From positions 62,001 through 126,000 of the forward strand of contig NZ_JAATJG010000012.1 of assembly GCF_011927765.1 (NCBI RefSeq): a DNA stretch of 64,000 nucleotides. Direction: 5' to 3'. Every line of letters begins with the position of its first letter. Positions within the stretch are counted from its first letter, which is position 1. A model generated the notes under the pieces. The model worked only from the letters and a program-made list of their open reading frames with translations. It was not told where the DNA came from and searched no databases. This DNA is from Wenyingzhuangia aestuarii. Lineage in GTDB: Bacteria > Bacteroidota > Bacteroidia > Flavobacteriales > Flavobacteriaceae. Of this stretch, positions 1 to 64,000 are shown in pieces. Both the position numbers and the translations under genes were made by a program.

Positions 1-897
1 CTTATTTTCTACAACAGTAGGTTGTTCTGTTTTTTCTTGTTTAAAGGAGTTCTGAATCCATTTGATAATTAGATTTCTTTGTACTTCTGTTAAAGGTTCT
101 TTTTCTTCTGGAGGCATGTTCTGTTCGGTAACTTCGTACAAAATATCATCCCAAACTTTAGCTCCGTGCGGAGTGGTTATGTCCCAGTTTAAATTGTCTA
201 ATCGTAAATCTCCTTTTTGTTTATTGGCATTGTGGCACTCATAACATCTTTGATCTAGAATGGGTTGTATTTTTTCTACAAACTCTTTTATATTGGCCGG
301 TACAGAGTCCTTTTTTTCTTCTACTACTTTTGTATATAAACTTTCTTTTTGGGTTTCTTTAATTCCTAAAACTGCTTTTAAATTGTTAGGCATATCTTTG
401 GTTAAATAGCCATCACCATGTGTTAAAGAACCTCCAAAATGTCCTGCTACAGACAAAACAACCACATTGATTGCTAACAAAAATTTATAAACGTTTATAA
501 ACTTAGGCTTGTACGTATATAGCCAATAATGCAAAACTAACAACCAGACACACAAAACTGCTGTTACAAACCCCAACCACTTGTGGTAATTTAAAATAGT
601 CTTGTTATAACCTCCTGTAGATGCTAACAAAAAACCTGCAACCACAGTTGGAATTACTGTAATTACCGAAAACCAAAGCAAAGGTTGTGCTAGGTTTTCT
701 AAACTTAATTTTGGATTGATAACTTGAAAAACCTCTACCACAAATAAGGCCAACAAAGCACCTATGGGCAAGTGTAAAAACAACGGATGAAAATTACCGA
801 TAAAGGCTCCCCATTCTAGATTAGAATTTTCTGGAATAAAAATTAATGCCGATATACATATAGTAAAAATGATGGCAGCTATAAGTCTTAATTTCAT
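1..897 (-). CDS. DUF2231-like membrane protein with c-type cytochrome domain (partial)
   Basis: This open frame runs from the ATG at 897 to the window edge, 299 codons with no stop, so the C-terminus is missing. The first ~160 residues are hydrophobic with several membrane spans and match the DUF2231 style (HPLFLHLPIGA). The remainder is soluble and carries one haem c motif, C218-Y-E-C-H222, followed by a late Met in QNMPP that could be the distal ligand, as in planctomycete-type cytochrome c domains. It is likely anchored in the inner membrane with the haem domain in the periplasm. It lies 143 bp downstream of the hybrid regulator on the same strand. An electron-transfer role is inferred; the substrate is unknown. 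It could be the start of a separate redox operon rather than part of the PUL. Confidence 0.75.
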   Translation of the reverse strand, partial: MKLRLIAAIIFTICISALIFIPENSNLEWGAFIGNFHPLFLHLPIGALLALFVVEVFQVINPKLSLENLAQPLLWFSVITVIPTVVAGFLLASTGGYNKTILNYHKWLGFVTAVLCVWLLVLHYWLYTYKPKFINVYKFLLAINVVVLSVAGHFGGSLTHGDGYLTKDMPNNLKAVLGIKETQKESLYTKVVEEKKDSVPANIKEFVEKIQPILDQRCYECHNANKQKGDLRLDNLNWDITTPHGAKVWDDILYEVTEQNMPPEEKEPLTEVQRNLIIKWIQNSFKQEKTEQPTVVENK

Positions 898-1040
898 TTT
901 TTGTTGATTTCTATGATTTTAGTAAACTGTTGATTTTTTAAACCAATTCAAATTTAACCATCATATCATCAAAAAAAGAGGGGTATATTCCTTAAAAAAG
1001 GGGGAATACAGATTAATTACTTATAAAAACATAGATTACA

Positions 1041-4000
1041 CTACTGTTCTCTAAGTTTATTCTTTTTAAACTGTAAAGGAGTTAGGCCGTTTTTCTTTTT
1101 AAACAAACCTCTAAAATACTTGCTATCATTATAGCCTAGGAGATACGTAATTTCATTAAAAGAGTAATCTGAATTTAACAAAAACTCTTCTGCTTTTTTA
1201 ATTTTTACAGTCGTGATTAATTCATTTACCGACTGCCCTGTGTAGTCTAAAACTTTTTTATACAACACACTTTTAGACATATTCATTCTTTGAGTAAGTA
1301 ATTCTATATCTAATTTTTTATCTATAAACTCCTCTTCTATCACCTCCATTATTTTATTGATAAATATTTTTTGAGGAGTCTCTTTGTTCTCTGCTTTTGG
1401 AGTTAGACTTATTTCTCTGTCAAATTTTTCTTTGGCCTGTTCTAACAGTTTTAAATGATTTTTAATTTTTAACAACAAACTATCAACATTTAATGGTTTA
1501 GAAATATAATCATTGGCTCCAATAGCCAAAGATTCTAATTCCATTCCACTAAAAGCCGTAATTACAATTACAGGAATGTGAGACGTTCTAAGATCTCCTT
1601 TTAAAACATCACACAATTCAGCACCATTCATATCAGGCATTTTTAAATCCGTAAGAATTAAATCAGGCTTTTTGTCTATGGCCATTTCTTGCCCAATTTT
1701 TCCGTTATTAGCTGTGTAAATCTTATAAAAAGGTTGCAGTTCGTACACAATATATTCTCTTAAATCATTGTCATCTTCTACCAGCAAAATAGAATGTTCT
1801 TTATCTTCTTTTACAACATTCTTCTCTTTGTTTTTTTCTTTCTGTTTTGCATTTTCTTCTTCTACAGGCAGTGCAATACAGATTTTGGTACCTTTGTTGT
1901 ATTCGCTTTCTACATTTACACTACCATCATGAGCCTCTATGTATTCTTTTACAATAGACAAACCTATTCCCTGTCCAACATTTTTAGTATCTGTCTGATA
2001 GAATCGTTTAAAAATTCTATTTAGCTTGTCTTTTCTAATTCCAAAACCTGTATCTTCTACACAAATATCTACAATCTTAGTAGTGTCATCAAACACAACT
2101 CCTAAGGTAATGTTTCCGTTTTTAGGAGTATTTTTAAAGGCATTGGATAATAAATTATACAGTACTCTTTCTATTTTTTCCTTGTCAAAAAAGACAATTA
2201 ATTCCTGTAACTCCGTTTTTAAAATTAAGTTGATTTGTTTCTGAGAAGTTTCAAAATTAAAACTATCAATAATGTTATTTAAAAAGGAAATGAGCTCTAT
2301 TCTTTGAATATTTAAGGTTAAATCTCCACTTTGTATGGTACTAAAATTTAATACTTGATTGATCAAATTAATCAATCTATTGGTGTTTTTAGAAGCTGTT
2401 TCTAACAAATATTTCTTTTCTTCTTCGGATATTTCCTGACCCAACATTTTCTCGATAGGCCTACTAATCATTGTTAACGGAGTTTTTAAATCGTGAGAAA
2501 CATCTGTAAAAAATTTTATTTTCTCTTGATCCGTTTCTCTCAACTTCTTTTCTATCCCTAACTGAATATCAAACTCTTTTTTCAATCGGAATCGTATCAA
2601 TAAGAAACGAATGATTAAAACAACCAACAACACCAAAACAGAAACAAACCACCACGATTTCCAAAAAGGTGGAGTCATGTATATGTCGATTTTCTTAATC
2701 TCTGAATTCCAAACACCGTCCTCATTACTGCATTGCAACTGAAGAGAATGATTACCGTGAGAAATATTATCTATTGCAAAAGTTGAATGTCTTGCTGGAC
2801 TCTCTGTCCATTTTTTATTATCTAACCTATAGCGGTATTTTACTCCATTTGGCGAATTGTAATTAGGAACAGAAACCGTAAGGATTATATAGTTTTCATA
2901 ATGCTTTAAGTCTTTTAAATCTTTGATGCTTTTTCCGTTTACTCCGTTAATCTCTACATCTTCTACATACATAGAATAGGTGTACAAACTTTTATGAAGG
3001 TTCTTTGGATTGAACTTTATAAACCCTTTACTCACTCCAAAATACATCCTCTTATCTTGAGCGTACGTAGAATAACAATTCACAATTTTGTTGGCTGCAT
3101 CACCAAATCCTTTGTAATAAGAGGTGATTTTTTGATTTTTAACATCCAATCTATTCAATCCTAAATTGGTACCAATCCACAAAAACCTATTGTTTTCTGC
3201 TAAAACGGTAGACACATAATTATGTGATAGTCCATCCTTGGTCGTATAATTCTTCTTAACAAAATACTCTTTTTTGTTTTTGTCATACCCTAACTTACTT
3301 AGTCCTCTAGAAGTTGCGGCCCATACATTGTTTTTACCCAAGTAGATGGATTGAACTGTATTACTCCCCAGTTTTTTAGAACGGTTGATGTTTTTTACAT
3401 CTATCACTTGATGATTTTCATCTAAATTAAATTGAAAAATTCCTTTATTAATAGCACTTGCTAATATGGCATTGTGTTCCTCATCATATACCAGATAGTT
3501 TACATTACTCCATTTTAAAACAGGTAAAAATTCAGAGGTATTTTCTTGAATGTTAACTCTTGCAACTCCTTTATGATTTCCAATCCAAAACAAATTTTCT
3601 TTGGTTCTAATCCCCGTATTTAAATACCTAAGTCCAATTTGATCTTTAGAAACTATTTTAACAACATTAAAGTCTTTCTTTTGTTCATTGTATTTAAACT
3701 CATAACCTTCTCTTCTGGTAAACACATAAAATAGAGAGTCGTTATATTTCTGAACTGATTTTATATCTATTTTGGGCAAGTATTCTTTAACCTCTTTCGT
3801 TTCAAAATTCTTTCTAGTCAACCCACTCGTTCCTGCCAACCACTTGGCTCCTGTAAAATCCTGAAAAATAAACTTCTTTGATTTTTCGCTATAGACTTGC
3901 TTAAAGTTTAAGTTGTACGCATCATGATCTCCGTAATTTAACTTAATTAAATCATTGTTAGAAACCACCAACCATGCATTGTTCTGCTTGTCTATAAAAG

Positions 4001-4970
4001 TTTCTCTACCATTCTGAATGGTTTTATGTAATGGAATTCTGTCTAAAACTACCTTGTCTAAGTCTAAGTCAATTTCGTAAATATTGGTAAAAGAAGTAAC
4101 CAATATTTTATTCCTCAACTCATCATATTCCATCCACTTAATTCCATTCACCAATGTTTTAATGGTAGTCCATTGATCTTTTTTTGTGTTGTAAACATAA
4201 ATTTTTTTGGAATTGTCGCCTATCCAAACATTATTAGCAGCATCTACAGTAATGCTTGTTGCATTGGCAGGCACTTTTATTGTTCGTAAGAGTTTTTCTT
4301 TCTTAGCATCAAACATAATCATGTGGCTAGACATTACAAACCACACAAAATTCTTTCTATAATAACCTAATCTAGTATTTCTTACGTTACTTATTTTAAT
4401 AGGTTTTATATCCTCTAAGTCTATGTTTTTTAAAGAAAAATAATGTGGTGTATTATGGCCAATAAAGAGCTTATCTTCGCACAAAGTCATGCTATTTACT
4501 TCAGAAAAAATCTTGTCTTTTTTAAAGTGAATTTCTTGTAATTCTTTTGTTTCAATGGTATAACAATACAGTCTATTATCTTTGGTGTCTAACCAAATTC
4601 TACCAAAATTATCAAACTCAAACTTTTTAATTCTTCTTAAAGGAAAATCAGGGTTTTGGTCTATAAAAGCATGATGCTCGTACTTATATCCATCAAAACG
4701 ATACAAACCATCTTCGGATACAAACCAAATAAAACCTTGTTTATCTTGTCTTACTCTTGAAATATCTGTGGTAGGTAAATCGGTGGTTTCAAACAAAGAA
4801 ATAGCCTCTATTTTTTGAGCACTAACCTCTACAACAGATAGCATCTCAAACAAACAGATGATTACCAAAGCAATCAAGTTACTTTTCTTCAATTTAGATT
4901 TTAGATTATTTTCAATAAATTTTATCACCTTGACAAATATAACATACTGTTGCTTAGTTTTGTTATACAT
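1041..4970 (-). CDS. Hybrid two-component system regulator (HTCS) of the PUL
   Basis: 1309 residues in the classical HTCS order: N-terminal signal/anchor, sensor of repeated Reg_prop beta-propeller units (~60-690), Y_Y_Y domain (~690-765), one membrane span (~775-795), HisKA with phospho-acceptor H826 in VSHDLKTPLT, HATPase with N box and GFGI/GQGIGL glycine motifs, receiver domain with D1108 in LTDLKMPD, and a C-terminal AraC-type HTH (~1205-1305). Such proteins sense an oligosaccharide in the periplasm and activate their PUL. It is the only regulator in the window and so the best candidate for the tandem sites described below. The N-terminus is odd: a TTG at 4892 would give a cleaner signal peptide (MKKSNLIALV...SAQ) and there is a CAAATATA box at 4934-4941 inside the annotated frame, so the true start may be downstream. 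Confidence 0.95.
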   Translation of the reverse strand: MYNKTKQQYVIFVKVIKFIENNLKSKLKKSNLIALVIICLFEMLSVVEVSAQKIEAISLFETTDLPTTDISRVRQDKQGFIWFVSEDGLYRFDGYKYEHHAFIDQNPDFPLRRIKKFEFDNFGRIWLDTKDNRLYCYTIETKELQEIHFKKDKIFSEVNSMTLCEDKLFIGHNTPHYFSLKNIDLEDIKPIKISNVRNTRLGYYRKNFVWFVMSSHMIMFDAKKEKLLRTIKVPANATSITVDAANNVWIGDNSKKIYVYNTKKDQWTTIKTLVNGIKWMEYDELRNKILVTSFTNIYEIDLDLDKVVLDRIPLHKTIQNGRETFIDKQNNAWLVVSNNDLIKLNYGDHDAYNLNFKQVYSEKSKKFIFQDFTGAKWLAGTSGLTRKNFETKEVKEYLPKIDIKSVQKYNDSLFYVFTRREGYEFKYNEQKKDFNVVKIVSKDQIGLRYLNTGIRTKENLFWIGNHKGVARVNIQENTSEFLPVLKWSNVNYLVYDEEHNAILASAINKGIFQFNLDENHQVIDVKNINRSKKLGSNTVQSIYLGKNNVWAATSRGLSKLGYDKNKKEYFVKKNYTTKDGLSHNYVSTVLAENNRFLWIGTNLGLNRLDVKNQKITSYYKGFGDAANKIVNCYSTYAQDKRMYFGVSKGFIKFNPKNLHKSLYTYSMYVEDVEINGVNGKSIKDLKDLKHYENYIILTVSVPNYNSPNGVKYRYRLDNKKWTESPARHSTFAIDNISHGNHSLQLQCSNEDGVWNSEIKKIDIYMTPPFWKSWWFVSVLVLLVVLIIRFLLIRFRLKKEFDIQLGIEKKLRETDQEKIKFFTDVSHDLKTPLTMISRPIEKMLGQEISEEEKKYLLETASKNTNRLINLINQVLNFSTIQSGDLTLNIQRIELISFLNNIIDSFNFETSQKQINLILKTELQELIVFFDKEKIERVLYNLLSNAFKNTPKNGNITLGVVFDDTTKIVDICVEDTGFGIRKDKLNRIFKRFYQTDTKNVGQGIGLSIVKEYIEAHDGSVNVESEYNKGTKICIALPVEEENAKQKEKNKEKNVVKEDKEHSILLVEDDNDLREYIVYELQPFYKIYTANNGKIGQEMAIDKKPDLILTDLKMPDMNGAELCDVLKGDLRTSHIPVIVITAFSGMELESLAIGANDYISKPLNVDSLLLKIKNHLKLLEQAKEKFDREISLTPKAENKETPQKIFINKIMEVIEEEFIDKKLDIELLTQRMNMSKSVLYKKVLDYTGQSVNELITTVKIKKAEEFLLNSDYSFNEITYLLGYNDSKYFRGLFKKKNGLTPLQFKKNKLREQ

Positions 4971-5059
4971 TTCTCATCAAAAGATAAAATAAATTTAGAT
5001 TTTGTAACAAATTATGACATACCCCCTAAATTTCGCACTACAATCACCCCATAAAAAAA

Positions 5060-5082
5060 GAGCTAGGAAAAAATCCTAGCTC
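5060..5082 (-). terminator. Rho-independent terminator after GH110
   Basis: Perfect 9-bp inverted repeat GAGCTAGGA/TCCTAGCTC with a 5-base loop, flanked by A/T runs, 27 bp beyond the stop of the GH110 gene. Confidence 0.85.
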
Positions 5083-5108
5083 CAAAAAATATAAACATCA
5101 ATAAACTG

Positions 5109-6929
5109 TTACTTTTTAATTCCTTTGTTTCTTTTAATTTTCACCTTACTAGAATTTTTCTTTTGTTCAATTGTTAATGGCCATGTAAAGTTTTTAAACT
5201 TGTTTTTTTCTATTACCACATCTTCACAATAATCTAAAGAAATAGACGGTAGTTTACTTCCTATTGGATATTTATCATCACTTAACGTAATGCTGTTTCC
5301 TTTTAAATACAAACCTTTTACCGATTTTGCATGTACAAACAATCCGTTAAAACTTTTAAATGTATTATTAACAATACTAATATTTTGATGGTATTTTTTA
5401 GCTCCCAAACGTTGAGTGGGTAAAAACATTGGAGAAATATATAAAGGATATCCTTCTCCAGATCCATAACCAATGTTTTCAAAGGTATTGTTTTTAATAG
5501 TAATGTCTTTAACTGCACCAGACTCGTACCAAGCTTTATTATCTCCTTCAATTAAAATACCATGCATTTGCGAAGAAAAATAGTTGTTTTCTACCACTAC
5601 TTTTCCTTTTGTTGTAATTAACGCTGCTCTAGCTCTGTTATTTCTGATTGTATTATTTGCTAAATACAAATCTGGATTCCACGTTAAATTCTCCACAGAC
5701 AAAGGTCCAGAAGGTATGTTTTCAGGAACATTTGCAACAGTTAATAAAAATCTTTTTTCGTTTAAAATTTTTGTTTTGGTTACCACCGTTTCGTAAAAAG
5801 GTAAAACAGTTTCTCTAGACAACAAGGCTACTTTATCTCCTGGTTCAGAAAAAATAATCCCCGCTTGTTGTACATGACTAATCTCGCACAAGAAAGTGTT
5901 ATTTCCCATGTATTTTTCAATTTTAACATAGGCACCATGTACATTAATTCCGTCATCCATCATATGCTCTAACAAAGAGTTTTCCATTTTAATAACTCCT
6001 TTACATCCTAAAAAGTGAGTTGCATCTGCTCTAGTTGCAAAATGTCTATCATCACGAGAAGTTACTGTAAATTTATGAACGGTTATATTTTCACATCTTT
6101 CCGCAATTAGAGCCATTCCTCCTGCTGCATATACAGTTACATTATCTATAAAACTATCTTTAGAATTAGCTAAATGTATAGCCTGTGCAAATCTATTCCC
6201 TCCTGGACTTGGTCCATAGGTTGCAAAAATAGTTCCTACAGGTGGTGTTACTTTTGTATAATTTGTAAACTTAGCTGTTTTGCTATTAAGTTTTTTAATT
6301 TGTGATTTATGAGTTGATTTTAAGAAATAATCTTTAGTACTCCAAATAGGTGATTTTGTTTTAGGATCAAAAGCTATATTTTGACCAATAACATCTTGCC
6401 AATCGTAATGATTGAAAAGAATTTCGTTGTCTTTTACCTCAAAACCAAACTTTCCGTTATTTACTTCTACAACAAACGAGTTTTCTTTGCTATTGTTTTC
6501 AATTACTTTTAGTTCGTTTACAAAAGAGTGCTCCCAATCTATTTTAAAATTCTTTAAAGTAGTATTCTTGCCTCCTTCTATAACTACAGGACATATTTTT
6601 CCATGAAAATTAAAAGTGGATCCATTACCGTCTATTGTAAAATCTTGAAATTCAAAAATTGGAAAAGCAATACGTTTTAAACTATTATCATGGTTAGTTA
6701 CTGCTCTGTATTGTTCAAAAGCATTCTCTGGATAAAATTCGTATTTTCCTTTTGGAAAAAACAAAGTCACTCCTTTTTGTCCTTTTAAAGATGCTATTAA
6801 TTCATTTACCTCCAACGCTACATCTTTCCCTGGTTTAATTCCATATTCTGAAACGTTTATAACTTGAGCATTTACATACGTTACAAACAACAAAAATAGG
6901 GAACAAACAATCTTTAATTTTTTCATCAA
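5109..6929 (-). CDS. GH110 family exo-alpha-1,3-galactosidase
   Basis: 606 residues with a cleavable signal peptide (ends ...VNAQ). The body has many short beta-strand repeats of a right-handed parallel beta-helix, typical of GH110, including the motif M324-DDG-INVHG, which carries paired aspartates likely to lie in the active site. GH110 inverts terminal alpha-1,3-linked galactose; a marine Pseudoalteromonas member acts on lambda-carrageenan neo-oligosaccharides. Here it would remove the non-reducing D residue after desulfation, in the periplasm. It is a single-gene unit between the HTCS and a sulfatase, with its own putative operator (6954-7018) and terminator. A second, diverged GH110 sits at 30885-32711. 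Family call is firm by overall pattern; exact sulfation tolerance cannot be read from sequence. Confidence 0.85.
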   Translation of the reverse strand: MMKKLKIVCSLFLLFVTYVNAQVINVSEYGIKPGKDVALEVNELIASLKGQKGVTLFFPKGKYEFYPENAFEQYRAVTNHDNSLKRIAFPIFEFQDFTIDGNGSTFNFHGKICPVVIEGGKNTTLKNFKIDWEHSFVNELKVIENNSKENSFVVEVNNGKFGFEVKDNEILFNHYDWQDVIGQNIAFDPKTKSPIWSTKDYFLKSTHKSQIKKLNSKTAKFTNYTKVTPPVGTIFATYGPSPGGNRFAQAIHLANSKDSFIDNVTVYAAGGMALIAERCENITVHKFTVTSRDDRHFATRADATHFLGCKGVIKMENSLLEHMMDDGINVHGAYVKIEKYMGNNTFLCEISHVQQAGIIFSEPGDKVALLSRETVLPFYETVVTKTKILNEKRFLLTVANVPENIPSGPLSVENLTWNPDLYLANNTIRNNRARAALITTKGKVVVENNYFSSQMHGILIEGDNKAWYESGAVKDITIKNNTFENIGYGSGEGYPLYISPMFLPTQRLGAKKYHQNISIVNNTFKSFNGLFVHAKSVKGLYLKGNSITLSDDKYPIGSKLPSISLDYCEDVVIEKNKFKNFTWPLTIEQKKNSSKVKIKRNKGIKK

Positions 6930-6953
6930 CTATTCTATTATAATTATTTTCCA

Positions 6954-7018
6954 CAAACCTACTTGAGAATCTTAAATCTTACGTCTCTGTAAGTACAACT
7001 AAGTTTCTTCTTCGTACA
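6954..7018 (-). promoter_or_regulatory. Promoter with tandem 21-bp operator for GH110
   Basis: On the + strand: -7-like box CAAACCTA (6954-6961; TAGGTTTG on the coding strand), proximal element GTCTCTGTAAGTACA (6983-6997) and distal element TTTCTTCTTCGTACA (7004-7018). The elements start 22 and 43 bp from the box end. The box is 25 bp from the ATG. Confidence 0.6.
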
Positions 7019-7050
7019 TTTCTAGACTACAAAAAGCTAAATTTCTACTC

Positions 7051-8646
7051 TTATGAGTTTTTTTGGATCAATTTATTTACTTGTTCCTTTATTTTCTTGT
7101 TATCATCCTTAGCTAAATCCATATACTTATTTAAATCTTTGGCTAGCTTTACAATTACTTTTTCATATTTTTTATCATCTATAAAGTTGACCAACTCATC
7201 CGGGTCTGCTTCAATATCAAACAACCAAGGTTTTCCACTATACATTACACTTAATTTGTATCTGCTAGTAATAGCAGCATAGTATCCTAAACGAGAAAAA
7301 GTAACATCATCCCAATTAGCAGGTAGCTTGTTTTGAAATAACGGAGTAATATCTCTACCAGCAACTTTAGGGCAATCAATATCTAACAAACTTAAAAATG
7401 TTGGCATCCAGTCTGTATTGTTTGCTGCTAAATTAACTACTTTTTTTCTTGGAATTAAAGGGTTTTTATTGTTCTGTCCTTGTGCTAACACAAATGGAAT
7501 TTTAGCAGATGCTTCGTGAATAGTTCCTTTGTTTACACGTCCGTGTTCTCCTAATAAATCTCCATGATCTGATGAGAACATTACAATTGTATTTTCAAAA
7601 ATTCCTTCATCTTTTAATTTCTGAATGATGCGACCTACATTTTCATCTACAATTTTTACCATTCCCAAATATTGTTGAATACTCTTTTTTAACTTTTCTT
7701 CATCATTGGTTTTGTTATCTGGACTTTGCCATTTAGGTAATTTTGCTTTGTTTTCAAAAGCATATTTGTACGTTTTAGGTAATTCTACTTTTATATTATT
7801 GTATAAAGTATCATATGGAGTTCTTGCTATATCTGGTGTGTGTGGATCTGGAATACTTACCACATAAAAGAAAGGTTTATTTTTATTATCCGCTATAAAC
7901 TCAACAGCTCTGTCTCCCAACCAATCTGTTGTAAATTTTACGTTTTTAGATTTTTTATCTTGATAGATAGGTTGACCATATTTGTCTTTACCTAATAATT
8001 TAGGATTTTTGGCTGCATAATAAGGATTTCCATTAGCATCCATTCCTTTAAACTTATCATGTCCTCCGTTAAACATAAATCTTTTGTCTTGGAATCCATA
8101 ATTATCAGAAGGAACTCCTGTTGGATATGGAGACCACCATTCATCATGGTCTTTATTACCATCTGCAGACCTACTTTCTGCCAAATGCCATTTTCCAGAA
8201 TACCCTGTCATATACCCTGCTCCTGTTAACACATCTGCAATAGTGGTTACATCAGGTTTTAAATATTTACCATCTCCTTTTTTATTAGAATTGTTAGGTA
8301 TTCCTAAAGTCATAGGATACATTCCTGTAAACATAGAGGCTCTAGAAGCTGTACAAACCGCAGCACTACAGTACATTCTATTAAAAATAGTTCCATTTTC
8401 TGCCAAAGCATCAATATTGGGAGTTTTTATAACAGCATCTTTTCCCCACTGCAATGCTTGCTCAGGAGTTAATTGATCTCTGTAACAACTTAGAGTTCTA
8501 AAATTATGTTCGTCTGTAATAATCCAAATTACATTTGTTTTTTTTGTTTGCTGAGCATAACTCTTAACTCCTGTAAATCCAATCATCATACATAATTGAA
8601 CTACATATAAAAGATTCCTTTTTATCATAATTGTTTTTCCTTTCAT
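7051..8646 (-). CDS. S1 family sulfatase (arylsulfatase-like)
   Basis: 531 residues with signal peptide (...KSYAQ). S1 hallmarks are visible: N-terminal metal-binding WIITDEHN, the nucleophile signature C98-TASR with Cys to be converted to formylglycine, followed by ASMFTG, and the later FSSDHGDLLGEHG metal/sulfate site. The signature has Ala instead of the commoner Pro two residues after Cys (C-x-A-x-R), which is tolerated by formylglycine-generating enzymes. It hydrolyses a sulfate ester, here most likely on carrageenan oligosaccharides; which position (G2, D2 or D6) is not deducible. An alternative start is M7 (8628). It appears as a single-gene unit with its own operator, while the terminator of the upstream GH2 operon lies in its leader. 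Confidence 0.9.
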   Translation of the reverse strand: MKGKTIMIKRNLLYVVQLCMMIGFTGVKSYAQQTKKTNVIWIITDEHNFRTLSCYRDQLTPEQALQWGKDAVIKTPNIDALAENGTIFNRMYCSAAVCTASRASMFTGMYPMTLGIPNNSNKKGDGKYLKPDVTTIADVLTGAGYMTGYSGKWHLAESRSADGNKDHDEWWSPYPTGVPSDNYGFQDKRFMFNGGHDKFKGMDANGNPYYAAKNPKLLGKDKYGQPIYQDKKSKNVKFTTDWLGDRAVEFIADNKNKPFFYVVSIPDPHTPDIARTPYDTLYNNIKVELPKTYKYAFENKAKLPKWQSPDNKTNDEEKLKKSIQQYLGMVKIVDENVGRIIQKLKDEGIFENTIVMFSSDHGDLLGEHGRVNKGTIHEASAKIPFVLAQGQNNKNPLIPRKKVVNLAANNTDWMPTFLSLLDIDCPKVAGRDITPLFQNKLPANWDDVTFSRLGYYAAITSRYKLSVMYSGKPWLFDIEADPDELVNFIDDKKYEKVIVKLAKDLNKYMDLAKDDNKKIKEQVNKLIQKNS

Positions 8647-8651
8647 TAAAA

Positions 8652-8693
8652 AAGAGCTTCCCTGTACTAACCAAATACAAATGGGAAGCTCTT
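8652..8693 (-). terminator. Terminator of sulfatase-GH2 operon, within the leader of the next gene
   Basis: Perfect 11-bp repeat AAGAGCTTCCC/GGGAAGCTCTT with a 20-base loop, followed on the minus strand by a T run. It sits between the inferred promoter at 8717-8781 and the sulfatase ATG at 8646, so it could also attenuate that gene. Confidence 0.75.
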
Positions 8694-8716
8694 AACCTTT
8701 TAATAATAACTTATTA

Positions 8717-8781
8717 TAAAAGTAAAAAGATGAAAAAGTTTTAATGTCGCAGAAAATTTTTATTAAGTCTTTCTGAGTACA
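8717..8781 (-). promoter_or_regulatory. Promoter with tandem operator for sulfatase 7051-8646
   Basis: Box TAAAAGTA (8717-8724), proximal element GTCGCAGAAAATTTT (8746-8760, poor) and distal element GTCTTTCTGAGTACA (8767-8781, strong). Spacing is again 22 and 43 bp. The box is 71 bp from the ATG, further than in the other units; CAAATACA at 8672-8679 is an alternative box. Confidence 0.5.
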
Positions 8782-8796
8782 TATATCATGTTCTAA

Positions 8797-11700
8797 TTAA
8801 TTGATTAATATCTCATCAATAAGAACACCTTTATTCTCTATAGTTTCTAAAACAATTGTATTGGCTCCTCTTTCTAATTGAATAGGCAGTTTTACTTTGT
8901 TCCAAAAGTTACCTGTGTTGCGAGTGTTTCTTAAAAACAATTTGTTTTGAACTACTTTGCCATTAACAATTACTTTAATGTATGTTCCTGGAGCATTGTT
9001 GTATTTACCGCTGTAACGTATAAACAAATCAGCCTCTCCGGCTCCTCCATCATTTTCTTGATACCATTCTAAACTTGCTCCAACTACATTATCTAGTTTT
9101 ACATAACCTTTACCTCTTACCAAAGTCTTTTTTTCTATAACTTTTCCTTTGATAATTTTGGCATCTTCGGCTTGTTCTCCTGCAATTACACGTTCTCCAG
9201 TATTTTTGTTCCAAGTAAATCCTAATTTCTTAGAAAACCTTTCTTCTAAAACCTGAACATTTTTTCCGTTTAAAACAATTAATGCTTTTACCGTGGTTTC
9301 TAAAGGAACTTCAAAACTGTTGGTATATAAGTTTGATTTTCTTGTAGGAGTTGTTCCATCCGTAGTATAATAAATTTGAATATCTGTTTTTGGTTTTTTA
9401 CCTCTTAACACCAATACGTCCGTGTCTATACTTACTTTATTAGAGGTAATTTGTTTTTTTTCTCCCAAAATACAACTTGCTAACAAAGCTATATCTCCAT
9501 TTGCATTGGTAGATTCTATAAAAGCTCTTGTTAATCCGTAAAAGGCTATTCTATTGTCTGGCCCCACATGTTGTTCTACATCTACAGGACTTCCGTTTCC
9601 TAAAGCTTTAATTTTTCCTGCTCCAATTACATTAAAATAGGTTCTATTTTCTCCGTAAGGATAAAATTCTCCTTTAGCATCTGTAGTAGTTACACGTACT
9701 TGTACAATGTCATTATTTTTATTTTCCAAAGATTCTCCATCTACCGATAATTTTATTTGACTAGGAACATCAGCAGTTCTAATAACTTTTTCTGTTATTT
9801 GTTTTCCATTTTTATATCCTACCGCTTTTAAAGTTCCTGGCTGCCACTTTACCATCCATTGGCATTGCATTTTTAACCATTCTTTATCTGGTTTTTGTTT
9901 TCCTAAAGATTTATCATTAAAAAACAATTCAACCTCATCGCAATTTGAGTATACCCATACTGGAATTTCAGTATCTAGAGCAACTTTAGGATGTGTCCAA
10001 TGCGGTAAAATATGTACCATTGGTTTAGTTGTCCACTGACTTTGATACAAATAATACAAATCTTTTTCAAAATTTGATAAATCTATTGCTCCTCCCATAA
10101 AAGCTTTAAAAGGCCAACCTCCGTGTACATATCCAGCTTCTCCAATATAATCGTGACCTGTCCAACGGAAAGAACCGGCATATGCTGGAATATCTCTTAT
10201 TTGAGCAATATTTAAACGAGATGATACTCGTACCATGGCATTATCATAACTAGAATTAAATATTTGCTTGTGATTGGTTCTGTTTAATTCATCTATCCAA
10301 TCATGTGTAAACACTTCTTTTTCTGTTAAATCTGGTAATGCGTAAGGTTTTTGTTTTTTACTAGGATATCCATCTCTAAACCAAGTTTTGGTTCTGTAAT
10401 ACCCTCTTACTTGCCAAGTATGTGTGTTTTCTGTACCAATAAAAACTTTACCGTTTTGCTCTTCTTCTATATGATCAAAAAATCCTTTTTTCTCACTATG
10501 CCCATTCACTCCCAAAACATCCATATATTCTGAACCTGAATGTCCTGAAGTTACCGGACGAGTATTATCTAATTCATGACAAGTTTTTACTAGTTCTGCA
10601 CCAATTTCTCCTTTGGTTTCGTTTCCAACACTATAAATAATAACCGATGGGTGATTTCTATCTCTTTTGACCCAATCTGTTAAATCTTGCTTCCACCATT
10701 TATCAAAAAATCTACCTCCATAATCTTCTGGAGCTTTTTCCATCCATCCATCAAAAATTTCATCCATTACCAACATTCCTAATTCATCACAGATATCGTA
10801 AAAAATTGGCGTTTGAGGATTGTGTGAAGTTCTAATAGCATTAACCCCCATATCTTTTAATTGCTGAATTCTATAACGAATAATTTTATCGGGAACTGCG
10901 GCTCCTAAAGGCCCTGCATCTTGATGATTACAAACTCCTTGTAATTTTACATTTTTTCCGTTGATCCAAATTCCAGACTCTGCTACCCATTTTACGTCTC
11001 TAACTCCAAACTTTGTTTTTACAATATCTACCACTTTTCCCTTTACCAATACTTCTGATACTAACGTATACAAATAAGGTGCTCCTGGATTCCATAGCTT
11101 AGGATTTTCAATTTTTAATTGATGATCGATAGTATTTTGAACTCCATTTACTGCTTTTAATTTTTCTGAAGTAGTTACAACTTTAACTCCTTGTGCGTTT
11201 ACAATAGAAGTTCTTAAAGTAGCTCTTACTTTTTTAGAATCTCCTGTATTATTTATATCCGTAGTTACTAAAACTTTGTTTCCTTCGGTTCTTACAAAAA
11301 CACCATCTCTAGCTATATTTACTTTGTTTTTTACATCAATCCAAGTATGAGAATAGATTCCACTCCCTGTATACCATCTTGCTGATGGTTGCTTGTCATT
11401 ATCTACTCTTACCGCAAAAGTAATTTTATCAGATTTTTGAGCAATTTCACTAATATCATACGCAAAAGAAATCCATCCATAAGGTCTATTTCCCAGTTTA
11501 ATTCCATTTGCCCAAACTGTACTATTCATAAAAACTCCTTCAAAAGCAATTTCTACTTGTTTTTCTTTCCATTCTTTAGGAACCGTAATGGTTTTTCTAT
11601 ACCAACCAAAACCTGCAGGTAAATATCCACATTTATCTCCCATAGGATTGCTTTCATCATATTCCCCCTCAATACTCCAATCGTGAGGTAAATTCAGTGT

Positions 11701-11844
11701 TTTCCAATCTGTATCCTTATAATTAATTTGCTCAGCACCTGTTACGTCTTGCTGTACAAATTTCCAATCTTTATCAAAATTGATATGCTGTTGGCTGTAT
11801 ACAGAAATAGCAAACAACAAAATAATTAACTTATAAAACTTCAT
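8797..11844 (-). CDS. GH2 beta-galactosidase with C-terminal accessory domains
   Basis: 1015 residues, signal peptide (...SVYSQ). The GH2 sandwich, immunoglobulin-like and TIM-barrel modules are in order; acid/base is E409 in YSVGNE and the likely nucleophile E472 in IGTEN. Beyond the usual DUF4982-type domain there is a chitobiase/FN3-associated domain (YYTTDGTTPT) and a terminal CBM6/35-like jelly roll. GH2 members remove non-reducing beta-linked galactose; in this locus it would act on the beta-1,4-linked G residue exposed by GH110. It is the second gene of an operon, 15 bp after the sulfatase at 11860-13290, and is followed by a strong terminator. Beta-glucuronidase or other GH2 activities cannot be excluded by sequence, but the context favours galactose. 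Confidence 0.88.
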   Translation of the reverse strand: MKFYKLIILLFAISVYSQQHINFDKDWKFVQQDVTGAEQINYKDTDWKTLNLPHDWSIEGEYDESNPMGDKCGYLPAGFGWYRKTITVPKEWKEKQVEIAFEGVFMNSTVWANGIKLGNRPYGWISFAYDISEIAQKSDKITFAVRVDNDKQPSARWYTGSGIYSHTWIDVKNKVNIARDGVFVRTEGNKVLVTTDINNTGDSKKVRATLRTSIVNAQGVKVVTTSEKLKAVNGVQNTIDHQLKIENPKLWNPGAPYLYTLVSEVLVKGKVVDIVKTKFGVRDVKWVAESGIWINGKNVKLQGVCNHQDAGPLGAAVPDKIIRYRIQQLKDMGVNAIRTSHNPQTPIFYDICDELGMLVMDEIFDGWMEKAPEDYGGRFFDKWWKQDLTDWVKRDRNHPSVIIYSVGNETKGEIGAELVKTCHELDNTRPVTSGHSGSEYMDVLGVNGHSEKKGFFDHIEEEQNGKVFIGTENTHTWQVRGYYRTKTWFRDGYPSKKQKPYALPDLTEKEVFTHDWIDELNRTNHKQIFNSSYDNAMVRVSSRLNIAQIRDIPAYAGSFRWTGHDYIGEAGYVHGGWPFKAFMGGAIDLSNFEKDLYYLYQSQWTTKPMVHILPHWTHPKVALDTEIPVWVYSNCDEVELFFNDKSLGKQKPDKEWLKMQCQWMVKWQPGTLKAVGYKNGKQITEKVIRTADVPSQIKLSVDGESLENKNNDIVQVRVTTTDAKGEFYPYGENRTYFNVIGAGKIKALGNGSPVDVEQHVGPDNRIAFYGLTRAFIESTNANGDIALLASCILGEKKQITSNKVSIDTDVLVLRGKKPKTDIQIYYTTDGTTPTRKSNLYTNSFEVPLETTVKALIVLNGKNVQVLEERFSKKLGFTWNKNTGERVIAGEQAEDAKIIKGKVIEKKTLVRGKGYVKLDNVVGASLEWYQENDGGAGEADLFIRYSGKYNNAPGTYIKVIVNGKVVQNKLFLRNTRNTGNFWNKVKLPIQLERGANTIVLETIENKGVLIDEILIN

Positions 11845-11859
11845 CTGTTAGGTTGATTG

Positions 11860-13290
11860 TTAAAATTTAAAGATGCTACTTTCACTTCTAGCATCCATCA
11901 TTATTTGTTGAATTTTAGCCACAACTTCTGGATGCTCTTTTGCTACATTTGTTGTTTCAAATTCATCCTTTTCTAAATTGTACAATTCTATTTTGGCCTT
12001 TGGATTGTTAATTGCTTTGTAAATCACCCCTTTCCATTTTCCTAAACGAACCGCTTTACGACCACCTTTAATATTAAATTCCCAATACAAATATTCATGT
12101 TCTTTTTGATTGTTTTGATTTAACAAAGTAGGTAAAAAAGAAATTCCATCACTCTGCTTTGGTGTTTCTACTCCAACAATATCTGCAAGCGTTGGCATTA
12201 CATCCCAAAAAGCAGAAACATGATTGGTTACCACTCCTTCTTTAATTTTTCCAGGCCAAGAAGCTACAAAAGGTGCACGAATTCCACCTTCATACAAATC
12301 TCTTTTAATACCTCTTAAACCTGCTGTACTGTTAAAGTATGCTGGGTTGGCTCCACCGGCATCATGCGCACCATTGTCACTTGTAAACATAATAATGGTA
12401 TTATCTTCTAATCCTAACTCTTTTACTTTTGCTACAATTTGCCCTACGTATACATCCATTCTATCTACCATAGATGCAAAAACAGCAAAAGGTATTTCTT
12501 GTGTACAATATTTATACTCTACAATGTTAGGTCCGTAATCCGATGAATAAGGATGATCCTTGTATGGAACCTCATCAAACTTGCCTATGTATTTTTGTAA
12601 AATAGAATCTTTGGGTGATATCAATTCGGCATGTGGCAATACAAAAGGGACATAAGCAAAGAATGGTTTTTCTTTGTTATCCTCTATAAATTCTAATGTT
12701 TTTTCCTGAATTTTATCTTGCGCATAAATCACTGTATTTGTCCAATCGTTTCCTTTTAAAGAATCAACTCCCTGATTATGATTTAAATAAGGTGGGTAAT
12801 ACCTGTGTGCTAATTTTTGATCGTTATAACCATAAAATTCATCAAACCCTTGTTTATTAGGATCTCCCTCTCCAAAACCTAAGCCCCATTTCCCAAACAT
12901 TCCAGTAGTATATCCTACTTGTTTTAACATTTCGGCAATAGTAATAGAACTTGCTGGTAAAGGAATTTGACCTCCATGCGCAACATCTTCTTTGTTTCCT
13001 CTAATGGGTGTGTGGCCAGTGTGTTGACCTGTTATTAAAGAAGATCTTGACGGAGCACAAACAGCAGATCCGCTATAGTGTTGTGTAAATTTAATTCCAT
13101 TTGTTGCCAAAGCATCAATATTGGGCGTTTTAAACCTTTTTTGACCATAAGTACTTAAATCTCCTATTCCTAAATCATCCGCTAAAATATAGATGATATT
13201 GGGCTTTTTATGAATTGTTGTTTCTGTTCTTGTTTTGGCTTTGCAAGCTCCTAGCAATAATACAATTGCAAAATATTTAAGTTTACTCAT
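11860..13290 (-). CDS. S1 family sulfatase, lipoprotein
   Basis: 476 residues. The N-terminus (LLLGAC) looks like a lipobox, suggesting membrane anchoring. S1 features: IYILADDLG metal site, signature C78-APSR with SLITG following, and FTSDNGAHD. It is of the arylsulfatase-A-like type with the downstream GIRAPF...WPGKI block and resembles the protein at 23574-24965. Formylglycine maturation is needed; no maturase is in the window. First gene of a two-gene operon with the GH2 at 8797-11844, implying that its product is directly handed to that beta-galactosidase. Substrate position is inferred only. Confidence 0.92.
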   Translation of the reverse strand: MSKLKYFAIVLLLGACKAKTRTETTIHKKPNIIYILADDLGIGDLSTYGQKRFKTPNIDALATNGIKFTQHYSGSAVCAPSRSSLITGQHTGHTPIRGNKEDVAHGGQIPLPASSITIAEMLKQVGYTTGMFGKWGLGFGEGDPNKQGFDEFYGYNDQKLAHRYYPPYLNHNQGVDSLKGNDWTNTVIYAQDKIQEKTLEFIEDNKEKPFFAYVPFVLPHAELISPKDSILQKYIGKFDEVPYKDHPYSSDYGPNIVEYKYCTQEIPFAVFASMVDRMDVYVGQIVAKVKELGLEDNTIIMFTSDNGAHDAGGANPAYFNSTAGLRGIKRDLYEGGIRAPFVASWPGKIKEGVVTNHVSAFWDVMPTLADIVGVETPKQSDGISFLPTLLNQNNQKEHEYLYWEFNIKGGRKAVRLGKWKGVIYKAINNPKAKIELYNLEKDEFETTNVAKEHPEVVAKIQQIMMDARSESSIFKF

Positions 13291-13316
13291 TATTAAATAA
13301 AATTATTTTATAAGGA

Positions 13317-13381
13317 CGAAGTTCTAAAAATAGCATACCATAAATGTCACCTAGCGTTTATACTTTGTTCTTGTTAGTAAC
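13317..13381 (-). promoter_or_regulatory. Putative promoter/operator for sulfatase-GH2 operon
   Basis: Degenerate box CGAAGTTC (13317-13324), proximal GTCACCTAGCGTTTA (13346-13360), distal GTTCTTGTTAGTAAC (13367-13381); same 22/43-bp geometry, box 27 bp from the ATG. The box is poor. Confidence 0.4.
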
Positions 13382-13432
13382 TAAAAGCACTATTTTTACA
13401 CATGCAAGCACTTAGTAAATATAAACAAAGAA

Positions 13433-13459
13433 AAAACCCTGAGAACATCTCAGGGTTTT
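13433..13459 (-). terminator. Terminator after GH150-like gene 13513-16209
   Basis: Perfect 12-bp stem AAAACCCTGAGA/TCTCAGGGTTTT with a 3-base loop and flanking A/T runs. Confidence 0.9.
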
Positions 13460-13512
13460 ACAATCACTTATTTTGATAATCTCTATTAATTATGAATCAC
13501 TAAAAAAAAAGA

Positions 13513-16209
13513 TTAATATGTTATATCTATAAACTTTAAAGAACCGGCTAACACCTTTGTATTGACCTTTCCTTTAACAATACTTATCTTTTCTTTTGAT
13601 AAAATATCGACTGCATTCTTTGGGAATTTTCCATTAAATGTAATTTCTACAGCTCTATCTTTAGGCTCTATATACCCTGGATCTACCAAAATTACACGAA
13701 CGTGAGTATTATCAATTCTAACAGCACTCCAAGAAGCTCCTTTAACCACAATTGGTAACTTAGACTTTCCTTTTGTCACAATTTCTTTAAACTCATCCAT
13801 ATATGTTTTTGCAGCCACTAATTCTCCGTTAGAAACTCCTTTAGAACCATTACTAACGCTATAAGGAATTTTACTCTTCTTCAATTCTTTTGCATATTCT
13901 ATTGGAGCAATTGGTACCATTCCATTTGGCATTACAGGCATGTAATTTAACCATCTATAATCTACCCCTAAAGCAATTTTAGAATAATCATGTTCTGGAA
14001 TACTGGTTCCAGCCCAATGCATTTGCGTTACAGAAAACACATCTTTATCATCCGTTCTCTTGTACTGTTTCATTGAGTGATGATTATCTATTGTATGAAT
14101 TAAATCTGCATCTACCTCTTTAATCAAATGCCAAGAACCAATAGACAAAATATCTTCTTTTTCTACCACGGGTAATACTCCAGACTTCATCAATCCAAAT
14201 AAAATATTTAGTCCTGGCTCTTCCGTAAAACTATTATCTGCAACCACTCCATGTTTTGCTCCATAAGCAGCCATCATTACTCCTTGTCTTAAGTAAGGTG
14301 AAATAGATTTTTGCCCACCTGGACTTAAGGGTCTCCAACTTGTTGGGTTGTCATCAATCAAACGCATGGCAAAATCATCAACATAACCCGCTACAAACAT
14401 ACCTACTCTTCCCGCTAAATTTACATCTTGAGTTCTGTTACTTGTATCTTCTGATGCTGGAGCAAGAATGTCGTTGTATTTGTTAGAAAAAAACAACTCT
14501 TGCCATAGAGGCAACTTGTTGGTTAATCCCCAAAAAGTATTCTTATATCTAAAATAAAGCTTTGCTCTGTTTTTATTCTTTCGGATGGCTTTTGCCAATC
14601 TAGGAACATACGCTCTAACAAAGTGTTGTACTCTAGGATCGTTTACATTATCCATTTCTGCATATACAAACCCTCTACAAGTTGTAGGTGCTGCTTCTAA
14701 AATTTGCTCTAAAGTTTCTATCTGAATGTAAAAAGGATCGTTACCGTGACCCGCCCAAAAGGTGAAATATTGTCCCTTTTTTTCATATTCTTTGGCCATA
14801 TTTACAATAGCCTCTCTAGAGTCTTTGTATTTTCCTCTTTTGTCTTTCTTTAAAGCTGTTTTTCCTATTTTAGCAACTAAAGGAGCTCTATCTGTACTTT
14901 CTTTTGGAGCTCTTTGAATAACAAATTCAACTTCATTTCCTTTTAACTTTTGAACCTTAGCATTTATTTTTTTTCCTGTAACCATTACCCATGGTTCTTG
15001 CGATTTTTCTTGATAACTAGGCATTTTAAAATTTAAAATTTGCTGATATAGCAAGTCTAAATTTTCTTTTACTTGTGCCATAGTCCCTGTTAAATGATGG
15101 CTGGTAGATAACCAAGAAGATTTTTTAAGATTAAATACATAAACTCCATTTCCACCATCTACCTCTCCTGCTGTAATTAGTTGTTTTGATTGCGGAGCTA
15201 ACACAAAATCACTATATACAATTTCTTGTTCATTTGCGTATCTAGTTCCTACTTTTTCTATCAACTTTCCTGTAAGATCTAATCTGTGAGTAAATCCTCC
15301 AAATTGAAATGCTATTTCATCTTTTACTGGTAGCAAACAAGTTCCTTTTACATTTGCATATCTCTGTAATTCTTTTCTTGTTCCTTTGTAATTTACAATC
15401 TGTTTTAAGTTTGAATCTAAAACAATAAAAACCGGAATCCAACTTAGATCTCCAAAAAACAATACATCAGAAAAACCATCTTTGTTGATATCTGCAACTT
15501 CAATATCTGTAAGCATTGCTTTGTTTAATTCTCTGTATTTAGATTTTTTATAATTTAACTCTCTTACTTCTGTTTTTGTGCTTGCATCTAAAATCCCTAA
15601 ATATTCCCATCTAAATTTATCATGTGCATAGGTCATTAAAAACAGATCTTGCTTATTTTTAGCTACAAAATTACCTGCTTCTATTTTTCTTACCACTCCT
15701 TTAATTTTAGTGGTACTTATTAATTTCCCTTGTGAATTTAGCTCGTATAGCTGATAATCGTTACCTCCAGCAAAAATTTGAACAGAACCATTATTTACCA
15801 CTGCTATTTCTGAAAAACGAACTTTATGATCTGGTGTAAATTTCCATAACAATTTTCCTTTACTAGACCAGCAATAAATAGTTCCATTAGCAGATGCTGC
15901 TAATAAATCATCATTAGCGTCTCCATTTACATCCGCTGCTTCTATCTCAAAAATTACTGCCGGAATCTCTACTTTGGCATTCCACAGTTTTTTACCCTCT
16001 AATGTGTAACAACCAACCCCCTCACTTAAACTAGAAACATATAAAACCTCTTTATTATTTATTGTTCCTACTACTGCATTTCTAACGCTTGTTTCTTGGG
16101 TAGAAAAACTTGTTGTTTTTACCTGTGCATAAGCTACTTTAGTACACATTATTATTGCAATAATGCAACTCAAAAATCTTAAAGACTTTATTATTTGATT
16201 GTTTTTCAT
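13513..16209 (-). CDS. Divergent GH150-like (lambda-carrageenase family) protein
   Basis: 898 residues with signal peptide (...KVAYAQ). The N-terminal half is a beta-propeller with FG-GAP/PQQ-like repeats (DVNGDANDDLL, DINKDGFSDVLF). The C-terminal half aligns with the two other proteins of this type (38636-41563, 41683-44499), sharing FWAGHGNDPF, a YxEM/YPE segment, an E(D/E)T motif and DN before a conserved basic stretch. Lambda-carrageenase CglA was described as a ~105-kDa enzyme with an N-terminal propeller, founding GH150; length, architecture and neighbourhood fit. It lacks the lectin-like N-terminal addition of 38636-41563 and is the most divergent of the three, so a different cleavage preference is possible. 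No T9SS tail. Single-gene unit with terminator. Family call rests on memory of architecture, not a search. Confidence 0.6.
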   Translation of the reverse strand: MKNNQIIKSLRFLSCIIAIIMCTKVAYAQVKTTSFSTQETSVRNAVVGTINNKEVLYVSSLSEGVGCYTLEGKKLWNAKVEIPAVIFEIEAADVNGDANDDLLAASANGTIYCWSSKGKLLWKFTPDHKVRFSEIAVVNNGSVQIFAGGNDYQLYELNSQGKLISTTKIKGVVRKIEAGNFVAKNKQDLFLMTYAHDKFRWEYLGILDASTKTEVRELNYKKSKYRELNKAMLTDIEVADINKDGFSDVLFFGDLSWIPVFIVLDSNLKQIVNYKGTRKELQRYANVKGTCLLPVKDEIAFQFGGFTHRLDLTGKLIEKVGTRYANEQEIVYSDFVLAPQSKQLITAGEVDGGNGVYVFNLKKSSWLSTSHHLTGTMAQVKENLDLLYQQILNFKMPSYQEKSQEPWVMVTGKKINAKVQKLKGNEVEFVIQRAPKESTDRAPLVAKIGKTALKKDKRGKYKDSREAIVNMAKEYEKKGQYFTFWAGHGNDPFYIQIETLEQILEAAPTTCRGFVYAEMDNVNDPRVQHFVRAYVPRLAKAIRKNKNRAKLYFRYKNTFWGLTNKLPLWQELFFSNKYNDILAPASEDTSNRTQDVNLAGRVGMFVAGYVDDFAMRLIDDNPTSWRPLSPGGQKSISPYLRQGVMMAAYGAKHGVVADNSFTEEPGLNILFGLMKSGVLPVVEKEDILSIGSWHLIKEVDADLIHTIDNHHSMKQYKRTDDKDVFSVTQMHWAGTSIPEHDYSKIALGVDYRWLNYMPVMPNGMVPIAPIEYAKELKKSKIPYSVSNGSKGVSNGELVAAKTYMDEFKEIVTKGKSKLPIVVKGASWSAVRIDNTHVRVILVDPGYIEPKDRAVEITFNGKFPKNAVDILSKEKISIVKGKVNTKVLAGSLKFIDITY

Positions 16210-16247
16210 CTATTAAATTAGTTTATATTAATGTTGCTTTAAGACAG

Positions 16248-16312
16248 CTAATATTCCTTTTTGTTTAACTTGATTTGTGTTTAGGCATCCATAAAATGTC
16301 TTATTCAGTATT
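16248..16312 (-). promoter_or_regulatory. Weak tandem operator candidate for GH150-like gene
   Basis: Box CTAATATT (16248-16255, poor), proximal GTGTTTAGGCATCCA (16277-16291), distal GTCTTATTCAGTATT (16298-16312). Spacing agrees with the other units, but the box match is weak. Confidence 0.3.
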
Positions 16313-16337
16313 TTTTTACACTTTGCTATAAAAAACC

Positions 16338-16372
16338 AAAAGCACAGAAACCATAATGACCTCTGTGCTTTT
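16338..16372 (-). terminator. Terminator of GH2-sulfatase operon
   Basis: 11-bp stem AAAAGCACAGA/TCTGTGCTTTT, 13-base loop, T-rich tail on the minus strand, 19 bp past the sulfatase stop. Confidence 0.85.
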
Positions 16373-16390
16373 TTTTGTGAATTGTACTTA

Positions 16391-17893
16391 TTAATTTACT
16401 GTACTTACTCCTGTTTTTCTCAACTCAATATACTTTGCTTTCATTTCTGCAACTCTCTTTGCATATTTTGCATCGTTAATTAAATTTTTAGATTCATCTT
16501 CCGATAAATTATCCTTTAAGTTAAATAAAGCTACATTGGTTAAGTTTCCTACCTTGTTTGCTTTTTTCTTAACATCCGATTTTACAATTAATTTCCAATC
16601 TCCATCTCTTAAAGCAAAACTAGGTCCTCCTGCAGATTGATGCATTAAATAAGTATGTGCTTTTCCTTTGGCAATTCCTTTAAAATATGGCAATAGGTTT
16701 GCTGAATCTAACACTTTTGTTTTGTCTAATTCTTGATGAGACAAAGCTGCCAAAGTAGCCACTACATCTTGCCCCACAATAGGTTCGTTAGAAATTGTAT
16801 TGGGTTTAATTTCCCCAGGCCATACGGCAATAAAAGGAACTCTGTGTCCTCCTTCGTTAATAGATCCTTTACTTCCTAACAATCCATTACTAGTATCGTG
16901 ACCCGCTTTTTTCATTCCTTGATCAAAAGACAATCCTCCATTATCTGACGTAAAAATGAATAAGGTGTTTTCATAAGCTCCTGTTTTTTTTAAAGCTTCT
17001 ACAATTAACCCTACTTGTAAATCCAATTCAAAAATCATATCTCCATGATCTCCTGGTGTGGTTCCTGCCACTTTAGTACCATCAAATCTAGCTGGTGGTT
17101 CGTGTGGAATGTGTACAGCTTGACTACAGTAATACATAAAAAACGGTTTACTTTTCTTTTGAGTATGAATATAATCGACTGCTTTGTGCGCTAAAATATT
17201 TCCTGCCGCTTTTGGATCCCAATTAGAATCTCCTAATCCGCCACGAGTTTTGTGTTTTTTTGCTGTTGCATACCCTGTTTGATTGGCATCTAACTCCTTT
17301 AAAACTGAGTTTGATTTTAACGGCAACCATTTTCTGTTTTCATAAAAAGCATAAGGTTCGTTCTGAATTCCTTCTGGTAATTCACAAGAATATTCAAAAC
17401 CATAACTTAACGCTCCTCCGTTTAAATAAGCATGATCTATTTTTTTTCCTTGTTCTCTAACCCAAGAGCCTCCAAGTCCCCATTTTCCAAAAAAGGCAGT
17501 TGTATATCCTCCTTTTTGAGCTATACGAGCACTCGTTGTATATCCATTTTTATCTATCAAAGCATCTGCTTCTGGAGTCCACACTCCAAAAGGTCTAGAA
17601 TTTCTATAAGAATAATTTCCCGTTAACATAGAAAAACGAGTAGGTGCACATAAAGATGCTGGTGAATGTGCATCGGTAAAACGCATTCCTTGGCTGATTA
17701 ACTTATCAATATTAGGAGTTTCTACAGTTAATTTTTTAACACCTCTTTCTTTTTGATAAAAACTTAAATCTCCCAAACCAATATCATCAGCCATTAGCAC
17801 CACAACATTGGGCATTTTATTTTGTGCAACCAAACCAGCTTGCAAACCCATACACACAAACGCGTAACTAATATATTTTTTTACTGTTTTCAT
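16391..17893 (-). CDS. S1 family sulfatase
   Basis: 500 residues with signal peptide (...GLVAQ). S1 features: VVLMADDIGLGDLS metal site, signature C82-APTR, FTSDNGGL and a GHRVPFIAVWPG block. The YSYRNSRPFG segment after the nucleophile and the long insert resemble the arylsulfatase-A-type branch that differs from 11860-13290. Its ATG overlaps the stop of the upstream GH2 gene by one base (TAATG), so the two are translationally coupled, implying a joint step on the same oligosaccharide. Requires formylglycine conversion. Position specificity unknown. Confidence 0.92.
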   Translation of the reverse strand: MKTVKKYISYAFVCMGLQAGLVAQNKMPNVVVLMADDIGLGDLSFYQKERGVKKLTVETPNIDKLISQGMRFTDAHSPASLCAPTRFSMLTGNYSYRNSRPFGVWTPEADALIDKNGYTTSARIAQKGGYTTAFFGKWGLGGSWVREQGKKIDHAYLNGGALSYGFEYSCELPEGIQNEPYAFYENRKWLPLKSNSVLKELDANQTGYATAKKHKTRGGLGDSNWDPKAAGNILAHKAVDYIHTQKKSKPFFMYYCSQAVHIPHEPPARFDGTKVAGTTPGDHGDMIFELDLQVGLIVEALKKTGAYENTLFIFTSDNGGLSFDQGMKKAGHDTSNGLLGSKGSINEGGHRVPFIAVWPGEIKPNTISNEPIVGQDVVATLAALSHQELDKTKVLDSANLLPYFKGIAKGKAHTYLMHQSAGGPSFALRDGDWKLIVKSDVKKKANKVGNLTNVALFNLKDNLSEDESKNLINDAKYAKRVAEMKAKYIELRKTGVSTVN

Positions 17894-20355
17894 TACTCTG
17901 TAATTAAATTAATTTTTGTGGTTTTTAATCCTTTAGAAGTAGCAGTTACTGTAATTTTTCCTGTTTCTCCTTTTTTAGATTTTACCACAACCAATGCCAT
18001 TCCGTTAAACACTTTTCTTGTGGTAGCTTGAAAAGATTCGTGACTTGTAGCATCTCCATTTCCTACAGCAACAATTTCCCCTGGTCCGCTAATGGTATAA
18101 CTTACAATATTGTGAGTTCTAGGAACCGTTTGTCCTTTTCTGTCTTTAATTTCAACCGTTATAAAAGATAAATCTTGTCCATCTGCTTTTATTTTAGTTC
18201 TATCTGCTGCTAAAGATACTTTATTAGCTATACCTGTAGTTTTTACTTTTTCTGTTGCCCATTTTTTTCCGTTTTTATAGGCAACAACTTTTAATTCACC
18301 TTTTTGATACACAACATCTTTCCAAATCAATCTATATTCGTATTGACCTTTCTTTTTTCTTCCTAAAGATTTACCGTTTAAAAACAATTCTGCCTCATCA
18401 CCAGAAGTATACACCAAAACAGGAGTTACTTTTCCTACTCTTTCTGGCCAATTCCAATGTGGTAAAATATGTGCCATTGGTAATTCTGGTTTCCATTTAG
18501 ATTGATACAAATAATATCTGTCTTTAGGGAAACCACATAAATCTACAATTCCAAAATAAGAACTACGTGGTGGAATTTGATTTCCCATTTTAGCCAATTC
18601 GGCTTTCATTCTTGCTTTTTCTTTAGGATCAGAAAAGTTTAACAAGTTGGTTTTGTCTTTGTTATAAGGTGTAGGCTCTCCAATATAATCAAAACCTGTC
18701 CATACAAACTGACCAAACAAACCAGGAAATTTATCTTCTGCTTCAAAATCTTTTTCAGGAATATCTGCCCAGTTTGGTGCAGAATAGTCGTAACTACTTA
18801 CCTGAAAGAAACCACCGTTTCCTTGTTTTTTATCATCAAAGTTTACCGGAAAAAAGTATTCTCCTCTAGAGCTAATTGTAGAAGCGGTTTCACTTCCATA
18901 CAATGGAGTATTAGGATTTGCTTTTATAAAATCCTGGTACATATGTGGCTTGTAGTTAAATCCAAAAACATCAGCTGTTTTTTCAAACCCATTACTTGCT
19001 GCTTCGGGTCTACTGTTTCCAAAAGTAGTAGGTCTAGTAGTATCTACAGAACGAATAATATCAGCCAATTTAGCTGCCAAAGGAGCATCGTTTGCTTCTC
19101 TTAATTCAATCAACTCATTCCCGGTACTCCACATTACTACAGACGGATGATTACGATCTCTTTTTACCATAGTGATTAAATCTTTTTTGTGCCAAGCACC
19201 AAATAAAGAAGCATAATCATTATCTACTTTTTTCTTTCCCCAAACATCAAAAGCCTCTACTTGTACCAAAACTCCCATTTTGTCACACAATTCTAAAAAC
19301 TCTGGAGCAGGTGGGTTGTGAGCTGTACGAATGGCATTAACTCCAAAAGATTTTAAAATCTCTATTTGACGTTCCATTGCTCTTACATTTACTGCCGTTC
19401 CCAAAGGACCTAAATCGTGATGTTGACAAACACCATTCATTCTTACTTTTTTTCCATTTAAGAAAAAACCATTGGCATTGTACTCTATAGAACGAATTCC
19501 AAAAGTAGTTTTGTACACATCTAAAACTTTACCCTTTTTAGTTAAAGTAGTCTTTAAGGTATATAAATTTGGATTTTCTAAATCCCATAATTTTGGATTT
19601 GAAATAGTAATACTACTTGGTTGATAGTAGGGTATTTTTTGCTCAGCAACTTTTACTGCATTATTACCTGCCGTATAAATTTCATGCATTACCTCAACAT
19701 CTTTTTTTACCCCTACAACTTCTGTTGTAATTTCTATAGTAGCTTCTTTGGTAGAAACATTAGGTGTGGTTACAAAAGTTCCCCAATGTGCTATGTGGGT
19801 TGGATTTGTTTTTACCAAATGTACATTTCTGTAAATTCCCCCTCCAGGATACCAACGAGAAGATGCTTCTTTGTTGTTTAATCTTACAGCAATGGTATTA
19901 TTTCCTTGTTTTAAGTAGCGTGAAATTTCAAATCTAAAAGAAGAGTATCCATAAGCCCACTCTCCTACATAACCTCCGTTTACAAAAACAGATGTGTTAG
20001 ACATGGAACCGTCAAACTCTACAAATACTTTTTTAGACAAATCTGATTTGGTAGCTGTAAATACTTTACGGTACCATCCTATTCCTGCCCAAGGTAACTT
20101 TCCTGTTTGGTTAGGTAAATCTGCTCTAAAAGGACCTTCTATTCCCCAATCGTGAGGCAGATTTAAAGTTCTCCAATTGGAGTCATCATAAGTTACCTCA
20201 TCAATATCTTTTGGTTCTGTTTTGGTACTGCCATCGGGCATAGCTCCAAAACGAGCAAATTTCCAATTTTCATTAAAAGAGCTAGTTTCCCTTTGCGCAA
20301 AAATAGAGATACTTAGCATACAAATTACACCTAATATATATTTACTTATTTTCAT
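17893..20355 (-). CDS. GH2 beta-galactosidase
   Basis: 820 residues, signal peptide (...SIFAQ). Classical GH2 layout: sugar-binding domain, Ig-like domain, barrel with acid/base E414 in WSTGNE and nucleophile E489 in YGSETAS, then DUF4982 and an invasin/BIG-like C-terminal domain. It lacks the chitobiase-like and CBM6-like tail of the GH2 at 8797-11844, so the two enzymes are likely not redundant; they may differ in tolerated sulfation or chain length. Stop codon overlaps the ATG of the sulfatase 16391-17893. The 108-bp upstream region begins with the terminator of the previous unit. I see a GT-rich pair at 20365/20386 but the box would fall inside the gene, so its promoter is unresolved. Confidence 0.9.
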   Translation of the reverse strand: MKISKYILGVICMLSISIFAQRETSSFNENWKFARFGAMPDGSTKTEPKDIDEVTYDDSNWRTLNLPHDWGIEGPFRADLPNQTGKLPWAGIGWYRKVFTATKSDLSKKVFVEFDGSMSNTSVFVNGGYVGEWAYGYSSFRFEISRYLKQGNNTIAVRLNNKEASSRWYPGGGIYRNVHLVKTNPTHIAHWGTFVTTPNVSTKEATIEITTEVVGVKKDVEVMHEIYTAGNNAVKVAEQKIPYYQPSSITISNPKLWDLENPNLYTLKTTLTKKGKVLDVYKTTFGIRSIEYNANGFFLNGKKVRMNGVCQHHDLGPLGTAVNVRAMERQIEILKSFGVNAIRTAHNPPAPEFLELCDKMGVLVQVEAFDVWGKKKVDNDYASLFGAWHKKDLITMVKRDRNHPSVVMWSTGNELIELREANDAPLAAKLADIIRSVDTTRPTTFGNSRPEAASNGFEKTADVFGFNYKPHMYQDFIKANPNTPLYGSETASTISSRGEYFFPVNFDDKKQGNGGFFQVSSYDYSAPNWADIPEKDFEAEDKFPGLFGQFVWTGFDYIGEPTPYNKDKTNLLNFSDPKEKARMKAELAKMGNQIPPRSSYFGIVDLCGFPKDRYYLYQSKWKPELPMAHILPHWNWPERVGKVTPVLVYTSGDEAELFLNGKSLGRKKKGQYEYRLIWKDVVYQKGELKVVAYKNGKKWATEKVKTTGIANKVSLAADRTKIKADGQDLSFITVEIKDRKGQTVPRTHNIVSYTISGPGEIVAVGNGDATSHESFQATTRKVFNGMALVVVKSKKGETGKITVTATSKGLKTTKINLITE

Positions 20356-20400
20356 CAGTTCTATGTAGTGTTTAGTATTGATTTTGTGTACTTAAATTTC

Positions 20401-20436
20401 AATACAAAACCTATGGAAATCCATAGGTTTTGTATT
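20401..20436 (-). terminator. Terminator after sulfatase 20464-21987
   Basis: Perfect 16-bp stem AATACAAAACCTATGG/CCATAGGTTTTGTATT with a 4-base loop. Confidence 0.9.
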
Positions 20437-20463
20437 AAAATCATCAAAAGTTTATTTATTATA

Positions 20464-21987
20464 TTAATCTTCAATGGCAGGCATTCTTTCACCTGTTTTA
20501 TAATTTAATCTTTTTCCATAATACTGGTAATGATCAAAAACTTCTCCATTCCCTAACGTTCTAGGGTCTCCTTGTGCGATCAATTCTTTTTCCATTTGAG
20601 CACGTAATTCTTTGCATGTGTTTCTATAAGCAGGAAGCGTAGCTAAGTTCACCATGCAATGAGGGTCTTTCTGAATATTATACAATTCTTCTTCGGGTCT
20701 TTTGGCAAAACTCATTTCAAAAAAACGATAATCTTTGTCGTATGGATCTATATTCATTAAAAACGTTTTTGTTGGCGAACCATCTACATTTCTAAAACCA
20801 TACTCAGGATTCCCCACTGGCCATCTTTCTGGTTGAATGTTATGAGCATATAAATATGTTTTGGTTCTAATAGCTCTTACAGGGTACGACAAGTCTGTTC
20901 CATCTTCGTTAGAACGACCAATATCGTGTCTTTCTTTTCCTAAAAGGGTATGATCTCTAGTAGCATCTATTTGTCCTGATTTTTTTGAAAATAAAATATC
21001 TACAAAACTCTTACCTGTCATTTGCTCATCAGGTTTAAAACCTGCTATCTCCATAAATGTTGGAGCAATATCTGGAAAGCTTACAAAATCTTCCACTCTT
21101 CTACCTTTGATGATTTTTCCTTTCCAATAAGCAATTAATGGTACGTGAAAACCTTCTTCGTAAATTTGTCCTTTTACTCTAGGGAACGGCATTCCATGAT
21201 CTGAACTAATCACCACTAATGTGTTTTCTAACAATCCTCTTTTTTCTAAAGATTTGATGGCTTTTCCTACATGAGAGTCAAACCACTCAACTTCTACAGC
21301 ATAATCTAAAATATCTCCTCTTACCGTTACGTTGTCTGGATAAAAAGGTGGTACTTTAGCATCTGTTAATTTCTTTCCTTCTTTTTTCCATGAATCTAAT
21401 TCGTAAAAACGATGTGGTTCTTTGGTTCCTAACCAAAAACAAAAAGCTTCATTTTTTTTCTTCTCTGATAAAAAAGCTTCAAAATTTGCAGCATAATCAA
21501 CATTACTAATCCCTTTGTGGGGTGGTTTTAGTTTGTGTTTATTGTACTCTGGTCCTGCAGGATTGTATTTAGTAGCATAACTCCCTGGTCCCCATCCTTT
21601 TCCTGTAAAACCAACTTTGTAACCTTTTTCCATTAACAAATGTGGATAAAACTTAAACTCTGATGGAAACATTGGCCAATGATTGGTAGCAGCTTTTAAT
21701 TGCCAACTATACTTACCTGTAACAATACAGGCTCTTGCAGGTGCACATTTAGGATTGCAATTGTATGCGTTTTCAAAAGTCAATCCTCCTTTTGCCAACT
21801 TATCTATAGCAGGTGTGTTTATAAACGAATCTCCATATGTACCAAAACTTTTTGCCGAAGCATCATCTGCAATACAAAATAAAATATTGGGTTTTATAGG
21901 ATTTTTTTTGGCTGCTTGTGTATAATAGCTACACAATGCAACTCCTCCTAAGAACATTATTTTTTTTAATTGATTTTTTAAATACAT
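20464..21987 (-). CDS. S1 family sulfatase (N-sulfoglucosamine sulfohydrolase-like branch)
   Basis: 507 residues. Signal peptide ends near YYTQA. S1 hallmarks: LFCIADDASAKSFGTYG, signature C81-APARAC, ISSDHGMPFPRVKG and a basic stretch near the C-terminus. The DDASA and PRVKGQIYEEG elements are those of the heparan N-sulfatase-like S1 branch, which in marine bacteria includes O-sulfatases of algal galactans. It forms its own unit (terminator at 20401-20436). Upstream, 21988-22106 contains the terminator of the next operon; I do not find the tandem operator here, so its expression may differ from the other PUL genes. Confidence 0.9.
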   Translation of the reverse strand: MYLKNQLKKIMFLGGVALCSYYTQAAKKNPIKPNILFCIADDASAKSFGTYGDSFINTPAIDKLAKGGLTFENAYNCNPKCAPARACIVTGKYSWQLKAATNHWPMFPSEFKFYPHLLMEKGYKVGFTGKGWGPGSYATKYNPAGPEYNKHKLKPPHKGISNVDYAANFEAFLSEKKKNEAFCFWLGTKEPHRFYELDSWKKEGKKLTDAKVPPFYPDNVTVRGDILDYAVEVEWFDSHVGKAIKSLEKRGLLENTLVVISSDHGMPFPRVKGQIYEEGFHVPLIAYWKGKIIKGRRVEDFVSFPDIAPTFMEIAGFKPDEQMTGKSFVDILFSKKSGQIDATRDHTLLGKERHDIGRSNEDGTDLSYPVRAIRTKTYLYAHNIQPERWPVGNPEYGFRNVDGSPTKTFLMNIDPYDKDYRFFEMSFAKRPEEELYNIQKDPHCMVNLATLPAYRNTCKELRAQMEKELIAQGDPRTLGNGEVFDHYQYYGKRLNYKTGERMPAIED

Positions 21988-22064
21988 TTAATTTTTAATT
22001 ATTGGTTTGTTACTCTAAATTTTAAGATAGTCTTTTTTCACTTTAGTTTAATAAGAACACTAAA

Positions 22065-22080
22065 CACTATAGATATAGTG
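22065..22080 (-). terminator. Probable terminator after clan GH-D gene
   Basis: Inverted repeat CACTATA-GA-TATAGTG, extended imperfectly outward (AGAACACTA / TAGTGGTTCT), 27 bp past the stop. It lacks a long T run, so an operator role for the sulfatase at 20464 is an alternative. Confidence 0.45.
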
Positions 22081-22106
22081 GTTCTAAAGGTTTAAATAGT
22101 GCTGTT

Positions 22107-23561
22107 TTATTTTTTATAAAAATCTGATAATATATTTTTAGGTCCTTTTTCATAATCCCATAAATATTCTCCAGTTTTTGCTATACATTTTTTTCCAAAG
22201 TGATGTGGTAAAACAGATACTAACGGATAGCCTTTTTTGCTTTTATACATTTCTAAATGTTCTAAAAACTTTTTTTCGGTAATAGCTCCGGTATCATTTC
22301 CTCCTATGTGATCTAGATTTACTCCTCTTCCTGGTGACGATTTGTAACAAATTTCATAATGTGTTTTTACACGTCCTTGCCAATTGTAATTATCCTTTAA
22401 CCATACATCATTGGTTCTTACAACATCGGCATATTTGGCAAAAAAGATATCTGGTACATGAAACTCCATTTCTATATTTTGATCTATCAACTTAGCCGCT
22501 TTATACAACGCTTTATGAATGTCTAACATGTCTGATTTTGTATTGTAAGACATGTCTATTTTAAATTTCATGACTCCCATACTATGAAATCTAGAAATAA
22601 CTTCTGTAGCATAATCAAAAATATCCGATTTTCCGTTTAACCACTGAATATCATCTTTTCTACCTGCTTTGGACCCTTGTTTAAAGTTTCCTAACAACTC
22701 TGGATATTGTTGGGCTGCCAAACTATTTTTATGAATTTTAGGAAATCCAATCCACAATCCAGGAGTAAATCCTTTTTCGTTAATCATATCCATTGTTTTT
22801 CTAAAGTTTGGAAACTTTTCTGGGTTTGGAATCCAAGAACCAAAACCTGAATTGACACTTCCATCAGGAAACATTCCCCAACCGTGATCTAAAGTCATTT
22901 TTCCTTTTGGATACCCAAATTCTATAATTTTATCTAGATAATTTTTCACAAAATCATGTGTTAGCAAATGAAAGTGTTCGTGTCTTTTAGTTGATAAATA
23001 TTTTTGTTCTGACCAAGTACAATATTCTACATCTTCCCAAAACTTAGGGGTTTGTGTGTAAGGGTTAATATTTAACCTTTTCATCATCATAGTATTGTAC
23101 TCTTTCCAAGCTTCATCACCACTACCAGATTCATCTACAAATACTTCTTGCCCCTCTGGAATGTTTATTGTTAAGGTTTCTTTACCATCAAAACTATACG
23201 TAGAGCTTTCAAAACCATGCATGGTCATAAATCCTACAAATTTTCCTTTAGCATCTTTAATTACAGGAGAACCAGACATACCAGATGCTTCTAATGTAAA
23301 TGGGTTGTGTGTAAAAGGAGTACTTAAATAATAATACGAGTTTCCGCCTTTTTCTGCAGGGGTACTTAAACTATGATACGGACAAAACAAAGGAGCAGTA
23401 ACTTTTATTTTTAGTTGCTTTCCATCTCCCTTAATAATGTTATCATGAAACAATAAACTTCCATCAATAGCAGTAAGTTTTCCCATTGCGTTTGCAGACA
23501 TACCTGCTACTGCCACTGTTCCTAATCCTACTTTTTTTAAAAAATCTCTTCTATTATTCAT
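22107..23561 (-). CDS. Tat-exported clan GH-D alpha-glycosidase (GH36/GH27/GH31-like), probably alpha-galactosidase
   Basis: 484 residues. The N-terminus MNNRRDFLKKVGLG is a twin-arginine signal. After a ~130-residue beta domain, the barrel shows TLDHGWGMFPDG, W-IPNPEKFPNFRKTMD and GFTPGLWIGF, the pattern of clan GH-D enzymes. The likely nucleophile is D336 in MKFKIDMSY (K-x-D as in GH27/36), and the acid/base may be the Asp in VVRTNDVW. Clan GH-D retains alpha-linked sugars, mainly galactose, which suits the alpha-1,3 galactose of carrageenan. The exact family is not recognised. Third gene of an operon after two sulfatases (12 bp spacing). An alternative is a glycosidase for a minor side substituent. 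Confidence 0.6.
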   Translation of the reverse strand: MNNRRDFLKKVGLGTVAVAGMSANAMGKLTAIDGSLLFHDNIIKGDGKQLKIKVTAPLFCPYHSLSTPAEKGGNSYYYLSTPFTHNPFTLEASGMSGSPVIKDAKGKFVGFMTMHGFESSTYSFDGKETLTINIPEGQEVFVDESGSGDEAWKEYNTMMMKRLNINPYTQTPKFWEDVEYCTWSEQKYLSTKRHEHFHLLTHDFVKNYLDKIIEFGYPKGKMTLDHGWGMFPDGSVNSGFGSWIPNPEKFPNFRKTMDMINEKGFTPGLWIGFPKIHKNSLAAQQYPELLGNFKQGSKAGRKDDIQWLNGKSDIFDYATEVISRFHSMGVMKFKIDMSYNTKSDMLDIHKALYKAAKLIDQNIEMEFHVPDIFFAKYADVVRTNDVWLKDNYNWQGRVKTHYEICYKSSPGRGVNLDHIGGNDTGAITEKKFLEHLEMYKSKKGYPLVSVLPHHFGKKCIAKTGEYLWDYEKGPKNILSDFYKK

Positions 23562-23573
23562 TTCTGCATAACT

Positions 23574-24965
23574 TTATTTATTCAACTCTGTTAGAATATT
23601 TTTCATTTTAGCTACCATCTTAGGATTTTGCAAAGCTATGTTTTTGGTTTCTCCTATATCTTTTGACAAATCATACAATTCAAAAGGAGCTGTATGCTCT
23701 TTGTGCTTTTTAGATTTGTTATAATGAATGGATATTCCTTTGTAGTTTCCTATTCTAACAGCTTCTTTAGTCGCTTCCCAATTGGTGAATTTCCAATACA
23801 AATAATCAGCTATCTTTTGATCCTTCTTTTTTCCTAACAACGTTGGTAAAAAAGAAACTCCATCTGCTTGTTTAGGAATTGGCTGATTGGTAATAGCTGC
23901 CATGGTTGGCATTACATCCCAAAAAGAACTTGGCAAAGCTGTGGTAGTACCTCCCTTTATTTTTGAGGGCCAATAAGCAATCATTGGAGCTCTAATTCCT
24001 CCTTCGTACACATCTCTTTTCCCTCCTTTAAAATCTCCATTAGAATTCCAAAAAGCAGGATCGTGTCCTCCTTCGTGATGTGCTCCATTATCACTCGTAA
24101 AAATGATTAAGGTGTTTTTGTCTACTTTGTATTTTTTTAGAATCTTAACAATTTCACCTACCTGACTGTCTAAGTGCTGAACCATGGCAGGAAACGCTGC
24201 TACAGGATTAATAACATCTGGTGTAGGTTCTGGATCTGCATAGTACTCTCCTATCACGTTTTCAAACTGAGGTAGTTTTTTTCTCCATTTATTATGTAAT
24301 TTTTTAGGAGCATGCATGGCTGCGTGTGGAATGGCTGTGGGAATGTAACAAAAGAAAGGCTGTTTGTTTTTTGCATTTTCTTTGATAAAACTAAACGCAT
24401 GATCCATAATTATATCATGTACATAGGTTCCCTTTTTAATAGCTACTTCTTTACCATTGTGAACCATTTTTGTTGGATAATAAGTATGAGCTGTCACTTG
24501 TGTTTTCCATCCGTAAAACTCATCAAAACCTTGGTTTAATGGATTTCTATTGTCTTTAGAAGTTGTATCTCCTAATCCCCATTTTCCGTAAGCTCCTGTT
24601 TTATAGCCAGCATTTTTAAAAAGTTCTGGCAAATTGATCATTTCCATATCCATTCCTGGCTCTGCCTTAGAGTTCCCTGTAATAAATACATGTGCTGGGT
24701 TTTGACCTGTCATTAACACAGCTCTTGAGGGACTACAAACTGCATTACCTGAATAATGATCTGTAAATTTCATTCCCTTTTTTGCCAACTTATCTAAATT
24801 CGGAGTTTTAAACTTGGTTTGTCCATAACAACTTAAATCTCCATACCCTAAATCATCAGCTAAAATGTAAATTACATTTGGTTTTTCTTGAGCAGTAACA
24901 TTTAATACTAACATTAAAAAAGCCACCAAACTTAACGTATTGAATACTATTCTATTTTTTCTCAT
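23574..24965 (-). CDS. S1 family sulfatase
   Basis: 463 residues, signal peptide (...LNVTAQ). Motifs: IYILADDLGYGDLSCYG, nucleophile signature C77-SPSR, FTSDNGAHHEGGHDP and GGIRAPMIAYWP. It is a close paralogue in layout of the lipoprotein sulfatase at 11860-13290 (same HVFITGN/HTPIRGN and FDEFYG segments), suggesting duplication and possible division of labour. Middle gene of the 26375-22107 operon, 6 bp after the sulfatase upstream. Site specificity not deducible. Confidence 0.92.
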   Translation of the reverse strand: MRKNRIVFNTLSLVAFLMLVLNVTAQEKPNVIYILADDLGYGDLSCYGQTKFKTPNLDKLAKKGMKFTDHYSGNAVCSPSRAVLMTGQNPAHVFITGNSKAEPGMDMEMINLPELFKNAGYKTGAYGKWGLGDTTSKDNRNPLNQGFDEFYGWKTQVTAHTYYPTKMVHNGKEVAIKKGTYVHDIIMDHAFSFIKENAKNKQPFFCYIPTAIPHAAMHAPKKLHNKWRKKLPQFENVIGEYYADPEPTPDVINPVAAFPAMVQHLDSQVGEIVKILKKYKVDKNTLIIFTSDNGAHHEGGHDPAFWNSNGDFKGGKRDVYEGGIRAPMIAYWPSKIKGGTTTALPSSFWDVMPTMAAITNQPIPKQADGVSFLPTLLGKKKDQKIADYLYWKFTNWEATKEAVRIGNYKGISIHYNKSKKHKEHTAPFELYDLSKDIGETKNIALQNPKMVAKMKNILTELNK

Positions 24966-24971
24966 TTTATA

Positions 24972-26375
24972 TTAATCTACTAAGGTTTTTAATTCCTCTC
25001 TAAAGTTTTTTAGAACTTGTTTGTTTTTTGAATCTTTAGCGATATTGTTCCATTCCATTGGATCTTTTCTATGATCGTATAATTCTTCAAAACCATCTTG
25101 ATATACAATGTATCTGTAGTCTTCATTTCTTAACGTGTAATTTCCTTTTCCTTTGGTAGTTAATGCAGAATGTTTCCATTCTCCTTTTGGATTTTTAATT
25201 AAATGCTCAAAACTGTTTCCATCCAAATCTGTTTTCTTTGGCAAACCACATAAGTCTATTAACGTTGGATAAACATCTATTAGAGAAACGGTTCTTAGGC
25301 TAATTCCTTGTTTTCCTTTGCTTGGATCAAAAATAATTAAAGGGGTTCTTGCAGATTCTTCCCAAAGTGTTTGTTTAGACCAATGCTCTTTTTCTCCTAA
25401 ATGCCATCCATGATCTCCCATTAGCACAATAATGGTATTTTCTTTGTATTTACTCTTTTCTAAATTATCTAACAAGTGACCAACACAAGCATCAGCAAAA
25501 GCTAAACTTGCTAAATACCCTTTCACAGCAGATTTCCATTTGTTATTTCTTAAAATTTCGGCATGTAATTTTGATCCTGCCCAGTTTTGACCAATTCTTC
25601 CCGTATCTTCTAAATCCTTTTGTAAAACTTTGGGTAGTTGAATTTTATTTTCATCAAACATGTCAAAGTACTTTTTAGGAGCGTACAATGGCAAGTGAGG
25701 TCTAAAAATTCCACATGCTAAAAAGAAAGGTTTGTCGTGTTCTTTTTGTAAAAACTGAGAAGCATATTCTGCCGTTTTCCAATCATTTGTTTTTTCATCT
25801 GCAATCTCTACAGGTCCCCAATCAAAAGACCTTGTTTTACTTCCTTTTACACCTGCTCTTTTAAAGTTTATACCATGTGTAAAACGAATGTCTGGGTAAG
25901 GAGTTCCTAAACCTACTTTGTTCTCTATTTGAAAAGAACCTGGATCGCTTCCCTCTTTTGGTACTTTTGCGGTTCCTCTAGGGCTGTGAAATATTTTTCC
26001 AGAAGCAGCTGTTTTGTATCCATTTTGCGCAAAATATTGAGGTAATGTTACTGTGTTTTCAAACCCTTTCATTTTTCTAAACACTTCTACATTTCCGTAA
26101 ACACCGGTTTTAAAAGGTTGGTAACCTGTTAACATACTTGTTCTAGAAGGATTACACAAGGCTGCAGAACAATACGCTTTTTGAAACACCGTTGCCTTTT
26201 TTGCCAACTTATCTATATTTGGGGTAATTGCCTGTGGATGTCCTCCAAAGGCACCTACCCAATCATTCATGTCATCTACCGTAATTAACAATACATTCGG
26301 TTTTGATTGTTGACTGTATCCTGAAATAGCAACAAGTAAAATAAGGACTTTTATTAATTTTTTATATGTTTTCAT
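24972..26375 (-). CDS. S1 family sulfatase (iduronate-2-sulfatase-like branch)
   Basis: 467 residues, signal peptide (...SGYSQ). Motifs: LLITVDDMNDWVGAFGG, nucleophile signature C74-NPSR, LMGDHGWHLGEKEHW. The VDDMNDW and GDHGWHLGE elements are characteristic of the iduronate-2-sulfatase-like S1_7 branch, whose marine members include carrageenan sulfatases. That makes a 2-O-sulfate of galactose an attractive target, but this is inference. First gene of an operon with a second sulfatase and the clan GH-D enzyme; operator elements at 26397-26461. Confidence 0.92.
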   Translation of the reverse strand: MKTYKKLIKVLILLVAISGYSQQSKPNVLLITVDDMNDWVGAFGGHPQAITPNIDKLAKKATVFQKAYCSAALCNPSRTSMLTGYQPFKTGVYGNVEVFRKMKGFENTVTLPQYFAQNGYKTAASGKIFHSPRGTAKVPKEGSDPGSFQIENKVGLGTPYPDIRFTHGINFKRAGVKGSKTRSFDWGPVEIADEKTNDWKTAEYASQFLQKEHDKPFFLACGIFRPHLPLYAPKKYFDMFDENKIQLPKVLQKDLEDTGRIGQNWAGSKLHAEILRNNKWKSAVKGYLASLAFADACVGHLLDNLEKSKYKENTIIVLMGDHGWHLGEKEHWSKQTLWEESARTPLIIFDPSKGKQGISLRTVSLIDVYPTLIDLCGLPKKTDLDGNSFEHLIKNPKGEWKHSALTTKGKGNYTLRNEDYRYIVYQDGFEELYDHRKDPMEWNNIAKDSKNKQVLKNFREELKTLVD

Positions 26376-26396
26376 AATTTTAGTATTTCTCTAAAA

Positions 26397-26461
26397 CGAA
26401 GAAAATAAAATATGAGTAATAAAATATATCTGTGAGTTAAATAGATGTCGCTGTAAGTACT
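26397..26461 (-). promoter_or_regulatory. Putative promoter/operator for two-sulfatase/GH-D operon
   Basis: Degenerate box CGAAGAAA (26397-26404), proximal ATATCTGTGAGTTAA (26426-26440), distal GTCGCTGTAAGTACT (26447-26461, strong). Box lies 22 bp from the ATG. Confidence 0.5.
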
Positions 26462-26471
26462 ATTTACAACA

Positions 26472-26497
26472 AATCCAGCTAAATATATAGCTGGATT
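26472..26497 (-). terminator. Terminator of the SASA esterase operon
   Basis: 10-bp stem AATCCAGCTA/TAGCTGGATT with a 6-base loop, 36 bp past the stop, directly upstream of the next operator. Confidence 0.8.
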
Positions 26498-26532
26498 GAG
26501 AATATTGGATTCTTAAAGTGTTTGTTTAAAAC

Positions 26533-27417
26533 TTACTTTATTAATTGTAGCAACTCCTTTGCCATCGCTGTTCCAAGTCTTTTTTGTCCTTCGGTATTGT
26601 AATGTAAATTATCCGAATGTTTTGGATAATCACTCCAAGAAGGATCTCTAGATGTTTTTACAACCCCTGTATTTTTATCTTGATTAGCCACTTCTTCCAT
26701 TGCTTTTCTTACCAAGTCTGGACCTTCTTTATATTTTCTAGACAACGGATTAACCTCACCAATAACAAAAGGCATTTGTGGTATTTCTAAAGATGTTCTG
26801 TATCCTTTTATTAAAGCTGTCAGATTTTTTTTATAACTTTTTGCTGTTATTTCTTTATTTGTATCACCTTCACCTTGCATCCAAACCATTCCAAGAACTT
26901 TGTATGGTCTTCCTTCAGCATTCAATCTTTTTAAATCGTTTTGAACATGTGTTAAATGAGCCTCATACAATTTCATGGCTTTTCGCTCGGCTCCTCTTTC
27001 TGCCAAATTTGCTTTTTCTTGACTCCAATTAGGATTCCAAGCTCCGTACAACGAAGTTCCCCCAACAGCTGTTTTAATCAATAAAAACTCTTGATTAGGA
27101 AACTTTTCTGCTAGTGTTAAACCCATCATTATTTCTGGTCCAAAATGTTTTGTAAACTTATATTTTTCAGGTTGATTGGTAGACACAAAATAAGACAACG
27201 GACGTGCTGCTACATTTGAATTGTTAGATGTGCTTAACAAAACCCTATTGGCAATTTTTTCTATTCTTTGTTGAACAGAAGCCTCTAACGCTTCATAATT
27301 TCCATGTCCTTGCATATTAGATTGTCCTGCTAACAAGACCACTTGTACTTCTTTTTTTTGAGCAAAACAAAGTGCGCAAAACAAAGAACAAATCAGAATA
27401 ATTTTATTTTTATACAT
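26533..27417 (-). CDS. SASA/DUF303-type carbohydrate esterase (CE6-like), copy 2
   Basis: 294 residues with signal peptide (...LCFAQ). SGNH-type fold: nucleophile S33 in AGQSNMQG, a GGTSLYGAWNP oxyanion segment, WMQGEGD, and the terminal HYNTEGQKRLG block with catalytic His. Family members deacetylate sialic acids or plant polysaccharides. Homologous over its full length to its upstream neighbour (27421-28296), evidently a tandem duplication. It is separated from it by 3 bp. Lambda-carrageenan is not usually described as acetylated, so it may act on a natural O-acyl substituent. Confidence 0.85.
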   Translation of the reverse strand: MYKNKIILICSLFCALCFAQKKEVQVVLLAGQSNMQGHGNYEALEASVQQRIEKIANRVLLSTSNNSNVAARPLSYFVSTNQPEKYKFTKHFGPEIMMGLTLAEKFPNQEFLLIKTAVGGTSLYGAWNPNWSQEKANLAERGAERKAMKLYEAHLTHVQNDLKRLNAEGRPYKVLGMVWMQGEGDTNKEITAKSYKKNLTALIKGYRTSLEIPQMPFVIGEVNPLSRKYKEGPDLVRKAMEEVANQDKNTGVVKTSRDPSWSDYPKHSDNLHYNTEGQKRLGTAMAKELLQLIK

Positions 27418-27420
27418 CTT

Positions 27421-28296
27421 TTAATTTTGTAGTGATATAATTTCTTTAGCAAAAGCAGTTCCTAAACGTTTTTGTCCTTCTGCGTTGTAATGTACATTGT
27501 CTGGGTTTTTAGGATAATCGCTCCACGAGGTATCTGTTGATGTTTTTATAATTCCAACATAATCATCTTCACTAGCAACGGTTTCCATGGCTGCTCTAAC
27601 TCTAGCAGCTCCGTTTTTAACACCATATCTCGAGTTAATCTGTCCTATCACAAAAGGCATATTTTTAACATCAAATTCCTTTCTGTATTTCGCTATCAAC
27701 TTTTTTAAAGTGATTGCATAGGTATCAGCAGAAACATCTAAAACAGCATCGTTTTCTCCTTGCATCCATGCCATTCCAATAATCTTGTAAGTTTGATCAC
27801 TAGCCTCCAATGCTTTTAAATTTTTATGAATAGCTGTGATGTGCATTTTATTTAGATCTAACTTTTGCTTAAATCCTTTTTCTATTTGTTGTGCTTTTTC
27901 TGCAGACCATTCAGGATTCCATGCTCCATACAAAGCCGTTCCTCCTTGTGCTTTTTTAATCAACAAAAATTGTTGATCCGGATATGCTTCTGCCAAAGTC
28001 AATCCAATAAATAATTCTGGACCAAAACTTTTGGTATAAGGATATTTTTCACTTGGTTTAATGGTGTTGTAAGAAAGTGGCTTTGCTGCTTTTCCGTGAT
28101 TGCTATACAATACTCTATCTTTAATTTTATCTATTCTTGCACGAACATCTTCATCTAATTCTTCATAATTCCCATTCCCTACCATGTTAGATTGTCCTGC
28201 AAGTAAAACTACCTGTACTTCTTTTTTTTGTGCATGACCTAAACCAAAGATTCCTAATACACAAATCACTAAAATTTTAATTCCTATTTTTTTCAT
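27421..28296 (-). CDS. SASA/DUF303-type carbohydrate esterase (CE6-like), copy 1
   Basis: 291 residues from the ATG at 28296. The frame is open to a TTG at 28317, but that codon lies within the -7 box CAAATCTA (28315-28322), and MKKIGIKILV...HAQ from 28296 is a normal signal peptide, so 28296 is preferred. Nucleophile S36 in AGQSNMVG, then GGTALYGAWNP, WMQGEND and HYNAEGQKRLG. Secreted O-acyl esterase by family. First gene of the two-esterase operon; strong operator at 28344-28379. Confidence 0.85.
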   Translation of the reverse strand: MKKIGIKILVICVLGIFGLGHAQKKEVQVVLLAGQSNMVGNGNYEELDEDVRARIDKIKDRVLYSNHGKAAKPLSYNTIKPSEKYPYTKSFGPELFIGLTLAEAYPDQQFLLIKKAQGGTALYGAWNPEWSAEKAQQIEKGFKQKLDLNKMHITAIHKNLKALEASDQTYKIIGMAWMQGENDAVLDVSADTYAITLKKLIAKYRKEFDVKNMPFVIGQINSRYGVKNGAARVRAAMETVASEDDYVGIIKTSTDTSWSDYPKNPDNVHYNAEGQKRLGTAFAKEIISLQN

Positions 28297-28314
28297 GAAA
28301 ATTAATTTATAGTT

Positions 28315-28379
28315 CAAATCTACCTATCTATTAAAATGAAAATGTAGCTATGTATACAAAAAATGTATGTATGCTTATT
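28315..28379 (-). promoter_or_regulatory. Promoter with tandem operator for SASA esterases
   Basis: Perfect box CAAATCTA (28315-28322; TAGATTTG on coding strand), proximal GTAGCTATGTATACA (28344-28358), distal GTATGTATGCTTATT (28365-28379). The box is 19 bp from the ATG and fixes the start. Confidence 0.6.
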
Positions 28380-28389
28380 TTTATCATAA

Positions 28390-28423
28390 AAAAACCGATA
28401 AACATAGCTGCTCATCGGTTTTT
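28390..28423 (-). terminator. Terminator after clan GH-A enzyme
   Basis: 10-bp stem AAAAACCGAT/ATCGGTTTTT, 14-base loop, followed by a T-rich stretch on the minus strand. Confidence 0.85.
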
Positions 28424-28441
28424 ATATCTTTGATTTCTAGA

Positions 28442-30730
28442 TTATTTACTAGCATCTACAACCTCTACAAAAAACACTTCATTTGGCTTTAGTATTGGTG
28501 TATTAGTTACATTAATTCCTTTTAGTAAATCTTTGCAAACGGTTCCTTTTTTAGCTCCTTTTAAAGATATTTCTAGGTTTGCATTACTTTTACCCACATT
28601 TACGATAGATAAAATATGTTTTCCCTCTTTATTTTCAATCACTTTCCAAAGACATCCTTTTTGACCTGTAGTATTTTGTTCTTTTACTTTAACAGGAGAT
28701 AATAAGTTTTTTTGAACTAATAACTCCATTGCTTGATGTTCCATTTCTTCTAAAGAATTTACCAAAATCAATGTTCCTTTACTTGCTTTTAATGTTGATT
28801 TTAAAGGTTGTCCATATTCATTTTTCTTAAAACTAACCTTATCTATAAAAACAGTTCCTCCTTTGTTTAAATAAGATTGAACAGCATCTAATTCTTCTTG
28901 TGTTACAAACTGAGTATTAGCTACCAGTACTACATCCCAATTTGTGTTTTCTTGTTTGTTAATGATGTTTTTAGTTACAAAACCAATAGATGTTCCATTA
29001 AACTCTAAATCCTCATACAACTCAAAAACATCATCCATGTGCTTGGCTTTATTAATTGCCGAAGTTTTGGAATAGAACAAACGCAATGACTTTCTTTGAC
29101 GTTGCATAGCCATAATTTCTTCTGAAAAACTATTCAAATCAATCATAGTCATCGCAACTTCATTCGTTACCCTTGGTTGCTGATTGTTAGAACCTGCATA
29201 TCCCTTATCATTTTGAGCTTTCTTAGAAATAGCACCATTTGCCTCTCTTGGCCAATACCATATTTGACTTGCCGTCATTCCATAAGTATGTGCCAACCAA
29301 AAACTAGCTCTTGCATAGGCAGGATCTAAATATAAATCTCTAGATCTTACCGTAGATAAATAATGTAATTCTGAATTGAAATTAATTTTGTTTGGGCTTA
29401 CAGATTTCATAAAATCAAACCCCATACACAACTCTCTCCATTCAAACTTATAATCCTTTTCCCATTCTAAGTCTTTTCCCCATAATTTAGAGTGTGCTGC
29501 TCCAGAATCGTTCCCAATAATTCCACTTAAATCTGTAAGAGCTTCTAAATCTATTCCGTGAATTCTTTGGTTATCTGTCCATAAATTAGGCATAATTTTT
29601 ATATGCACCTTTGCATTTGCATCATACTTTTGAGTAGTGTTTTTTATAAAAGTGTACCACTCCGTAACACGTTCCATATTAAAAAATGCCCAATCATACC
29701 ATCTTGGAGTTCCTTTTAAACTAATATCAATTGGAACTTGAATTTCAACAGTTTTAAAACTCTTAAAATTTGTTTTCCAAACTGTATTTAATTCTGCTAT
29801 TGTTTTATGTTTTTCTGCCAACCAAACTCTAAACTTTTCTATGGTATATTCTGAAACCCCTCCAGAAGCCCAAGGTTTTTTATTTTTAGTTTTATCTGTT
29901 TGAGTAAAAAAATGAGGTTCGTTACACATCATATATCCTAGTTCAGAAAACTTTTTACCCGCCATATAAGGCACCATTCCTCCAATTAATTTTTCTTGAA
30001 CATCACGAGCTCCAGGATTGTCTATATCATAAGCCGTATAAGTATCTTCTCTCATTTTTAAACCTGGACCAAATTTTTCTTCAGCCCATTTTGGAACACT
30101 TTTATGATTCATAAAAATAAACCCTAAAGAACCATTAGGTTTGCTTTTTAATTCTTCTAATTTTCTAGAATTGATAGTACCATCTTCTTTAACTACATAA
30201 GACGGAGTTATAAAAAAACCATCTTGATTTCCATGATACTCTGTCAATTCTTTGGTTTCTGGCTTCCAAGTATAATCTGCTAAAAAAACAGGTCTATTCT
30301 TATAAGTTAATTGGTCTCCCTCTACTTCTACTTGTTCCCAATTTACTTTTGGACTAGGAGTTCTTTTTATTTTTCCTTGAGACACCAATGTTATTTCCTC
30401 AATAGCTTTATCAAGCATTTTTACTACGTCTGCTCTTTCAAAATCAGGTAAATCCTGAGCTAATTTTACTGCATTTTTTTTATAAATAGGCACCAATTCA
30501 AAAGCTTTTTTGTTTGCTTCTATATTCTGATCATCCCAATTGGCAAATTCTAAAAAAACTTCTGCAGTTCTAATTGTTGTTTTTTCTTTTAAAACATCAA
30601 TTCCTTTTTTGTCTGCTTTTTTAATCAGTTTTTCTAAAGTTTTTATTTTTGCTTTTGCTTCACTTTCTAAGTTTTGAGCTTGAAACTGAAAACAAAACAA
30701 CATAAAAGCTCCTAGTAGTATTTTTTTCAT
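28442..30730 (-). CDS. Clan GH-A glycoside hydrolase, GH42-like, best guess GH167
   Basis: 762 residues, signal peptide (...QFQAQ), a ~100-residue helical/coiled N-terminal segment, then a (beta/alpha)8 barrel and a GH42-like trimerisation-type domain (VLVANTQFVTQEELDAVQSYL). Acid/base E271 is in MCNEPHFF, and the likely nucleophile E454 in NFNSELHYLS, both typical of clan GH-A. GH167 enzymes of carrageenan-degrading Pseudoalteromonas are distant GH42 relatives of similar size that release neocarrabiose units from beta-carrageenan. Here a comparable exo-beta-1,4 activity on desulfated neo-oligosaccharides is inferred. Single-gene unit; no convincing tandem operator upstream (a CAAAAATA box is at 30757-30764). 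Confidence 0.65.
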   Translation of the reverse strand: MKKILLGAFMLFCFQFQAQNLESEAKAKIKTLEKLIKKADKKGIDVLKEKTTIRTAEVFLEFANWDDQNIEANKKAFELVPIYKKNAVKLAQDLPDFERADVVKMLDKAIEEITLVSQGKIKRTPSPKVNWEQVEVEGDQLTYKNRPVFLADYTWKPETKELTEYHGNQDGFFITPSYVVKEDGTINSRKLEELKSKPNGSLGFIFMNHKSVPKWAEEKFGPGLKMREDTYTAYDIDNPGARDVQEKLIGGMVPYMAGKKFSELGYMMCNEPHFFTQTDKTKNKKPWASGGVSEYTIEKFRVWLAEKHKTIAELNTVWKTNFKSFKTVEIQVPIDISLKGTPRWYDWAFFNMERVTEWYTFIKNTTQKYDANAKVHIKIMPNLWTDNQRIHGIDLEALTDLSGIIGNDSGAAHSKLWGKDLEWEKDYKFEWRELCMGFDFMKSVSPNKINFNSELHYLSTVRSRDLYLDPAYARASFWLAHTYGMTASQIWYWPREANGAISKKAQNDKGYAGSNNQQPRVTNEVAMTMIDLNSFSEEIMAMQRQRKSLRLFYSKTSAINKAKHMDDVFELYEDLEFNGTSIGFVTKNIINKQENTNWDVVLVANTQFVTQEELDAVQSYLNKGGTVFIDKVSFKKNEYGQPLKSTLKASKGTLILVNSLEEMEHQAMELLVQKNLLSPVKVKEQNTTGQKGCLWKVIENKEGKHILSIVNVGKSNANLEISLKGAKKGTVCKDLLKGINVTNTPILKPNEVFFVEVVDASK

Positions 30731-30832
30731 TTTATGTATAATTAATTGTCAATACCCAAAAATAGCATCAATTACAGTTTTGTTACAAATATCATTAATA
30801 AGTATACACCGTAAAGCACTACATATAAACAA

Positions 30833-30862
30833 AGAAGCACAACTTTGGTTAGTTGTGCTTCT
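30833..30862 (-). terminator. Terminator of redox-GH110 operon
   Basis: Perfect 12-bp stem AGAAGCACAACT/AGTTGTGCTTCT with a 6-base loop, 22 bp after the GH110 stop. Confidence 0.85.
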
Positions 30863-30884
30863 ATATATTTCTAAAATCGGATTT

Positions 30885-32711
30885 TTATTTAGAATACTTA
30901 AACCCTTTGTTTCTTTTTACCTTTAATGTTTTTTGAGTGGTCGCATCTACCTCAAAAGATTTAGTTACGTTTCCATTGTACTTATTTTTAGTAATTAAAA
31001 CATCTTTACTGTTCTTAAGATAAAAAATAGGTTGATTTGGATACTGTGGCTTTTCTGTTGTAGTTTGTTTAATGGTATTTCCTCTTACAATTAACCCTTC
31101 TACTCTATCTGCCCAAATAATACAATTGTCAAAAGTTTCAATAGTATTGTTTTCAAAAACAATGTTTCTATCATACAATGCTGTTTGATTAAAAGTTTTT
31201 CCTAGTCTAGGAGAAATTTTTAACACTGCGTGGTCTGATGCTCCACCATAAGCACAATGTACAAAACGATTGTTTCTAATTAACACGTCTTCTACACCTC
31301 CCGATTCATACCAAAAATAGCTTTCTCCTCTTAACATGATAGAAGACATCATAGATGATAAATCGTTATTTTCTATCACAATTTTTAATGGAGTTTTAAT
31401 AATAATGTTTCTTGCTCTATGATCACGAATGGTACATCCTCTCATTGTAAACACAGGATTCCATGTTTTATTTTCTAAAATGTCACCCGTTTTTAAATTG
31501 GCAGGCAATTCGTTTTTAAATGTGATGTCTGAATAATATTCGTTTACATATTTCACATCAGTTACTACATCTACTTCTCCTCTATCTGGATTTGGCGATT
31601 TGATAAACCAAACCTCATCTCCTTTGTCAGCAAACTCAAAACCAGTTTGCTCAAAATGTTTTAGTTCTACTCTAACGGTATTTTTATTGATGATTTTATT
31701 GATTTCTACATACGTTCCATGTACGTTTGTTCCGTCATCTAACATTCCTTCTAAACGGCAGTTTTCTATTAAAATATCTCCTTTACAATTGGCAAAGTGA
31801 GTCGCATCTGCAATGGTAGAAATGGCTCTATCTGAACCTTCTTTGATATAAATTCCTGAGTTTAAAATTTTAACTCCATCAACTCTTTCAAACAAAAACC
31901 CCATTCCTAAAGCATGATGAATTGTAACTCCATCAAAAACTGCATTGCTAGAGTTTTTGGTTTGAAACGCAGGAGCATATCTATTTTGCTCGTGTGGTCC
32001 TTTAGAGTGAAACACAGAACCTACTCTTGGAAAATGTTTGATGTTTTCATCGTATATACGTAAAATTCCATTGGCTTTTTTCTCTACTTTATTAGCTCTT
32101 AATGACATGTCAAAAGCACCATAAGCAACCTGTTTTGTGTCTTTATCAAAAGCTAAAGTACTCCCTAATTCAAAAAAGTGAAATCCATCAATATTAGGAA
32201 ATGTAATTTTTCCTCTTGATAATTTCCAAGAATATCCTTTGGTGTAAGGTTTCATTTCAAACCAGTGTTCTTTTGCATTAACAGCCGTAACATCACCCTG
32301 AAAACTAAAAGGAATATCCCAATCAATAGTAATGTTTTTAACCGAAATATTATTACAGTTAATAAACTGAAATGGAGCTGTATGTCCATGGAAAATAAAC
32401 TCGGCACCGTTCCCTTCTATTTCTACTGAATTTAAATCTTGAAACAAGAAAATTATTTTCTTTAACCCATTTCCGTGATTGGTTACAAAAGAAAATTGTT
32501 CTTTGGCATAATCTGGTAAAAATTTGTACACTCCTTTTTCAAAAACAAGCTTAATATCTTTGTCATTTGCATTTTCAATGGCATTTCTCACTACCGTTGT
32601 CATGTCTTTTTCTGTATTCTTTATATTTATGATTTGTTTTGCAAACGCAGTTGAAAACATTGATATACATAAGAATGTAAACACCATTATTTTTAGATAA
32701 CCTAACTTCAT
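30885..32711 (-). CDS. GH110 family alpha-1,3-galactosidase (second copy)
   Basis: 608 residues, signal peptide (...STAFAKQ). Same parallel beta-helix layout as 5109-6929, with the matching LEGMLDDGTNVHGTYV segment that carries the paired aspartates, and FANCKGDILIEN / HEQNRYAPAFQ blocks. The two GH110s are clearly diverged along their whole length, so a recent duplication is unlikely. It is the last gene of a four-gene operon with a sulfatase, an FAD oxidoreductase and a flavinylation-motif protein. This context suggests it acts on a differently modified alpha-galactoside than the free-standing GH110. Confidence 0.85.
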   Translation of the reverse strand: MKLGYLKIMVFTFLCISMFSTAFAKQIINIKNTEKDMTTVVRNAIENANDKDIKLVFEKGVYKFLPDYAKEQFSFVTNHGNGLKKIIFLFQDLNSVEIEGNGAEFIFHGHTAPFQFINCNNISVKNITIDWDIPFSFQGDVTAVNAKEHWFEMKPYTKGYSWKLSRGKITFPNIDGFHFFELGSTLAFDKDTKQVAYGAFDMSLRANKVEKKANGILRIYDENIKHFPRVGSVFHSKGPHEQNRYAPAFQTKNSSNAVFDGVTIHHALGMGFLFERVDGVKILNSGIYIKEGSDRAISTIADATHFANCKGDILIENCRLEGMLDDGTNVHGTYVEINKIINKNTVRVELKHFEQTGFEFADKGDEVWFIKSPNPDRGEVDVVTDVKYVNEYYSDITFKNELPANLKTGDILENKTWNPVFTMRGCTIRDHRARNIIIKTPLKIVIENNDLSSMMSSIMLRGESYFWYESGGVEDVLIRNNRFVHCAYGGASDHAVLKISPRLGKTFNQTALYDRNIVFENNTIETFDNCIIWADRVEGLIVRGNTIKQTTTEKPQYPNQPIFYLKNSKDVLITKNKYNGNVTKSFEVDATTQKTLKVKRNKGFKYSK

Positions 32712-32722
32712 ATCTTTCTATT

Positions 32723-33907
32723 TTATAATCTCTCTTTGTATTTTTTATGAAACGACTTTAATTTTCTTTTTTCTTTTTTTGTATTTTCTTGATTGCTTAA
32801 AAACCAATAGGCTCTTCTGGCAATTAAAAAGTTTTCTGATTTTAAAAGCTGTATTAATTCCTGTTTTAATACTGATGAGCTGTAATTATTTTGCTGAGCA
32901 ATGGATAAAAACATTTCTACTTCTTGGTAATTAAACGTACTTATTTGAGTACTTAGTTGCGTAAAAAAATTAGTAGATCCCTCTCTCCCTAAAGAAGAAA
33001 CAGAGTTTAAACAGGCTACTCTTTTTTGATAGTCTCCTTTATCAAAAACACGACTAATCATTTGGTAATACTTAGTATTGTCTGTAGTATTTTCTATATA
33101 ATCTAAACCCGTTCTTAGTAAATTATAATCACCTTTTTTTAATTCTTCTACAACAGCATTTACGGTAATAGAATCGTAGACTCTTCTTTTTGATAAATAT
33201 TCCAAAGCAAATTCTTTAGCTTTTAAAGTATCTGACTTTAAATAAACAGCTATCATTTTTTGATTGGAAATTCCTTTTGCATTAATATTTCTTATACTAG
33301 AAACCAACTCTCCATTTGCCCAGTGCCATAAGGTAAAACAAGTCCAAACAGCTCCTACAACTGTTTCAGATTCATTTACAGTAGAGGTAGCTCCAGAAAT
33401 AGCATCCACATCTTCAGAACCATGTTCTATTACATCTCCTATTACCAGTTCTTCTTTAAAAACATCTTTTAGTTGAGATTTTTTGTTCCTTAAAATCTCT
33501 TCTAGTTTTTGATAATCTTTTTTGGTAAAACGTTTTCCTTCTGCCTTTTCTAATTCATCTCCTTCTTTAAATTCAATTCGTTGGTATTGTCCAAATTCAT
33601 CCCAAAACATTCGTAAAATAATCACTTCACAGATGTCTTCTCCACAAACCACAGAATCTACATCAGAATAAAAATATTTTTTATGAATAGAATCTGCAGG
33701 AACTTCTACTACAATACATTCAATGGGCTTTTTTTTATCTATAGCAGGATGAATAATGGCTACTTTGTGCTGAATTCCATTAGTAACAGGCACAAAAGAA
33801 AACAACATCCACACCAGTACTGGCAAAACAAAAAACAATACAGAAACAGAGCTAATGGTCACATTAACTTTATTTTTTGTTTTAAAAATGTTTCTAATTT
33901 TTAGCAT
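32723..33907 (-). CDS. Membrane-anchored FMN-binding-like (ApbE-flavinylated?) protein with helical repeats
   Basis: 394 residues. One N-terminal membrane anchor (~18-40), a periplasmic part with a small alpha/beta region, then D168-AISGAT174-ST. D-x-x-S-G-A-T is the ApbE flavinylation signature seen in RnfG/NqrC and in extracytosolic electron-transfer proteins, with T174 as the FMN attachment site. The preceding region is only loosely like a standard FMN-binding domain. From ~210 on there are HEAT-like helical pairs (residues ~205-380). No apbE gene is in the window. It follows the FAD oxidoreductase by 8 bp, so electron exchange between the two is the natural inference. No characterised homologue is known to me. 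Confidence 0.6.
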   Translation of the reverse strand: MLKIRNIFKTKNKVNVTISSVSVLFFVLPVLVWMLFSFVPVTNGIQHKVAIIHPAIDKKKPIECIVVEVPADSIHKKYFYSDVDSVVCGEDICEVIILRMFWDEFGQYQRIEFKEGDELEKAEGKRFTKKDYQKLEEILRNKKSQLKDVFKEELVIGDVIEHGSEDVDAISGATSTVNESETVVGAVWTCFTLWHWANGELVSSIRNINAKGISNQKMIAVYLKSDTLKAKEFALEYLSKRRVYDSITVNAVVEELKKGDYNLLRTGLDYIENTTDNTKYYQMISRVFDKGDYQKRVACLNSVSSLGREGSTNFFTQLSTQISTFNYQEVEMFLSIAQQNNYSSSVLKQELIQLLKSENFLIARRAYWFLSNQENTKKEKRKLKSFHKKYKERL

Positions 33908-33915
33908 GTGTTGTT

Positions 33916-35868
33916 TTATACTTCGTAAGCGCGTACTTCAAACAATTTAACCGTTGAATGTCCATACGTTTCTTTTAAATTAATTCTGATAGCCGTAGTT
34001 TTTACTTGATCGAAATTGAACTTAATTAAACGTGCTATATTTCTATCTTTTTCACCCACTTTAACCCAAGAACCATTAATTCTAACTTCTAGATCTAAAA
34101 CTTTTAATAACTCTGGCGGAACCGTAGTTATAAAACTCTTTTTTAAAAACTCTGAAAGAGGCTGCTTACGCATGGTGATATTTTTATGCAAATTTGTATC
34201 GCACTTAATTTCTACCTTAGATAATTTAATAGGATTATTCCATTCCATTTGAAAAGTAGCTGGAACACTTTCAGATTGCCAGTGATTAATTTCACCATCA
34301 ATATCTCTAGAAATTCCATTAATCACATTTTTAGCATCTCCTGATTTTGTTGAAGAGCCAAAAATTGCACTTGCTTTTTTAGCTAAATCTTTTGAATCTT
34401 TAGCTACTACTTTTGGAATGTAAACATCATCTCGCATTAACATTTCTTGTAATTGCTTAATATGTTTGTTCTTTACCTCTCTAGGAGTAATTCCTTTATT
34501 TACACAAATAGTTGCTGCAGTTCCAACAGCTTGTCCCATTAACGCACAAGTACCCTGAATTCTTGTTGATGATAATGCAATGTGTGTTAAACTTGCATTA
34601 CGTCCTGCAAACATTAAATTGCTTATATTTTTAGAATACAAAGAGCTGAAAGGTACTTGATATACGGTTTTAAATTTCTCGTGAAAAAAACTTGGTCTTT
34701 CTTTAATATCTAAAATCCCTCCCGGATTATGTTCATCTAAAGACCAACCTCCGTAACCTATCGCATCTTCAAAATGCCTGTGTTTTGTTAAATCCGTTTC
34801 AGACAAGATATGATCACCTATAAAACGACGAGACTCTCTACGTCCTGGAAGTGACCCAACCCAATCCAAGGCATAATTTTCTGATTCTGGAAATTTACCT
34901 GAGTTTTTAATATAATCCCAAACTCCATGTAAATATCCCATTAAATCATGTCTATTATCTTCTTGAACATCAATAATATCATGATTACTACCCAACTCTA
35001 CCCACCAATAACCATCTAAAAAGTTATTAATTTTTCTTTCGTGATGAGCATTATCTCCATCGTATTTTATTGCAAAAGTAGGAGGTGTGTATGGCATTGG
35101 TTTTCCGTAATCTCTACCTTGTAATAAAATAGAAGCTCCCATTTGCCAACCATCTGCTTTATCTGGAGCATAGCTTTCATTAAATTCTGCTTTTCCCTCA
35201 CGTCCAGTTCTGTACAATGCACCTGCTTTAGCAGCCATTAATCCATCACCTGAACAATCTATAAATACATCTGCTTTAAGCGTAAATTCAGTTTCGGTTG
35301 TTAATTGCCAACAACGAGTTGAAACAATTTTAGTTCCATCCATTTCTGCACCTATAGCCTGTGTATTTAACATTACCGTTAAATTAGGCTCTCTAACCAC
35401 ATAATCATACACAATATGATCCCAAACAGGATAAGACTCCTGTGGATTGTACAATCTGTTTTCCAACAACATTTCTTCTACAATACCTGTTTCACGTTCT
35501 GCTAATCCTGTAGACAAACGGTTAACTCCATTTAATGTTACACGAATTTCGCTTGAAGCATTTCCTCCTAAAACAGGACGGTCATTAACCAAAACTGTTT
35601 TGGCTCCATTTCTAGCAGAAGCCACCGCAGCAGAAATACCAGCAATACCAGCTCCAACAACAACCACGTCATAGGTTACTGTTTTTTTTCTATTTGGGTT
35701 CGGAACTTTTTTACCTGTTCCTAGTTGATGCCATTGCTCATCATCTCCGTTTCCTTTGTTAATTTCTTCTGCTACCCCATCTAATGACTTACATGAAGCC
35801 GCTAAAGGTAGTATACTTGATGCAACAGCCACACCTGCAACATTTCTAATAAAATTTCTTCTTTTCAT
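33916..35868 (-). CDS. Exported FAD-dependent oxidoreductase (FAD_oxidored type) with C-terminal discoidin-like domain
   Basis: 650 residues. MKRRNFIRNVAG is a twin-arginine signal and LAASC26 a possible lipobox. The Rossmann motif GAGIAG (72-77) starts VVVVGAGIAG, with the downstream VLGGNASSEIRV and a C-terminal FAGRNAS...GTCALMGQAVGTAA that closes the FAD site, as in PF12831 proteins. The last ~130 residues resemble an F5/8-type jelly roll (IRINLKETYGHSTVKLFEVRAY), which could hold a glycan. The family oxidises or reduces an unknown organic substrate; a sugar or sugar acid is plausible in this locus. Tat export implies folding with cofactor in the cytoplasm. It lies 11 bp after a sulfatase and 8 bp before the flavinylation-motif protein. 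Confidence 0.75.
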   Translation of the reverse strand: MKRRNFIRNVAGVAVASSILPLAASCKSLDGVAEEINKGNGDDEQWHQLGTGKKVPNPNRKKTVTYDVVVVGAGIAGISAAVASARNGAKTVLVNDRPVLGGNASSEIRVTLNGVNRLSTGLAERETGIVEEMLLENRLYNPQESYPVWDHIVYDYVVREPNLTVMLNTQAIGAEMDGTKIVSTRCWQLTTETEFTLKADVFIDCSGDGLMAAKAGALYRTGREGKAEFNESYAPDKADGWQMGASILLQGRDYGKPMPYTPPTFAIKYDGDNAHHERKINNFLDGYWWVELGSNHDIIDVQEDNRHDLMGYLHGVWDYIKNSGKFPESENYALDWVGSLPGRRESRRFIGDHILSETDLTKHRHFEDAIGYGGWSLDEHNPGGILDIKERPSFFHEKFKTVYQVPFSSLYSKNISNLMFAGRNASLTHIALSSTRIQGTCALMGQAVGTAATICVNKGITPREVKNKHIKQLQEMLMRDDVYIPKVVAKDSKDLAKKASAIFGSSTKSGDAKNVINGISRDIDGEINHWQSESVPATFQMEWNNPIKLSKVEIKCDTNLHKNITMRKQPLSEFLKKSFITTVPPELLKVLDLEVRINGSWVKVGEKDRNIARLIKFNFDQVKTTAIRINLKETYGHSTVKLFEVRAYEV

Positions 35869-35879
35869 GTCTAATAATA

Positions 35880-37346
35880 TTATAAATCTACACCTGTCCC
35901 TTGTAATGAATTATCGTGATCCCACATAATTAACCAAGGATCCCTAGTATCTAACTGAAACTTTTTCAACTTGGATTTCATGTGTTTTAATATGTCTTGA
36001 TATTCTTTTTTATCTGCTAAATTGTGTACTTCTCCTGGATCTTTCTCCAAATCAAACAATTCAAATTCTGCATGTCTTAAATATTCCTCTACGGTTTTAT
36101 TTCCGTACATTTTTGCTTTATTTCTGTACACACTTTGCCAAGTAGATGATGCCCATAAGTCTGAAGCAAATGGATAATCTAATTGCCAAGCAATGTTCCA
36201 TATTAATTTATAGTTCTTTTCTATAGCAACCTTCATTGGGTAGTACATGGTAATTTCATGAAAAGTATGCGATGCATATACATCATCCCAGCCTTTTGGG
36301 TTTTCTTGCTCTATAACTGCATCAAAAGATTTTCCGTGAAATTCTTTTGCATCATAAGAAACATTAGCCATATCTAAAATAGTAGGAGTTAAATCTACCC
36401 AAGAAATTTTGGCATTGTTTACCCCTCCTTTATTTCCTTTTTTAGTAGGATCTTTAATAATACAAGGTAACTGAATTCCTGGTTCATAAACCGTTGTTTT
36501 TGCTCCTGGAAAAGCCATACCGTTGTCTGATATATACAAAACAATTGTATTGTCTATCTTTCCTGCTTCTTTTAAATGCTTCATTAATCTACCAAAACCT
36601 TGATCTATTCTAGAAATACTTTGGTAGTACTGTGCAATTTCTTCTCTAGATTCTTTTGTGTCAGGTAAAAAATCTGGCACAACTACATCTTTAGGATCAT
36701 AAACCATTTGAATTTCTCCCGGATAAGGTTCTTTTTTATTTCCAAACGTATTGGGTAAATTCCAAGGTTCTGAAACAAATGGATGCCCTCTATGTGGATC
36801 GTCTGTACAGAAATACAAGAAAAATGGTTTTTCTGATTTGATCACATCTACACAAGCATCTGCCATTTCTAAAGTACTTCTTGGATCTGCTTCTAACACC
36901 GTGTTAAAATGATATACAGATTCTGGAGCTACGTGATATTTACCAATTCTTGCAGTTTCGTAACCACCTGCTTCTAACAAAACAGGTAATGATTTTACAT
37001 TGTCGTAAGTACTAAAGTGATGATAATCGTGCACATGACCATAAGATCCTGTAGCATGCCCAAATTTACCTGTTAAAATTACCGATCTACTAGCTGCACA
37101 ACTAGCACTTGTACAATAAGCATTGTTAAAACGAACCCCTTCCGATGCCATTCTATCTAAATTTGGAGTTTGAATTACCGAATTTCCATAGCATCCTAAA
37201 GCATCTTTTCCATGATCATCGGCCACAAACAAAACAATGTTTGGTTTGCTGCTTTTAACCACTGCTGTTTCCTTTTTTGATGTACATGAACTAACCAACA
37301 AAGTTATGGTACACAATAATAGTCCTAAATTGAATTTTATTTTCAT
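35880..37346 (-). CDS. S1 family sulfatase, lipoprotein
   Basis: 488 residues with lipobox-like LVSSC near residue 21. Motifs: LFVADDHGKDALGCYG, nucleophile signature C83-AASR (Ala rather than Pro at the third position), YISDNGMAFPGAK. The DDHG...GCYGN and NGMAFPGAKTTVYEPG elements put it near the N-sulfoglucosamine-sulfohydrolase-like branch with 20464-21987. First gene of the redox/GH110 operon; the strong operator element is at 37419-37433. Its coupling to the oxidoreductase suggests that desulfation and oxidation act on the same residue. Confidence 0.9.
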   Translation of the reverse strand: MKIKFNLGLLLCTITLLVSSCTSKKETAVVKSSKPNIVLFVADDHGKDALGCYGNSVIQTPNLDRMASEGVRFNNAYCTSASCAASRSVILTGKFGHATGSYGHVHDYHHFSTYDNVKSLPVLLEAGGYETARIGKYHVAPESVYHFNTVLEADPRSTLEMADACVDVIKSEKPFFLYFCTDDPHRGHPFVSEPWNLPNTFGNKKEPYPGEIQMVYDPKDVVVPDFLPDTKESREEIAQYYQSISRIDQGFGRLMKHLKEAGKIDNTIVLYISDNGMAFPGAKTTVYEPGIQLPCIIKDPTKKGNKGGVNNAKISWVDLTPTILDMANVSYDAKEFHGKSFDAVIEQENPKGWDDVYASHTFHEITMYYPMKVAIEKNYKLIWNIAWQLDYPFASDLWASSTWQSVYRNKAKMYGNKTVEEYLRHAEFELFDLEKDPGEVHNLADKKEYQDILKHMKSKLKKFQLDTRDPWLIMWDHDNSLQGTGVDL

Positions 37347-37368
37347 ATAACTGATTGTAATAATACTG

Positions 37369-37433
37369 TAAAACTAAAGCTATCTTGTTTTTTTTGTGTT
37401 CATGTCCGTTTACATAAAGTCTCTATGAGTACA
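37369..37433 (-). promoter_or_regulatory. Promoter with tandem operator for redox operon
   Basis: Box TAAAACTA (37369-37376), proximal GTTCATGTCCGTTTA (37398-37412), distal GTCTCTATGAGTACA (37419-37433, strong). A third GAGTACATT occurs at 37447-37455, about 20 bp further. Confidence 0.6.
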
Positions 37434-37473
37434 TCTATGAACAAACGAGTACATTCTTAACTTTATTTAATGA

Positions 37474-38628
37474 TTAATTGACGATTAACTGTTTGATAAC
37501 AGTACTATTAATTTGTAAAATTTTAAGATAATAAATACCTTTTGCTAGATTAGAAATAGTTTCTCTATGTTGTAAAGCATCTATTTTAATGGTTTTTATT
37601 TTTCTTCCAATTGCATTGTAAACTTCTACTTTACTATTCTTAGGCAGGTTAAATTCTATAAAGTTTGATGCAGGATTAGGAGTAAACAACACCTCTGTTT
37701 CTGTTGATGGTTGTTCTGTACTTAAATCCCCTTCATTTTTCACAATTTTAAAATCATCTATATAAAACGCTCCTTTTCCTCCTCCTAATTCCGGTTGATT
37801 GTTTACCAAAAACCTAAACTCAGAATTAACAGCATTGGTACTCAAAACCATTTCTTGCGATAAGGTGACCCACTCTTTTTTTGCAACAGATGAAATATCC
37901 CATTTTAGAGAAACCCAAGGATTTAATACCTGTGTATAAAAATTAGAAATGGTTGTATTTTCATCAACCCAAACCTGCAAGCTAACATTATAAACACCCT
38001 TATCTGTAGTTAAATTTTCACTTTCTATGGTAGATATTTGACTTAGAAAAGGAAGACTTATTGCTTCCTCTGGAGCATCAACCAACAATTGCAAATTATC
38101 TAAATACATAGTTCCAGTTCCATAACTAGATTGCATTAACACTCTAATATTGGTGTTTACAAAATTATGAGGTGTTGTAAATTGTGTTACCACTTCTACC
38201 CATTGGTTTTTAGCTATCGTAGACAAATCAAACTCGGTATTTACTTCATTTTCGCCATCTGTTCTAAAATTAATTTTAACAGCTGTTATGTTAGATTCTG
38301 TTTCTAACCAAACCATAGTTTTTAGCGTATAAGTACCCGCTTCTACATCAATTAACATGTCATCAATAGTAGTACTTCCAAAAGCTTTTTTTGAACCTGA
38401 AAAAGTAGTGTTATTTGTATACTTTAAACTATGTATTGAACTATTAGCTCCTTTATTTGTACTTATAGAAAAGTTTTCAGGTTGTTGCATCCACCAACCA
38501 TCATCACCCGATGTTACCTCAAAGCCATAATAATCTGTATTTAAAATATTTACTTTTTCTTGTGCTGTACTTGTTATTGTTGACATTGTAACCATCAACA
38601 AAACAACTAATTTTAATTTCTGTTTCAT
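37474..38628 (-). CDS. T9SS-sorted protein with two carbohydrate-binding-like jelly rolls
   Basis: 384 residues, signal peptide (...STAQ). Residues ~25-190 and ~205-300 form two related beta-sandwich domains, each ending in Y-DN/DDF (MYLDNLQL, FYIDDFKI); the second lacks the N-terminal part. They resemble CBM4/9/22-like jelly rolls, and the three proteins at 44639-47125. The end is a type A T9SS sorting domain (FTPNPASNF...VYNAIGRKI...GIYYLKI), so it is placed on the cell surface. It follows the GH150 gene by 7 bp and probably tethers or targets lambda-carrageenan for it. No catalytic motif is visible. Confidence 0.75.
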   Translation of the reverse strand: MKQKLKLVVLLMVTMSTITSTAQEKVNILNTDYYGFEVTSGDDGWWMQQPENFSISTNKGANSSIHSLKYTNNTTFSGSKKAFGSTTIDDMLIDVEAGTYTLKTMVWLETESNITAVKINFRTDGENEVNTEFDLSTIAKNQWVEVVTQFTTPHNFVNTNIRVLMQSSYGTGTMYLDNLQLLVDAPEEAISLPFLSQISTIESENLTTDKGVYNVSLQVWVDENTTISNFYTQVLNPWVSLKWDISSVAKKEWVTLSQEMVLSTNAVNSEFRFLVNNQPELGGGKGAFYIDDFKIVKNEGDLSTEQPSTETEVLFTPNPASNFIEFNLPKNSKVEVYNAIGRKIKTIKIDALQHRETISNLAKGIYYLKILQINSTVIKQLIVN

Positions 38629-38635
38629 GATAGAA

Positions 38636-41563
38636 TTAATTTAAAGGGGAACTTAATTGAATGTCTATAAAACGGAAACCTCCACAAGGGATTTCTACGG
38701 TTACAGCATCTTTATTTGCCAAATTATAACTAGTATGATCTAAAATATCTTGCATAGAAGTAGGGTTCGCTTTTTGAAACTTTACCACTGCAGTTCTATC
38801 CTTTGGATTTAAATAACCTCCATCAATAATTGTTAATCTTAAATTGGTTGGTGAGGTTTGTGCCACAGTCCATGCAACATCTCCAGAAACCGTTAATGGC
38901 AACTCTTTTGCACCTTCTTTTATTTCGTTTTCTATAGTTGTATAATATTCATCAGCATTAAATGTTTGAGTTCCATCTGCTGAATAGTAATACCTTCCAT
39001 CTGTATAATATTCCTTTAAAACATCTTTATAAATTGGGTGTAAATTATTTTTTAACAATCCTCTAGAAGCGCTTACATCTGTATGAGCACCTGCTTGCGG
39101 AGGAGTAATTAACACCAATCCGTTAGGGTAATTTGGCAAATAATTTTGTCTTCTATCCTTTACATTTCCTGCATAGGTAGAAAAATCCCAAGGAGTATTT
39201 TTTGCTGCCATCCAATTGGCATTTTGTCTGCTAAACACAAAAGGATTGTTGTTAATAAAAGCTTCATCATAATGAGTTGCCCATTTTAAACTACTTCCTT
39301 CTACCAAAAAGTCTTCATCTGGCTCCAACATACTAATATGTACTGGCGAAACACTTAGTAATTCATTTGGCTTAGGTACAAACAAAGCTCCTTTAGCTAC
39401 TAGTTCCCAAACAATACTCATATAATCTGGATCTACAGCAAAATTATTAATGTACGTTGCTCCATTAGACATGTGATAAATTAAATGACGTAAAAAATGA
39501 TTCGGCAATCTTTGATGACAAAATTGTCTAGATCTATCGTAACTAGGATTGTCTGGAACTGTTCTTGTTCCCCAATTGTTTACCGCTCCACTTGCCCAAA
39601 TACCAACTCTACTGGCTACACTAATATCCATAGCCTTATCCGTAGTTTCTTCCATAGAAGGCACAAAAACATCGGCATATGCTCCGGATAACAAACCACT
39701 CCACATTGGCAAATACACATTGGCTTGCCAAAAATTGTGTTTGGTTCTTACAAAAATATTTGCGTTTTTAGTTTTTGCATAATCGGCTAAAGGATAAAAC
39801 AAATCATTCATTACCCATTCAAAATCTGCAGAATGATCTTCTAATTCAGGATAAATTAATACTGTTTTTTTACCATTTGCATAATCTAATATTTGCTTAG
39901 TAGTTTCTAACTGAAACATGTAAGGATCATTTCCGTGACCTCCCCAATACGCAATTCCTTTATCTCCATTTGGAGTTTCATCATACCAAGCTGTAATATG
40001 ATCTATAGCTCCTTGTTGGGTTAAGGTATAATCTCTACGACTATCTCTTTTGTTCATGTACTTGGTATTCCCCATACTAGAACGATCCCAGTTTTCTGCT
40101 TGCCCCATATGACTACCTCCTAAAAACACAGGCGATTCATAATTGTTTCTAATATTATTGGCCGTAGTTTTAGCAATACCTTCGCTTGTATTTTCTGTCA
40201 TTAACAATACTTCTCTGGCTTCTCTTTGTGTAGATGGTTTTGTATAAGATGCCAAGTTGGTTCTAATAGCAGCCGTATTGTCTAATATTTGTTTAATTTT
40301 TCCTGTAGGAATTAATTCTTGATAGGCAGTTTTCCAATCTGGATTACCTGTATCCATAATATGAATTTGACTACCTCCACTCTGAGAACTCGCAAAAATT
40401 ATTTGATTGGAGTTTGGCTTTTTCCACATATCGTAATACGAATACTTAGTTTCTAACTTTTCTTCGCTTGTAGCCTCTAAATCTTTATTTACCAATACAA
40501 TTTTATTTCCCACTAAAAAGAAATACTTTTCAGTAGCCACATCCGTAATTAATTCTGGTTGTACCACAGAGTATCCAAAACCTAATTTGGTTAATTTGTA
40601 TTGATCTGTAGTATCATCTATTAAATTTAAACGAGATACATTGGCACTATTTTGATGATTAGATGCTCCTAATAAAATTTCAGAATTCCCATCGTTATCA
40701 AAATCTGAGAATCTTAATTCTCCTATAGGGCTTGTAGCTTCTGTTTCTACTCTTTTAATAGGATTATCTTCTAAAACATCAAACACATAAATTGCACCTC
40801 TATCTTGTGATGGATTGTTACTTGCATGCATGATTAAATAATCATTAGTAGCATCTTTTTTTAGAGGTCTTAAAAAGTTTGCATAATGTACATTATCTTT
40901 TGCAGTGGTGGTTCCCCAAGTTTTTTCTTGCGAATAATCTGCAGATTTTAATTCTTTAACCAATGCACCTGTGCTTGATAGGTAATAACAATTTAAATCT
41001 AAGCTACCACAAACAACATAAGAAACTCCGTTTTTTTGAACCACAGCAACAGAATACATAGGCACTTCATTTTTTTGATAATGCCACAACTCTATTCCAT
41101 TTGCATCTATACAATAAATAGTTCCATCTGCATTGGCTACCAAAACTTCGTCATTCCCATCACCTGTAAGGTCTGCACACCACATGTCGTGCACCATAAA
41201 TCCTGATAGTAGATTTTTCCAAAGAATGACTCCATCAAAACCAACAGCCATTACAATTCCTTCGTATGAACTTGCTATAATTGTAGTTCCATTTTGGTAG
41301 GTAGCTGTTCTAACTTTATGAATGGTATGATTGGTTTCTATACTATAAATAGCTCCTAGCTCATTTGCAATAGCATTATTAGGGACACTATATTTTAAAG
41401 ACTCTAAACCTTGAGCAGATTTGCTTGAAGTAAAACTCCATAAATTGGTTTCGCTTGTTTTCCAACTAGCAGATTGTTCTTCAAAATTGTATGTTTTTTG
41501 AGAAAACATAAGAGTATTACTTGCAAACAGCAATACTATTAAAAAGTAGTTTTTTAAATCCAT
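38636..41563 (-). CDS. GH150-like lambda-carrageenase with N-terminal binding segment
   Basis: 975 residues, signal peptide (...LMFSQ). After a short lectin-like stretch (~22-65, YNFEEQSASWK) comes a beta-propeller (DLTGDGNDEVL, DFDNDGNSEILLGAS) and then the putative catalytic part: AYWGGHGNDPYMF, IYPELEDH, PSMEETTDK, RTVPDN, and the C-terminal GGFRFIDI. It is strongly similar to 41683-44499. Endo-cleavage of beta-1,4 linkages to neo-lambda-carrabiose oligosaccharides is inferred from architecture. No T9SS tail or lipobox is seen, though it is cotranscribed with a T9SS protein. Operator at 41595-41659 and an overlapping terminator. Confidence 0.65.
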   Translation of the reverse strand: MDLKNYFLIVLLFASNTLMFSQKTYNFEEQSASWKTSETNLWSFTSSKSAQGLESLKYSVPNNAIANELGAIYSIETNHTIHKVRTATYQNGTTIIASSYEGIVMAVGFDGVILWKNLLSGFMVHDMWCADLTGDGNDEVLVANADGTIYCIDANGIELWHYQKNEVPMYSVAVVQKNGVSYVVCGSLDLNCYYLSSTGALVKELKSADYSQEKTWGTTTAKDNVHYANFLRPLKKDATNDYLIMHASNNPSQDRGAIYVFDVLEDNPIKRVETEATSPIGELRFSDFDNDGNSEILLGASNHQNSANVSRLNLIDDTTDQYKLTKLGFGYSVVQPELITDVATEKYFFLVGNKIVLVNKDLEATSEEKLETKYSYYDMWKKPNSNQIIFASSQSGGSQIHIMDTGNPDWKTAYQELIPTGKIKQILDNTAAIRTNLASYTKPSTQREAREVLLMTENTSEGIAKTTANNIRNNYESPVFLGGSHMGQAENWDRSSMGNTKYMNKRDSRRDYTLTQQGAIDHITAWYDETPNGDKGIAYWGGHGNDPYMFQLETTKQILDYANGKKTVLIYPELEDHSADFEWVMNDLFYPLADYAKTKNANIFVRTKHNFWQANVYLPMWSGLLSGAYADVFVPSMEETTDKAMDISVASRVGIWASGAVNNWGTRTVPDNPSYDRSRQFCHQRLPNHFLRHLIYHMSNGATYINNFAVDPDYMSIVWELVAKGALFVPKPNELLSVSPVHISMLEPDEDFLVEGSSLKWATHYDEAFINNNPFVFSRQNANWMAAKNTPWDFSTYAGNVKDRRQNYLPNYPNGLVLITPPQAGAHTDVSASRGLLKNNLHPIYKDVLKEYYTDGRYYYSADGTQTFNADEYYTTIENEIKEGAKELPLTVSGDVAWTVAQTSPTNLRLTIIDGGYLNPKDRTAVVKFQKANPTSMQDILDHTSYNLANKDAVTVEIPCGGFRFIDIQLSSPLN

Positions 41564-41569
41564 AAAAAA

Positions 41570-41623
41570 ATGTTGTTACTAATTATTCAGCATCTAAAGA
41601 TACCTGCTAACTAGCAACAACAT
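41570..41623 (-). terminator. Terminator of GH150-like gene 41683-44499, overlapping next promoter
   Basis: 16-bp inverted repeat (41570-41585 with 41608-41623) with two G-U pairs on the minus-strand RNA and a T run after it. Its 22-base loop contains the -7 box of the next gene (41595-41602). Confidence 0.75.
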
Positions 41624-41659
41624 GATTTTGTACGTATATATAATGTGCTTTTTAGTACA
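41595..41659 (-). promoter_or_regulatory. Promoter with tandem operator for GH150-like gene 38636-41563
   Basis: Box TAAAGATA (41595-41602), proximal GATTTTGTACGTATA (41624-41638, weak), distal GTGCTTTTTAGTACA (41645-41659). The box is 32 bp from the ATG. Confidence 0.5.
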
Positions 41660-41682
41660 AAAAACACTTATCTAACTTATTC

Positions 41683-44499
41683 TTATTTAAGTGGTTTGCT
41701 CAACTCAACATCAATAAATCTAAATCCTCCTAAAGGAATTTCTATTTGACTCGCTGAATTTGAAACCTTAAATTTTTCTAAACTTAACACATCTGTAAGC
41801 CCAACTGGTTTTATAGTATTAAACTGTACTACGGCTGTACTCTTTTTAGGGTTAATATAACCATTGTCTATTAACGTTAACCTTAAATGCGTTGGTGAAG
41901 TTTGAGCTACTACCCAAGCCACATCTCCAGAGACGGTAATTGGAATTTTTTTAGCTCCTTCTTTAATAGCTGTTTCTACTACTTTGTAATATTCATCTGC
42001 CTTATAAGTTTGTTTTCCATCAGCAGAATAATAATTACGACCATCGGTAATAAACTCTTTTAAAATATTTTTATAAACAGGATGTAAATTGTCTTTTAAC
42101 AAACCTCTTGGAGCATCTGTGTTAGCAAACACACCTTGTTGAGGCGGAGTAATTAATACTAAACCATTATGATAAGGAGCTAAAAAGTTTACTCGTCTTT
42201 CTTTTACCCCTGCTGCATATCTAGAAAAATCCCAATTGGTAACTTGTGCTCCTGGCCAAGAACCATTCATTCTACTAAACACAAAAGGATTTTTTTTCTC
42301 AAACTCTTCATCGTAAAAAGTGGTCCATTTCACATTAGCTCCATCGTTTAAAAAGTGATGATCTGGTTTTTTCATACTAACATGAACTGGCGATAAACTT
42401 AAAATTTGATTACGCTTAGGCACATACAAAGCTCCTTTAGCTATTAACTCCCAATAGATACTCATATAATCTTGATCTATTGAAAAGTTGTTAATAAACT
42501 GAGCTCCGTTAGAAGTATGGAAAATTAACATTCTTAAAAAATGACTTGGCAGTCTTTGGTAACCTAACTGACGAGCTCTGTCTATAGAAACATTGTCTGG
42601 AACAGCACGAGTTCCCCAACCGTTTACAACACCACTTGTCCACATTCCCATTCTACCTGCCAAACTAAACTCCATAGTTTTATCGGTAGTTTCTTCCATA
42701 GAAGGAACAAATACATCGGCAAATTCTCCAGACATTAATCTAGACCACTCACTTAAATAATTAGATCCTAACCAAAACACATTTTTATTTCTTAAAAACA
42801 CGTTAGTATTTTTACCTTTTGCATAAGTAGCTAAGGGATACATTAAATGATTGGTTAAAAAACTTAAATTTTCTGGATTATGATCTTCTACTTCCGGATA
42901 AATTAACACTGTCTTTTTTCCATCTGCTTTGTCTATTACTTTTTTTGTAGTTTCTAAACTAAACATAAAAGGATCGTTACCATGTCCCGCCCAATAAGCA
43001 ACTCCAGGCTCTCCATTGTATTCTTTTGTTATAGTTTCTACGGCTTGTTGCTGTGTTAACGTATATTTTTTTCTTCTATCTCTTGCTTTTTTATACTTCG
43101 CGTTTTCAAAACTAGATCTATCAAATTTTTCTACATTTCTTAAAAATATAGAGTTTAAAAAGATTGGGTTTTGATACTTTTTATCAATCTTATTTTTTAG
43201 ACTTACTAAATTATCTGGTACACCTTCTGTCATTAAAAACACAGATTCTGATTGGTTTTGCCATGTTGGTTTCTCAAAATCTTTTAAGTTTTTAGCCACT
43301 AAAGCTCTTTCTTCAATAATACTTTCAATTTTTCCTTTTGGACGTAAAGTAGTAAACTTCTTTTTCCAATCTTTTTGATGAACATCTATTACATGAATAC
43401 AACTACCTCCACTTTGAGCACTAGCTAATAATATTTTATCGGCATTAACGTCTTTCCATAAATCATTGTAAGCATACGTTCCTTCTAGTTTTTCTTCTTT
43501 TGTAAGATTATTAGCAGTATACAGTCGTATTTGACTTCCTGCTCTACTTAAAAAAGTGTCATCATTAATTAATACTGTATGTACAATATCGTATCCAAAT
43601 TTTACTTTATTGATTTGTTTAAACTGAAACATATCATTTTGTAAATCATAAGTAGACACCAACAAATCGTTTACATGTGCCGAAGCTCCCAGAATTACAT
43701 CTTGATTACCATCGTTATTAACATCTGTAATTTCTACATGTCCAATAGGCCTGATTCTGATTTTTTTCTTTAAATCTTTAGTGGCTTGGATGGTTGTTTT
43801 TTTGAAAGGAATACTCTCTAAGGGATTAAAGAAATACATGGTTCCAGGCACATTCATATGATTGTTACTTCCTAAAACCAACAACACCTCTGTACCATCT
43901 GATTTTTTAATAGGTCTTATAAAATTGGCAGCACACTCATTGCTTTTAGGCATTTCCTTTTTGTACTTACTCCATGGTTTTTCTATAGAAAAAGTAGAAG
44001 AGTGAATGGTTTTTAACAATGCTCCTTTAGGAGATAAATAATAAATATTTTTATCAAAACCACCAGCAACCACATAAGATTCCTTTCCGTCTTTAAGAAC
44101 CGTAACAGCATACATAGGAGCATCGTTCTTTTTAAAACTCCACAGTAATTTTCCTTTATAATCTAAACAATAAACAGAACCATCTGCATTGGCAACTACA
44201 ATTTCATCTTTACCATCATTGTCTAAATCTCTACACCACAAATCGTGATTCATAAAACCAGACAACTTGTTTTCCCATAACTTTTTACCACTGTAAGAAA
44301 CTCCAATTACAGTACCTTCAAAACTACTACCTACAATGTATGATTCTTGTTTATTTAAGGCTGTTCTTACCTTGGTAATTGTATAATCAGTTTCTATGCT
44401 ATACAAAGCTGATTTTGTATCTACCTTTTGGGCTTTTGTTGTATACGATAGCAACAACAAAGCTATACAGAATGGAATAAAGACTCTAAATGATCTCAT
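41683..44499 (-). CDS. GH150-like lambda-carrageenase
   Basis: 938 residues from the ATG at 44499. The frame is open to 44544, but the -7 box is at 44523-44530 and MRSFRVFIPF...TKAQ is a normal signal peptide, so 44499 is chosen. Propeller repeats (DLDNDGKDEIVVANADG, DVNNDGNQDVILGAS) precede the putative catalytic region: AYWAGHGNDPFMF, IYPEVEDH, PSMEETTDK, RAVPDN, GGFRFIDV. The full-length match with 38636-41563 shows gene duplication; it lacks the lectin-like N-terminal segment of that protein. Putative endo-lambda-carrageenase. Invariant acidic residues among the three copies (YPE, EDH, EET) are candidate catalytic positions. No sorting tail seen. Confidence 0.65.
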   Translation of the reverse strand: MRSFRVFIPFCIALLLLSYTTKAQKVDTKSALYSIETDYTITKVRTALNKQESYIVGSSFEGTVIGVSYSGKKLWENKLSGFMNHDLWCRDLDNDGKDEIVVANADGSVYCLDYKGKLLWSFKKNDAPMYAVTVLKDGKESYVVAGGFDKNIYYLSPKGALLKTIHSSTFSIEKPWSKYKKEMPKSNECAANFIRPIKKSDGTEVLLVLGSNNHMNVPGTMYFFNPLESIPFKKTTIQATKDLKKKIRIRPIGHVEITDVNNDGNQDVILGASAHVNDLLVSTYDLQNDMFQFKQINKVKFGYDIVHTVLINDDTFLSRAGSQIRLYTANNLTKEEKLEGTYAYNDLWKDVNADKILLASAQSGGSCIHVIDVHQKDWKKKFTTLRPKGKIESIIEERALVAKNLKDFEKPTWQNQSESVFLMTEGVPDNLVSLKNKIDKKYQNPIFLNSIFLRNVEKFDRSSFENAKYKKARDRRKKYTLTQQQAVETITKEYNGEPGVAYWAGHGNDPFMFSLETTKKVIDKADGKKTVLIYPEVEDHNPENLSFLTNHLMYPLATYAKGKNTNVFLRNKNVFWLGSNYLSEWSRLMSGEFADVFVPSMEETTDKTMEFSLAGRMGMWTSGVVNGWGTRAVPDNVSIDRARQLGYQRLPSHFLRMLIFHTSNGAQFINNFSIDQDYMSIYWELIAKGALYVPKRNQILSLSPVHVSMKKPDHHFLNDGANVKWTTFYDEEFEKKNPFVFSRMNGSWPGAQVTNWDFSRYAAGVKERRVNFLAPYHNGLVLITPPQQGVFANTDAPRGLLKDNLHPVYKNILKEFITDGRNYYSADGKQTYKADEYYKVVETAIKEGAKKIPITVSGDVAWVVAQTSPTHLRLTLIDNGYINPKKSTAVVQFNTIKPVGLTDVLSLEKFKVSNSASQIEIPLGGFRFIDVELSKPLK

Positions 44500-44522
44500 T
44501 TTATAAATTTTATATTGAGTTC

Positions 44523-44587
44523 CAAAGAAATTCATTTTTAACATATATAATGTCTTCTTTAATATATGATTTGTACTTATTTATACA
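44523..44587 (-). promoter_or_regulatory. Promoter with tandem operator for GH150-like gene 41683-44499
   Basis: Box CAAAGAAA (44523-44530), proximal GTCTTCTTTAATATA (44552-44566), distal GTACTTATTTATACA (44573-44587). Box 24 bp from the chosen ATG. Confidence 0.55.
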
Positions 44588-44588
44588 A

Positions 44589-44618
44589 AAAACCCTTTGA
44601 GATATCTCAAAGGGTTTT
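44589..44618 (-). terminator. Terminator after the 180-residue binding protein
   Basis: 13-bp stem AAAACCCTTTGAG/CTCAAAGGGTTTT with a 4-base loop and flanking A/T runs. Confidence 0.9.
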
Positions 44619-44638
44619 TATTCTAATTTTTATTTTAG

Positions 44639-45181
44639 TTACTGTGCAGACACAATAGATAAATCATCTATATAAACAGCTCCAGAACCTGATTTTGGAA
44701 GGGCAAAAAAGCTAATTGACAACCAGTTCCCTTTTGAATCTTCATCAACATTTATAGTTGTTGTTAATGTGTGCCATTTGTTAACCTCTAATCCATCAAG
44801 CTTTTGAAACTCTGCAACCACCTTTGGCTTACCTGATAAAGAAATACTTAAATACCTTGGTACTTCCCCTTCTATATATACTTTTACAGATACCGTATAA
44901 GTTCCCTTTGCAATGTTAAATTTACCTGGAGATACATTTTTACCTCTAAAAGATTGCAACTTTGGTCCATTTCCCTTAACACTAGCATAATCTGGAAAAT
45001 CCGCTTTCATACTCTTTTTTCCACTTGCTACTTGCTCTGTACTACTAGAGAAACCTCTTACTTGTGTCCAATTTTCTGGAGATCCGTTTTCAAAATCAAA
45101 AGAAGCTTTGTTGTAGTTTGTTTGTGCGGTTACCAATCCTGTAATTAAGATTGTAAATAGAGTTGCTAATTGTTTTTTCAT
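44639..45181 (-). CDS. Small secreted carbohydrate-binding-like jelly-roll protein
   Basis: 180 residues, signal peptide (...GLVTAQ). A single beta-sandwich domain with FDFENG...WTQVRGF, SMKADFP, KLQSFRGK and the final VYIDDLSIV. It is homologous to the larger proteins at 45336-46148 and 46307-47125 but has no T9SS tail, so it is probably periplasmic or released. No catalytic motif. By position in a PUL and fold type, a glycan-binding role is inferred. Own operator and terminator. Confidence 0.7.
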   Translation of the reverse strand: MKKQLATLFTILITGLVTAQTNYNKASFDFENGSPENWTQVRGFSSSTEQVASGKKSMKADFPDYASVKGNGPKLQSFRGKNVSPGKFNIAKGTYTVSVKVYIEGEVPRYLSISLSGKPKVVAEFQKLDGLEVNKWHTLTTTINVDEDSKGNWLSISFFALPKSGSGAVYIDDLSIVSAQ

Positions 45182-45208
45182 TTTTAAAAATTTTGATTAG
45201 TATTTCTG

Positions 45209-45273
45209 CTAAACTATAAACATTAGTAAACTAACCTGTGTTTACTAATAAAAAACATGTGTTTCTGTGTTCT
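45209..45273 (-). promoter_or_regulatory. Promoter with tandem operator for 180-residue binding protein
   Basis: Box CTAAACTA (45209-45216), proximal GTGTTTACTAATAAA (45238-45252), distal GTGTTTCTGTGTTCT (45259-45273). An overlapping inverted repeat TTAGTAAAC/GTTTACTAA lies at 45223-45248. Confidence 0.5.
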
Positions 45274-45284
45274 TTAAAAGAAAA

Positions 45285-45312
45285 AAAAGCCACTGAATAA
45301 ACAGTGGCTTTT
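45285..45312 (-). terminator. Terminator after 45336-46148
   Basis: 11-bp stem AAAAGCCACTG/CAGTGGCTTTT with a 6-base loop. Confidence 0.9.
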
Positions 45313-45335
45313 TAGATAAAAAAAACTATCTAAGA

Positions 45336-46148
45336 TTACAAAACAACTTTAATAGCATCTTGTTTTCCATTTTTTGATATTTTAACAATATACACTCCAC
45401 TAGCTAAACCAGAAGTAGCTACTTGCTGACCCGTGATAGAATACACTGCATCTAAATTTGCTCCTGTAACATTAATAGAACCGTTTTCTGCTTTTACAGA
45501 AGCTCCATCTATTTTAGACAAAGAAGTTGATAAAGTAGTTGTTTGAACTACTGAGACATCATCAAGATATATTTTAGCATTAATTGTTGGTAAAGTCGCA
45601 AAATTAACAGAACACCAATAATCAGCACCATCTCCTTCAGTAAAATCAAAACTTTTACTAAAAAGAGTCCAAGTACCTGGTGTAACAGAATTTAAGTTAA
45701 TAGTTGCTTGCTCAAATTGACCACCATTTTTTTGAATATTTATTTTAAAAGTTCCGTCAGTTACAACATCAACATAAACATACCCCATAATAGTATAATT
45801 AACATCAGAACCTGCATCACTATCAAAGTTAAAATTTCCTTCTTTATTTGTATTTGATCTCCATGTTTGTAATTTTGGTGTAGCAACTGGAATTGTAGTT
45901 GAAAAATCTGCCAACATACTGTAAGTACCTGTACGGGCTTGTCCATTTGATTGTTCAAAACCATCTACTTGTGTCCAAGCATCTACAATATTTCCTGGAG
46001 ATGAAGCTCCATTGTGAGTTCCATTACTAGTCCATTCAACACTAATAGGTTCAAAACTAAATGCATTTGCGTTAAAATTTGTTATTTGAGCTTTTGCTCC
46101 AAAAGCAAATAAAAGTACAGCTGAAATTTTAAGTAATTGTTTTTTCAT
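45336..46148 (-). CDS. T9SS-sorted carbohydrate-binding-like protein
   Basis: 270 residues, signal peptide (...FGAKAQ), one jelly-roll domain (~25-205: FSFEPISVEW, WTQVDGFEQ, PKLQTWRSN, IYLDDVSVV), then a type A T9SS sorting domain from ~215 (LSKIDGASVKAENG, VYSITGQQV, SGVYIVKI). A surface-displayed, non-catalytic glycan-binding protein by architecture. The C-terminal ~65 residues are almost identical to those of 46307-47125, while the binding domains have diverged. Single-gene unit. Confidence 0.75.
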   Translation of the reverse strand: MKKQLLKISAVLLFAFGAKAQITNFNANAFSFEPISVEWTSNGTHNGASSPGNIVDAWTQVDGFEQSNGQARTGTYSMLADFSTTIPVATPKLQTWRSNTNKEGNFNFDSDAGSDVNYTIMGYVYVDVVTDGTFKINIQKNGGQFEQATINLNSVTPGTWTLFSKSFDFTEGDGADYWCSVNFATLPTINAKIYLDDVSVVQTTTLSTSLSKIDGASVKAENGSINVTGANLDAVYSITGQQVATSGLASGVYIVKISKNGKQDAIKVVL

Positions 46149-46180
46149 AATATTTAATATATGTTAGTTAATAGTAATTC

Positions 46181-46245
46181 CAAAATTATTAGTTTACACA
46201 AAAAGCTATGTACTTGTCCGTAAACCATTTGTGACTGTGCGTTAA
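46181..46245 (-). promoter_or_regulatory. Promoter with tandem operator for 45336-46148
   Basis: Box CAAAATTA (46181-46188), proximal GTACTTGTCCGTAAA (46210-46224), distal GTGACTGTGCGTTAA (46231-46245). GT occurs at 46210, 46220, 46231 and 46241, one per helical turn. Box 33 bp from ATG. Confidence 0.6.
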
Positions 46246-46251
46246 AAAACA

Positions 46252-46277
46252 AAAACCACTGCGTAAACAATGGCTTT
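46252..46277 (-). terminator. Terminator after 46307-47125
   Basis: 10-bp stem with two G-U pairs on the minus-strand RNA (AAAGCCATTG / CAGTGGTTTT), T-rich tail. Confidence 0.65.
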
Positions 46278-46306
46278 ATAAACAAATAATAAACTAAAAA
46301 ACAAGA

Positions 46307-47125
46307 TTACATAACTACTTTTACAGCATCTTGTTTTCCATTTTTTGATATTTTAACAATGTACACTCCACTTGCCAAACCAGATGTAGTTACTTGTTGA
46401 CCTGTAATAGAATATACTGCATCTAAGTTTGCTCCTGTAACATTAATAAAACCGTTTTCTGCTTTTACAGAAGCTCCTTCTATTTTAGATAAAGAAGTTG
46501 ATAAAGCCGAATCAAAAGCAACAACTACATCATCAATATATACTTGTCCGCTTGCAGGAATAGGTCCAAAACTTACAGTACTCCAGTAATCAGTACTTAC
46601 ATCTGTTCCTACAATAGGAAATACATACTCTAACAAAGTCCAATCTGCAGTTGTTATTTCTGTAGATAAATCCCAAACAGCAGTTTGTGTTGTTAAATCT
46701 TTTTTCTGAGAAGTAAATTTTAAAGATCCTGAAGGAGTACCTACAAATTTTACATATAAAGAAACTTTATAATTTCCCTCTCCTGTATAATCCCAGTTTC
46801 CCTCATTATTTTTATTAGACCTCCAGGTTTGTAATTTTGGTGTAACTGTTAATACATCAAAATCGGCTTTCATACTGTACACACCTGTTCTAACTTCTGT
46901 TGAACTTTGAGAAAAAGCCTCACCTCCTGCTAATGTTTGTGTCCAAGCTGTTACAATGTTACTTGGCGAAACTGCTCCAGTTCCTCCTGTGGAATTATTA
47001 CCACTAGTCCATTCAGTATCTGTTGGTTCAAAACCCCATGCACTTGTGTTAAAATTTGCTACTTGAGCATTTGCACTAAAAGCTATTAAAAAAATAGTAG
47101 ATACTTTAAGTAATTTTTTTTTCAT
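46307..47125 (-). CDS. T9SS-sorted carbohydrate-binding-like protein (paralogue)
   Basis: 272 residues, signal peptide (...FSANAQ), jelly-roll domain (WGFEPTDTEW, MKADFDV, PKLQTWRSN, VYIDDVVVA), then a type A T9SS tail (LSKIEGASVKAENG, VYSITGQQV). Tandem paralogue of 45336-46148. Separate promoters rather than one operon suggest high individual expression. Role as lambda-carrageenan-binding surface protein is inferred; no catalytic residues are apparent. Confidence 0.75.
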   Translation of the reverse strand: MKKKLLKVSTIFLIAFSANAQVANFNTSAWGFEPTDTEWTSGNNSTGGTGAVSPSNIVTAWTQTLAGGEAFSQSSTEVRTGVYSMKADFDVLTVTPKLQTWRSNKNNEGNWDYTGEGNYKVSLYVKFVGTPSGSLKFTSQKKDLTTQTAVWDLSTEITTADWTLLEYVFPIVGTDVSTDYWSTVSFGPIPASGQVYIDDVVVAFDSALSTSLSKIEGASVKAENGFINVTGANLDAVYSITGQQVTTSGLASGVYIVKISKNGKQDAVKVVM

Positions 47126-47155
47126 AATATTTGAATGTTATTTAATTTAAAACAA

Positions 47156-47220
47156 CAAAGTAACATCCAATAACAAACAGGCTTGTCTGTAGTAATAAAC
47201 AATATGTGTGCATCAATAAT
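47156..47220 (-). promoter_or_regulatory. Promoter with tandem operator for 46307-47125
   Basis: Box CAAAGTAA (47156-47163), proximal GTCTGTAGTAATAAA (47185-47199), distal GTGTGCATCAATAAT (47206-47220). Box 31 bp from ATG. Confidence 0.5.
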
Positions 47221-47285
47221 AACATAGAACACCTTATGTTAACAAGTTATTAAACATCATTTATCTTTTTACTTAGTCAATAAAA

Positions 47286-47318
47286 AAAGCCTTAAACATA
47301 TAATATGCTTAAGGCTTT
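47286..47318 (-). terminator. Terminator after GH43-like gene
   Basis: 10-bp stem AAAGCCTTAA/TTAAGGCTTT with a 13-base loop and A/T runs on both sides. Confidence 0.85.
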
Positions 47319-47338
47319 TACTTTTTGTAATTTAAAAA

Positions 47339-48328
47339 TTACTGTATGCGTTGTACCCCTTTACGTGTGGGAGCAACTGGAATAATTTCTCCCTTCTCAT
47401 TAAAAAATAACCTATCCACACAAATAGATCTTTTAAACCCATTTCCAGACAAATCTTGTGTATGATAAAACACATACCACTTTCCTTTATATTCTATCAC
47501 AGATCCATGTGAAGTTCCTGAACTAACAGATTTCATTACTTTTCCTTGATATACAAAAGGCCCCATTGGATTTTGAGACGTTGCATATACCATAGTTGCA
47601 TCTTTAGACCATCCGTTAGAGTACAGATAGTAATACAATCCATTACGTTTAAACATCCAAGGTCCTTCTCCATACACTCCATCTCCTCCATGATTGATTT
47701 GTAAATTAGGCTCTGTTTTTTTCTTCTCCTTCCACAACAATCGCTTTCCTTGCTTGTCTAAAATAATTACTTCATGTAAAGGACCATCTAACTCTATCAT
47801 ATTGTCTTTTAACTTAACTACTCTGGCTTCTCTACAACCAAAGTACATATAAGCCTGTCCATCGTCATCTAGCAAAATTGCAGGATCTATAGGTTCTGCT
47901 CCTGCAAAAGACTCTGCAACTCCATCTACCAATGGCTTTCCTACAACATCTTTAAATGGACCTGTAGCTGTATTGGCAACGGCTACTCCAATTTTTTTTC
48001 GTTCTACAGGATAATAAAAATAATATTTTCCATTACGCTTAACAGCATCGGGTGCCCAAGCCCATTTGTCTGCCCATTTAATATCTTTTAAAGAAAAAAT
48101 AGCTCCGTGGTCTGTCCAATCTACCATGTTGGTTGTAGAAAAACAGGCCCAATCTAACATGTCAAAATATTTTGCATCATCTCTATCATGAGAAGTGTAC
48201 ACATACAAACGACCATCAAAAACTCTAGCTGATGGATCGGCTGTAAATTTATGTTTGATAAAAGGGTTTTGTGAATATGAAATAGCTGTGATTGCTAAAA
48301 TCATTAATAAAGAAAATCTTTTTTTCAT
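47339..48328 (-). CDS. GH43-like five-bladed propeller glycosidase
   Basis: 329 residues, signal peptide (...ISYSQ). The clan GH-F triad is in place: D31 in TADPSARVF, D148 in PIDPAILLDDDG and E221 in GEGPWMFKRNG. The family includes arabinofuranosidases, xylosidases and exo-beta-1,3-galactanases; a galactose-directed activity would fit the locus, but the substrate cannot be read off. It is the last PUL-type gene before the tRNA. No tandem operator is seen in the 166 bp upstream, so it may be regulated separately. Confidence 0.8.
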   Translation of the reverse strand: MKKRFSLLMILAITAISYSQNPFIKHKFTADPSARVFDGRLYVYTSHDRDDAKYFDMLDWACFSTTNMVDWTDHGAIFSLKDIKWADKWAWAPDAVKRNGKYYFYYPVERKKIGVAVANTATGPFKDVVGKPLVDGVAESFAGAEPIDPAILLDDDGQAYMYFGCREARVVKLKDNMIELDGPLHEVIILDKQGKRLLWKEKKKTEPNLQINHGGDGVYGEGPWMFKRNGLYYYLYSNGWSKDATMVYATSQNPMGPFVYQGKVMKSVSSGTSHGSVIEYKGKWYVFYHTQDLSGNGFKRSICVDRLFFNEKGEIIPVAPTRKGVQRIQ

Positions 48329-48462
48329 GACTAGGTACTTTTATAGATGAATACAAATTAATAAAGTAATCTTCTAAAAAGACAATACAAATAACTTTTT
48401 TAAGAACACATAAAGTTATTTTAACCAAAAACATTAGATTAGGTAATGGTTTAAAATAAAAA

Positions 48463-48489
48463 AAGCCTTAAATCAAAGATTTAAGACTT
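48463..48489 (-). terminator. Terminator of the tRNA-Gln gene
   Basis: 12-bp stem (AAGCCTTAAATC / GATTTAAGACTT, one G-U pair on the minus-strand RNA), 3-base loop, T run on the minus strand, immediately after the tRNA. Confidence 0.8.
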
Positions 48490-48494
48490 TTTTG

Positions 48495-48565
48495 TTGTCC
48501 CACAAGGACTCGAACCTTGAACGACGGTACCAAAAACCGCTGTGTTACCATTACACCATGGGACA
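48495..48565 (-). tRNA. tRNA-Gln (anticodon TTG)
   Basis: On the minus strand a full cloverleaf is seen: 7-bp acceptor TGTCCCA/TGGGACA, D arm GTGTAATGGTAACAC, anticodon stem GCGGT/ACCGT with loop TTTTGGT (anticodon TTG, reads CAA) and T arm AAGGTTCGAGTCCTT. The discriminator is A and CCA is not encoded. It marks the border between the PUL and the core genes. Confidence 0.93.
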
Positions 48566-48755
48566 GTGCGTTTGCGGGTGCAAATATACAGCACATCTAG
48601 AGTTCTACAAAATTTTTTAGCAAAAAATTTCACTTTTTTTTTATCTTTTTATTGTAATCTCTGAATATCAATATTTTAATTCAAAAATAAAATTCAAATA
48701 TTTTAATTCGTCAGAACATTTTTAGTCAATATCTCTATCAGCATTAATATTTAAT

Positions 48756-48763
48756 TAAATTTG
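48756..48763 (+). promoter_or_regulatory. -7 promoter box of the DUF2723 gene
   Basis: TAAATTTG matches TAnnTTTG. Transcription would begin near 48770, after the possible GTG at 48763 and before the ATG at 48793. Confidence 0.6.
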
Positions 48764-48792
48764 TGACTAAAATTTTAGTTCGGAGACTCCAA

Positions 48793-51700
48793 ATGAAAGA
48801 AAATACATATCAAAAATGGAATACAATCCTTGGATGGATTGTTTTTATCATATCATTAGCAACTTATACATTAACTCTTGAACCCACTGTCAGTTTTTGG
48901 GATTGTGGCGAGTATATATCAACAGCTGTAAAACTAGAAGTAGGTCACCCACCTGGTGCTCCATTATTCCAAATGTTAGGTGCGTTTTTTGCTATGTTTA
49001 GCGGTACCGCTAGTAATGTTGCTTATATGGTTAACTTTATGTCTGGTTTGGCAAGTGCCTTTACCATTCTATTTATGTTTTGGTCTTTAACTAACCTTAT
49101 CAAAAGAGTAGCTATTAAAAACTCAGAACTAACAACTAACAAAGGAATTGCTGTTTTAGGTGCTGCTCTTGTAGGAAGTTTAACCTACACTTTTTCTGAT
49201 AGTTTTTGGTTTAGTGCTGTAGAAGCCGAAGTTTATGCCATGTCTTCTTTCTTAATGGCTTTGTTATTCTGGTTAGGATTAAAGTGGGAAAAGTCTTTTC
49301 ATCAACCTAGAGGAAACAAGTGGTTAATTCTAATTTGTTTTGTTATTGGATTATCTTTTGGAGTGCATATTTTATCATTACTGGTAATTCCATCATTGGT
49401 ATTTATTTACTTAAACCATTACTACAAAAAATATACGATTAAAAACTTTATTGTTGCCAATGCTATTGCCATTGGAGCCTTAATTTTTATTTTTAAATTC
49501 TTATTTCCTTTTACGCTTAAGTTCTTTAGTGCTTCCGAATTGTTTTTTGTAAACAATTTAAATATGCCTTTCCACACAGGAACAGTAATTGCTGCTATTC
49601 TTATTATTACTGGTTTTTACTTTGGACTGAATTACACTCGTAAAAACAAAAAGTATTTAGCAAACATTACACTACTATCTGTTTTGTTTGTAATGATTGG
49701 ATTTTCTTGTTGGTTAATGTTACCTATTAGAGCTAATGCAAATACTACTATTAACGAGAACAATCCATCATCTGCAAGGGAGCTATTAGCGTACTACAAC
49801 CGTGAGCAATATGGAGACTCTAATATATTTTATGACACGTATTATTCATCAAAATACGATAGAGAGGCTGCTTTAGATGCCAATGGAGAACCCATTATGA
49901 TAGATGTAAAGCCTAAATACGAAATGGATGAAAAAAGCGGTAAGTACATTATTGTAAATGATTACAAAAACGCTCAAGAAAAAACATCGGATAGACACAA
50001 AGGTTTTATTCCTAGAATGGTAAATCCTGCTTTGGAGCAAAATTATAAATCCATTGTAGGAATCCCACAGAAAAGCCAAGCAAGACCCACTTTTTCAGAG
50101 AATATAGAATTCATGGTTAAATATCAATTTGGCTACATGTATTTTAGATATTTGTTTTGGAACTTTATAGGAAAACAAAACGATGTACAAGGAAGAATGG
50201 ATCCTTTAAACGGAAACTGGATGTCTGGTATAAACATTATTGACCGCTATTTTGTAGGTACCCAAGAAAACTTACCTAGTGAATATTTAAATAACGAAGG
50301 ACGAAATTTTTACTACGGAATTCCATTTTTGCTAGGAATTATTGGATTGCTTTATCAAGTAAAAAATGACCCTCGTAATTTTTACAACTTGTTACTTTTC
50401 TTTGCATTTACGGGATTTGCTATTATATTTTACACCAACCCAAAACCCTTTGAGCCAAGAGAAAGAGATTATGCTATTGTAGGATCTTTTTACATTTTTG
50501 CTATGTGGGTAGGTTTTGGAGTATATGCCCTTTTTGACAAAGTGAACAACTACAAATCGTCCAAAGCTATTGCTATTGCAATTCCAGCCTTGTGTTTATT
50601 AGTTTCTCCTATTGTTATGGCTTCTCAAAACTGGGACGATCATGATAGATCAAACAAATACACTGCTTATTTTAATGCCAAAGCTTATTTAGATTCTTGT
50701 GATAAAAATGCCATTTTATTTACTATTGGAGATAATGATACATTCCCATTATGGTATATGCAAGAAGTAGAAGGTTACAGAACCGATGTAAAAGTAGTAA
50801 ACACAAGTTTACTAGCTACAGATTGGTACATAGACCAAATGAAACGCAAAACATACGATGCCCCTCCTATTCCATCACAACTGGTACACAAACAGTACAG
50901 ACATGGAACTTTAGATGTGGCTTATCACACGGGGCAGGTAAAAGAAAGATGGGATATTGATGATTTTATGAAATGGATTAGCTCATCAGACAAACGTACT
51001 TATATAGAAGTGAGCAATGGTAAATTTGAAAAATTTTATCCAACCAATAAATTACGACTACCAGTAGACAAACAAAAAGTTTTAGAAAACGGAATTGTAA
51101 ATAAAAAAGATGCTGATTCTATTGTAGCTTACATGGATTTAGATGTTGATGATCGTGGTTTAACCAAAAACAGAACATTAATGCTAGATATTTTAGCCAA
51201 CAATAATTGGGAAAGACCAATTTATTTTACGGGTGGTTCTAATGCCGATGAAGAATATTTATGGTTAAAAGATTATTTACAATTAGACGGAATGGCTTTT
51301 CAATTAGTTCCAATTAAAACCAAAAACGAATATGGGATTTTGGGAATGGGAAGAATTGATACTGAGAAAATGTACAACATGGTAAAATCTTGGGATTTTG
51401 GAAACCGTGGAAAAGATTTTTACATAGATGTAGAATCTAGAAAAAACTCTATTTCGTACAGAAATAATATTTCTAGACTGGTTGAAGCCTTAATGAACGA
51501 AGGTGAAGTAGAAAAAGCCGAAGAAGTATTAGATCTAAGCTTTAATAAAATGCCTATTGAAAAATATCATCAATACGGAGTGTGTTTGGCATTTCCCGAG
51601 CAATACTATCTATTAAACAAACCTGTAAAAGCAAGAAAAGCAGCAGACATTCTTATTAGAGTGTTTCAAGAAAAATTGTTATACTATTCTCAGTTTAGCA

Positions 51701-51867
51701 CAGCAGACTTAGAATATTTATTTGCAGAAGTAGAAACAGAGTTTAAAATGTACCAGACTATTGCTGCAGACGTAAACAAATACGACAAAGACATAGATTA
51801 CAAAAAACAAGTAGAAACAGAATTTATTGGACACATTAAATTGTTTGAAGATATTTTTCAACAATAA
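48793..51867 (+). CDS. DUF2723 membrane protein (GT-C glycosyltransferase-like)
   Basis: 1024 residues from the ATG at 48793; the longer frame begins with GTG at 48763, inside the promoter box, and is rejected. About a dozen membrane spans lie in residues ~10-600, followed by a soluble tail with repeat-like helices. SFWDCGEYI and VGHPPGAPL near the first extracytoplasmic loop are the DUF2723 hallmark, related to protein O-mannosyltransferase-like GT-C enzymes with an acidic residue after the first helix. In Bacteroidota such proteins are linked to protein or envelope glycosylation. The stop overlaps the ATG of the next gene by one base. Confidence 0.88.
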   Translation: MKENTYQKWNTILGWIVFIISLATYTLTLEPTVSFWDCGEYISTAVKLEVGHPPGAPLFQMLGAFFAMFSGTASNVAYMVNFMSGLASAFTILFMFWSLTNLIKRVAIKNSELTTNKGIAVLGAALVGSLTYTFSDSFWFSAVEAEVYAMSSFLMALLFWLGLKWEKSFHQPRGNKWLILICFVIGLSFGVHILSLLVIPSLVFIYLNHYYKKYTIKNFIVANAIAIGALIFIFKFLFPFTLKFFSASELFFVNNLNMPFHTGTVIAAILIITGFYFGLNYTRKNKKYLANITLLSVLFVMIGFSCWLMLPIRANANTTINENNPSSARELLAYYNREQYGDSNIFYDTYYSSKYDREAALDANGEPIMIDVKPKYEMDEKSGKYIIVNDYKNAQEKTSDRHKGFIPRMVNPALEQNYKSIVGIPQKSQARPTFSENIEFMVKYQFGYMYFRYLFWNFIGKQNDVQGRMDPLNGNWMSGINIIDRYFVGTQENLPSEYLNNEGRNFYYGIPFLLGIIGLLYQVKNDPRNFYNLLLFFAFTGFAIIFYTNPKPFEPRERDYAIVGSFYIFAMWVGFGVYALFDKVNNYKSSKAIAIAIPALCLLVSPIVMASQNWDDHDRSNKYTAYFNAKAYLDSCDKNAILFTIGDNDTFPLWYMQEVEGYRTDVKVVNTSLLATDWYIDQMKRKTYDAPPIPSQLVHKQYRHGTLDVAYHTGQVKERWDIDDFMKWISSSDKRTYIEVSNGKFEKFYPTNKLRLPVDKQKVLENGIVNKKDADSIVAYMDLDVDDRGLTKNRTLMLDILANNNWERPIYFTGGSNADEEYLWLKDYLQLDGMAFQLVPIKTKNEYGILGMGRIDTEKMYNMVKSWDFGNRGKDFYIDVESRKNSISYRNNISRLVEALMNEGEVEKAEEVLDLSFNKMPIEKYHQYGVCLAFPEQYYLLNKPVKARKAADILIRVFQEKLLYYSQFSTADLEYLFAEVETEFKMYQTIAADVNKYDKDIDYKKQVETEFIGHIKLFEDIFQQ

Positions 51868-52499
51868 TGAGATTCTATCCTGTAAAAACATTACTAATCA
51901 CCAAATCCATTTTTAACAAATGGATTTGGTCTTTTAAAACCAAATCTAAAGAAGTCTATCTTACCTTTGATGACGGACCTATTCCTGAAATTACTCCTTG
52001 GGTTTTAAATCAACTAGATCTCCACAATGCAAAAGCTACTTTTTTTTGCATAGGAGATAACATAAGAAAACATCCAGATGTTTTTCATCAACTTATAGAA
52101 AAAGGACATAGAGTAGGAAACCATACTTTTAACCACTTAAAAGGATGGAAAACTAAAAAAGAAGTCTACCTGCAAAATACATCAAAAGCAGAAGCGTACT
52201 TAAAAAACCAGAATCAACCTAAACTTTTTAGACCTCCTTATGGTAGCATAACTCATCAACAATCTAAACATCTTAGAATGTTAGGGTATAAAATAATTAT
52301 GTGGGATGTGTTAAGTGCAGATTTTGACCAAAGTTTAACAGCCAAACAATGCACAAATAACGTATTAAAAAACGTTAAAAAAGGGAGCATCATCGTTTTT
52401 CACGACAGCAAAAAAGCATTCCCAAGACTAAAAGAAACACTTCCTAAAGTCTTAGAAGAACTACATAAAAAAGGATTTCAATTTAAGGTAATTCCTTAA
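51867..52499 (+). CDS. Polysaccharide deacetylase family protein (NodB/CE4)
   Basis: 210 residues. CE4 motifs are in order: TFDDGP with D35/D36, the metal-binding H86-TFNH90 and R122-PPYGS. It removes N- or O-acetyl groups from glycans such as peptidoglycan or chitin-like chains. No clear signal peptide, though residues 1-20 are moderately hydrophobic. It overlaps the DUF2723 gene (TAATG) and is thus coupled to it; its end overlaps the convergent thioredoxin-like gene by 4 bases. Confidence 0.9.
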   Translation: MRFYPVKTLLITKSIFNKWIWSFKTKSKEVYLTFDDGPIPEITPWVLNQLDLHNAKATFFCIGDNIRKHPDVFHQLIEKGHRVGNHTFNHLKGWKTKKEVYLQNTSKAEAYLKNQNQPKLFRPPYGSITHQQSKHLRMLGYKIIMWDVLSADFDQSLTAKQCTNNVLKNVKKGSIIVFHDSKKAFPRLKETLPKVLEELHKKGFQFKVIP

Positions 52500-52795
52500 A
52501 CGTATTGTTGAACCAAACTAATTAACGTGTTTGCATCCTGTTCTCCAGACTGTCTCCATTTCATAATTCCATTTTTATAAATCACAAAGGTTGGATTTGC
52601 CTTTACTTTTAAAGCAGAAGCTAAAATTTCATTCTTTTGAATGTCAATTTTGATCACCTTTGCTTTGTCTCCAAGAGCAGCAACTACGTCTTTTAAAATC
52701 ATTCCTGTTGGTTCTTCTTCTTCATCACTCCATTGAGCATAAAAATCAATCAATACAGGAATTTCAACATTAATTAAATCACCAAATTTAGTCAT
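52496..52795 (-). CDS. Thioredoxin-fold protein without cysteines
   Basis: 99 residues, thioredoxin topology: LIDFYAQW at the active-site strand, IDIQKN, and cis-Pro segment KANPTFVIYKNG, then the final helix. Where thioredoxins have WCGPC it reads WSDEEEEPTG, and the whole protein contains no Cys, so disulfide exchange is impossible. A chaperone-like or protein-binding role may remain. Flanking sequence stays in frame, so a frameshift is not the cause. Convergent with the deacetylase and divergent from polA. Confidence 0.8.
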   Translation of the reverse strand: MTKFGDLINVEIPVLIDFYAQWSDEEEEPTGMILKDVVAALGDKAKVIKIDIQKNEILASALKVKANPTFVIYKNGIMKWRQSGEQDANTLISLVQQYV

Positions 52796-53004
52796 ATCTA
52801 AATGTATAAAGTTTGTAAATTATATGTCATTTATCTGACAAACAGACACAAATCACAATGCAATGTAACTTTTTTTCGAATTAAACAAAAAAAACAAGTT
52901 AATTTTTAACGCATTTCAGCTAAAATTTAACAATTAACACCCATATCTACCCAGTTAAGCACAAAAACAGACCTATATGACTACTCAAATTAGTTGTTTT
53001 TAAT

Positions 53005-53012
53005 TACATTTA
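53005..53012 (+). promoter_or_regulatory. -7 promoter box of polA
   Basis: TACATTTA, a TAnnTTTG-like box 20 bp before the ATG at 53033. It supports that start over the TTG at 52994. Confidence 0.45.
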
Positions 53013-53032
53013 CGACTCTCAAAACAATACTT

Positions 53033-55840
53033 ATGGCTGGTCAGAAAAGACTTTTTTTACTAGATGCTTTTGCATTAATATTTAGAGGTTACTACGCACT
53101 AATTAAGAACCCTAGGATTAATTCTAAAGGAATGGATACCTCTGCTATTTTAGGATTCACCAACTCTTTGTTAGATGTAATTCGTAAAGAAAAACCTGAA
53201 CTATTAGCCGTTGCTTTTGATAAAGGAGGATCTGTAACTAGATCTGAAGCTTTTGAAGCTTATAAAGCCAACAGATTAGAAACTCCAGAAGCTATTAAAA
53301 TTGCCATTCCTTATATTCATGAAATCTTAAAAGCCATGAATATTCCTATTATTGAAGTAGCAGGTTATGAAGCCGATGATTTAATTGGAACTTTAGCCAA
53401 ACAAGCAGAAAAAGAAGGTTGTCAAGTATATATGGTAACTCCCGATAAAGATTATGCTCAACTAGTTTCTGAAAATATATTTATGTACCGTCCATCAAGA
53501 ATGGGAAATGGTATTGAAATTTGGGATGTAGAAAAAGTAAAAGAAAAGTTTGAGGTAGAAAATCCATTACAAGTTATTGATTACTTGGGAATGATGGGAG
53601 ATGCAGTAGATAACATTCCTGGTTTGCCGGGGGTTGGTGATAAAACGGCTAAAAAATTCATCAAACAATACGGATCTATGGAAAACCTTTTAGCTAACAC
53701 ACACGAGCTAAAAGGAAAAATGAAAGAAAAAATTGAAGCTAACAAAGAATTAGGTTTATTGTCTAAGGAATTGGCTACTATTATTTTGGACTGCCCTGTA
53801 GAATATCACGAAGAAAACTTTACCATGTGCAAACCGAATGCAGATGAAACAGCTAAAATTTTCCAAGAATTAGAATTTAGACGTATAGCAGATAGTTTTA
53901 ATAAACTTTTTGGAATGGAGGCTCCTAAAACAGAAACTTCTGCACAAGAAAACACTCCTAAAGCAACTAATTCTAACGAACCACAGTTAGATTTATTTGC
54001 AAACCCAGAACAAACCACAAACACAACTTCTTCTTTTGGTTTTGATACGCTTAGCAATACTCAATCTATTTACCAATACATAAATACCGCTACAGCTAGA
54101 AAATTATTCATTAACCAATTGATGAAGCAACCTAAAGTAGCTTTTGAAATTGTTACAGAAAGAGAAAATTTTATTGATACCATTATTGGTTTTGGATTTT
54201 CTTATGAAGGAGGAACGGGATATTATTTACCTGTTACCGAAAACACCAATGCTATTTTAAACGAGTTAAAACCTTTCTTTGAAAGTGAATCCATCGAAAA
54301 AATTGCATACGACACCAAGAGCAATATTAAATTCTTAGCACAATATAACATCAATTTACAAGGGTATATTTTTGACATAAGTTTAGCTCATTATTTATTA
54401 CATCCAGATATGAGACATCAGTTAGATGTACTGTCTGAAACATATTTAAATTACGAAGTTACCCATCAAGACAACGTAATTGGTAAAGGTCGTAACAAGG
54501 TTAAGTTGGCAGCAGTAGATTTATCAATCATCACACCTTATTGCTGCGAACAATCTGATGTTTGTTTTCAACTAGAAAGCCACTTTAAAAAAGAACTTAC
54601 CGAAAATAATTTAGAAAACCTATTTAACAACATAGAACTTCCTTTGTTAAAAGTATTGGCTAAAATGGAGTTGGAAGGAATCAATTTAGATGTAGAATAT
54701 TTAGCATCTCTTTCTAAAACATTAACAGCAGACATTGCTACGCTAGAACAAGAAATTCACACACTTGCGGGAGAAGAATTCAACATTGCCTCTCCTAAAC
54801 AATTAGGAATTGTGTTGTTTGAAAACATGAAATTGGTAGAAAAGCCTAAAAAAACCAAAACAGGACAATACGCAACTGGAGAAGATATTTTAAGTAAACT
54901 AGCTCCTGATCATGAAATTGTAGCTAAAATTATTGAGTACAGAGGACTTGTTAAATTAAAAAACACGTACGTGGATGCTTTACCTAACGAGGTAAATCCA
55001 ATTACACAAAGAGTACACACTACCTACAGTCAAGCTACTGCTGCTACAGGTAGATTAAGTTCTAACAACCCTAACTTACAAAACATTCCTATTCGTACAG
55101 AAAGAGGAAAACAAGTAAGAAAAGCATTTATTAAAAAAAATAATGATTATACCTTGTTTGCTGCCGATTATTCTCAAATAGAATTGCGTTTAATTGCAGA
55201 ACTAAGTCAAGATCCAGAAATGTTAGCTGCTTTTAAAAACGGAGATGATATTCACCGTTCTACTGCTGCCAAAGTTTTTGGAGTCCCTATTGATGAAGTT
55301 ACTAGAGAACAACGTAGCCATGCAAAAACAGTAAACTTTGGAATTATATATGGGGTTTCTGCTTTTGGATTAAGTCAACAAACCAATTTAAGCAGAAAAG
55401 AATCTAAGGAATTAATAGATACTTACTACAAAACCTATCCAACCTTAAAAAGCTACATGGCTAGTCAGGTAGATTTTGCCAAAGAAAACGGATATGTAAA
55501 AACATTATTAGACAGACGTAGATATTTAAAAAACATCAACTCTGCCAATGCTATTGTACGTTCTGCTGATGAACGAAATGCTGTAAACGCTCCTATACAA
55601 GGAACCGCTGCCGATATTATTAAAATAGCAATGATTAACATTCAACAAGCTTTAGAACAAGGTAATTACAAAACCAAAATGTTACTACAAGTACATGATG
55701 AATTGGTGTTTGATATGCACAAAGACGAAATAGACACCTTAAAACCATTAATTATTTCTAAAATGCAAAATGCATACAAAATTAGTGTTCCTTTAGATGT
55801 TGATACCGACATGGGAGACAACTGGTTAGATGCGCATTAA
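53033..55840 (+). CDS. polA: DNA polymerase I
   Basis: 935 residues from the ATG at 53033 (MAGQKRLFLLDAFALIFRGYYA). N-terminal 5'-3' flap nuclease, a central DEDD-type domain, and the polymerase with DYSQIELR and VHDELVF metal motifs and the O-helix RSHAKTVNFGIIYG. It works in gap filling, Okazaki fragment maturation and repair. Aligned to the Klenow exonuclease, catalytic positions D355, E357, D424 and D501 appear as E, V, N and Q (VAFEIV, DTKSN, YCCEQ), so proofreading is probably lost. A linker rich in Gln/Asn/Thr (~305-350) separates the nuclease from the middle domain. Confidence 0.97.
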   Translation: MAGQKRLFLLDAFALIFRGYYALIKNPRINSKGMDTSAILGFTNSLLDVIRKEKPELLAVAFDKGGSVTRSEAFEAYKANRLETPEAIKIAIPYIHEILKAMNIPIIEVAGYEADDLIGTLAKQAEKEGCQVYMVTPDKDYAQLVSENIFMYRPSRMGNGIEIWDVEKVKEKFEVENPLQVIDYLGMMGDAVDNIPGLPGVGDKTAKKFIKQYGSMENLLANTHELKGKMKEKIEANKELGLLSKELATIILDCPVEYHEENFTMCKPNADETAKIFQELEFRRIADSFNKLFGMEAPKTETSAQENTPKATNSNEPQLDLFANPEQTTNTTSSFGFDTLSNTQSIYQYINTATARKLFINQLMKQPKVAFEIVTERENFIDTIIGFGFSYEGGTGYYLPVTENTNAILNELKPFFESESIEKIAYDTKSNIKFLAQYNINLQGYIFDISLAHYLLHPDMRHQLDVLSETYLNYEVTHQDNVIGKGRNKVKLAAVDLSIITPYCCEQSDVCFQLESHFKKELTENNLENLFNNIELPLLKVLAKMELEGINLDVEYLASLSKTLTADIATLEQEIHTLAGEEFNIASPKQLGIVLFENMKLVEKPKKTKTGQYATGEDILSKLAPDHEIVAKIIEYRGLVKLKNTYVDALPNEVNPITQRVHTTYSQATAATGRLSSNNPNLQNIPIRTERGKQVRKAFIKKNNDYTLFAADYSQIELRLIAELSQDPEMLAAFKNGDDIHRSTAAKVFGVPIDEVTREQRSHAKTVNFGIIYGVSAFGLSQQTNLSRKESKELIDTYYKTYPTLKSYMASQVDFAKENGYVKTLLDRRRYLKNINSANAIVRSADERNAVNAPIQGTAADIIKIAMINIQQALEQGNYKTKMLLQVHDELVFDMHKDEIDTLKPLIISKMQNAYKISVPLDVDTDMGDNWLDAH

Positions 55841-55851
55841 AAAATAAACGA

Positions 55852-57819
55852 ATGAAAATTATAACTCAGCTTTTTCCTAAGCGATTTTACCTACTTAAAA
55901 ACTTTAGTTTTCTATTTTTAGTAGCCTCTACTTTTGTAAGACTTAGTTTATATGTTTGGTCTTTTTCAGAAATTTCTTTCTCAATTATCAATTTCTTAAA
56001 AGTAATTGGTATTGGTCTTTTTTACGATTTTGGAACCTTAGCTTTTATCAACGCTATTTACGGAATTTATTGGTTTCTAATCCCTAAGAAACTTTATGGA
56101 ACATGGATTGATAAAGGGTTTGTTTATTTTACCTACTTTTTATTATTATTCGTTTTTGTATTTTCTTTCTTAGGGGAATTTACGTTTTGGAATGAATTTG
56201 CTAGAAGATATAATTTTATTGCGGTAGACTACCTTTTATACACTTATGAGGTTATAGAGAATATTAACCAGTCCTACCCTATTCCTATTATTCTAGTTGC
56301 CATTATTGTATTAATTGTTGCTGTATTTTATAACGCTAAAAAAACAAAGGTTTTTAGCCACTGTTTTAATAGTACCGATGGTTATCTTCAGAAACTAATT
56401 CCTTATTCTTTTTGGATATTTATTGCGTGTGGATTTTATTTTTTCATTCAAAACAATCAGGCCGAACAATTTAATAACAGATACGAAAATGAACTAGCCA
56501 AAGCTGGAGTTTATTCCTTTTTTGCGGCTTACAATAATAATGAGTTAGATTACAATGATTTTTATCCAACACAAGATATTCAAACCTCTTTGCAAATTGT
56601 TCAAAAAAACTTAACACAGCAAAAAGATAGTATCCTAGAAAACAATAACATTACTAGAACTATAAAAAACACAGGGATAGAATACAAACCAAACATTATT
56701 TTTATCTGTTTAGAAAGTATGAATGCCAACTTTATGGAGGCTTTTGGAAATCAAAAAAAACTAACTCCTTTTTTAGATAGTTTAGCAAACAAAAGTATTT
56801 TTTACACAAATTTACAAGCTACAGGAACAAGAACTATTAGAGGAATGGAAGCAATTACTCTTAGCATTCCCCCAACTCCAGGTAGAAGCATTGTAAAAAG
56901 ACCCAATAACAACAACTTATTTACTATTGGAGAAATTTTAAAACAAAAAAAATATTCTAGAACTTTTTTTTACGGAGGTGATGGAACTTTTGACAACATG
57001 AACGGTTACTTTAGTTCCAACGGTTTTGATATTGTTGACAGACCTAAAAAGCAAAGAACTTCAGAAGAATTATCTGTAAACAGAATTCCTATTACTGACG
57101 AAGAAGTAACTTTTGAAAACGCTTGGGGTGCTTGTGATGGAGATATTTACAACAAAGTCATTCAGCAAATAGATCTTCAATCTAAAACAGGAAAACCTTT
57201 CTTTAATTTTGTGATGAGTAATACCAATCACAGACCTTATACATTTCCTACAGGACATATAAAAGAACAACCCGGAAACAGAACTGGAGCTTTAAGATAT
57301 TCCGATTGGGCTTTACAAAGATTTTTTAAAGATGCCAAAGCTAAACCTTGGTTTAAAAACACAGTATTTGTCATCATGTCCGATCACTGTGCATACAGTG
57401 CAGGTAGAACCGATTTAGATGTAAAAAGCTATCACATTCCAGCTCTTATATACAATCTTACAAATATTGATGCTCAAAAAATAGACAAACTATGTTCTCA
57501 GATAGATGTACTTCCAACACTCTTTGGATACTTAAATTGGTCTTATACTAGCAAAATATTTGGGAAAGATATTACCAAGATGCAATCTAAAGACGAAAGA
57601 GCTTTTATTGCAAACCACAGAAAACTAGGTCTAAGAAAAGGAAATCAATTGGTTATTCTGGATGAGACTAAGAATAGTAATACGTATGTTTGGAATTCAG
57701 ACAAAGAAAGTCTTACTCTTCAAAAAACAGATACTGCATTAGTAGCAGAAACAATTGCTTTTTACCAAACCTCTTATGAATTGTTTAAAAACAATCAACT
57801 AAAAGCCACACAAGAGTAA
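55852..57819 (+). CDS. LtaS-like sulfatase-superfamily membrane protein
   Basis: 655 residues. Five N-terminal membrane spans (~15-205) precede an extracytoplasmic alkaline-phosphatase-fold domain: NIIFICLESMNANFM metal site, likely nucleophile Thr in GTRTIRGME, and IMSDHCAYSAG. This is the layout of lipoteichoic-acid-synthase/phosphoglycerol-transferase proteins, which move phosphoglycerol or phosphoethanolamine groups in the envelope. It is not one of the carrageenan sulfatases: there is no CxPxR signature. It lies 11 bp after polA and may be cotranscribed. Confidence 0.88.
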   Translation: MKIITQLFPKRFYLLKNFSFLFLVASTFVRLSLYVWSFSEISFSIINFLKVIGIGLFYDFGTLAFINAIYGIYWFLIPKKLYGTWIDKGFVYFTYFLLLFVFVFSFLGEFTFWNEFARRYNFIAVDYLLYTYEVIENINQSYPIPIILVAIIVLIVAVFYNAKKTKVFSHCFNSTDGYLQKLIPYSFWIFIACGFYFFIQNNQAEQFNNRYENELAKAGVYSFFAAYNNNELDYNDFYPTQDIQTSLQIVQKNLTQQKDSILENNNITRTIKNTGIEYKPNIIFICLESMNANFMEAFGNQKKLTPFLDSLANKSIFYTNLQATGTRTIRGMEAITLSIPPTPGRSIVKRPNNNNLFTIGEILKQKKYSRTFFYGGDGTFDNMNGYFSSNGFDIVDRPKKQRTSEELSVNRIPITDEEVTFENAWGACDGDIYNKVIQQIDLQSKTGKPFFNFVMSNTNHRPYTFPTGHIKEQPGNRTGALRYSDWALQRFFKDAKAKPWFKNTVFVIMSDHCAYSAGRTDLDVKSYHIPALIYNLTNIDAQKIDKLCSQIDVLPTLFGYLNWSYTSKIFGKDITKMQSKDERAFIANHRKLGLRKGNQLVILDETKNSNTYVWNSDKESLTLQKTDTALVAETIAFYQTSYELFKNNQLKATQE

Positions 57820-57902
57820 CACTTTTTTCAACATCAGTACATTAGCCTTTATATTTCACAAAATTCACATAAAAAAAAGATTGCTATCTAAATAATTAGT
57901 TC

Positions 57903-57910
57903 TATTTTTG
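57903..57910 (+). promoter_or_regulatory. -7 promoter box of rplM-rpsI
   Basis: TATTTTTG matches TAnnTTTG; transcript start is expected near 57916, just before the leader hairpin. Confidence 0.6.
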
Positions 57911-57916
57911 CAATCC

Positions 57917-57931
57917 CTTGGAGAATCCAAG
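57917..57931 (+). promoter_or_regulatory. Leader hairpin of rplM, possible ribosomal-protein leader
   Basis: CTTGGA-GAA-TCCAAG forms a 6-bp hairpin at the 5' end of the ~50-base leader. Autogenous control of uL13 operons through leaders is known in bacteria; whether this hairpin is such a site is inference. Confidence 0.4.
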
Positions 57932-57968
57932 AAGAATTATTGTTTAATTATTACAAAAACTAATGTAA

Positions 57969-58424
57969 ATGAACACATTAAGTTACAAAACAGTATCGGC
58001 TAATAAAGCTACTGTGGACAAGCAGTGGGTTATCGTTGATGCGGACGGACAAACATTGGGTCGTTTATCTTCTATCATTGCAAAATTGATTAGAGGTAAG
58101 TACAAACCAAATTACACTCCTCACGTAGATTGTGGAGACAACGTTGTTGTTATCAACGCTGAAAAAATTCAATTAACTGGAAAAAAATGGTCTGACAAGG
58201 CTTATATCCGTCACACAGGATATCCAGGAGGTCAAAGAAGTTTATCTGCAACAGAAATGTTTGAGAAAGATCCTACAAGATTAATCGAAAAAGCAGTAAA
58301 AGGAATGTTACCTAAAAACAAATTAGGAAGCGCTCTTTACAAAAACTTATATGTTTATGCTGGTACAGAGCACGCTCAAGAGGCTCAACAACCAACAGCT
58401 ATTAACTTAAAAGACCTATTATAA
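57969..58424 (+). CDS. rplM: 50S ribosomal protein L13
   Basis: 151 residues with the uL13 signatures WVIVDADGQTLGRLS, GDNVVVINAEKI and KGMLPKNKLG. Binds 23S rRNA early in 50S assembly. First gene of the conserved rplM-rpsI pair, with rpsI starting 2 bp after the stop. A TAnnTTTG box and short hairpin precede it. Confidence 0.98.
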   Translation: MNTLSYKTVSANKATVDKQWVIVDADGQTLGRLSSIIAKLIRGKYKPNYTPHVDCGDNVVVINAEKIQLTGKKWSDKAYIRHTGYPGGQRSLSATEMFEKDPTRLIEKAVKGMLPKNKLGSALYKNLYVYAGTEHAQEAQQPTAINLKDLL

Positions 58425-58426
58425 TA

Positions 58427-58813
58427 ATGGATACTATTCACAAAATTGGTAGACGTAAAACTGCCGTAGCAAGAGTATATGTTTCTGAAGGTACAGGAAA
58501 CATGACTATTAATGGTAAAGACTTAGCTGCTTACTTTACTACTGGAACTTTACAGTACAAAGCAAAGCAAGCTTTATTATTAACTGAAAACTTAGAGTCT
58601 TTTGATATTACAGTAAATGTATTTGGAGGTGGTGTAACAGGACAAGCAGAAGCTATCCGTTTAGCTATTTCTAGAGCTTTATGTGAAATTGACCCTGAGC
58701 ACAGATTAATCTTGAAACCAGAAGGATTATTAACTCGTGACCCTAGAATGGTTGAACGTAAGAAATTTGGTCAAAAGAAAGCAAGAAAGAAGTTCCAATT
58801 CTCAAAGCGTTAA
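58427..58813 (+). CDS. rpsI: 30S ribosomal protein S9
   Basis: 128 residues: IGRRKTAVARV at the start, GGVTGQAEAIRLAISRAL, and the basic tail ending KKFQFSKR, which reaches the ribosomal P site. Cotranscribed with rplM (2-bp gap). Confidence 0.98.
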   Translation: MDTIHKIGRRKTAVARVYVSEGTGNMTINGKDLAAYFTTGTLQYKAKQALLLTENLESFDITVNVFGGGVTGQAEAIRLAISRALCEIDPEHRLILKPEGLLTRDPRMVERKKFGQKKARKKFQFSKR

Positions 58814-58921
58814 TCTTTTACAATTATTTAATAAAATTAATCGATTGTTTAGCAAAAATAGTAGAGACTTCTACAAAGAACTACTCTCCTATTGCTAACA
58901 TCTAAACAAGATCCCATTATT

Positions 58922-59659
58922 ATGGCAAATATTCAAGAATTATTAGAAGCTGGTGTACACTTTGGTCACTTAACTAGAAAGTGGAACCCAAGTATGGCTC
59001 CTTACATCTACACAGAACGTAACGGAGTTCACATCATTGACTTATACAAAACTTCAGCTAAAATTGACGAAGCATCTGCTGCTTTAGCTAAAATTGCTGC
59101 ATCAGGAAGAAAAATCTTATTTGTTGCAACAAAAAAACAAGCAAAAGATATCGTTTCTGAAAAAGCTGCTGCAGTAAACATGCCTTACATCACTGAAAGA
59201 TGGCCTGGAGGAATGTTAACTAACTTTGTTACTATCCGTAAGGCAGTTAAAAAAATGTCTCAAATTGATAGAATGAAGACTGACGGTTCTTTTGATGCAT
59301 TATCAAAAAGAGAAAAATTACAAATCGATCGTCAACGTGCTAAATTAGAAAAGAACTTAGGTTCTATCTCTGATATGACTCGTTTACCTGGAGCGTTATT
59401 TGTAATTGACGTTAAAAAAGAACACATTGCTGTTGCCGAAGCTAAGAAATTAAATATTCCTGTTTTTGCAATGGTAGATACAAACTCTGATCCTAGTGAT
59501 ATTGATTTTGTAATCCCATCTAACGATGATGCTTCTAAATCTATTGACAAAATCTTAACTTTAACTACTCAAGCTGTTGCTGATGGTTTAAGCGAAAGAA
59601 AAGCTGGTAAAGATGCTCCTGCTGAAGCTCCAAAAGCTGAAACAGAAGAAGCAAAATAA
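58922..59659 (+). CDS. rpsB: 30S ribosomal protein S2
   Basis: 245 residues from the ATG at 58922 (MANIQELLEAGVHFGH); an upstream TTG at 58892 is rejected because the canonical S2 N-terminus begins at the ATG. Signatures: GHLTRKWNP, RWPGGMLTNF, and the Ala/Glu-rich tail ending EAPKAETEEAK. Conserved rpsB-tsf order. The 108-bp upstream region holds a small GTAGA/TCTAC hairpin (58861-58874) that could belong to an S2 leader. Confidence 0.97.
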   Translation: MANIQELLEAGVHFGHLTRKWNPSMAPYIYTERNGVHIIDLYKTSAKIDEASAALAKIAASGRKILFVATKKQAKDIVSEKAAAVNMPYITERWPGGMLTNFVTIRKAVKKMSQIDRMKTDGSFDALSKREKLQIDRQRAKLEKNLGSISDMTRLPGALFVIDVKKEHIAVAEAKKLNIPVFAMVDTNSDPSDIDFVIPSNDDASKSIDKILTLTTQAVADGLSERKAGKDAPAEAPKAETEEAK

Positions 59660-59678
59660 TCACACAAATTTAACATGT

Positions 59679-59711
59679 AACGGTACAAAACTTTTCTAAT
59701 TTTGTACCGTT
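59679..59711 (+). terminator. Hairpin terminator between rpsB and tsf
   Basis: Perfect 12-bp stem AACGGTACAAAA/TTTTGTACCGTT, 9-base loop, followed by CATTTTTAT. It may reduce rather than abolish read-through into tsf. Confidence 0.75.
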
Positions 59712-59742
59712 CATTTTTATAAAAACTTTAAAACACAATACT

Positions 59743-60708
59743 ATGGCAGATATTAAGGCAGCTGACGTGATGAAATTAAGAAAATCATCAGGAGCTGGAA
59801 TGATGGACTGTAAAAAAGCTTTAATCGAAGCTGAAGGAGATTTTGACAAAGCAGTAGACGTTTTACGTAAGCGAGGGCAAAAAATGGCTGCAAAAAGAGC
59901 TGACCGTGAGTCTAGCGAAGGTGCTGCAATTGCTGTTGTAAACGAATCTAACACTGCTGGAGTTTCTATCGTATTAGGATGTGAAACTGATTTTGTTGGA
60001 AAAAACGATGATTTTGTTGCTTTAGCTAAAGAATTAGCTGCACATGCATTAAACTACAACACAAAAGAAGAGTTTTTAGCTTCTGATTTTGGTGGAGTTT
60101 CTGTTGCAGACAAATTAGTTGAGCAAACAGGTGTAGTTGGTGAAAAATTAGAAATCAATGATTTCTCAAGAGTTGAGGCTCCTTTCGTAGGATCTTACAT
60201 TCACGTTGGAAACAAAATTGCTGCATTAGTTGGTTTATCTGCTGCTATTGATGGTGCTGAAGCTTTATCTAGAGATATTGCTATGCAAGTTGCTTCTATG
60301 GGAGCTACTACATTATCTTACAAAGATTTTGACCCTGCATTTGTTGCTGCTGAAACTGAAGCAAGAATTGCTGCTATTGAAAAAGACAATATTGAATTAG
60401 GAAGATTAGGAAAAACGTTAAAAAACGTTCCTCAATTTATTTCTAAATCTCAATTAACTGAAGAAGTTTTAGCTAAAGCTGAAGAAGCTGCTAAAGCTGA
60501 GTTAACTGCAGAAGGAAAACCAGAAAAAATCTGGGATAGAATTTTACCAGGTAAAATGGAAAGATTTGTTTCTGATAACACTACTTTAGATCAAGAGCAA
60601 TGTCTTTTAGATCAAAACTTCATTAAAGATGAAAAGAAAACTGTTGCTGAATATGTTGCTGCTTCTAACGTAGAAGTTGTTTCTTTCTCAAGAGTAACTT
60701 TAGGATAA
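59743..60708 (+). CDS. tsf: Elongation factor Ts
   Basis: 321 residues: N-terminal UBA-like KLRKSSGAGMMDCKKAL, the TDFV motif in GCETDFVGKNDDF that displaces Mg/GDP on EF-Tu, two core subdomains and a C-terminal module ending in the FSRVTLG stretch. Nucleotide exchange factor for EF-Tu. Downstream of rpsB after a hairpin; followed by a strong terminator. Confidence 0.98.
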   Translation: MADIKAADVMKLRKSSGAGMMDCKKALIEAEGDFDKAVDVLRKRGQKMAAKRADRESSEGAAIAVVNESNTAGVSIVLGCETDFVGKNDDFVALAKELAAHALNYNTKEEFLASDFGGVSVADKLVEQTGVVGEKLEINDFSRVEAPFVGSYIHVGNKIAALVGLSAAIDGAEALSRDIAMQVASMGATTLSYKDFDPAFVAAETEARIAAIEKDNIELGRLGKTLKNVPQFISKSQLTEEVLAKAEEAAKAELTAEGKPEKIWDRILPGKMERFVSDNTTLDQEQCLLDQNFIKDEKKTVAEYVAASNVEVVSFSRVTLG

Positions 60709-60731
60709 TTAGTTCCTAAATATAGTATTTA

Positions 60732-60757
60732 AAACCTCTCATTTTTATGAGAGGTTT
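60732..60757 (+). terminator. Terminator after tsf
   Basis: 11-bp stem AAACCTCTCAT/ATGAGAGGTTT with a 4-base loop and a T run. Confidence 0.93.
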
Positions 60758-60818
60758 TTTTATGCATTTAATACTAAATAAACCTTAGATTAGTTTCCGT
60801 AAATTTATCTCAAAATTT

Positions 60819-60826
60819 TATATTTG
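60819..60826 (+). promoter_or_regulatory. -7 promoter box of pyrH-frr
   Basis: TATATTTG matches TAnnTTTG, 19 bp before the pyrH ATG. Confidence 0.65.
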
Positions 60827-60845
60827 CACAACCTAAATAACAATC

Positions 60846-61556
60846 ATGCAATACAAAAGAATACTATTAAAATTAAGTGGTGAGGCTTTAATGGGAAACA
60901 ACCAGTATGGTATAGACCCAAAAAGATTAGCAGAATATGCAGAAGAAATTAAAGCAGCGGTAGACACTGGATTAGAAATTGCTATTGTTATTGGAGGTGG
61001 AAATATTTTTAGAGGTATTTCTGGAGCTGCTCAAGGTATGGATAGAGTTCAAGGTGACTACATGGGAATGTTAGCAACTTGTATAAACGGAATGGCTTTA
61101 CAAAGTGCTATTGAAGCTACAGGAGTTAAAACCAGATTGCTTACCGCAATTAAAATGGAAGAAATTGCTGAACCATTTATAAAACGTAGAGCAGTTAGAC
61201 ACTTAGAAAAAGGGAGAGTTGTTATATTTGGAGCCGGAACTGGAAATCCATATTTTACAACAGACACAGCATCTGTATTAAGAGCTATAGAAATTCAAGC
61301 AGATGTTATCTTAAAAGGAACTCGTGTAGACGGAATTTACACAGCAGATCCTGAAAAAGACCCTAATGCTACTAAATTTGATACAATATCATACAGAGAT
61401 GTATTAGACAAAGGCTTAAAAATTATGGATTCTACAGCTTTTACTTTAAGTGAAGAAAATAGTTTGCCTATATTAGTATTTGATATGAACACAAAAGGAA
61501 ATCTTCAGAAATTAATTCAAGGTGAAGATATTGGTACAATAGTTACAGATAAATAA
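60846..61556 (+). CDS. pyrH: UMP kinase
   Basis: 236 residues of the amino-acid-kinase fold: [34 protein letters not shown] and [12 protein letters not shown]. Phosphorylates UMP to UDP in pyrimidine nucleotide synthesis. Forms an operon with frr (8-bp gap), the usual bacterial pairing with translation genes. Confidence 0.98.
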
Positions 61557-61564
61557 TACATAAG

Positions 61565-62119
61565 ATGAACGAAGAAGTTACATTTATTATTGACAGTACT
61601 AAAGAAGGAATGGATGCTGCCATTGCTCACTTAGTAAAAGAATTTGGAAATATTAGAGCTGGTAAAGCTAGTCCTGCCATGTTAGGTAGTGTTATGGTAA
61701 ATTACTACGGATCTCAAACACCATTGAGTCAAGTAGCTAACGTTAACACTGCAGATGCACAAACAATTACGGTGCAACCATGGGAGAAAAATATGATTCC
61801 TGAAATTGAAAAAGGAATTTTATTGTCTAACTTAGGATTTAATCCAATGAACAACGGAGATAGCATTATGATTAATGTTCCTGCGTTAACAGAAGAAAGA
61901 CGTAAAGAATTATCTAAAGCAGCAAAAGCTGAAGCAGAACATGCTAAGGTTAGTATTCGTAACATCCGTAGAGATTCTAATAACGATATTAAAAAATTAG
62001 ATATTTCTGACGATGAAAAGAAAATTGCAGAAGACGATGTTCAATCTTTAACCGATAAATTTATCAAAAAAGTAGATGAATTATATAGCGTTAAAGATGC
62101 TGAAATTATGAAAGTTTAA
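61565..62119 (+). CDS. frr: Ribosome recycling factor
   Basis: 184 residues, normal RRF length: IRAGKASPAML at the hinge, VQPWEKNMIPEIEKGI and the C-terminal helical RRDSNNDIKKL segment. Splits post-termination ribosomes with EF-G. Cotranscribed with pyrH; a terminator follows. Confidence 0.98.
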   Translation: MNEEVTFIIDSTKEGMDAAIAHLVKEFGNIRAGKASPAMLGSVMVNYYGSQTPLSQVANVNTADAQTITVQPWEKNMIPEIEKGILLSNLGFNPMNNGDSIMINVPALTEERRKELSKAAKAEAEHAKVSIRNIRRDSNNDIKKLDISDDEKKIAEDDVQSLTDKFIKKVDELYSVKDAEIMKV

Positions 62120-62146
62120 TTTCATTACACATACATATTATTACCT

Positions 62147-62190
62147 AAAGCTATCTAATAAAGTCATTTATTGCTATATTAGATAGCTTT
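62147..62190 (+). terminator. Terminator after frr
   Basis: Inverted repeat AAAGCTATCTAATA (62147-62160) with TATTAGATAGCTTT (62177-62190), T-rich tail. Confidence 0.88.
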
Positions 62191-62224
62191 TTACATTAAT
62201 TACTATACTTGATATACTTATTGC

Positions 62225-64000
62225 ATGAATTTTTGGAACAATCTTGCTAGAACCATTCTTACCCACAGAGTAGCAACTCTTATTTTTATTGCCGTTATTA
62301 CTGGGTTATTAGGGTCACAATTTAAAAATGTACAATTCTCGTACACAGAAGCTAACTTACTACCCGAAGACAATCCTGTAAATATAGAATACAATCAGTT
62401 TCTTGATATTTTTGGTGAAGAAGGGAATATTGTTGTCTTAGCAGTAAAAGACACAACACTATTTAAAGATGTTTCTAAATTTAACAATTGGCTAAAACTT
62501 GCTGATGATATTTCTAATTTTAAAGAAGAAATAGAAGGAGTCATTTCTTTTAGCAATATTCAAGAATTAAAAAAGAATGTTGATGAACAACGCTTTGAAC
62601 TACAACCTTTATTTAATAAAAAACAATTTCTACAACAAGAAATAGATAGTATAAAAAATCACATTTTTAGTGATTTACCTTTTTACGACAATTTACTTTT
62701 CAATAAAAAAACTGGAACTGTACAAACAATTATTTATATAGATAAAGAAGTAGTTAACACAAAAAAACGTTCTGATTTTATAAAGAATACTTTTAATCCA
62801 TTAATTAACAAATTTAACAAAGACAACAACTTACAGGTTAGAGTTTCTGGTATGCCTTACGTTAGAAGCATGAATGCTGCTAGTGTAAAATCCGAAATGG
62901 GAATGTTTGTATTACTTGGTTTAGGAGTTACAGGTCTTATTTTTTTCTTATTCTTTAGATCGTTTAGAGCTACTGCTATTACCCTTACCGTTGTAATTGT
63001 AGGTGTACTATGGTCTTTTGGTTTTATTGGGTTGTTTGATTATAGAATATCAATTCTAACCGCTTTAATTCCTCCTTTAATTATTGTTATTGGAGTACCT
63101 AATGCTATTTTCCTAATTCATAAATATCAGCAAGAAGTACACAAACACGGAAACAAAGCAAAATCTTTACAAAGAGTAATTACCAAAGTTGGAAACGCAA
63201 CGTTAATGACCAACGTTACCACCTCTGCAGGATTTGCTACTTTTATATTTACAAAAAGTCAAATACTTAAAGAATTTGGTGTAGTTGCATCAGTAAGTAT
63301 TTTAGGAATTTTTGTATTATCTATCTGTTTAATTCCTATTCTTTATAGTTTTATGCCTTTGCCAAAAGCAAAACACTTAAAACATTTAGAAAAAAAATGG
63401 GCTGATAATATTATTAATGGTATGACTAAAATTGTACGTCATAAGAAACCGTATGTATATTTAGTCACTTTTATATTAGCTATAGTTGCTTTAATTGGTG
63501 CAGACAGAATAAAAGTATCAGGTAGTTTGATTGAAGATATGTCTAAAAAGACTCAATTTTACAAAGATATTGTTTTCTTTGAAAAAGAGTTTGGTGGAAT
63601 TTTACCTTTAGAAATTTTAATAGATACTAAAAAAGAAAAAGGTGTTATGAAATTAAGTACGCTAAAGCGTATTGATCGAATGGAAGAAGAAATTCTAAAA
63701 ATACCAGAACTATCTAAACCTGTCTCTATTAACAACTTGGTTAAATACTCTAAACAAGCTTTTTATAATGGTAATGCTGATTTTTATACATTACCAACTT
63801 CTCAAGAACAAAACTTTATTTTAAGCTATGCTCAAAATTCTGGAGGAAATACAAACGCATTAGATAACATGGTTGACAAAACTGGTAGATATGCACGTAT
63901 AACCACCTTTATGAAAGATATTGGTACAGAGCGTATGGAGCAAATACAAAATAGGCTACAAATGATTATTGATGATCATTTTCCTAAAGAAAGATATACA
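62225..64000 (+). CDS. RND superfamily (MMPL-type) exporter, partial
   Basis: 592 codons from the ATG at 62225 to the window edge, no stop. N-terminal membrane span (~15-35), a periplasmic loop with the TEANLLPEDNPV motif common to MMPL-type exporters, a block of five spans (~215-375) containing LIPPLIIVIGVPNAIF, a further span (~405-425) and the start of the second periplasmic domain. It likely uses proton motive force to export a lipid or hydrophobic compound. The C-terminal half lies beyond the window. Confidence 0.88.
   Translation, partial: MNFWNNLARTILTHRVATLIFIAVITGLLGSQFKNVQFSYTEANLLPEDNPVNIEYNQFLDIFGEEGNIVVLAVKDTTLFKDVSKFNNWLKLADDISNFKEEIEGVISFSNIQELKKNVDEQRFELQPLFNKKQFLQQEIDSIKNHIFSDLPFYDNLLFNKKTGTVQTIIYIDKEVVNTKKRSDFIKNTFNPLINKFNKDNNLQVRVSGMPYVRSMNAASVKSEMGMFVLLGLGVTGLIFFLFFRSFRATAITLTVVIVGVLWSFGFIGLFDYRISILTALIPPLIIVIGVPNAIFLIHKYQQEVHKHGNKAKSLQRVITKVGNATLMTNVTTSAGFATFIFTKSQILKEFGVVASVSILGIFVLSICLIPILYSFMPLPKAKHLKHLEKKWADNIINGMTKIVRHKKPYVYLVTFILAIVALIGADRIKVSGSLIEDMSKKTQFYKDIVFFEKEFGGILPLEILIDTKKEKGVMKLSTLKRIDRMEEEILKIPELSKPVSINNLVKYSKQAFYNGNADFYTLPTSQEQNFILSYAQNSGGNTNALDNMVDKTGRYARITTFMKDIGTERMEQIQNRLQMIIDDHFPKERYT

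Follow-up and report, generated by a model that had tools for sequence, protein, structure and literature searches.

Twelve promoters of a lambda-carrageenan locus in Wenyingzhuangia aestuarii share a tandem operator, in which a 16-bp half-site of roughly (G/T)TACTnAnARnnACAT is repeated at 21 bp and a -7 box stands at a distance of exactly 56 bp (+56) from the start of half-site 1. The operators occur upstream of 11 transcription units, plus a weaker twelfth (16209), within a window of 64,000 nucleotides, the whole stretch of DNA that was analysed. We read them as putative tandem operators for the AraC-type domains of hybrid two-component systems (HTCSs); on balance, we lean toward a clade-B HTCS (here HTCS-B) as the most likely reader, a role that HTCS-A may share. 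A first-pass annotation of this DNA had described the same architecture, with elements that begin 22 and 43 bp beyond the box. Motif discovery without -7 information and an independently learned model both recovered it, and the spacing is exact. The features are as follows.

6954-7017, minus strand: operator and -7 box of unit 6926/6929 (GH110); half-site 1 7002-7017, half-site 2 6981-6996, box 6954-6961 TAGGTTTG; only 4.6 bits under the independent model, a weak score
8717-8780, minus strand: operator and -7 box of unit 8646 (sulfatase); half-site 1 8765-8780, half-site 2 8744-8759, box 8717-8724 TACTTTTA; 19.6 bits under the independent model
13317-13380, minus strand: operator and -7 box of unit 13290 (sulfatase, GH2); half-site 1 13365-13380, half-site 2 13344-13359, box 13317-13324 GAACTTCG (4/6); 20.5 bits, same model
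16248-16311, minus strand: operator and weak -7 box of unit 16209 (lambda-carrageenase-like); half-site 1 16296-16311, half-site 2 16275-16290, box 16248-16255 AATATTAG (4/6); 13.2 bits, same model
26397-26460, minus strand: operator and -7 box of unit 26375 (sulfatases); half-site 1 26445-26460, half-site 2 26424-26439, box 26397-26404 TTTCTTCG (4/6); 27.5 bits, same model
28315-28378, minus strand: operator and -7 box of unit 28296 (two SASA esterases); half-site 1 28363-28378, half-site 2 28342-28357, box 28315-28322 TAGATTTG; 21.6 bits, same model
37369-37432, minus strand: operator and -7 box of unit 37346 (sulfatase); half-site 1 37417-37432, half-site 2 37396-37411, box 37369-37376 TAGTTTTA; 23.0 bits, same model
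41595-41658, minus strand: operator and -7 box of unit 41563 (GH150); half-site 1 41643-41658, half-site 2 41622-41637, box 41595-41602 TATCTTTA; 17.5 bits, same model
44523-44586, minus strand: operator and -7 box of unit 44499 (GH150); half-site 1 44571-44586, half-site 2 44550-44565, box 44523-44530 TTTCTTTG; 14.6 bits, same model
45209-45272, minus strand: operator and -7 box of unit 45181 (weak CBM_4_9 match); half-site 1 45257-45272, half-site 2 45236-45251, box 45209-45216 TAGTTTAG; 18.0 bits, same model
46181-46244, minus strand: operator and -7 box of unit 46148; half-site 1 46229-46244, half-site 2 46208-46223, box 46181-46188 TAATTTTG; 22.6 bits, same model; exact match to the whole-genome pattern
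47156-47219, minus strand: operator and -7 box of unit 47125 (weak Por-secretion tail match); half-site 1 47204-47219, half-site 2 47183-47198, box 47156-47163 TTACTTTG; 15.3 bits, same model
1041-4970, minus strand: HTCS-A, candidate binder (Reg_prop, Y_Y_Y, HisKA, HATPase_c, Response_reg, HTH_18), with sensor, kinase, receiver and AraC-type domain all within one chain

Motif discovery by expectation-maximisation (16+5+16 columns, sense strand) was applied to every upstream region of 60 bp or longer in window positions 1-48500 (16 in total). The log-likelihood was 156.8; 40 dinucleotide shuffles gave 93.7 +/- 5.1 (maximum 103.7), and 40 sets of 16 randomly drawn background promoters gave 95.3 +/- 6.9 (maximum 110.1). 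In one motif run, a solution shifted by two bases scored 463.5 vs. 438.5 for the register used. Because the column layout imposed the 21-bp period, the period was tested separately with the independent model, which had been trained, with random initial values, on 175 promoters taken from eight other genomes. Half-site pairs at threshold occurred in 12 of the 16 window promoters at 21 bp; for every other spacing between 16 and 31, the number was only 0-1 of 16. With a cutoff of 12 bits, this model recovered 11 of the 12 sites, positions unchanged, in 11/16 window promoters. A symmetric model (10 bits) combined with a -7 box of at least 4/6 selected 12/16 promoters, exactly the eleven units of the first-pass annotation and 16209. 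The regions upstream of 4970, 21987 and 30730 fell below the score threshold, and that of 20355 passed (15.3) but has no box (2/6). Antisense matches were found in 0/16 window promoters.

Some boxes are degenerate and the GC content is 32%, so that chance alignment in AT-rich promoters had to be considered; the controls refute it, and we regard it as almost certainly wrong. At 12 bits or more, the independent model matched 0/143 background promoters (maximum 7.6); the 21-bp spacing stands apart as described above; and the -7 box, unused in the fit, sits at +56 in three sets of sites. With score and box together, background hits were rare, at 2/143, 0/54, 0/27 and 0/50 (2, 1, 0 and 3 by score alone), and one of the two among the 143 is probably the SusC promoter at C2:25410. 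All 18 background stretches were kept, including four with two-mismatch hits of the first-pass element, one within the HTCS-B locus (L014) and one with a class-C HTCS (L028). Across the whole genome, the half-site pair plus box at up to one mismatch was enriched over the control (25 vs. 3), and 8 of the 25 are operators of the carrageenan locus. The lone 15-bp element was barely enriched (137 hits at up to three mismatches vs. 95 for the reversed control) and was rejected as a genome-wide signature.

Registration with the -7 box is rigid. TAnnTTTG, the -7 element of the Bacteroidota primary promoter, was matched at 5/6 or better at +56 by 9/15 sites in the window, 17/33 in relatives bearing HTCS-A and 20/41 in relatives lacking it, compared with about 1% at offsets other than 55-57. 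Nine of the twelve units match at 5/6 or 6/6, and three at 4/6 (13290, 16209 and 26375). The box lies 18-32 bp from the ATG in 10 of 11 units, one base less at either end than first proposed, the exception being 8646 at 70 bp. The first unit has an ATG at 6926, and 6929 is a TTG. For unit 44499, an ORF start at 44544 would put the box within the ORF. Among the four elements originally quoted as best, GTCTCTGTAAGTACA is half-site 2 of its unit, and the other three are half-site 1.

In AraC-family structures, two helix-turn-helix motifs per domain enter successive major grooves. The operator has four conserved AC steps (columns 2, 12, 23 and 33), and the GT dinucleotides noted earlier at 46210, 46220, 46231 and 46241 are present and correspond to these steps. 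The steps would follow one another at intervals of one helical turn along a single face of the DNA, which fits a pair of DNA-binding domains that each place two such motifs in successive grooves. A -7 box has been mapped at -12 to -5 in Flavobacterium (PMC9723704); with that placement, half-site 1 would span -68 to -53, and half-site 2 would span -47 to -32, over the -33 element. From the -33 position, a phosphorylated HTCS could then bring in RNA polymerase by class II activation, and lambda-carrageenan degradation would be turned on unit by unit.

The first-pass annotation named HTCS-A as the natural binder. This is not established, because operators occur without an HTCS-A orthologue and its DNA-binding domain falls outside clade B. 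No orthologue was found in genomes G383, G323, G084, G072, G168 and G237 (best matches 30-35% identical), yet all carry operators, within lambda-carrageenase loci, so the operators are not confined to genomes with HTCS-A. In our tree, clade B is separated from HTCS-A and class C with support of 100/100. One clade-B member of the source genome (G000), HTCS-B, is encoded on another contig beside SusC/SusD (G000:C2:12961-17085). Over the helix-turn-helix domain, HTCS-B shares 71% identity with the HTCS resident in the G383 locus, and HTCS-A only 30%. Near-full-length relatives of HTCS-B (at least 44% identity) were found in 14/14 GH150-bearing genomes searched, a set that leaves out G246 with its weak GH150 hit; 11 of the 14 are in the tree, each with a row in clade B. 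At clade-B loci (10 bits plus box 4/6), operators were present in 13/36 promoters of G383, 9/17 of G323, 7/15 of G084 and, in the source genome, 5/9 on C13 and 2/10 on C2. The two on C2, at 296 and 287 bp upstream of SusC genes that neighbour HTCS-B, score only 12-13 bits; a third SusC gene nearby (C2:4171-7257) has no operator (2.5 bits). Promoters near class-C HTCSs gave 0/121 at 10 bits, and a general HTCS operator was rejected. A free motif search at class C yielded only GC-rich dyads, taken as structural RNA genes, and is thus uninformative on class-C operators. A PDB search with the DNA-binding domain returned an HTCS (12aw), Rns, XylR and AraC among its relatives.

HTCSs usually control their own locus, which counts against HTCS-B, given that HTCS-A is the one inside it. 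The HTCS-A gene ends the locus and has the shared strand, its helix-turn-helix domain matches the W. heitensis counterpart at 100% identity while the sensor is only 72% identical, and operators in genomes with close orthologues show a slight base preference. Nevertheless, we think it unlikely that HTCS-A alone reads the 12 operators: they recur in the largely colinear G383 locus and in other lambda-carrageenase loci of genomes that show no HTCS-A orthologue, its domain lies outside the clade that accompanies them, and the HTCS-B domain is also 99% conserved in W. heitensis, so that conservation was dropped as a discriminator. No operator was found upstream of the HTCS-A gene itself. As to the base preference, T precedes ACA in 16/66 for A-bearing vs. 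45/86 for A-lacking genomes (nominal p 5e-4, chosen after looking), and 1 of 32 column tests survives correction (0.045). An A-specific operator sequence was discarded, as the column differences are weak, but the slight difference could represent tuning to HTCS-A. In A-lacking genomes, TAC...ACA is the form to which both half-sites tend; half-site 2 of the window does so less sharply. The clade-B HTCS on the other contig is at least as good a candidate as HTCS-A.

Conservation was assessed at best-hit orthologues of at least 50% with the window matrix at 12 bits. Sites were present at 8/9 mapped orthologous units in W. heitensis (7 with box 4/6) and 6/8 in Ochrovirga pacifica (4 with box); distant relatives mostly lack them (G334 2/7, G002 1/4). 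G383 carries a largely colinear copy of the locus, with SusC/SusD and another HTCS in place of HTCS-A, and operators at 7/12 orthologous units. A-lacking genomes were training data for the A-lacking matrix and for the neutral model used at 10 bits, where their scores are circular, and the non-circular figure, from the window-only matrix, is 5/12 for G383. The counts given below at 15 bits also come from the window-only matrix. Among individual units, the 28296 site is identical in G383, where the whole promoter is nearly identical too. The 13290 operator is present at orthologues in W. heitensis and Ochrovirga and was not found upstream of those in G383, G334 and G002; that of 26375 is present in G383, G397, G180 and G334 and was not found in G002. 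At 41563, the W. heitensis site is nearly identical, and the Ochrovirga site has diverged with its distance to the -7 box unchanged. Sites were few in G388 (1/27 promoters), G036 (2/27) and the Ochrovirga stretch holding both HTCS genes (1 in 36), which counts against the clade-B reading. At 15 bits there were none in the stretches examined of G051, which has both HTCS-A and HTCS-B (0/9), in one GH150 stretch of G002 (G002B, 0/11) or in G397B (0/9). These three and L218 (0/3) were left out of the pooled sets, as were L203, L212, L213 and L214 (3/8 and 2/4 at 15 bits).

One conceivable history, which we offer tentatively, is that two HTCSs of different clades, HTCS-A in the enzyme cluster and HTCS-B beside SusC/SusD, converge on one operator class, giving one regulon with two sensors. 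Within the genus, the operators would have persisted while the resident regulator was exchanged, with SusC/SusD and a clade-B HTCS in G383 and HTCS-A here. AraC-type sites can be tandem, which would also suit a stand-alone AraC-family activator. A relative of CgrA might read the sites, as a Zobellia carrageenan locus is under such a factor (PMC5698469); we consider this improbable, since none was present among the 31 window proteins scanned, the operators track clade-B HTCS loci across genomes, and a 21-bp repeat is what has been predicted for HTCSs (PMC3878776).

With HTCSs preferred as readers, these results supply a tested promoter grammar, half-sites 21 bp apart and the -7 box at +56, for one class of HTCSs in marine Flavobacteriaceae. 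Such a grammar could predict the genes that answer to a particular seaweed polysaccharide, help to revise start codons, and connect enzyme clusters with transporter clusters that sit on separate contigs. The comparison of loci also suggests that the sensor encoded next to a locus may not be the reader of its operators, contrary to a common annotation assumption that the nearest HTCS is.

The E. coli araI1-I2 site likewise consists of two AraC half-sites in a 21-bp repeat, of which the downstream half-site overlaps the -35 region; it differs from the carrageenan operators in its sequence, its sigma factor and the partner of the AraC domain. Closer in kind are the operators predicted for 16 HTCSs of Bacteroides thetaiotaomicron, direct repeats of two conserved sites at an average distance of 21 bp (Ravcheev et al., 2013; PMC3878776). 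They sit upstream of genes in polysaccharide loci, the motifs of related HTCSs are themselves related, and HTCS_Man has 16-bp sites with a 5-bp spacer; shift assays for BT0366, one of these HTCSs, are reported in PMC5061871. This precedent, together with the HTCS-linked loci, supports the earlier reading of a putative AraC-type tandem operator ending at -33, of a kind already known. The likeness is one of form, the 21-bp direct repeat; class and substrate differ. Among open-licence PMC papers, 21-bp HTCS repeats were found described only in PMC3878776, whose retrieved passages state no rigid distance to a -7 box. The carrageenan locus of Zobellia galactanivorans, like this one, is without SusC/SusD, the pair being elsewhere in the genome; it differs in acting on kappa/iota-carrageenan and in having CgrA, a stand-alone AraC-family factor, and the portions seen of PMC5698469 give no operator motif for the regulon. 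Against this background, what is new is the exact -7 registration in Flavobacteriaceae and the retention of the operators though the local regulator differs.

The window holds a locus for lambda-carrageenan utilization in a Flavobacteriaceae genome (G000). It encodes two full GH150-type lambda-carrageenases and one lambda-carrageenase-like protein, together with GH110, GH2, GH43, SASA esterases and many sulfatases on the minus strand; no SusC/SusD was found among the 31 window proteins scanned. Two further features are relevant here:
1041-4970, hybrid two-component system A (HTCS-A), in the lambda-carrageenan locus
48494-48565, tRNA-Gln gene, marking the end of the locus
Since a tRNA-like sequence similar to this tRNA-Gln adjoins the GH43 orthologue of Ochrovirga (L164), the boundary may be an old insertion point.

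An expectation-maximisation search covering every one of the 16 upstream regions in the locus, and given no -7 box information, returned gtACt.A.aaaCACat.......ATT..c.G..ACA. with a log-likelihood of 156.8, vs. at most 103.7 for 40 dinucleotide shuffles and at most 110.1 for 40 random sets of background promoters. The operator comprises tandem 16-bp half-sites repeated at 21 bp. When units were selected by a symmetric model plus a -7 box matching at least 4/6, exactly the 11 units and weak twelfth (16209) proposed in the first-pass annotation qualified. Regions before 4970 (HTCS-A itself), 21987 and 30730 scored too low under the symmetric model, and that before 20355 lacks a -7 box and so falls outside the set. 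Upstream of this GH2 gene lies a dyad (20363-20399; 15.3 bits, neutral model) that stands just 44 bp from the ATG and has no -7 box at +56. Unit 37346 carries a third half-site-like copy, GTACTCGTTTGTTCAT (37437-37452), 20 rather than 21 bp upstream of half-site 1. At unit 8646, a strong terminator-like hairpin (8654-8691; -26 kcal/mol, z -6.2) separates the -7 box from the sulfatase ATG, and its fold covers the start codon; its stem pattern has no other copy in G000, and the W. heitensis counterpart apparently lacks it, starting directly after the shared leader.

A second model, started at random and trained on 175 promoters from eight genomes that carry GH150 genes and in which no HTCS-A orthologue was seen, recovered the same half-site (.TACt...AAatACAT......tAC.c..Aaa.ACA.). 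In the window, 11/16 promoters reached 12 bits under it, on the same bases, with a background maximum of 7.6 bits (143 promoters). Under this model 21 bp was the only enriched spacing, occurring in 12 of the 16 promoters, with zero or one promoter at each of the other spacings between 16 and 31 bp. Its training set included some G383 orthologues of window promoters, one of them almost the same in sequence.

Registration with the promoter is fixed. Sequences matching TAnnTTTG at 5/6 or better show a sharp peak at +56 relative to half-site 1 (window, 9/15; A-bearing relatives, 17/33; A-lacking relatives, 20/41) vs. ~1% at other offsets in these sets, and the 22/43-bp spacing described earlier corresponds to this peak in all three. 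Taking the -7 box to span -12 to -5 (PMC9723704) puts the end of half-site 2 at -32, on the -33 element described for Bacteroides (PMC7366714). The GT dinucleotides noted every 10-11 bp also held up, and are accounted for by conserved AC steps at operator columns 2, 12, 23, and 33, each of which would be read by one helix-turn-helix motif. An HTCS under phosphorylation control would be expected to bind the operator and to function by class II activation.

Among the genomes searched, HTCS-A has orthologues in W. heitensis (81%) and Ochrovirga pacifica (70%) and, at 51-52%, in three genomes at a greater distance. The operator ranges more widely, being present in eight A-lacking genomes (promoters under the neutral model plus box; sites for a window-only matrix at 15 bits, at least one in each): G383 (13/36; 7), G323 (9/17; 7), G084 (7/15; 5), G168 (4/20; 1), G237 (4/13; 1), G072 (3/20; 2), G036 (2/27; 2), and G388 (1/27; 2). 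G383, of the same genus, shares 21 genes with the window, their order almost unchanged; of 18 enzymes, 16 are 76-95% identical and the two GH150 are 64 and 70% identical. Its locus lacks HTCS-A and has SusC/SusD and another HTCS at the opposite end. Operators are kept there in 7/12 orthologous units (5/12 with the window matrix alone at a 12-bit cutoff); a single G383 gene accounts for two of the 12. The nearest G000 relative of the G383-locus SusC (C2:17513-20620, 69%) adjoins a second HTCS, HTCS-B (C2:12961-17085).

When 42 receiver-plus-DNA-binding domains were placed in a tree, the HTCSs of these A-lacking loci formed one clade (15 rows, 100/100), which also takes in HTCS-B and two G000 paralogues. 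The operator is present at the loci of both paralogues as well (C13, 5/9 promoters; C9, 2/20). Outside the clade are HTCS-A and the HTCSs of another class, C, and none of 121 promoters near class-C HTCSs has the operator. The occurrence of operators in A-lacking genomes, the clade membership and the absence near class C together lead us to favor a clade-B HTCS as the probable binder. The association of the operator with clade-B HTCS loci, like its motif, spacing, -7 registration and conservation among close relatives, is a computed result; that an HTCS binds it, and which one, is inferred. The first-pass annotation had named HTCS-A; the operators reach beyond its range and it lies outside the clade, but slight base preferences in the operators of A-bearing genomes keep it as a possible second reader. 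Against a clade-B binder, operators adjoining HTCS-B are weak (12-13 bits), one SusC gene beside it has none, an Ochrovirga stretch with both HTCS genes has one site in 36 promoters, and no site reaches 15 bits in G051 or in one G002 stretch.

Elsewhere, the operator lies 137-416 bp upstream of the start of some SusC-like genes (L192, L161, L226, L197, L200+L014), from which long leaders would follow; at 12 bits it precedes 4/12 SusC-like genes of one set, plus two beside HTCS-B. Upstream of SusC 4171-7257 in L200, the element ATCAAAAT(A/T)GTACT appears by eye twice, ~80 bp apart, a pair resembling the SusR-type repeats of PMC3878776, which are long-spaced (67 or 77 bp); similar words were seen by eye upstream of an Ochrovirga SusC (L162). 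A second G000 GH150 pair (C8:60613 and 63683, within C8:50001-90000; L175, L176) is near a class-C HTCS and lacks the operator: none of the eight promoters there reaches 12 bits. The operator-plus-box pattern has two further matches near the end of C3 (291264-291325 and 293349-293410), one upstream of a 624-aa ORF (16.2 bits); no HTCS on C3 was among the matches listed.

In the open-licence literature searched, we found no description of a fixed -7 registration of such operators, or of operators kept across different resident HTCSs. In kind, the operator is known: Bacteroides HTCS motifs were predicted to be direct repeats with a mean distance of 21 bp from site to site (Ravcheev et al., 2013; PMC3878776), and the window operator is likewise a 21-bp direct repeat. 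What is new, with strong comparative support, is an operator of this kind in a marine class and for lambda-carrageenan.
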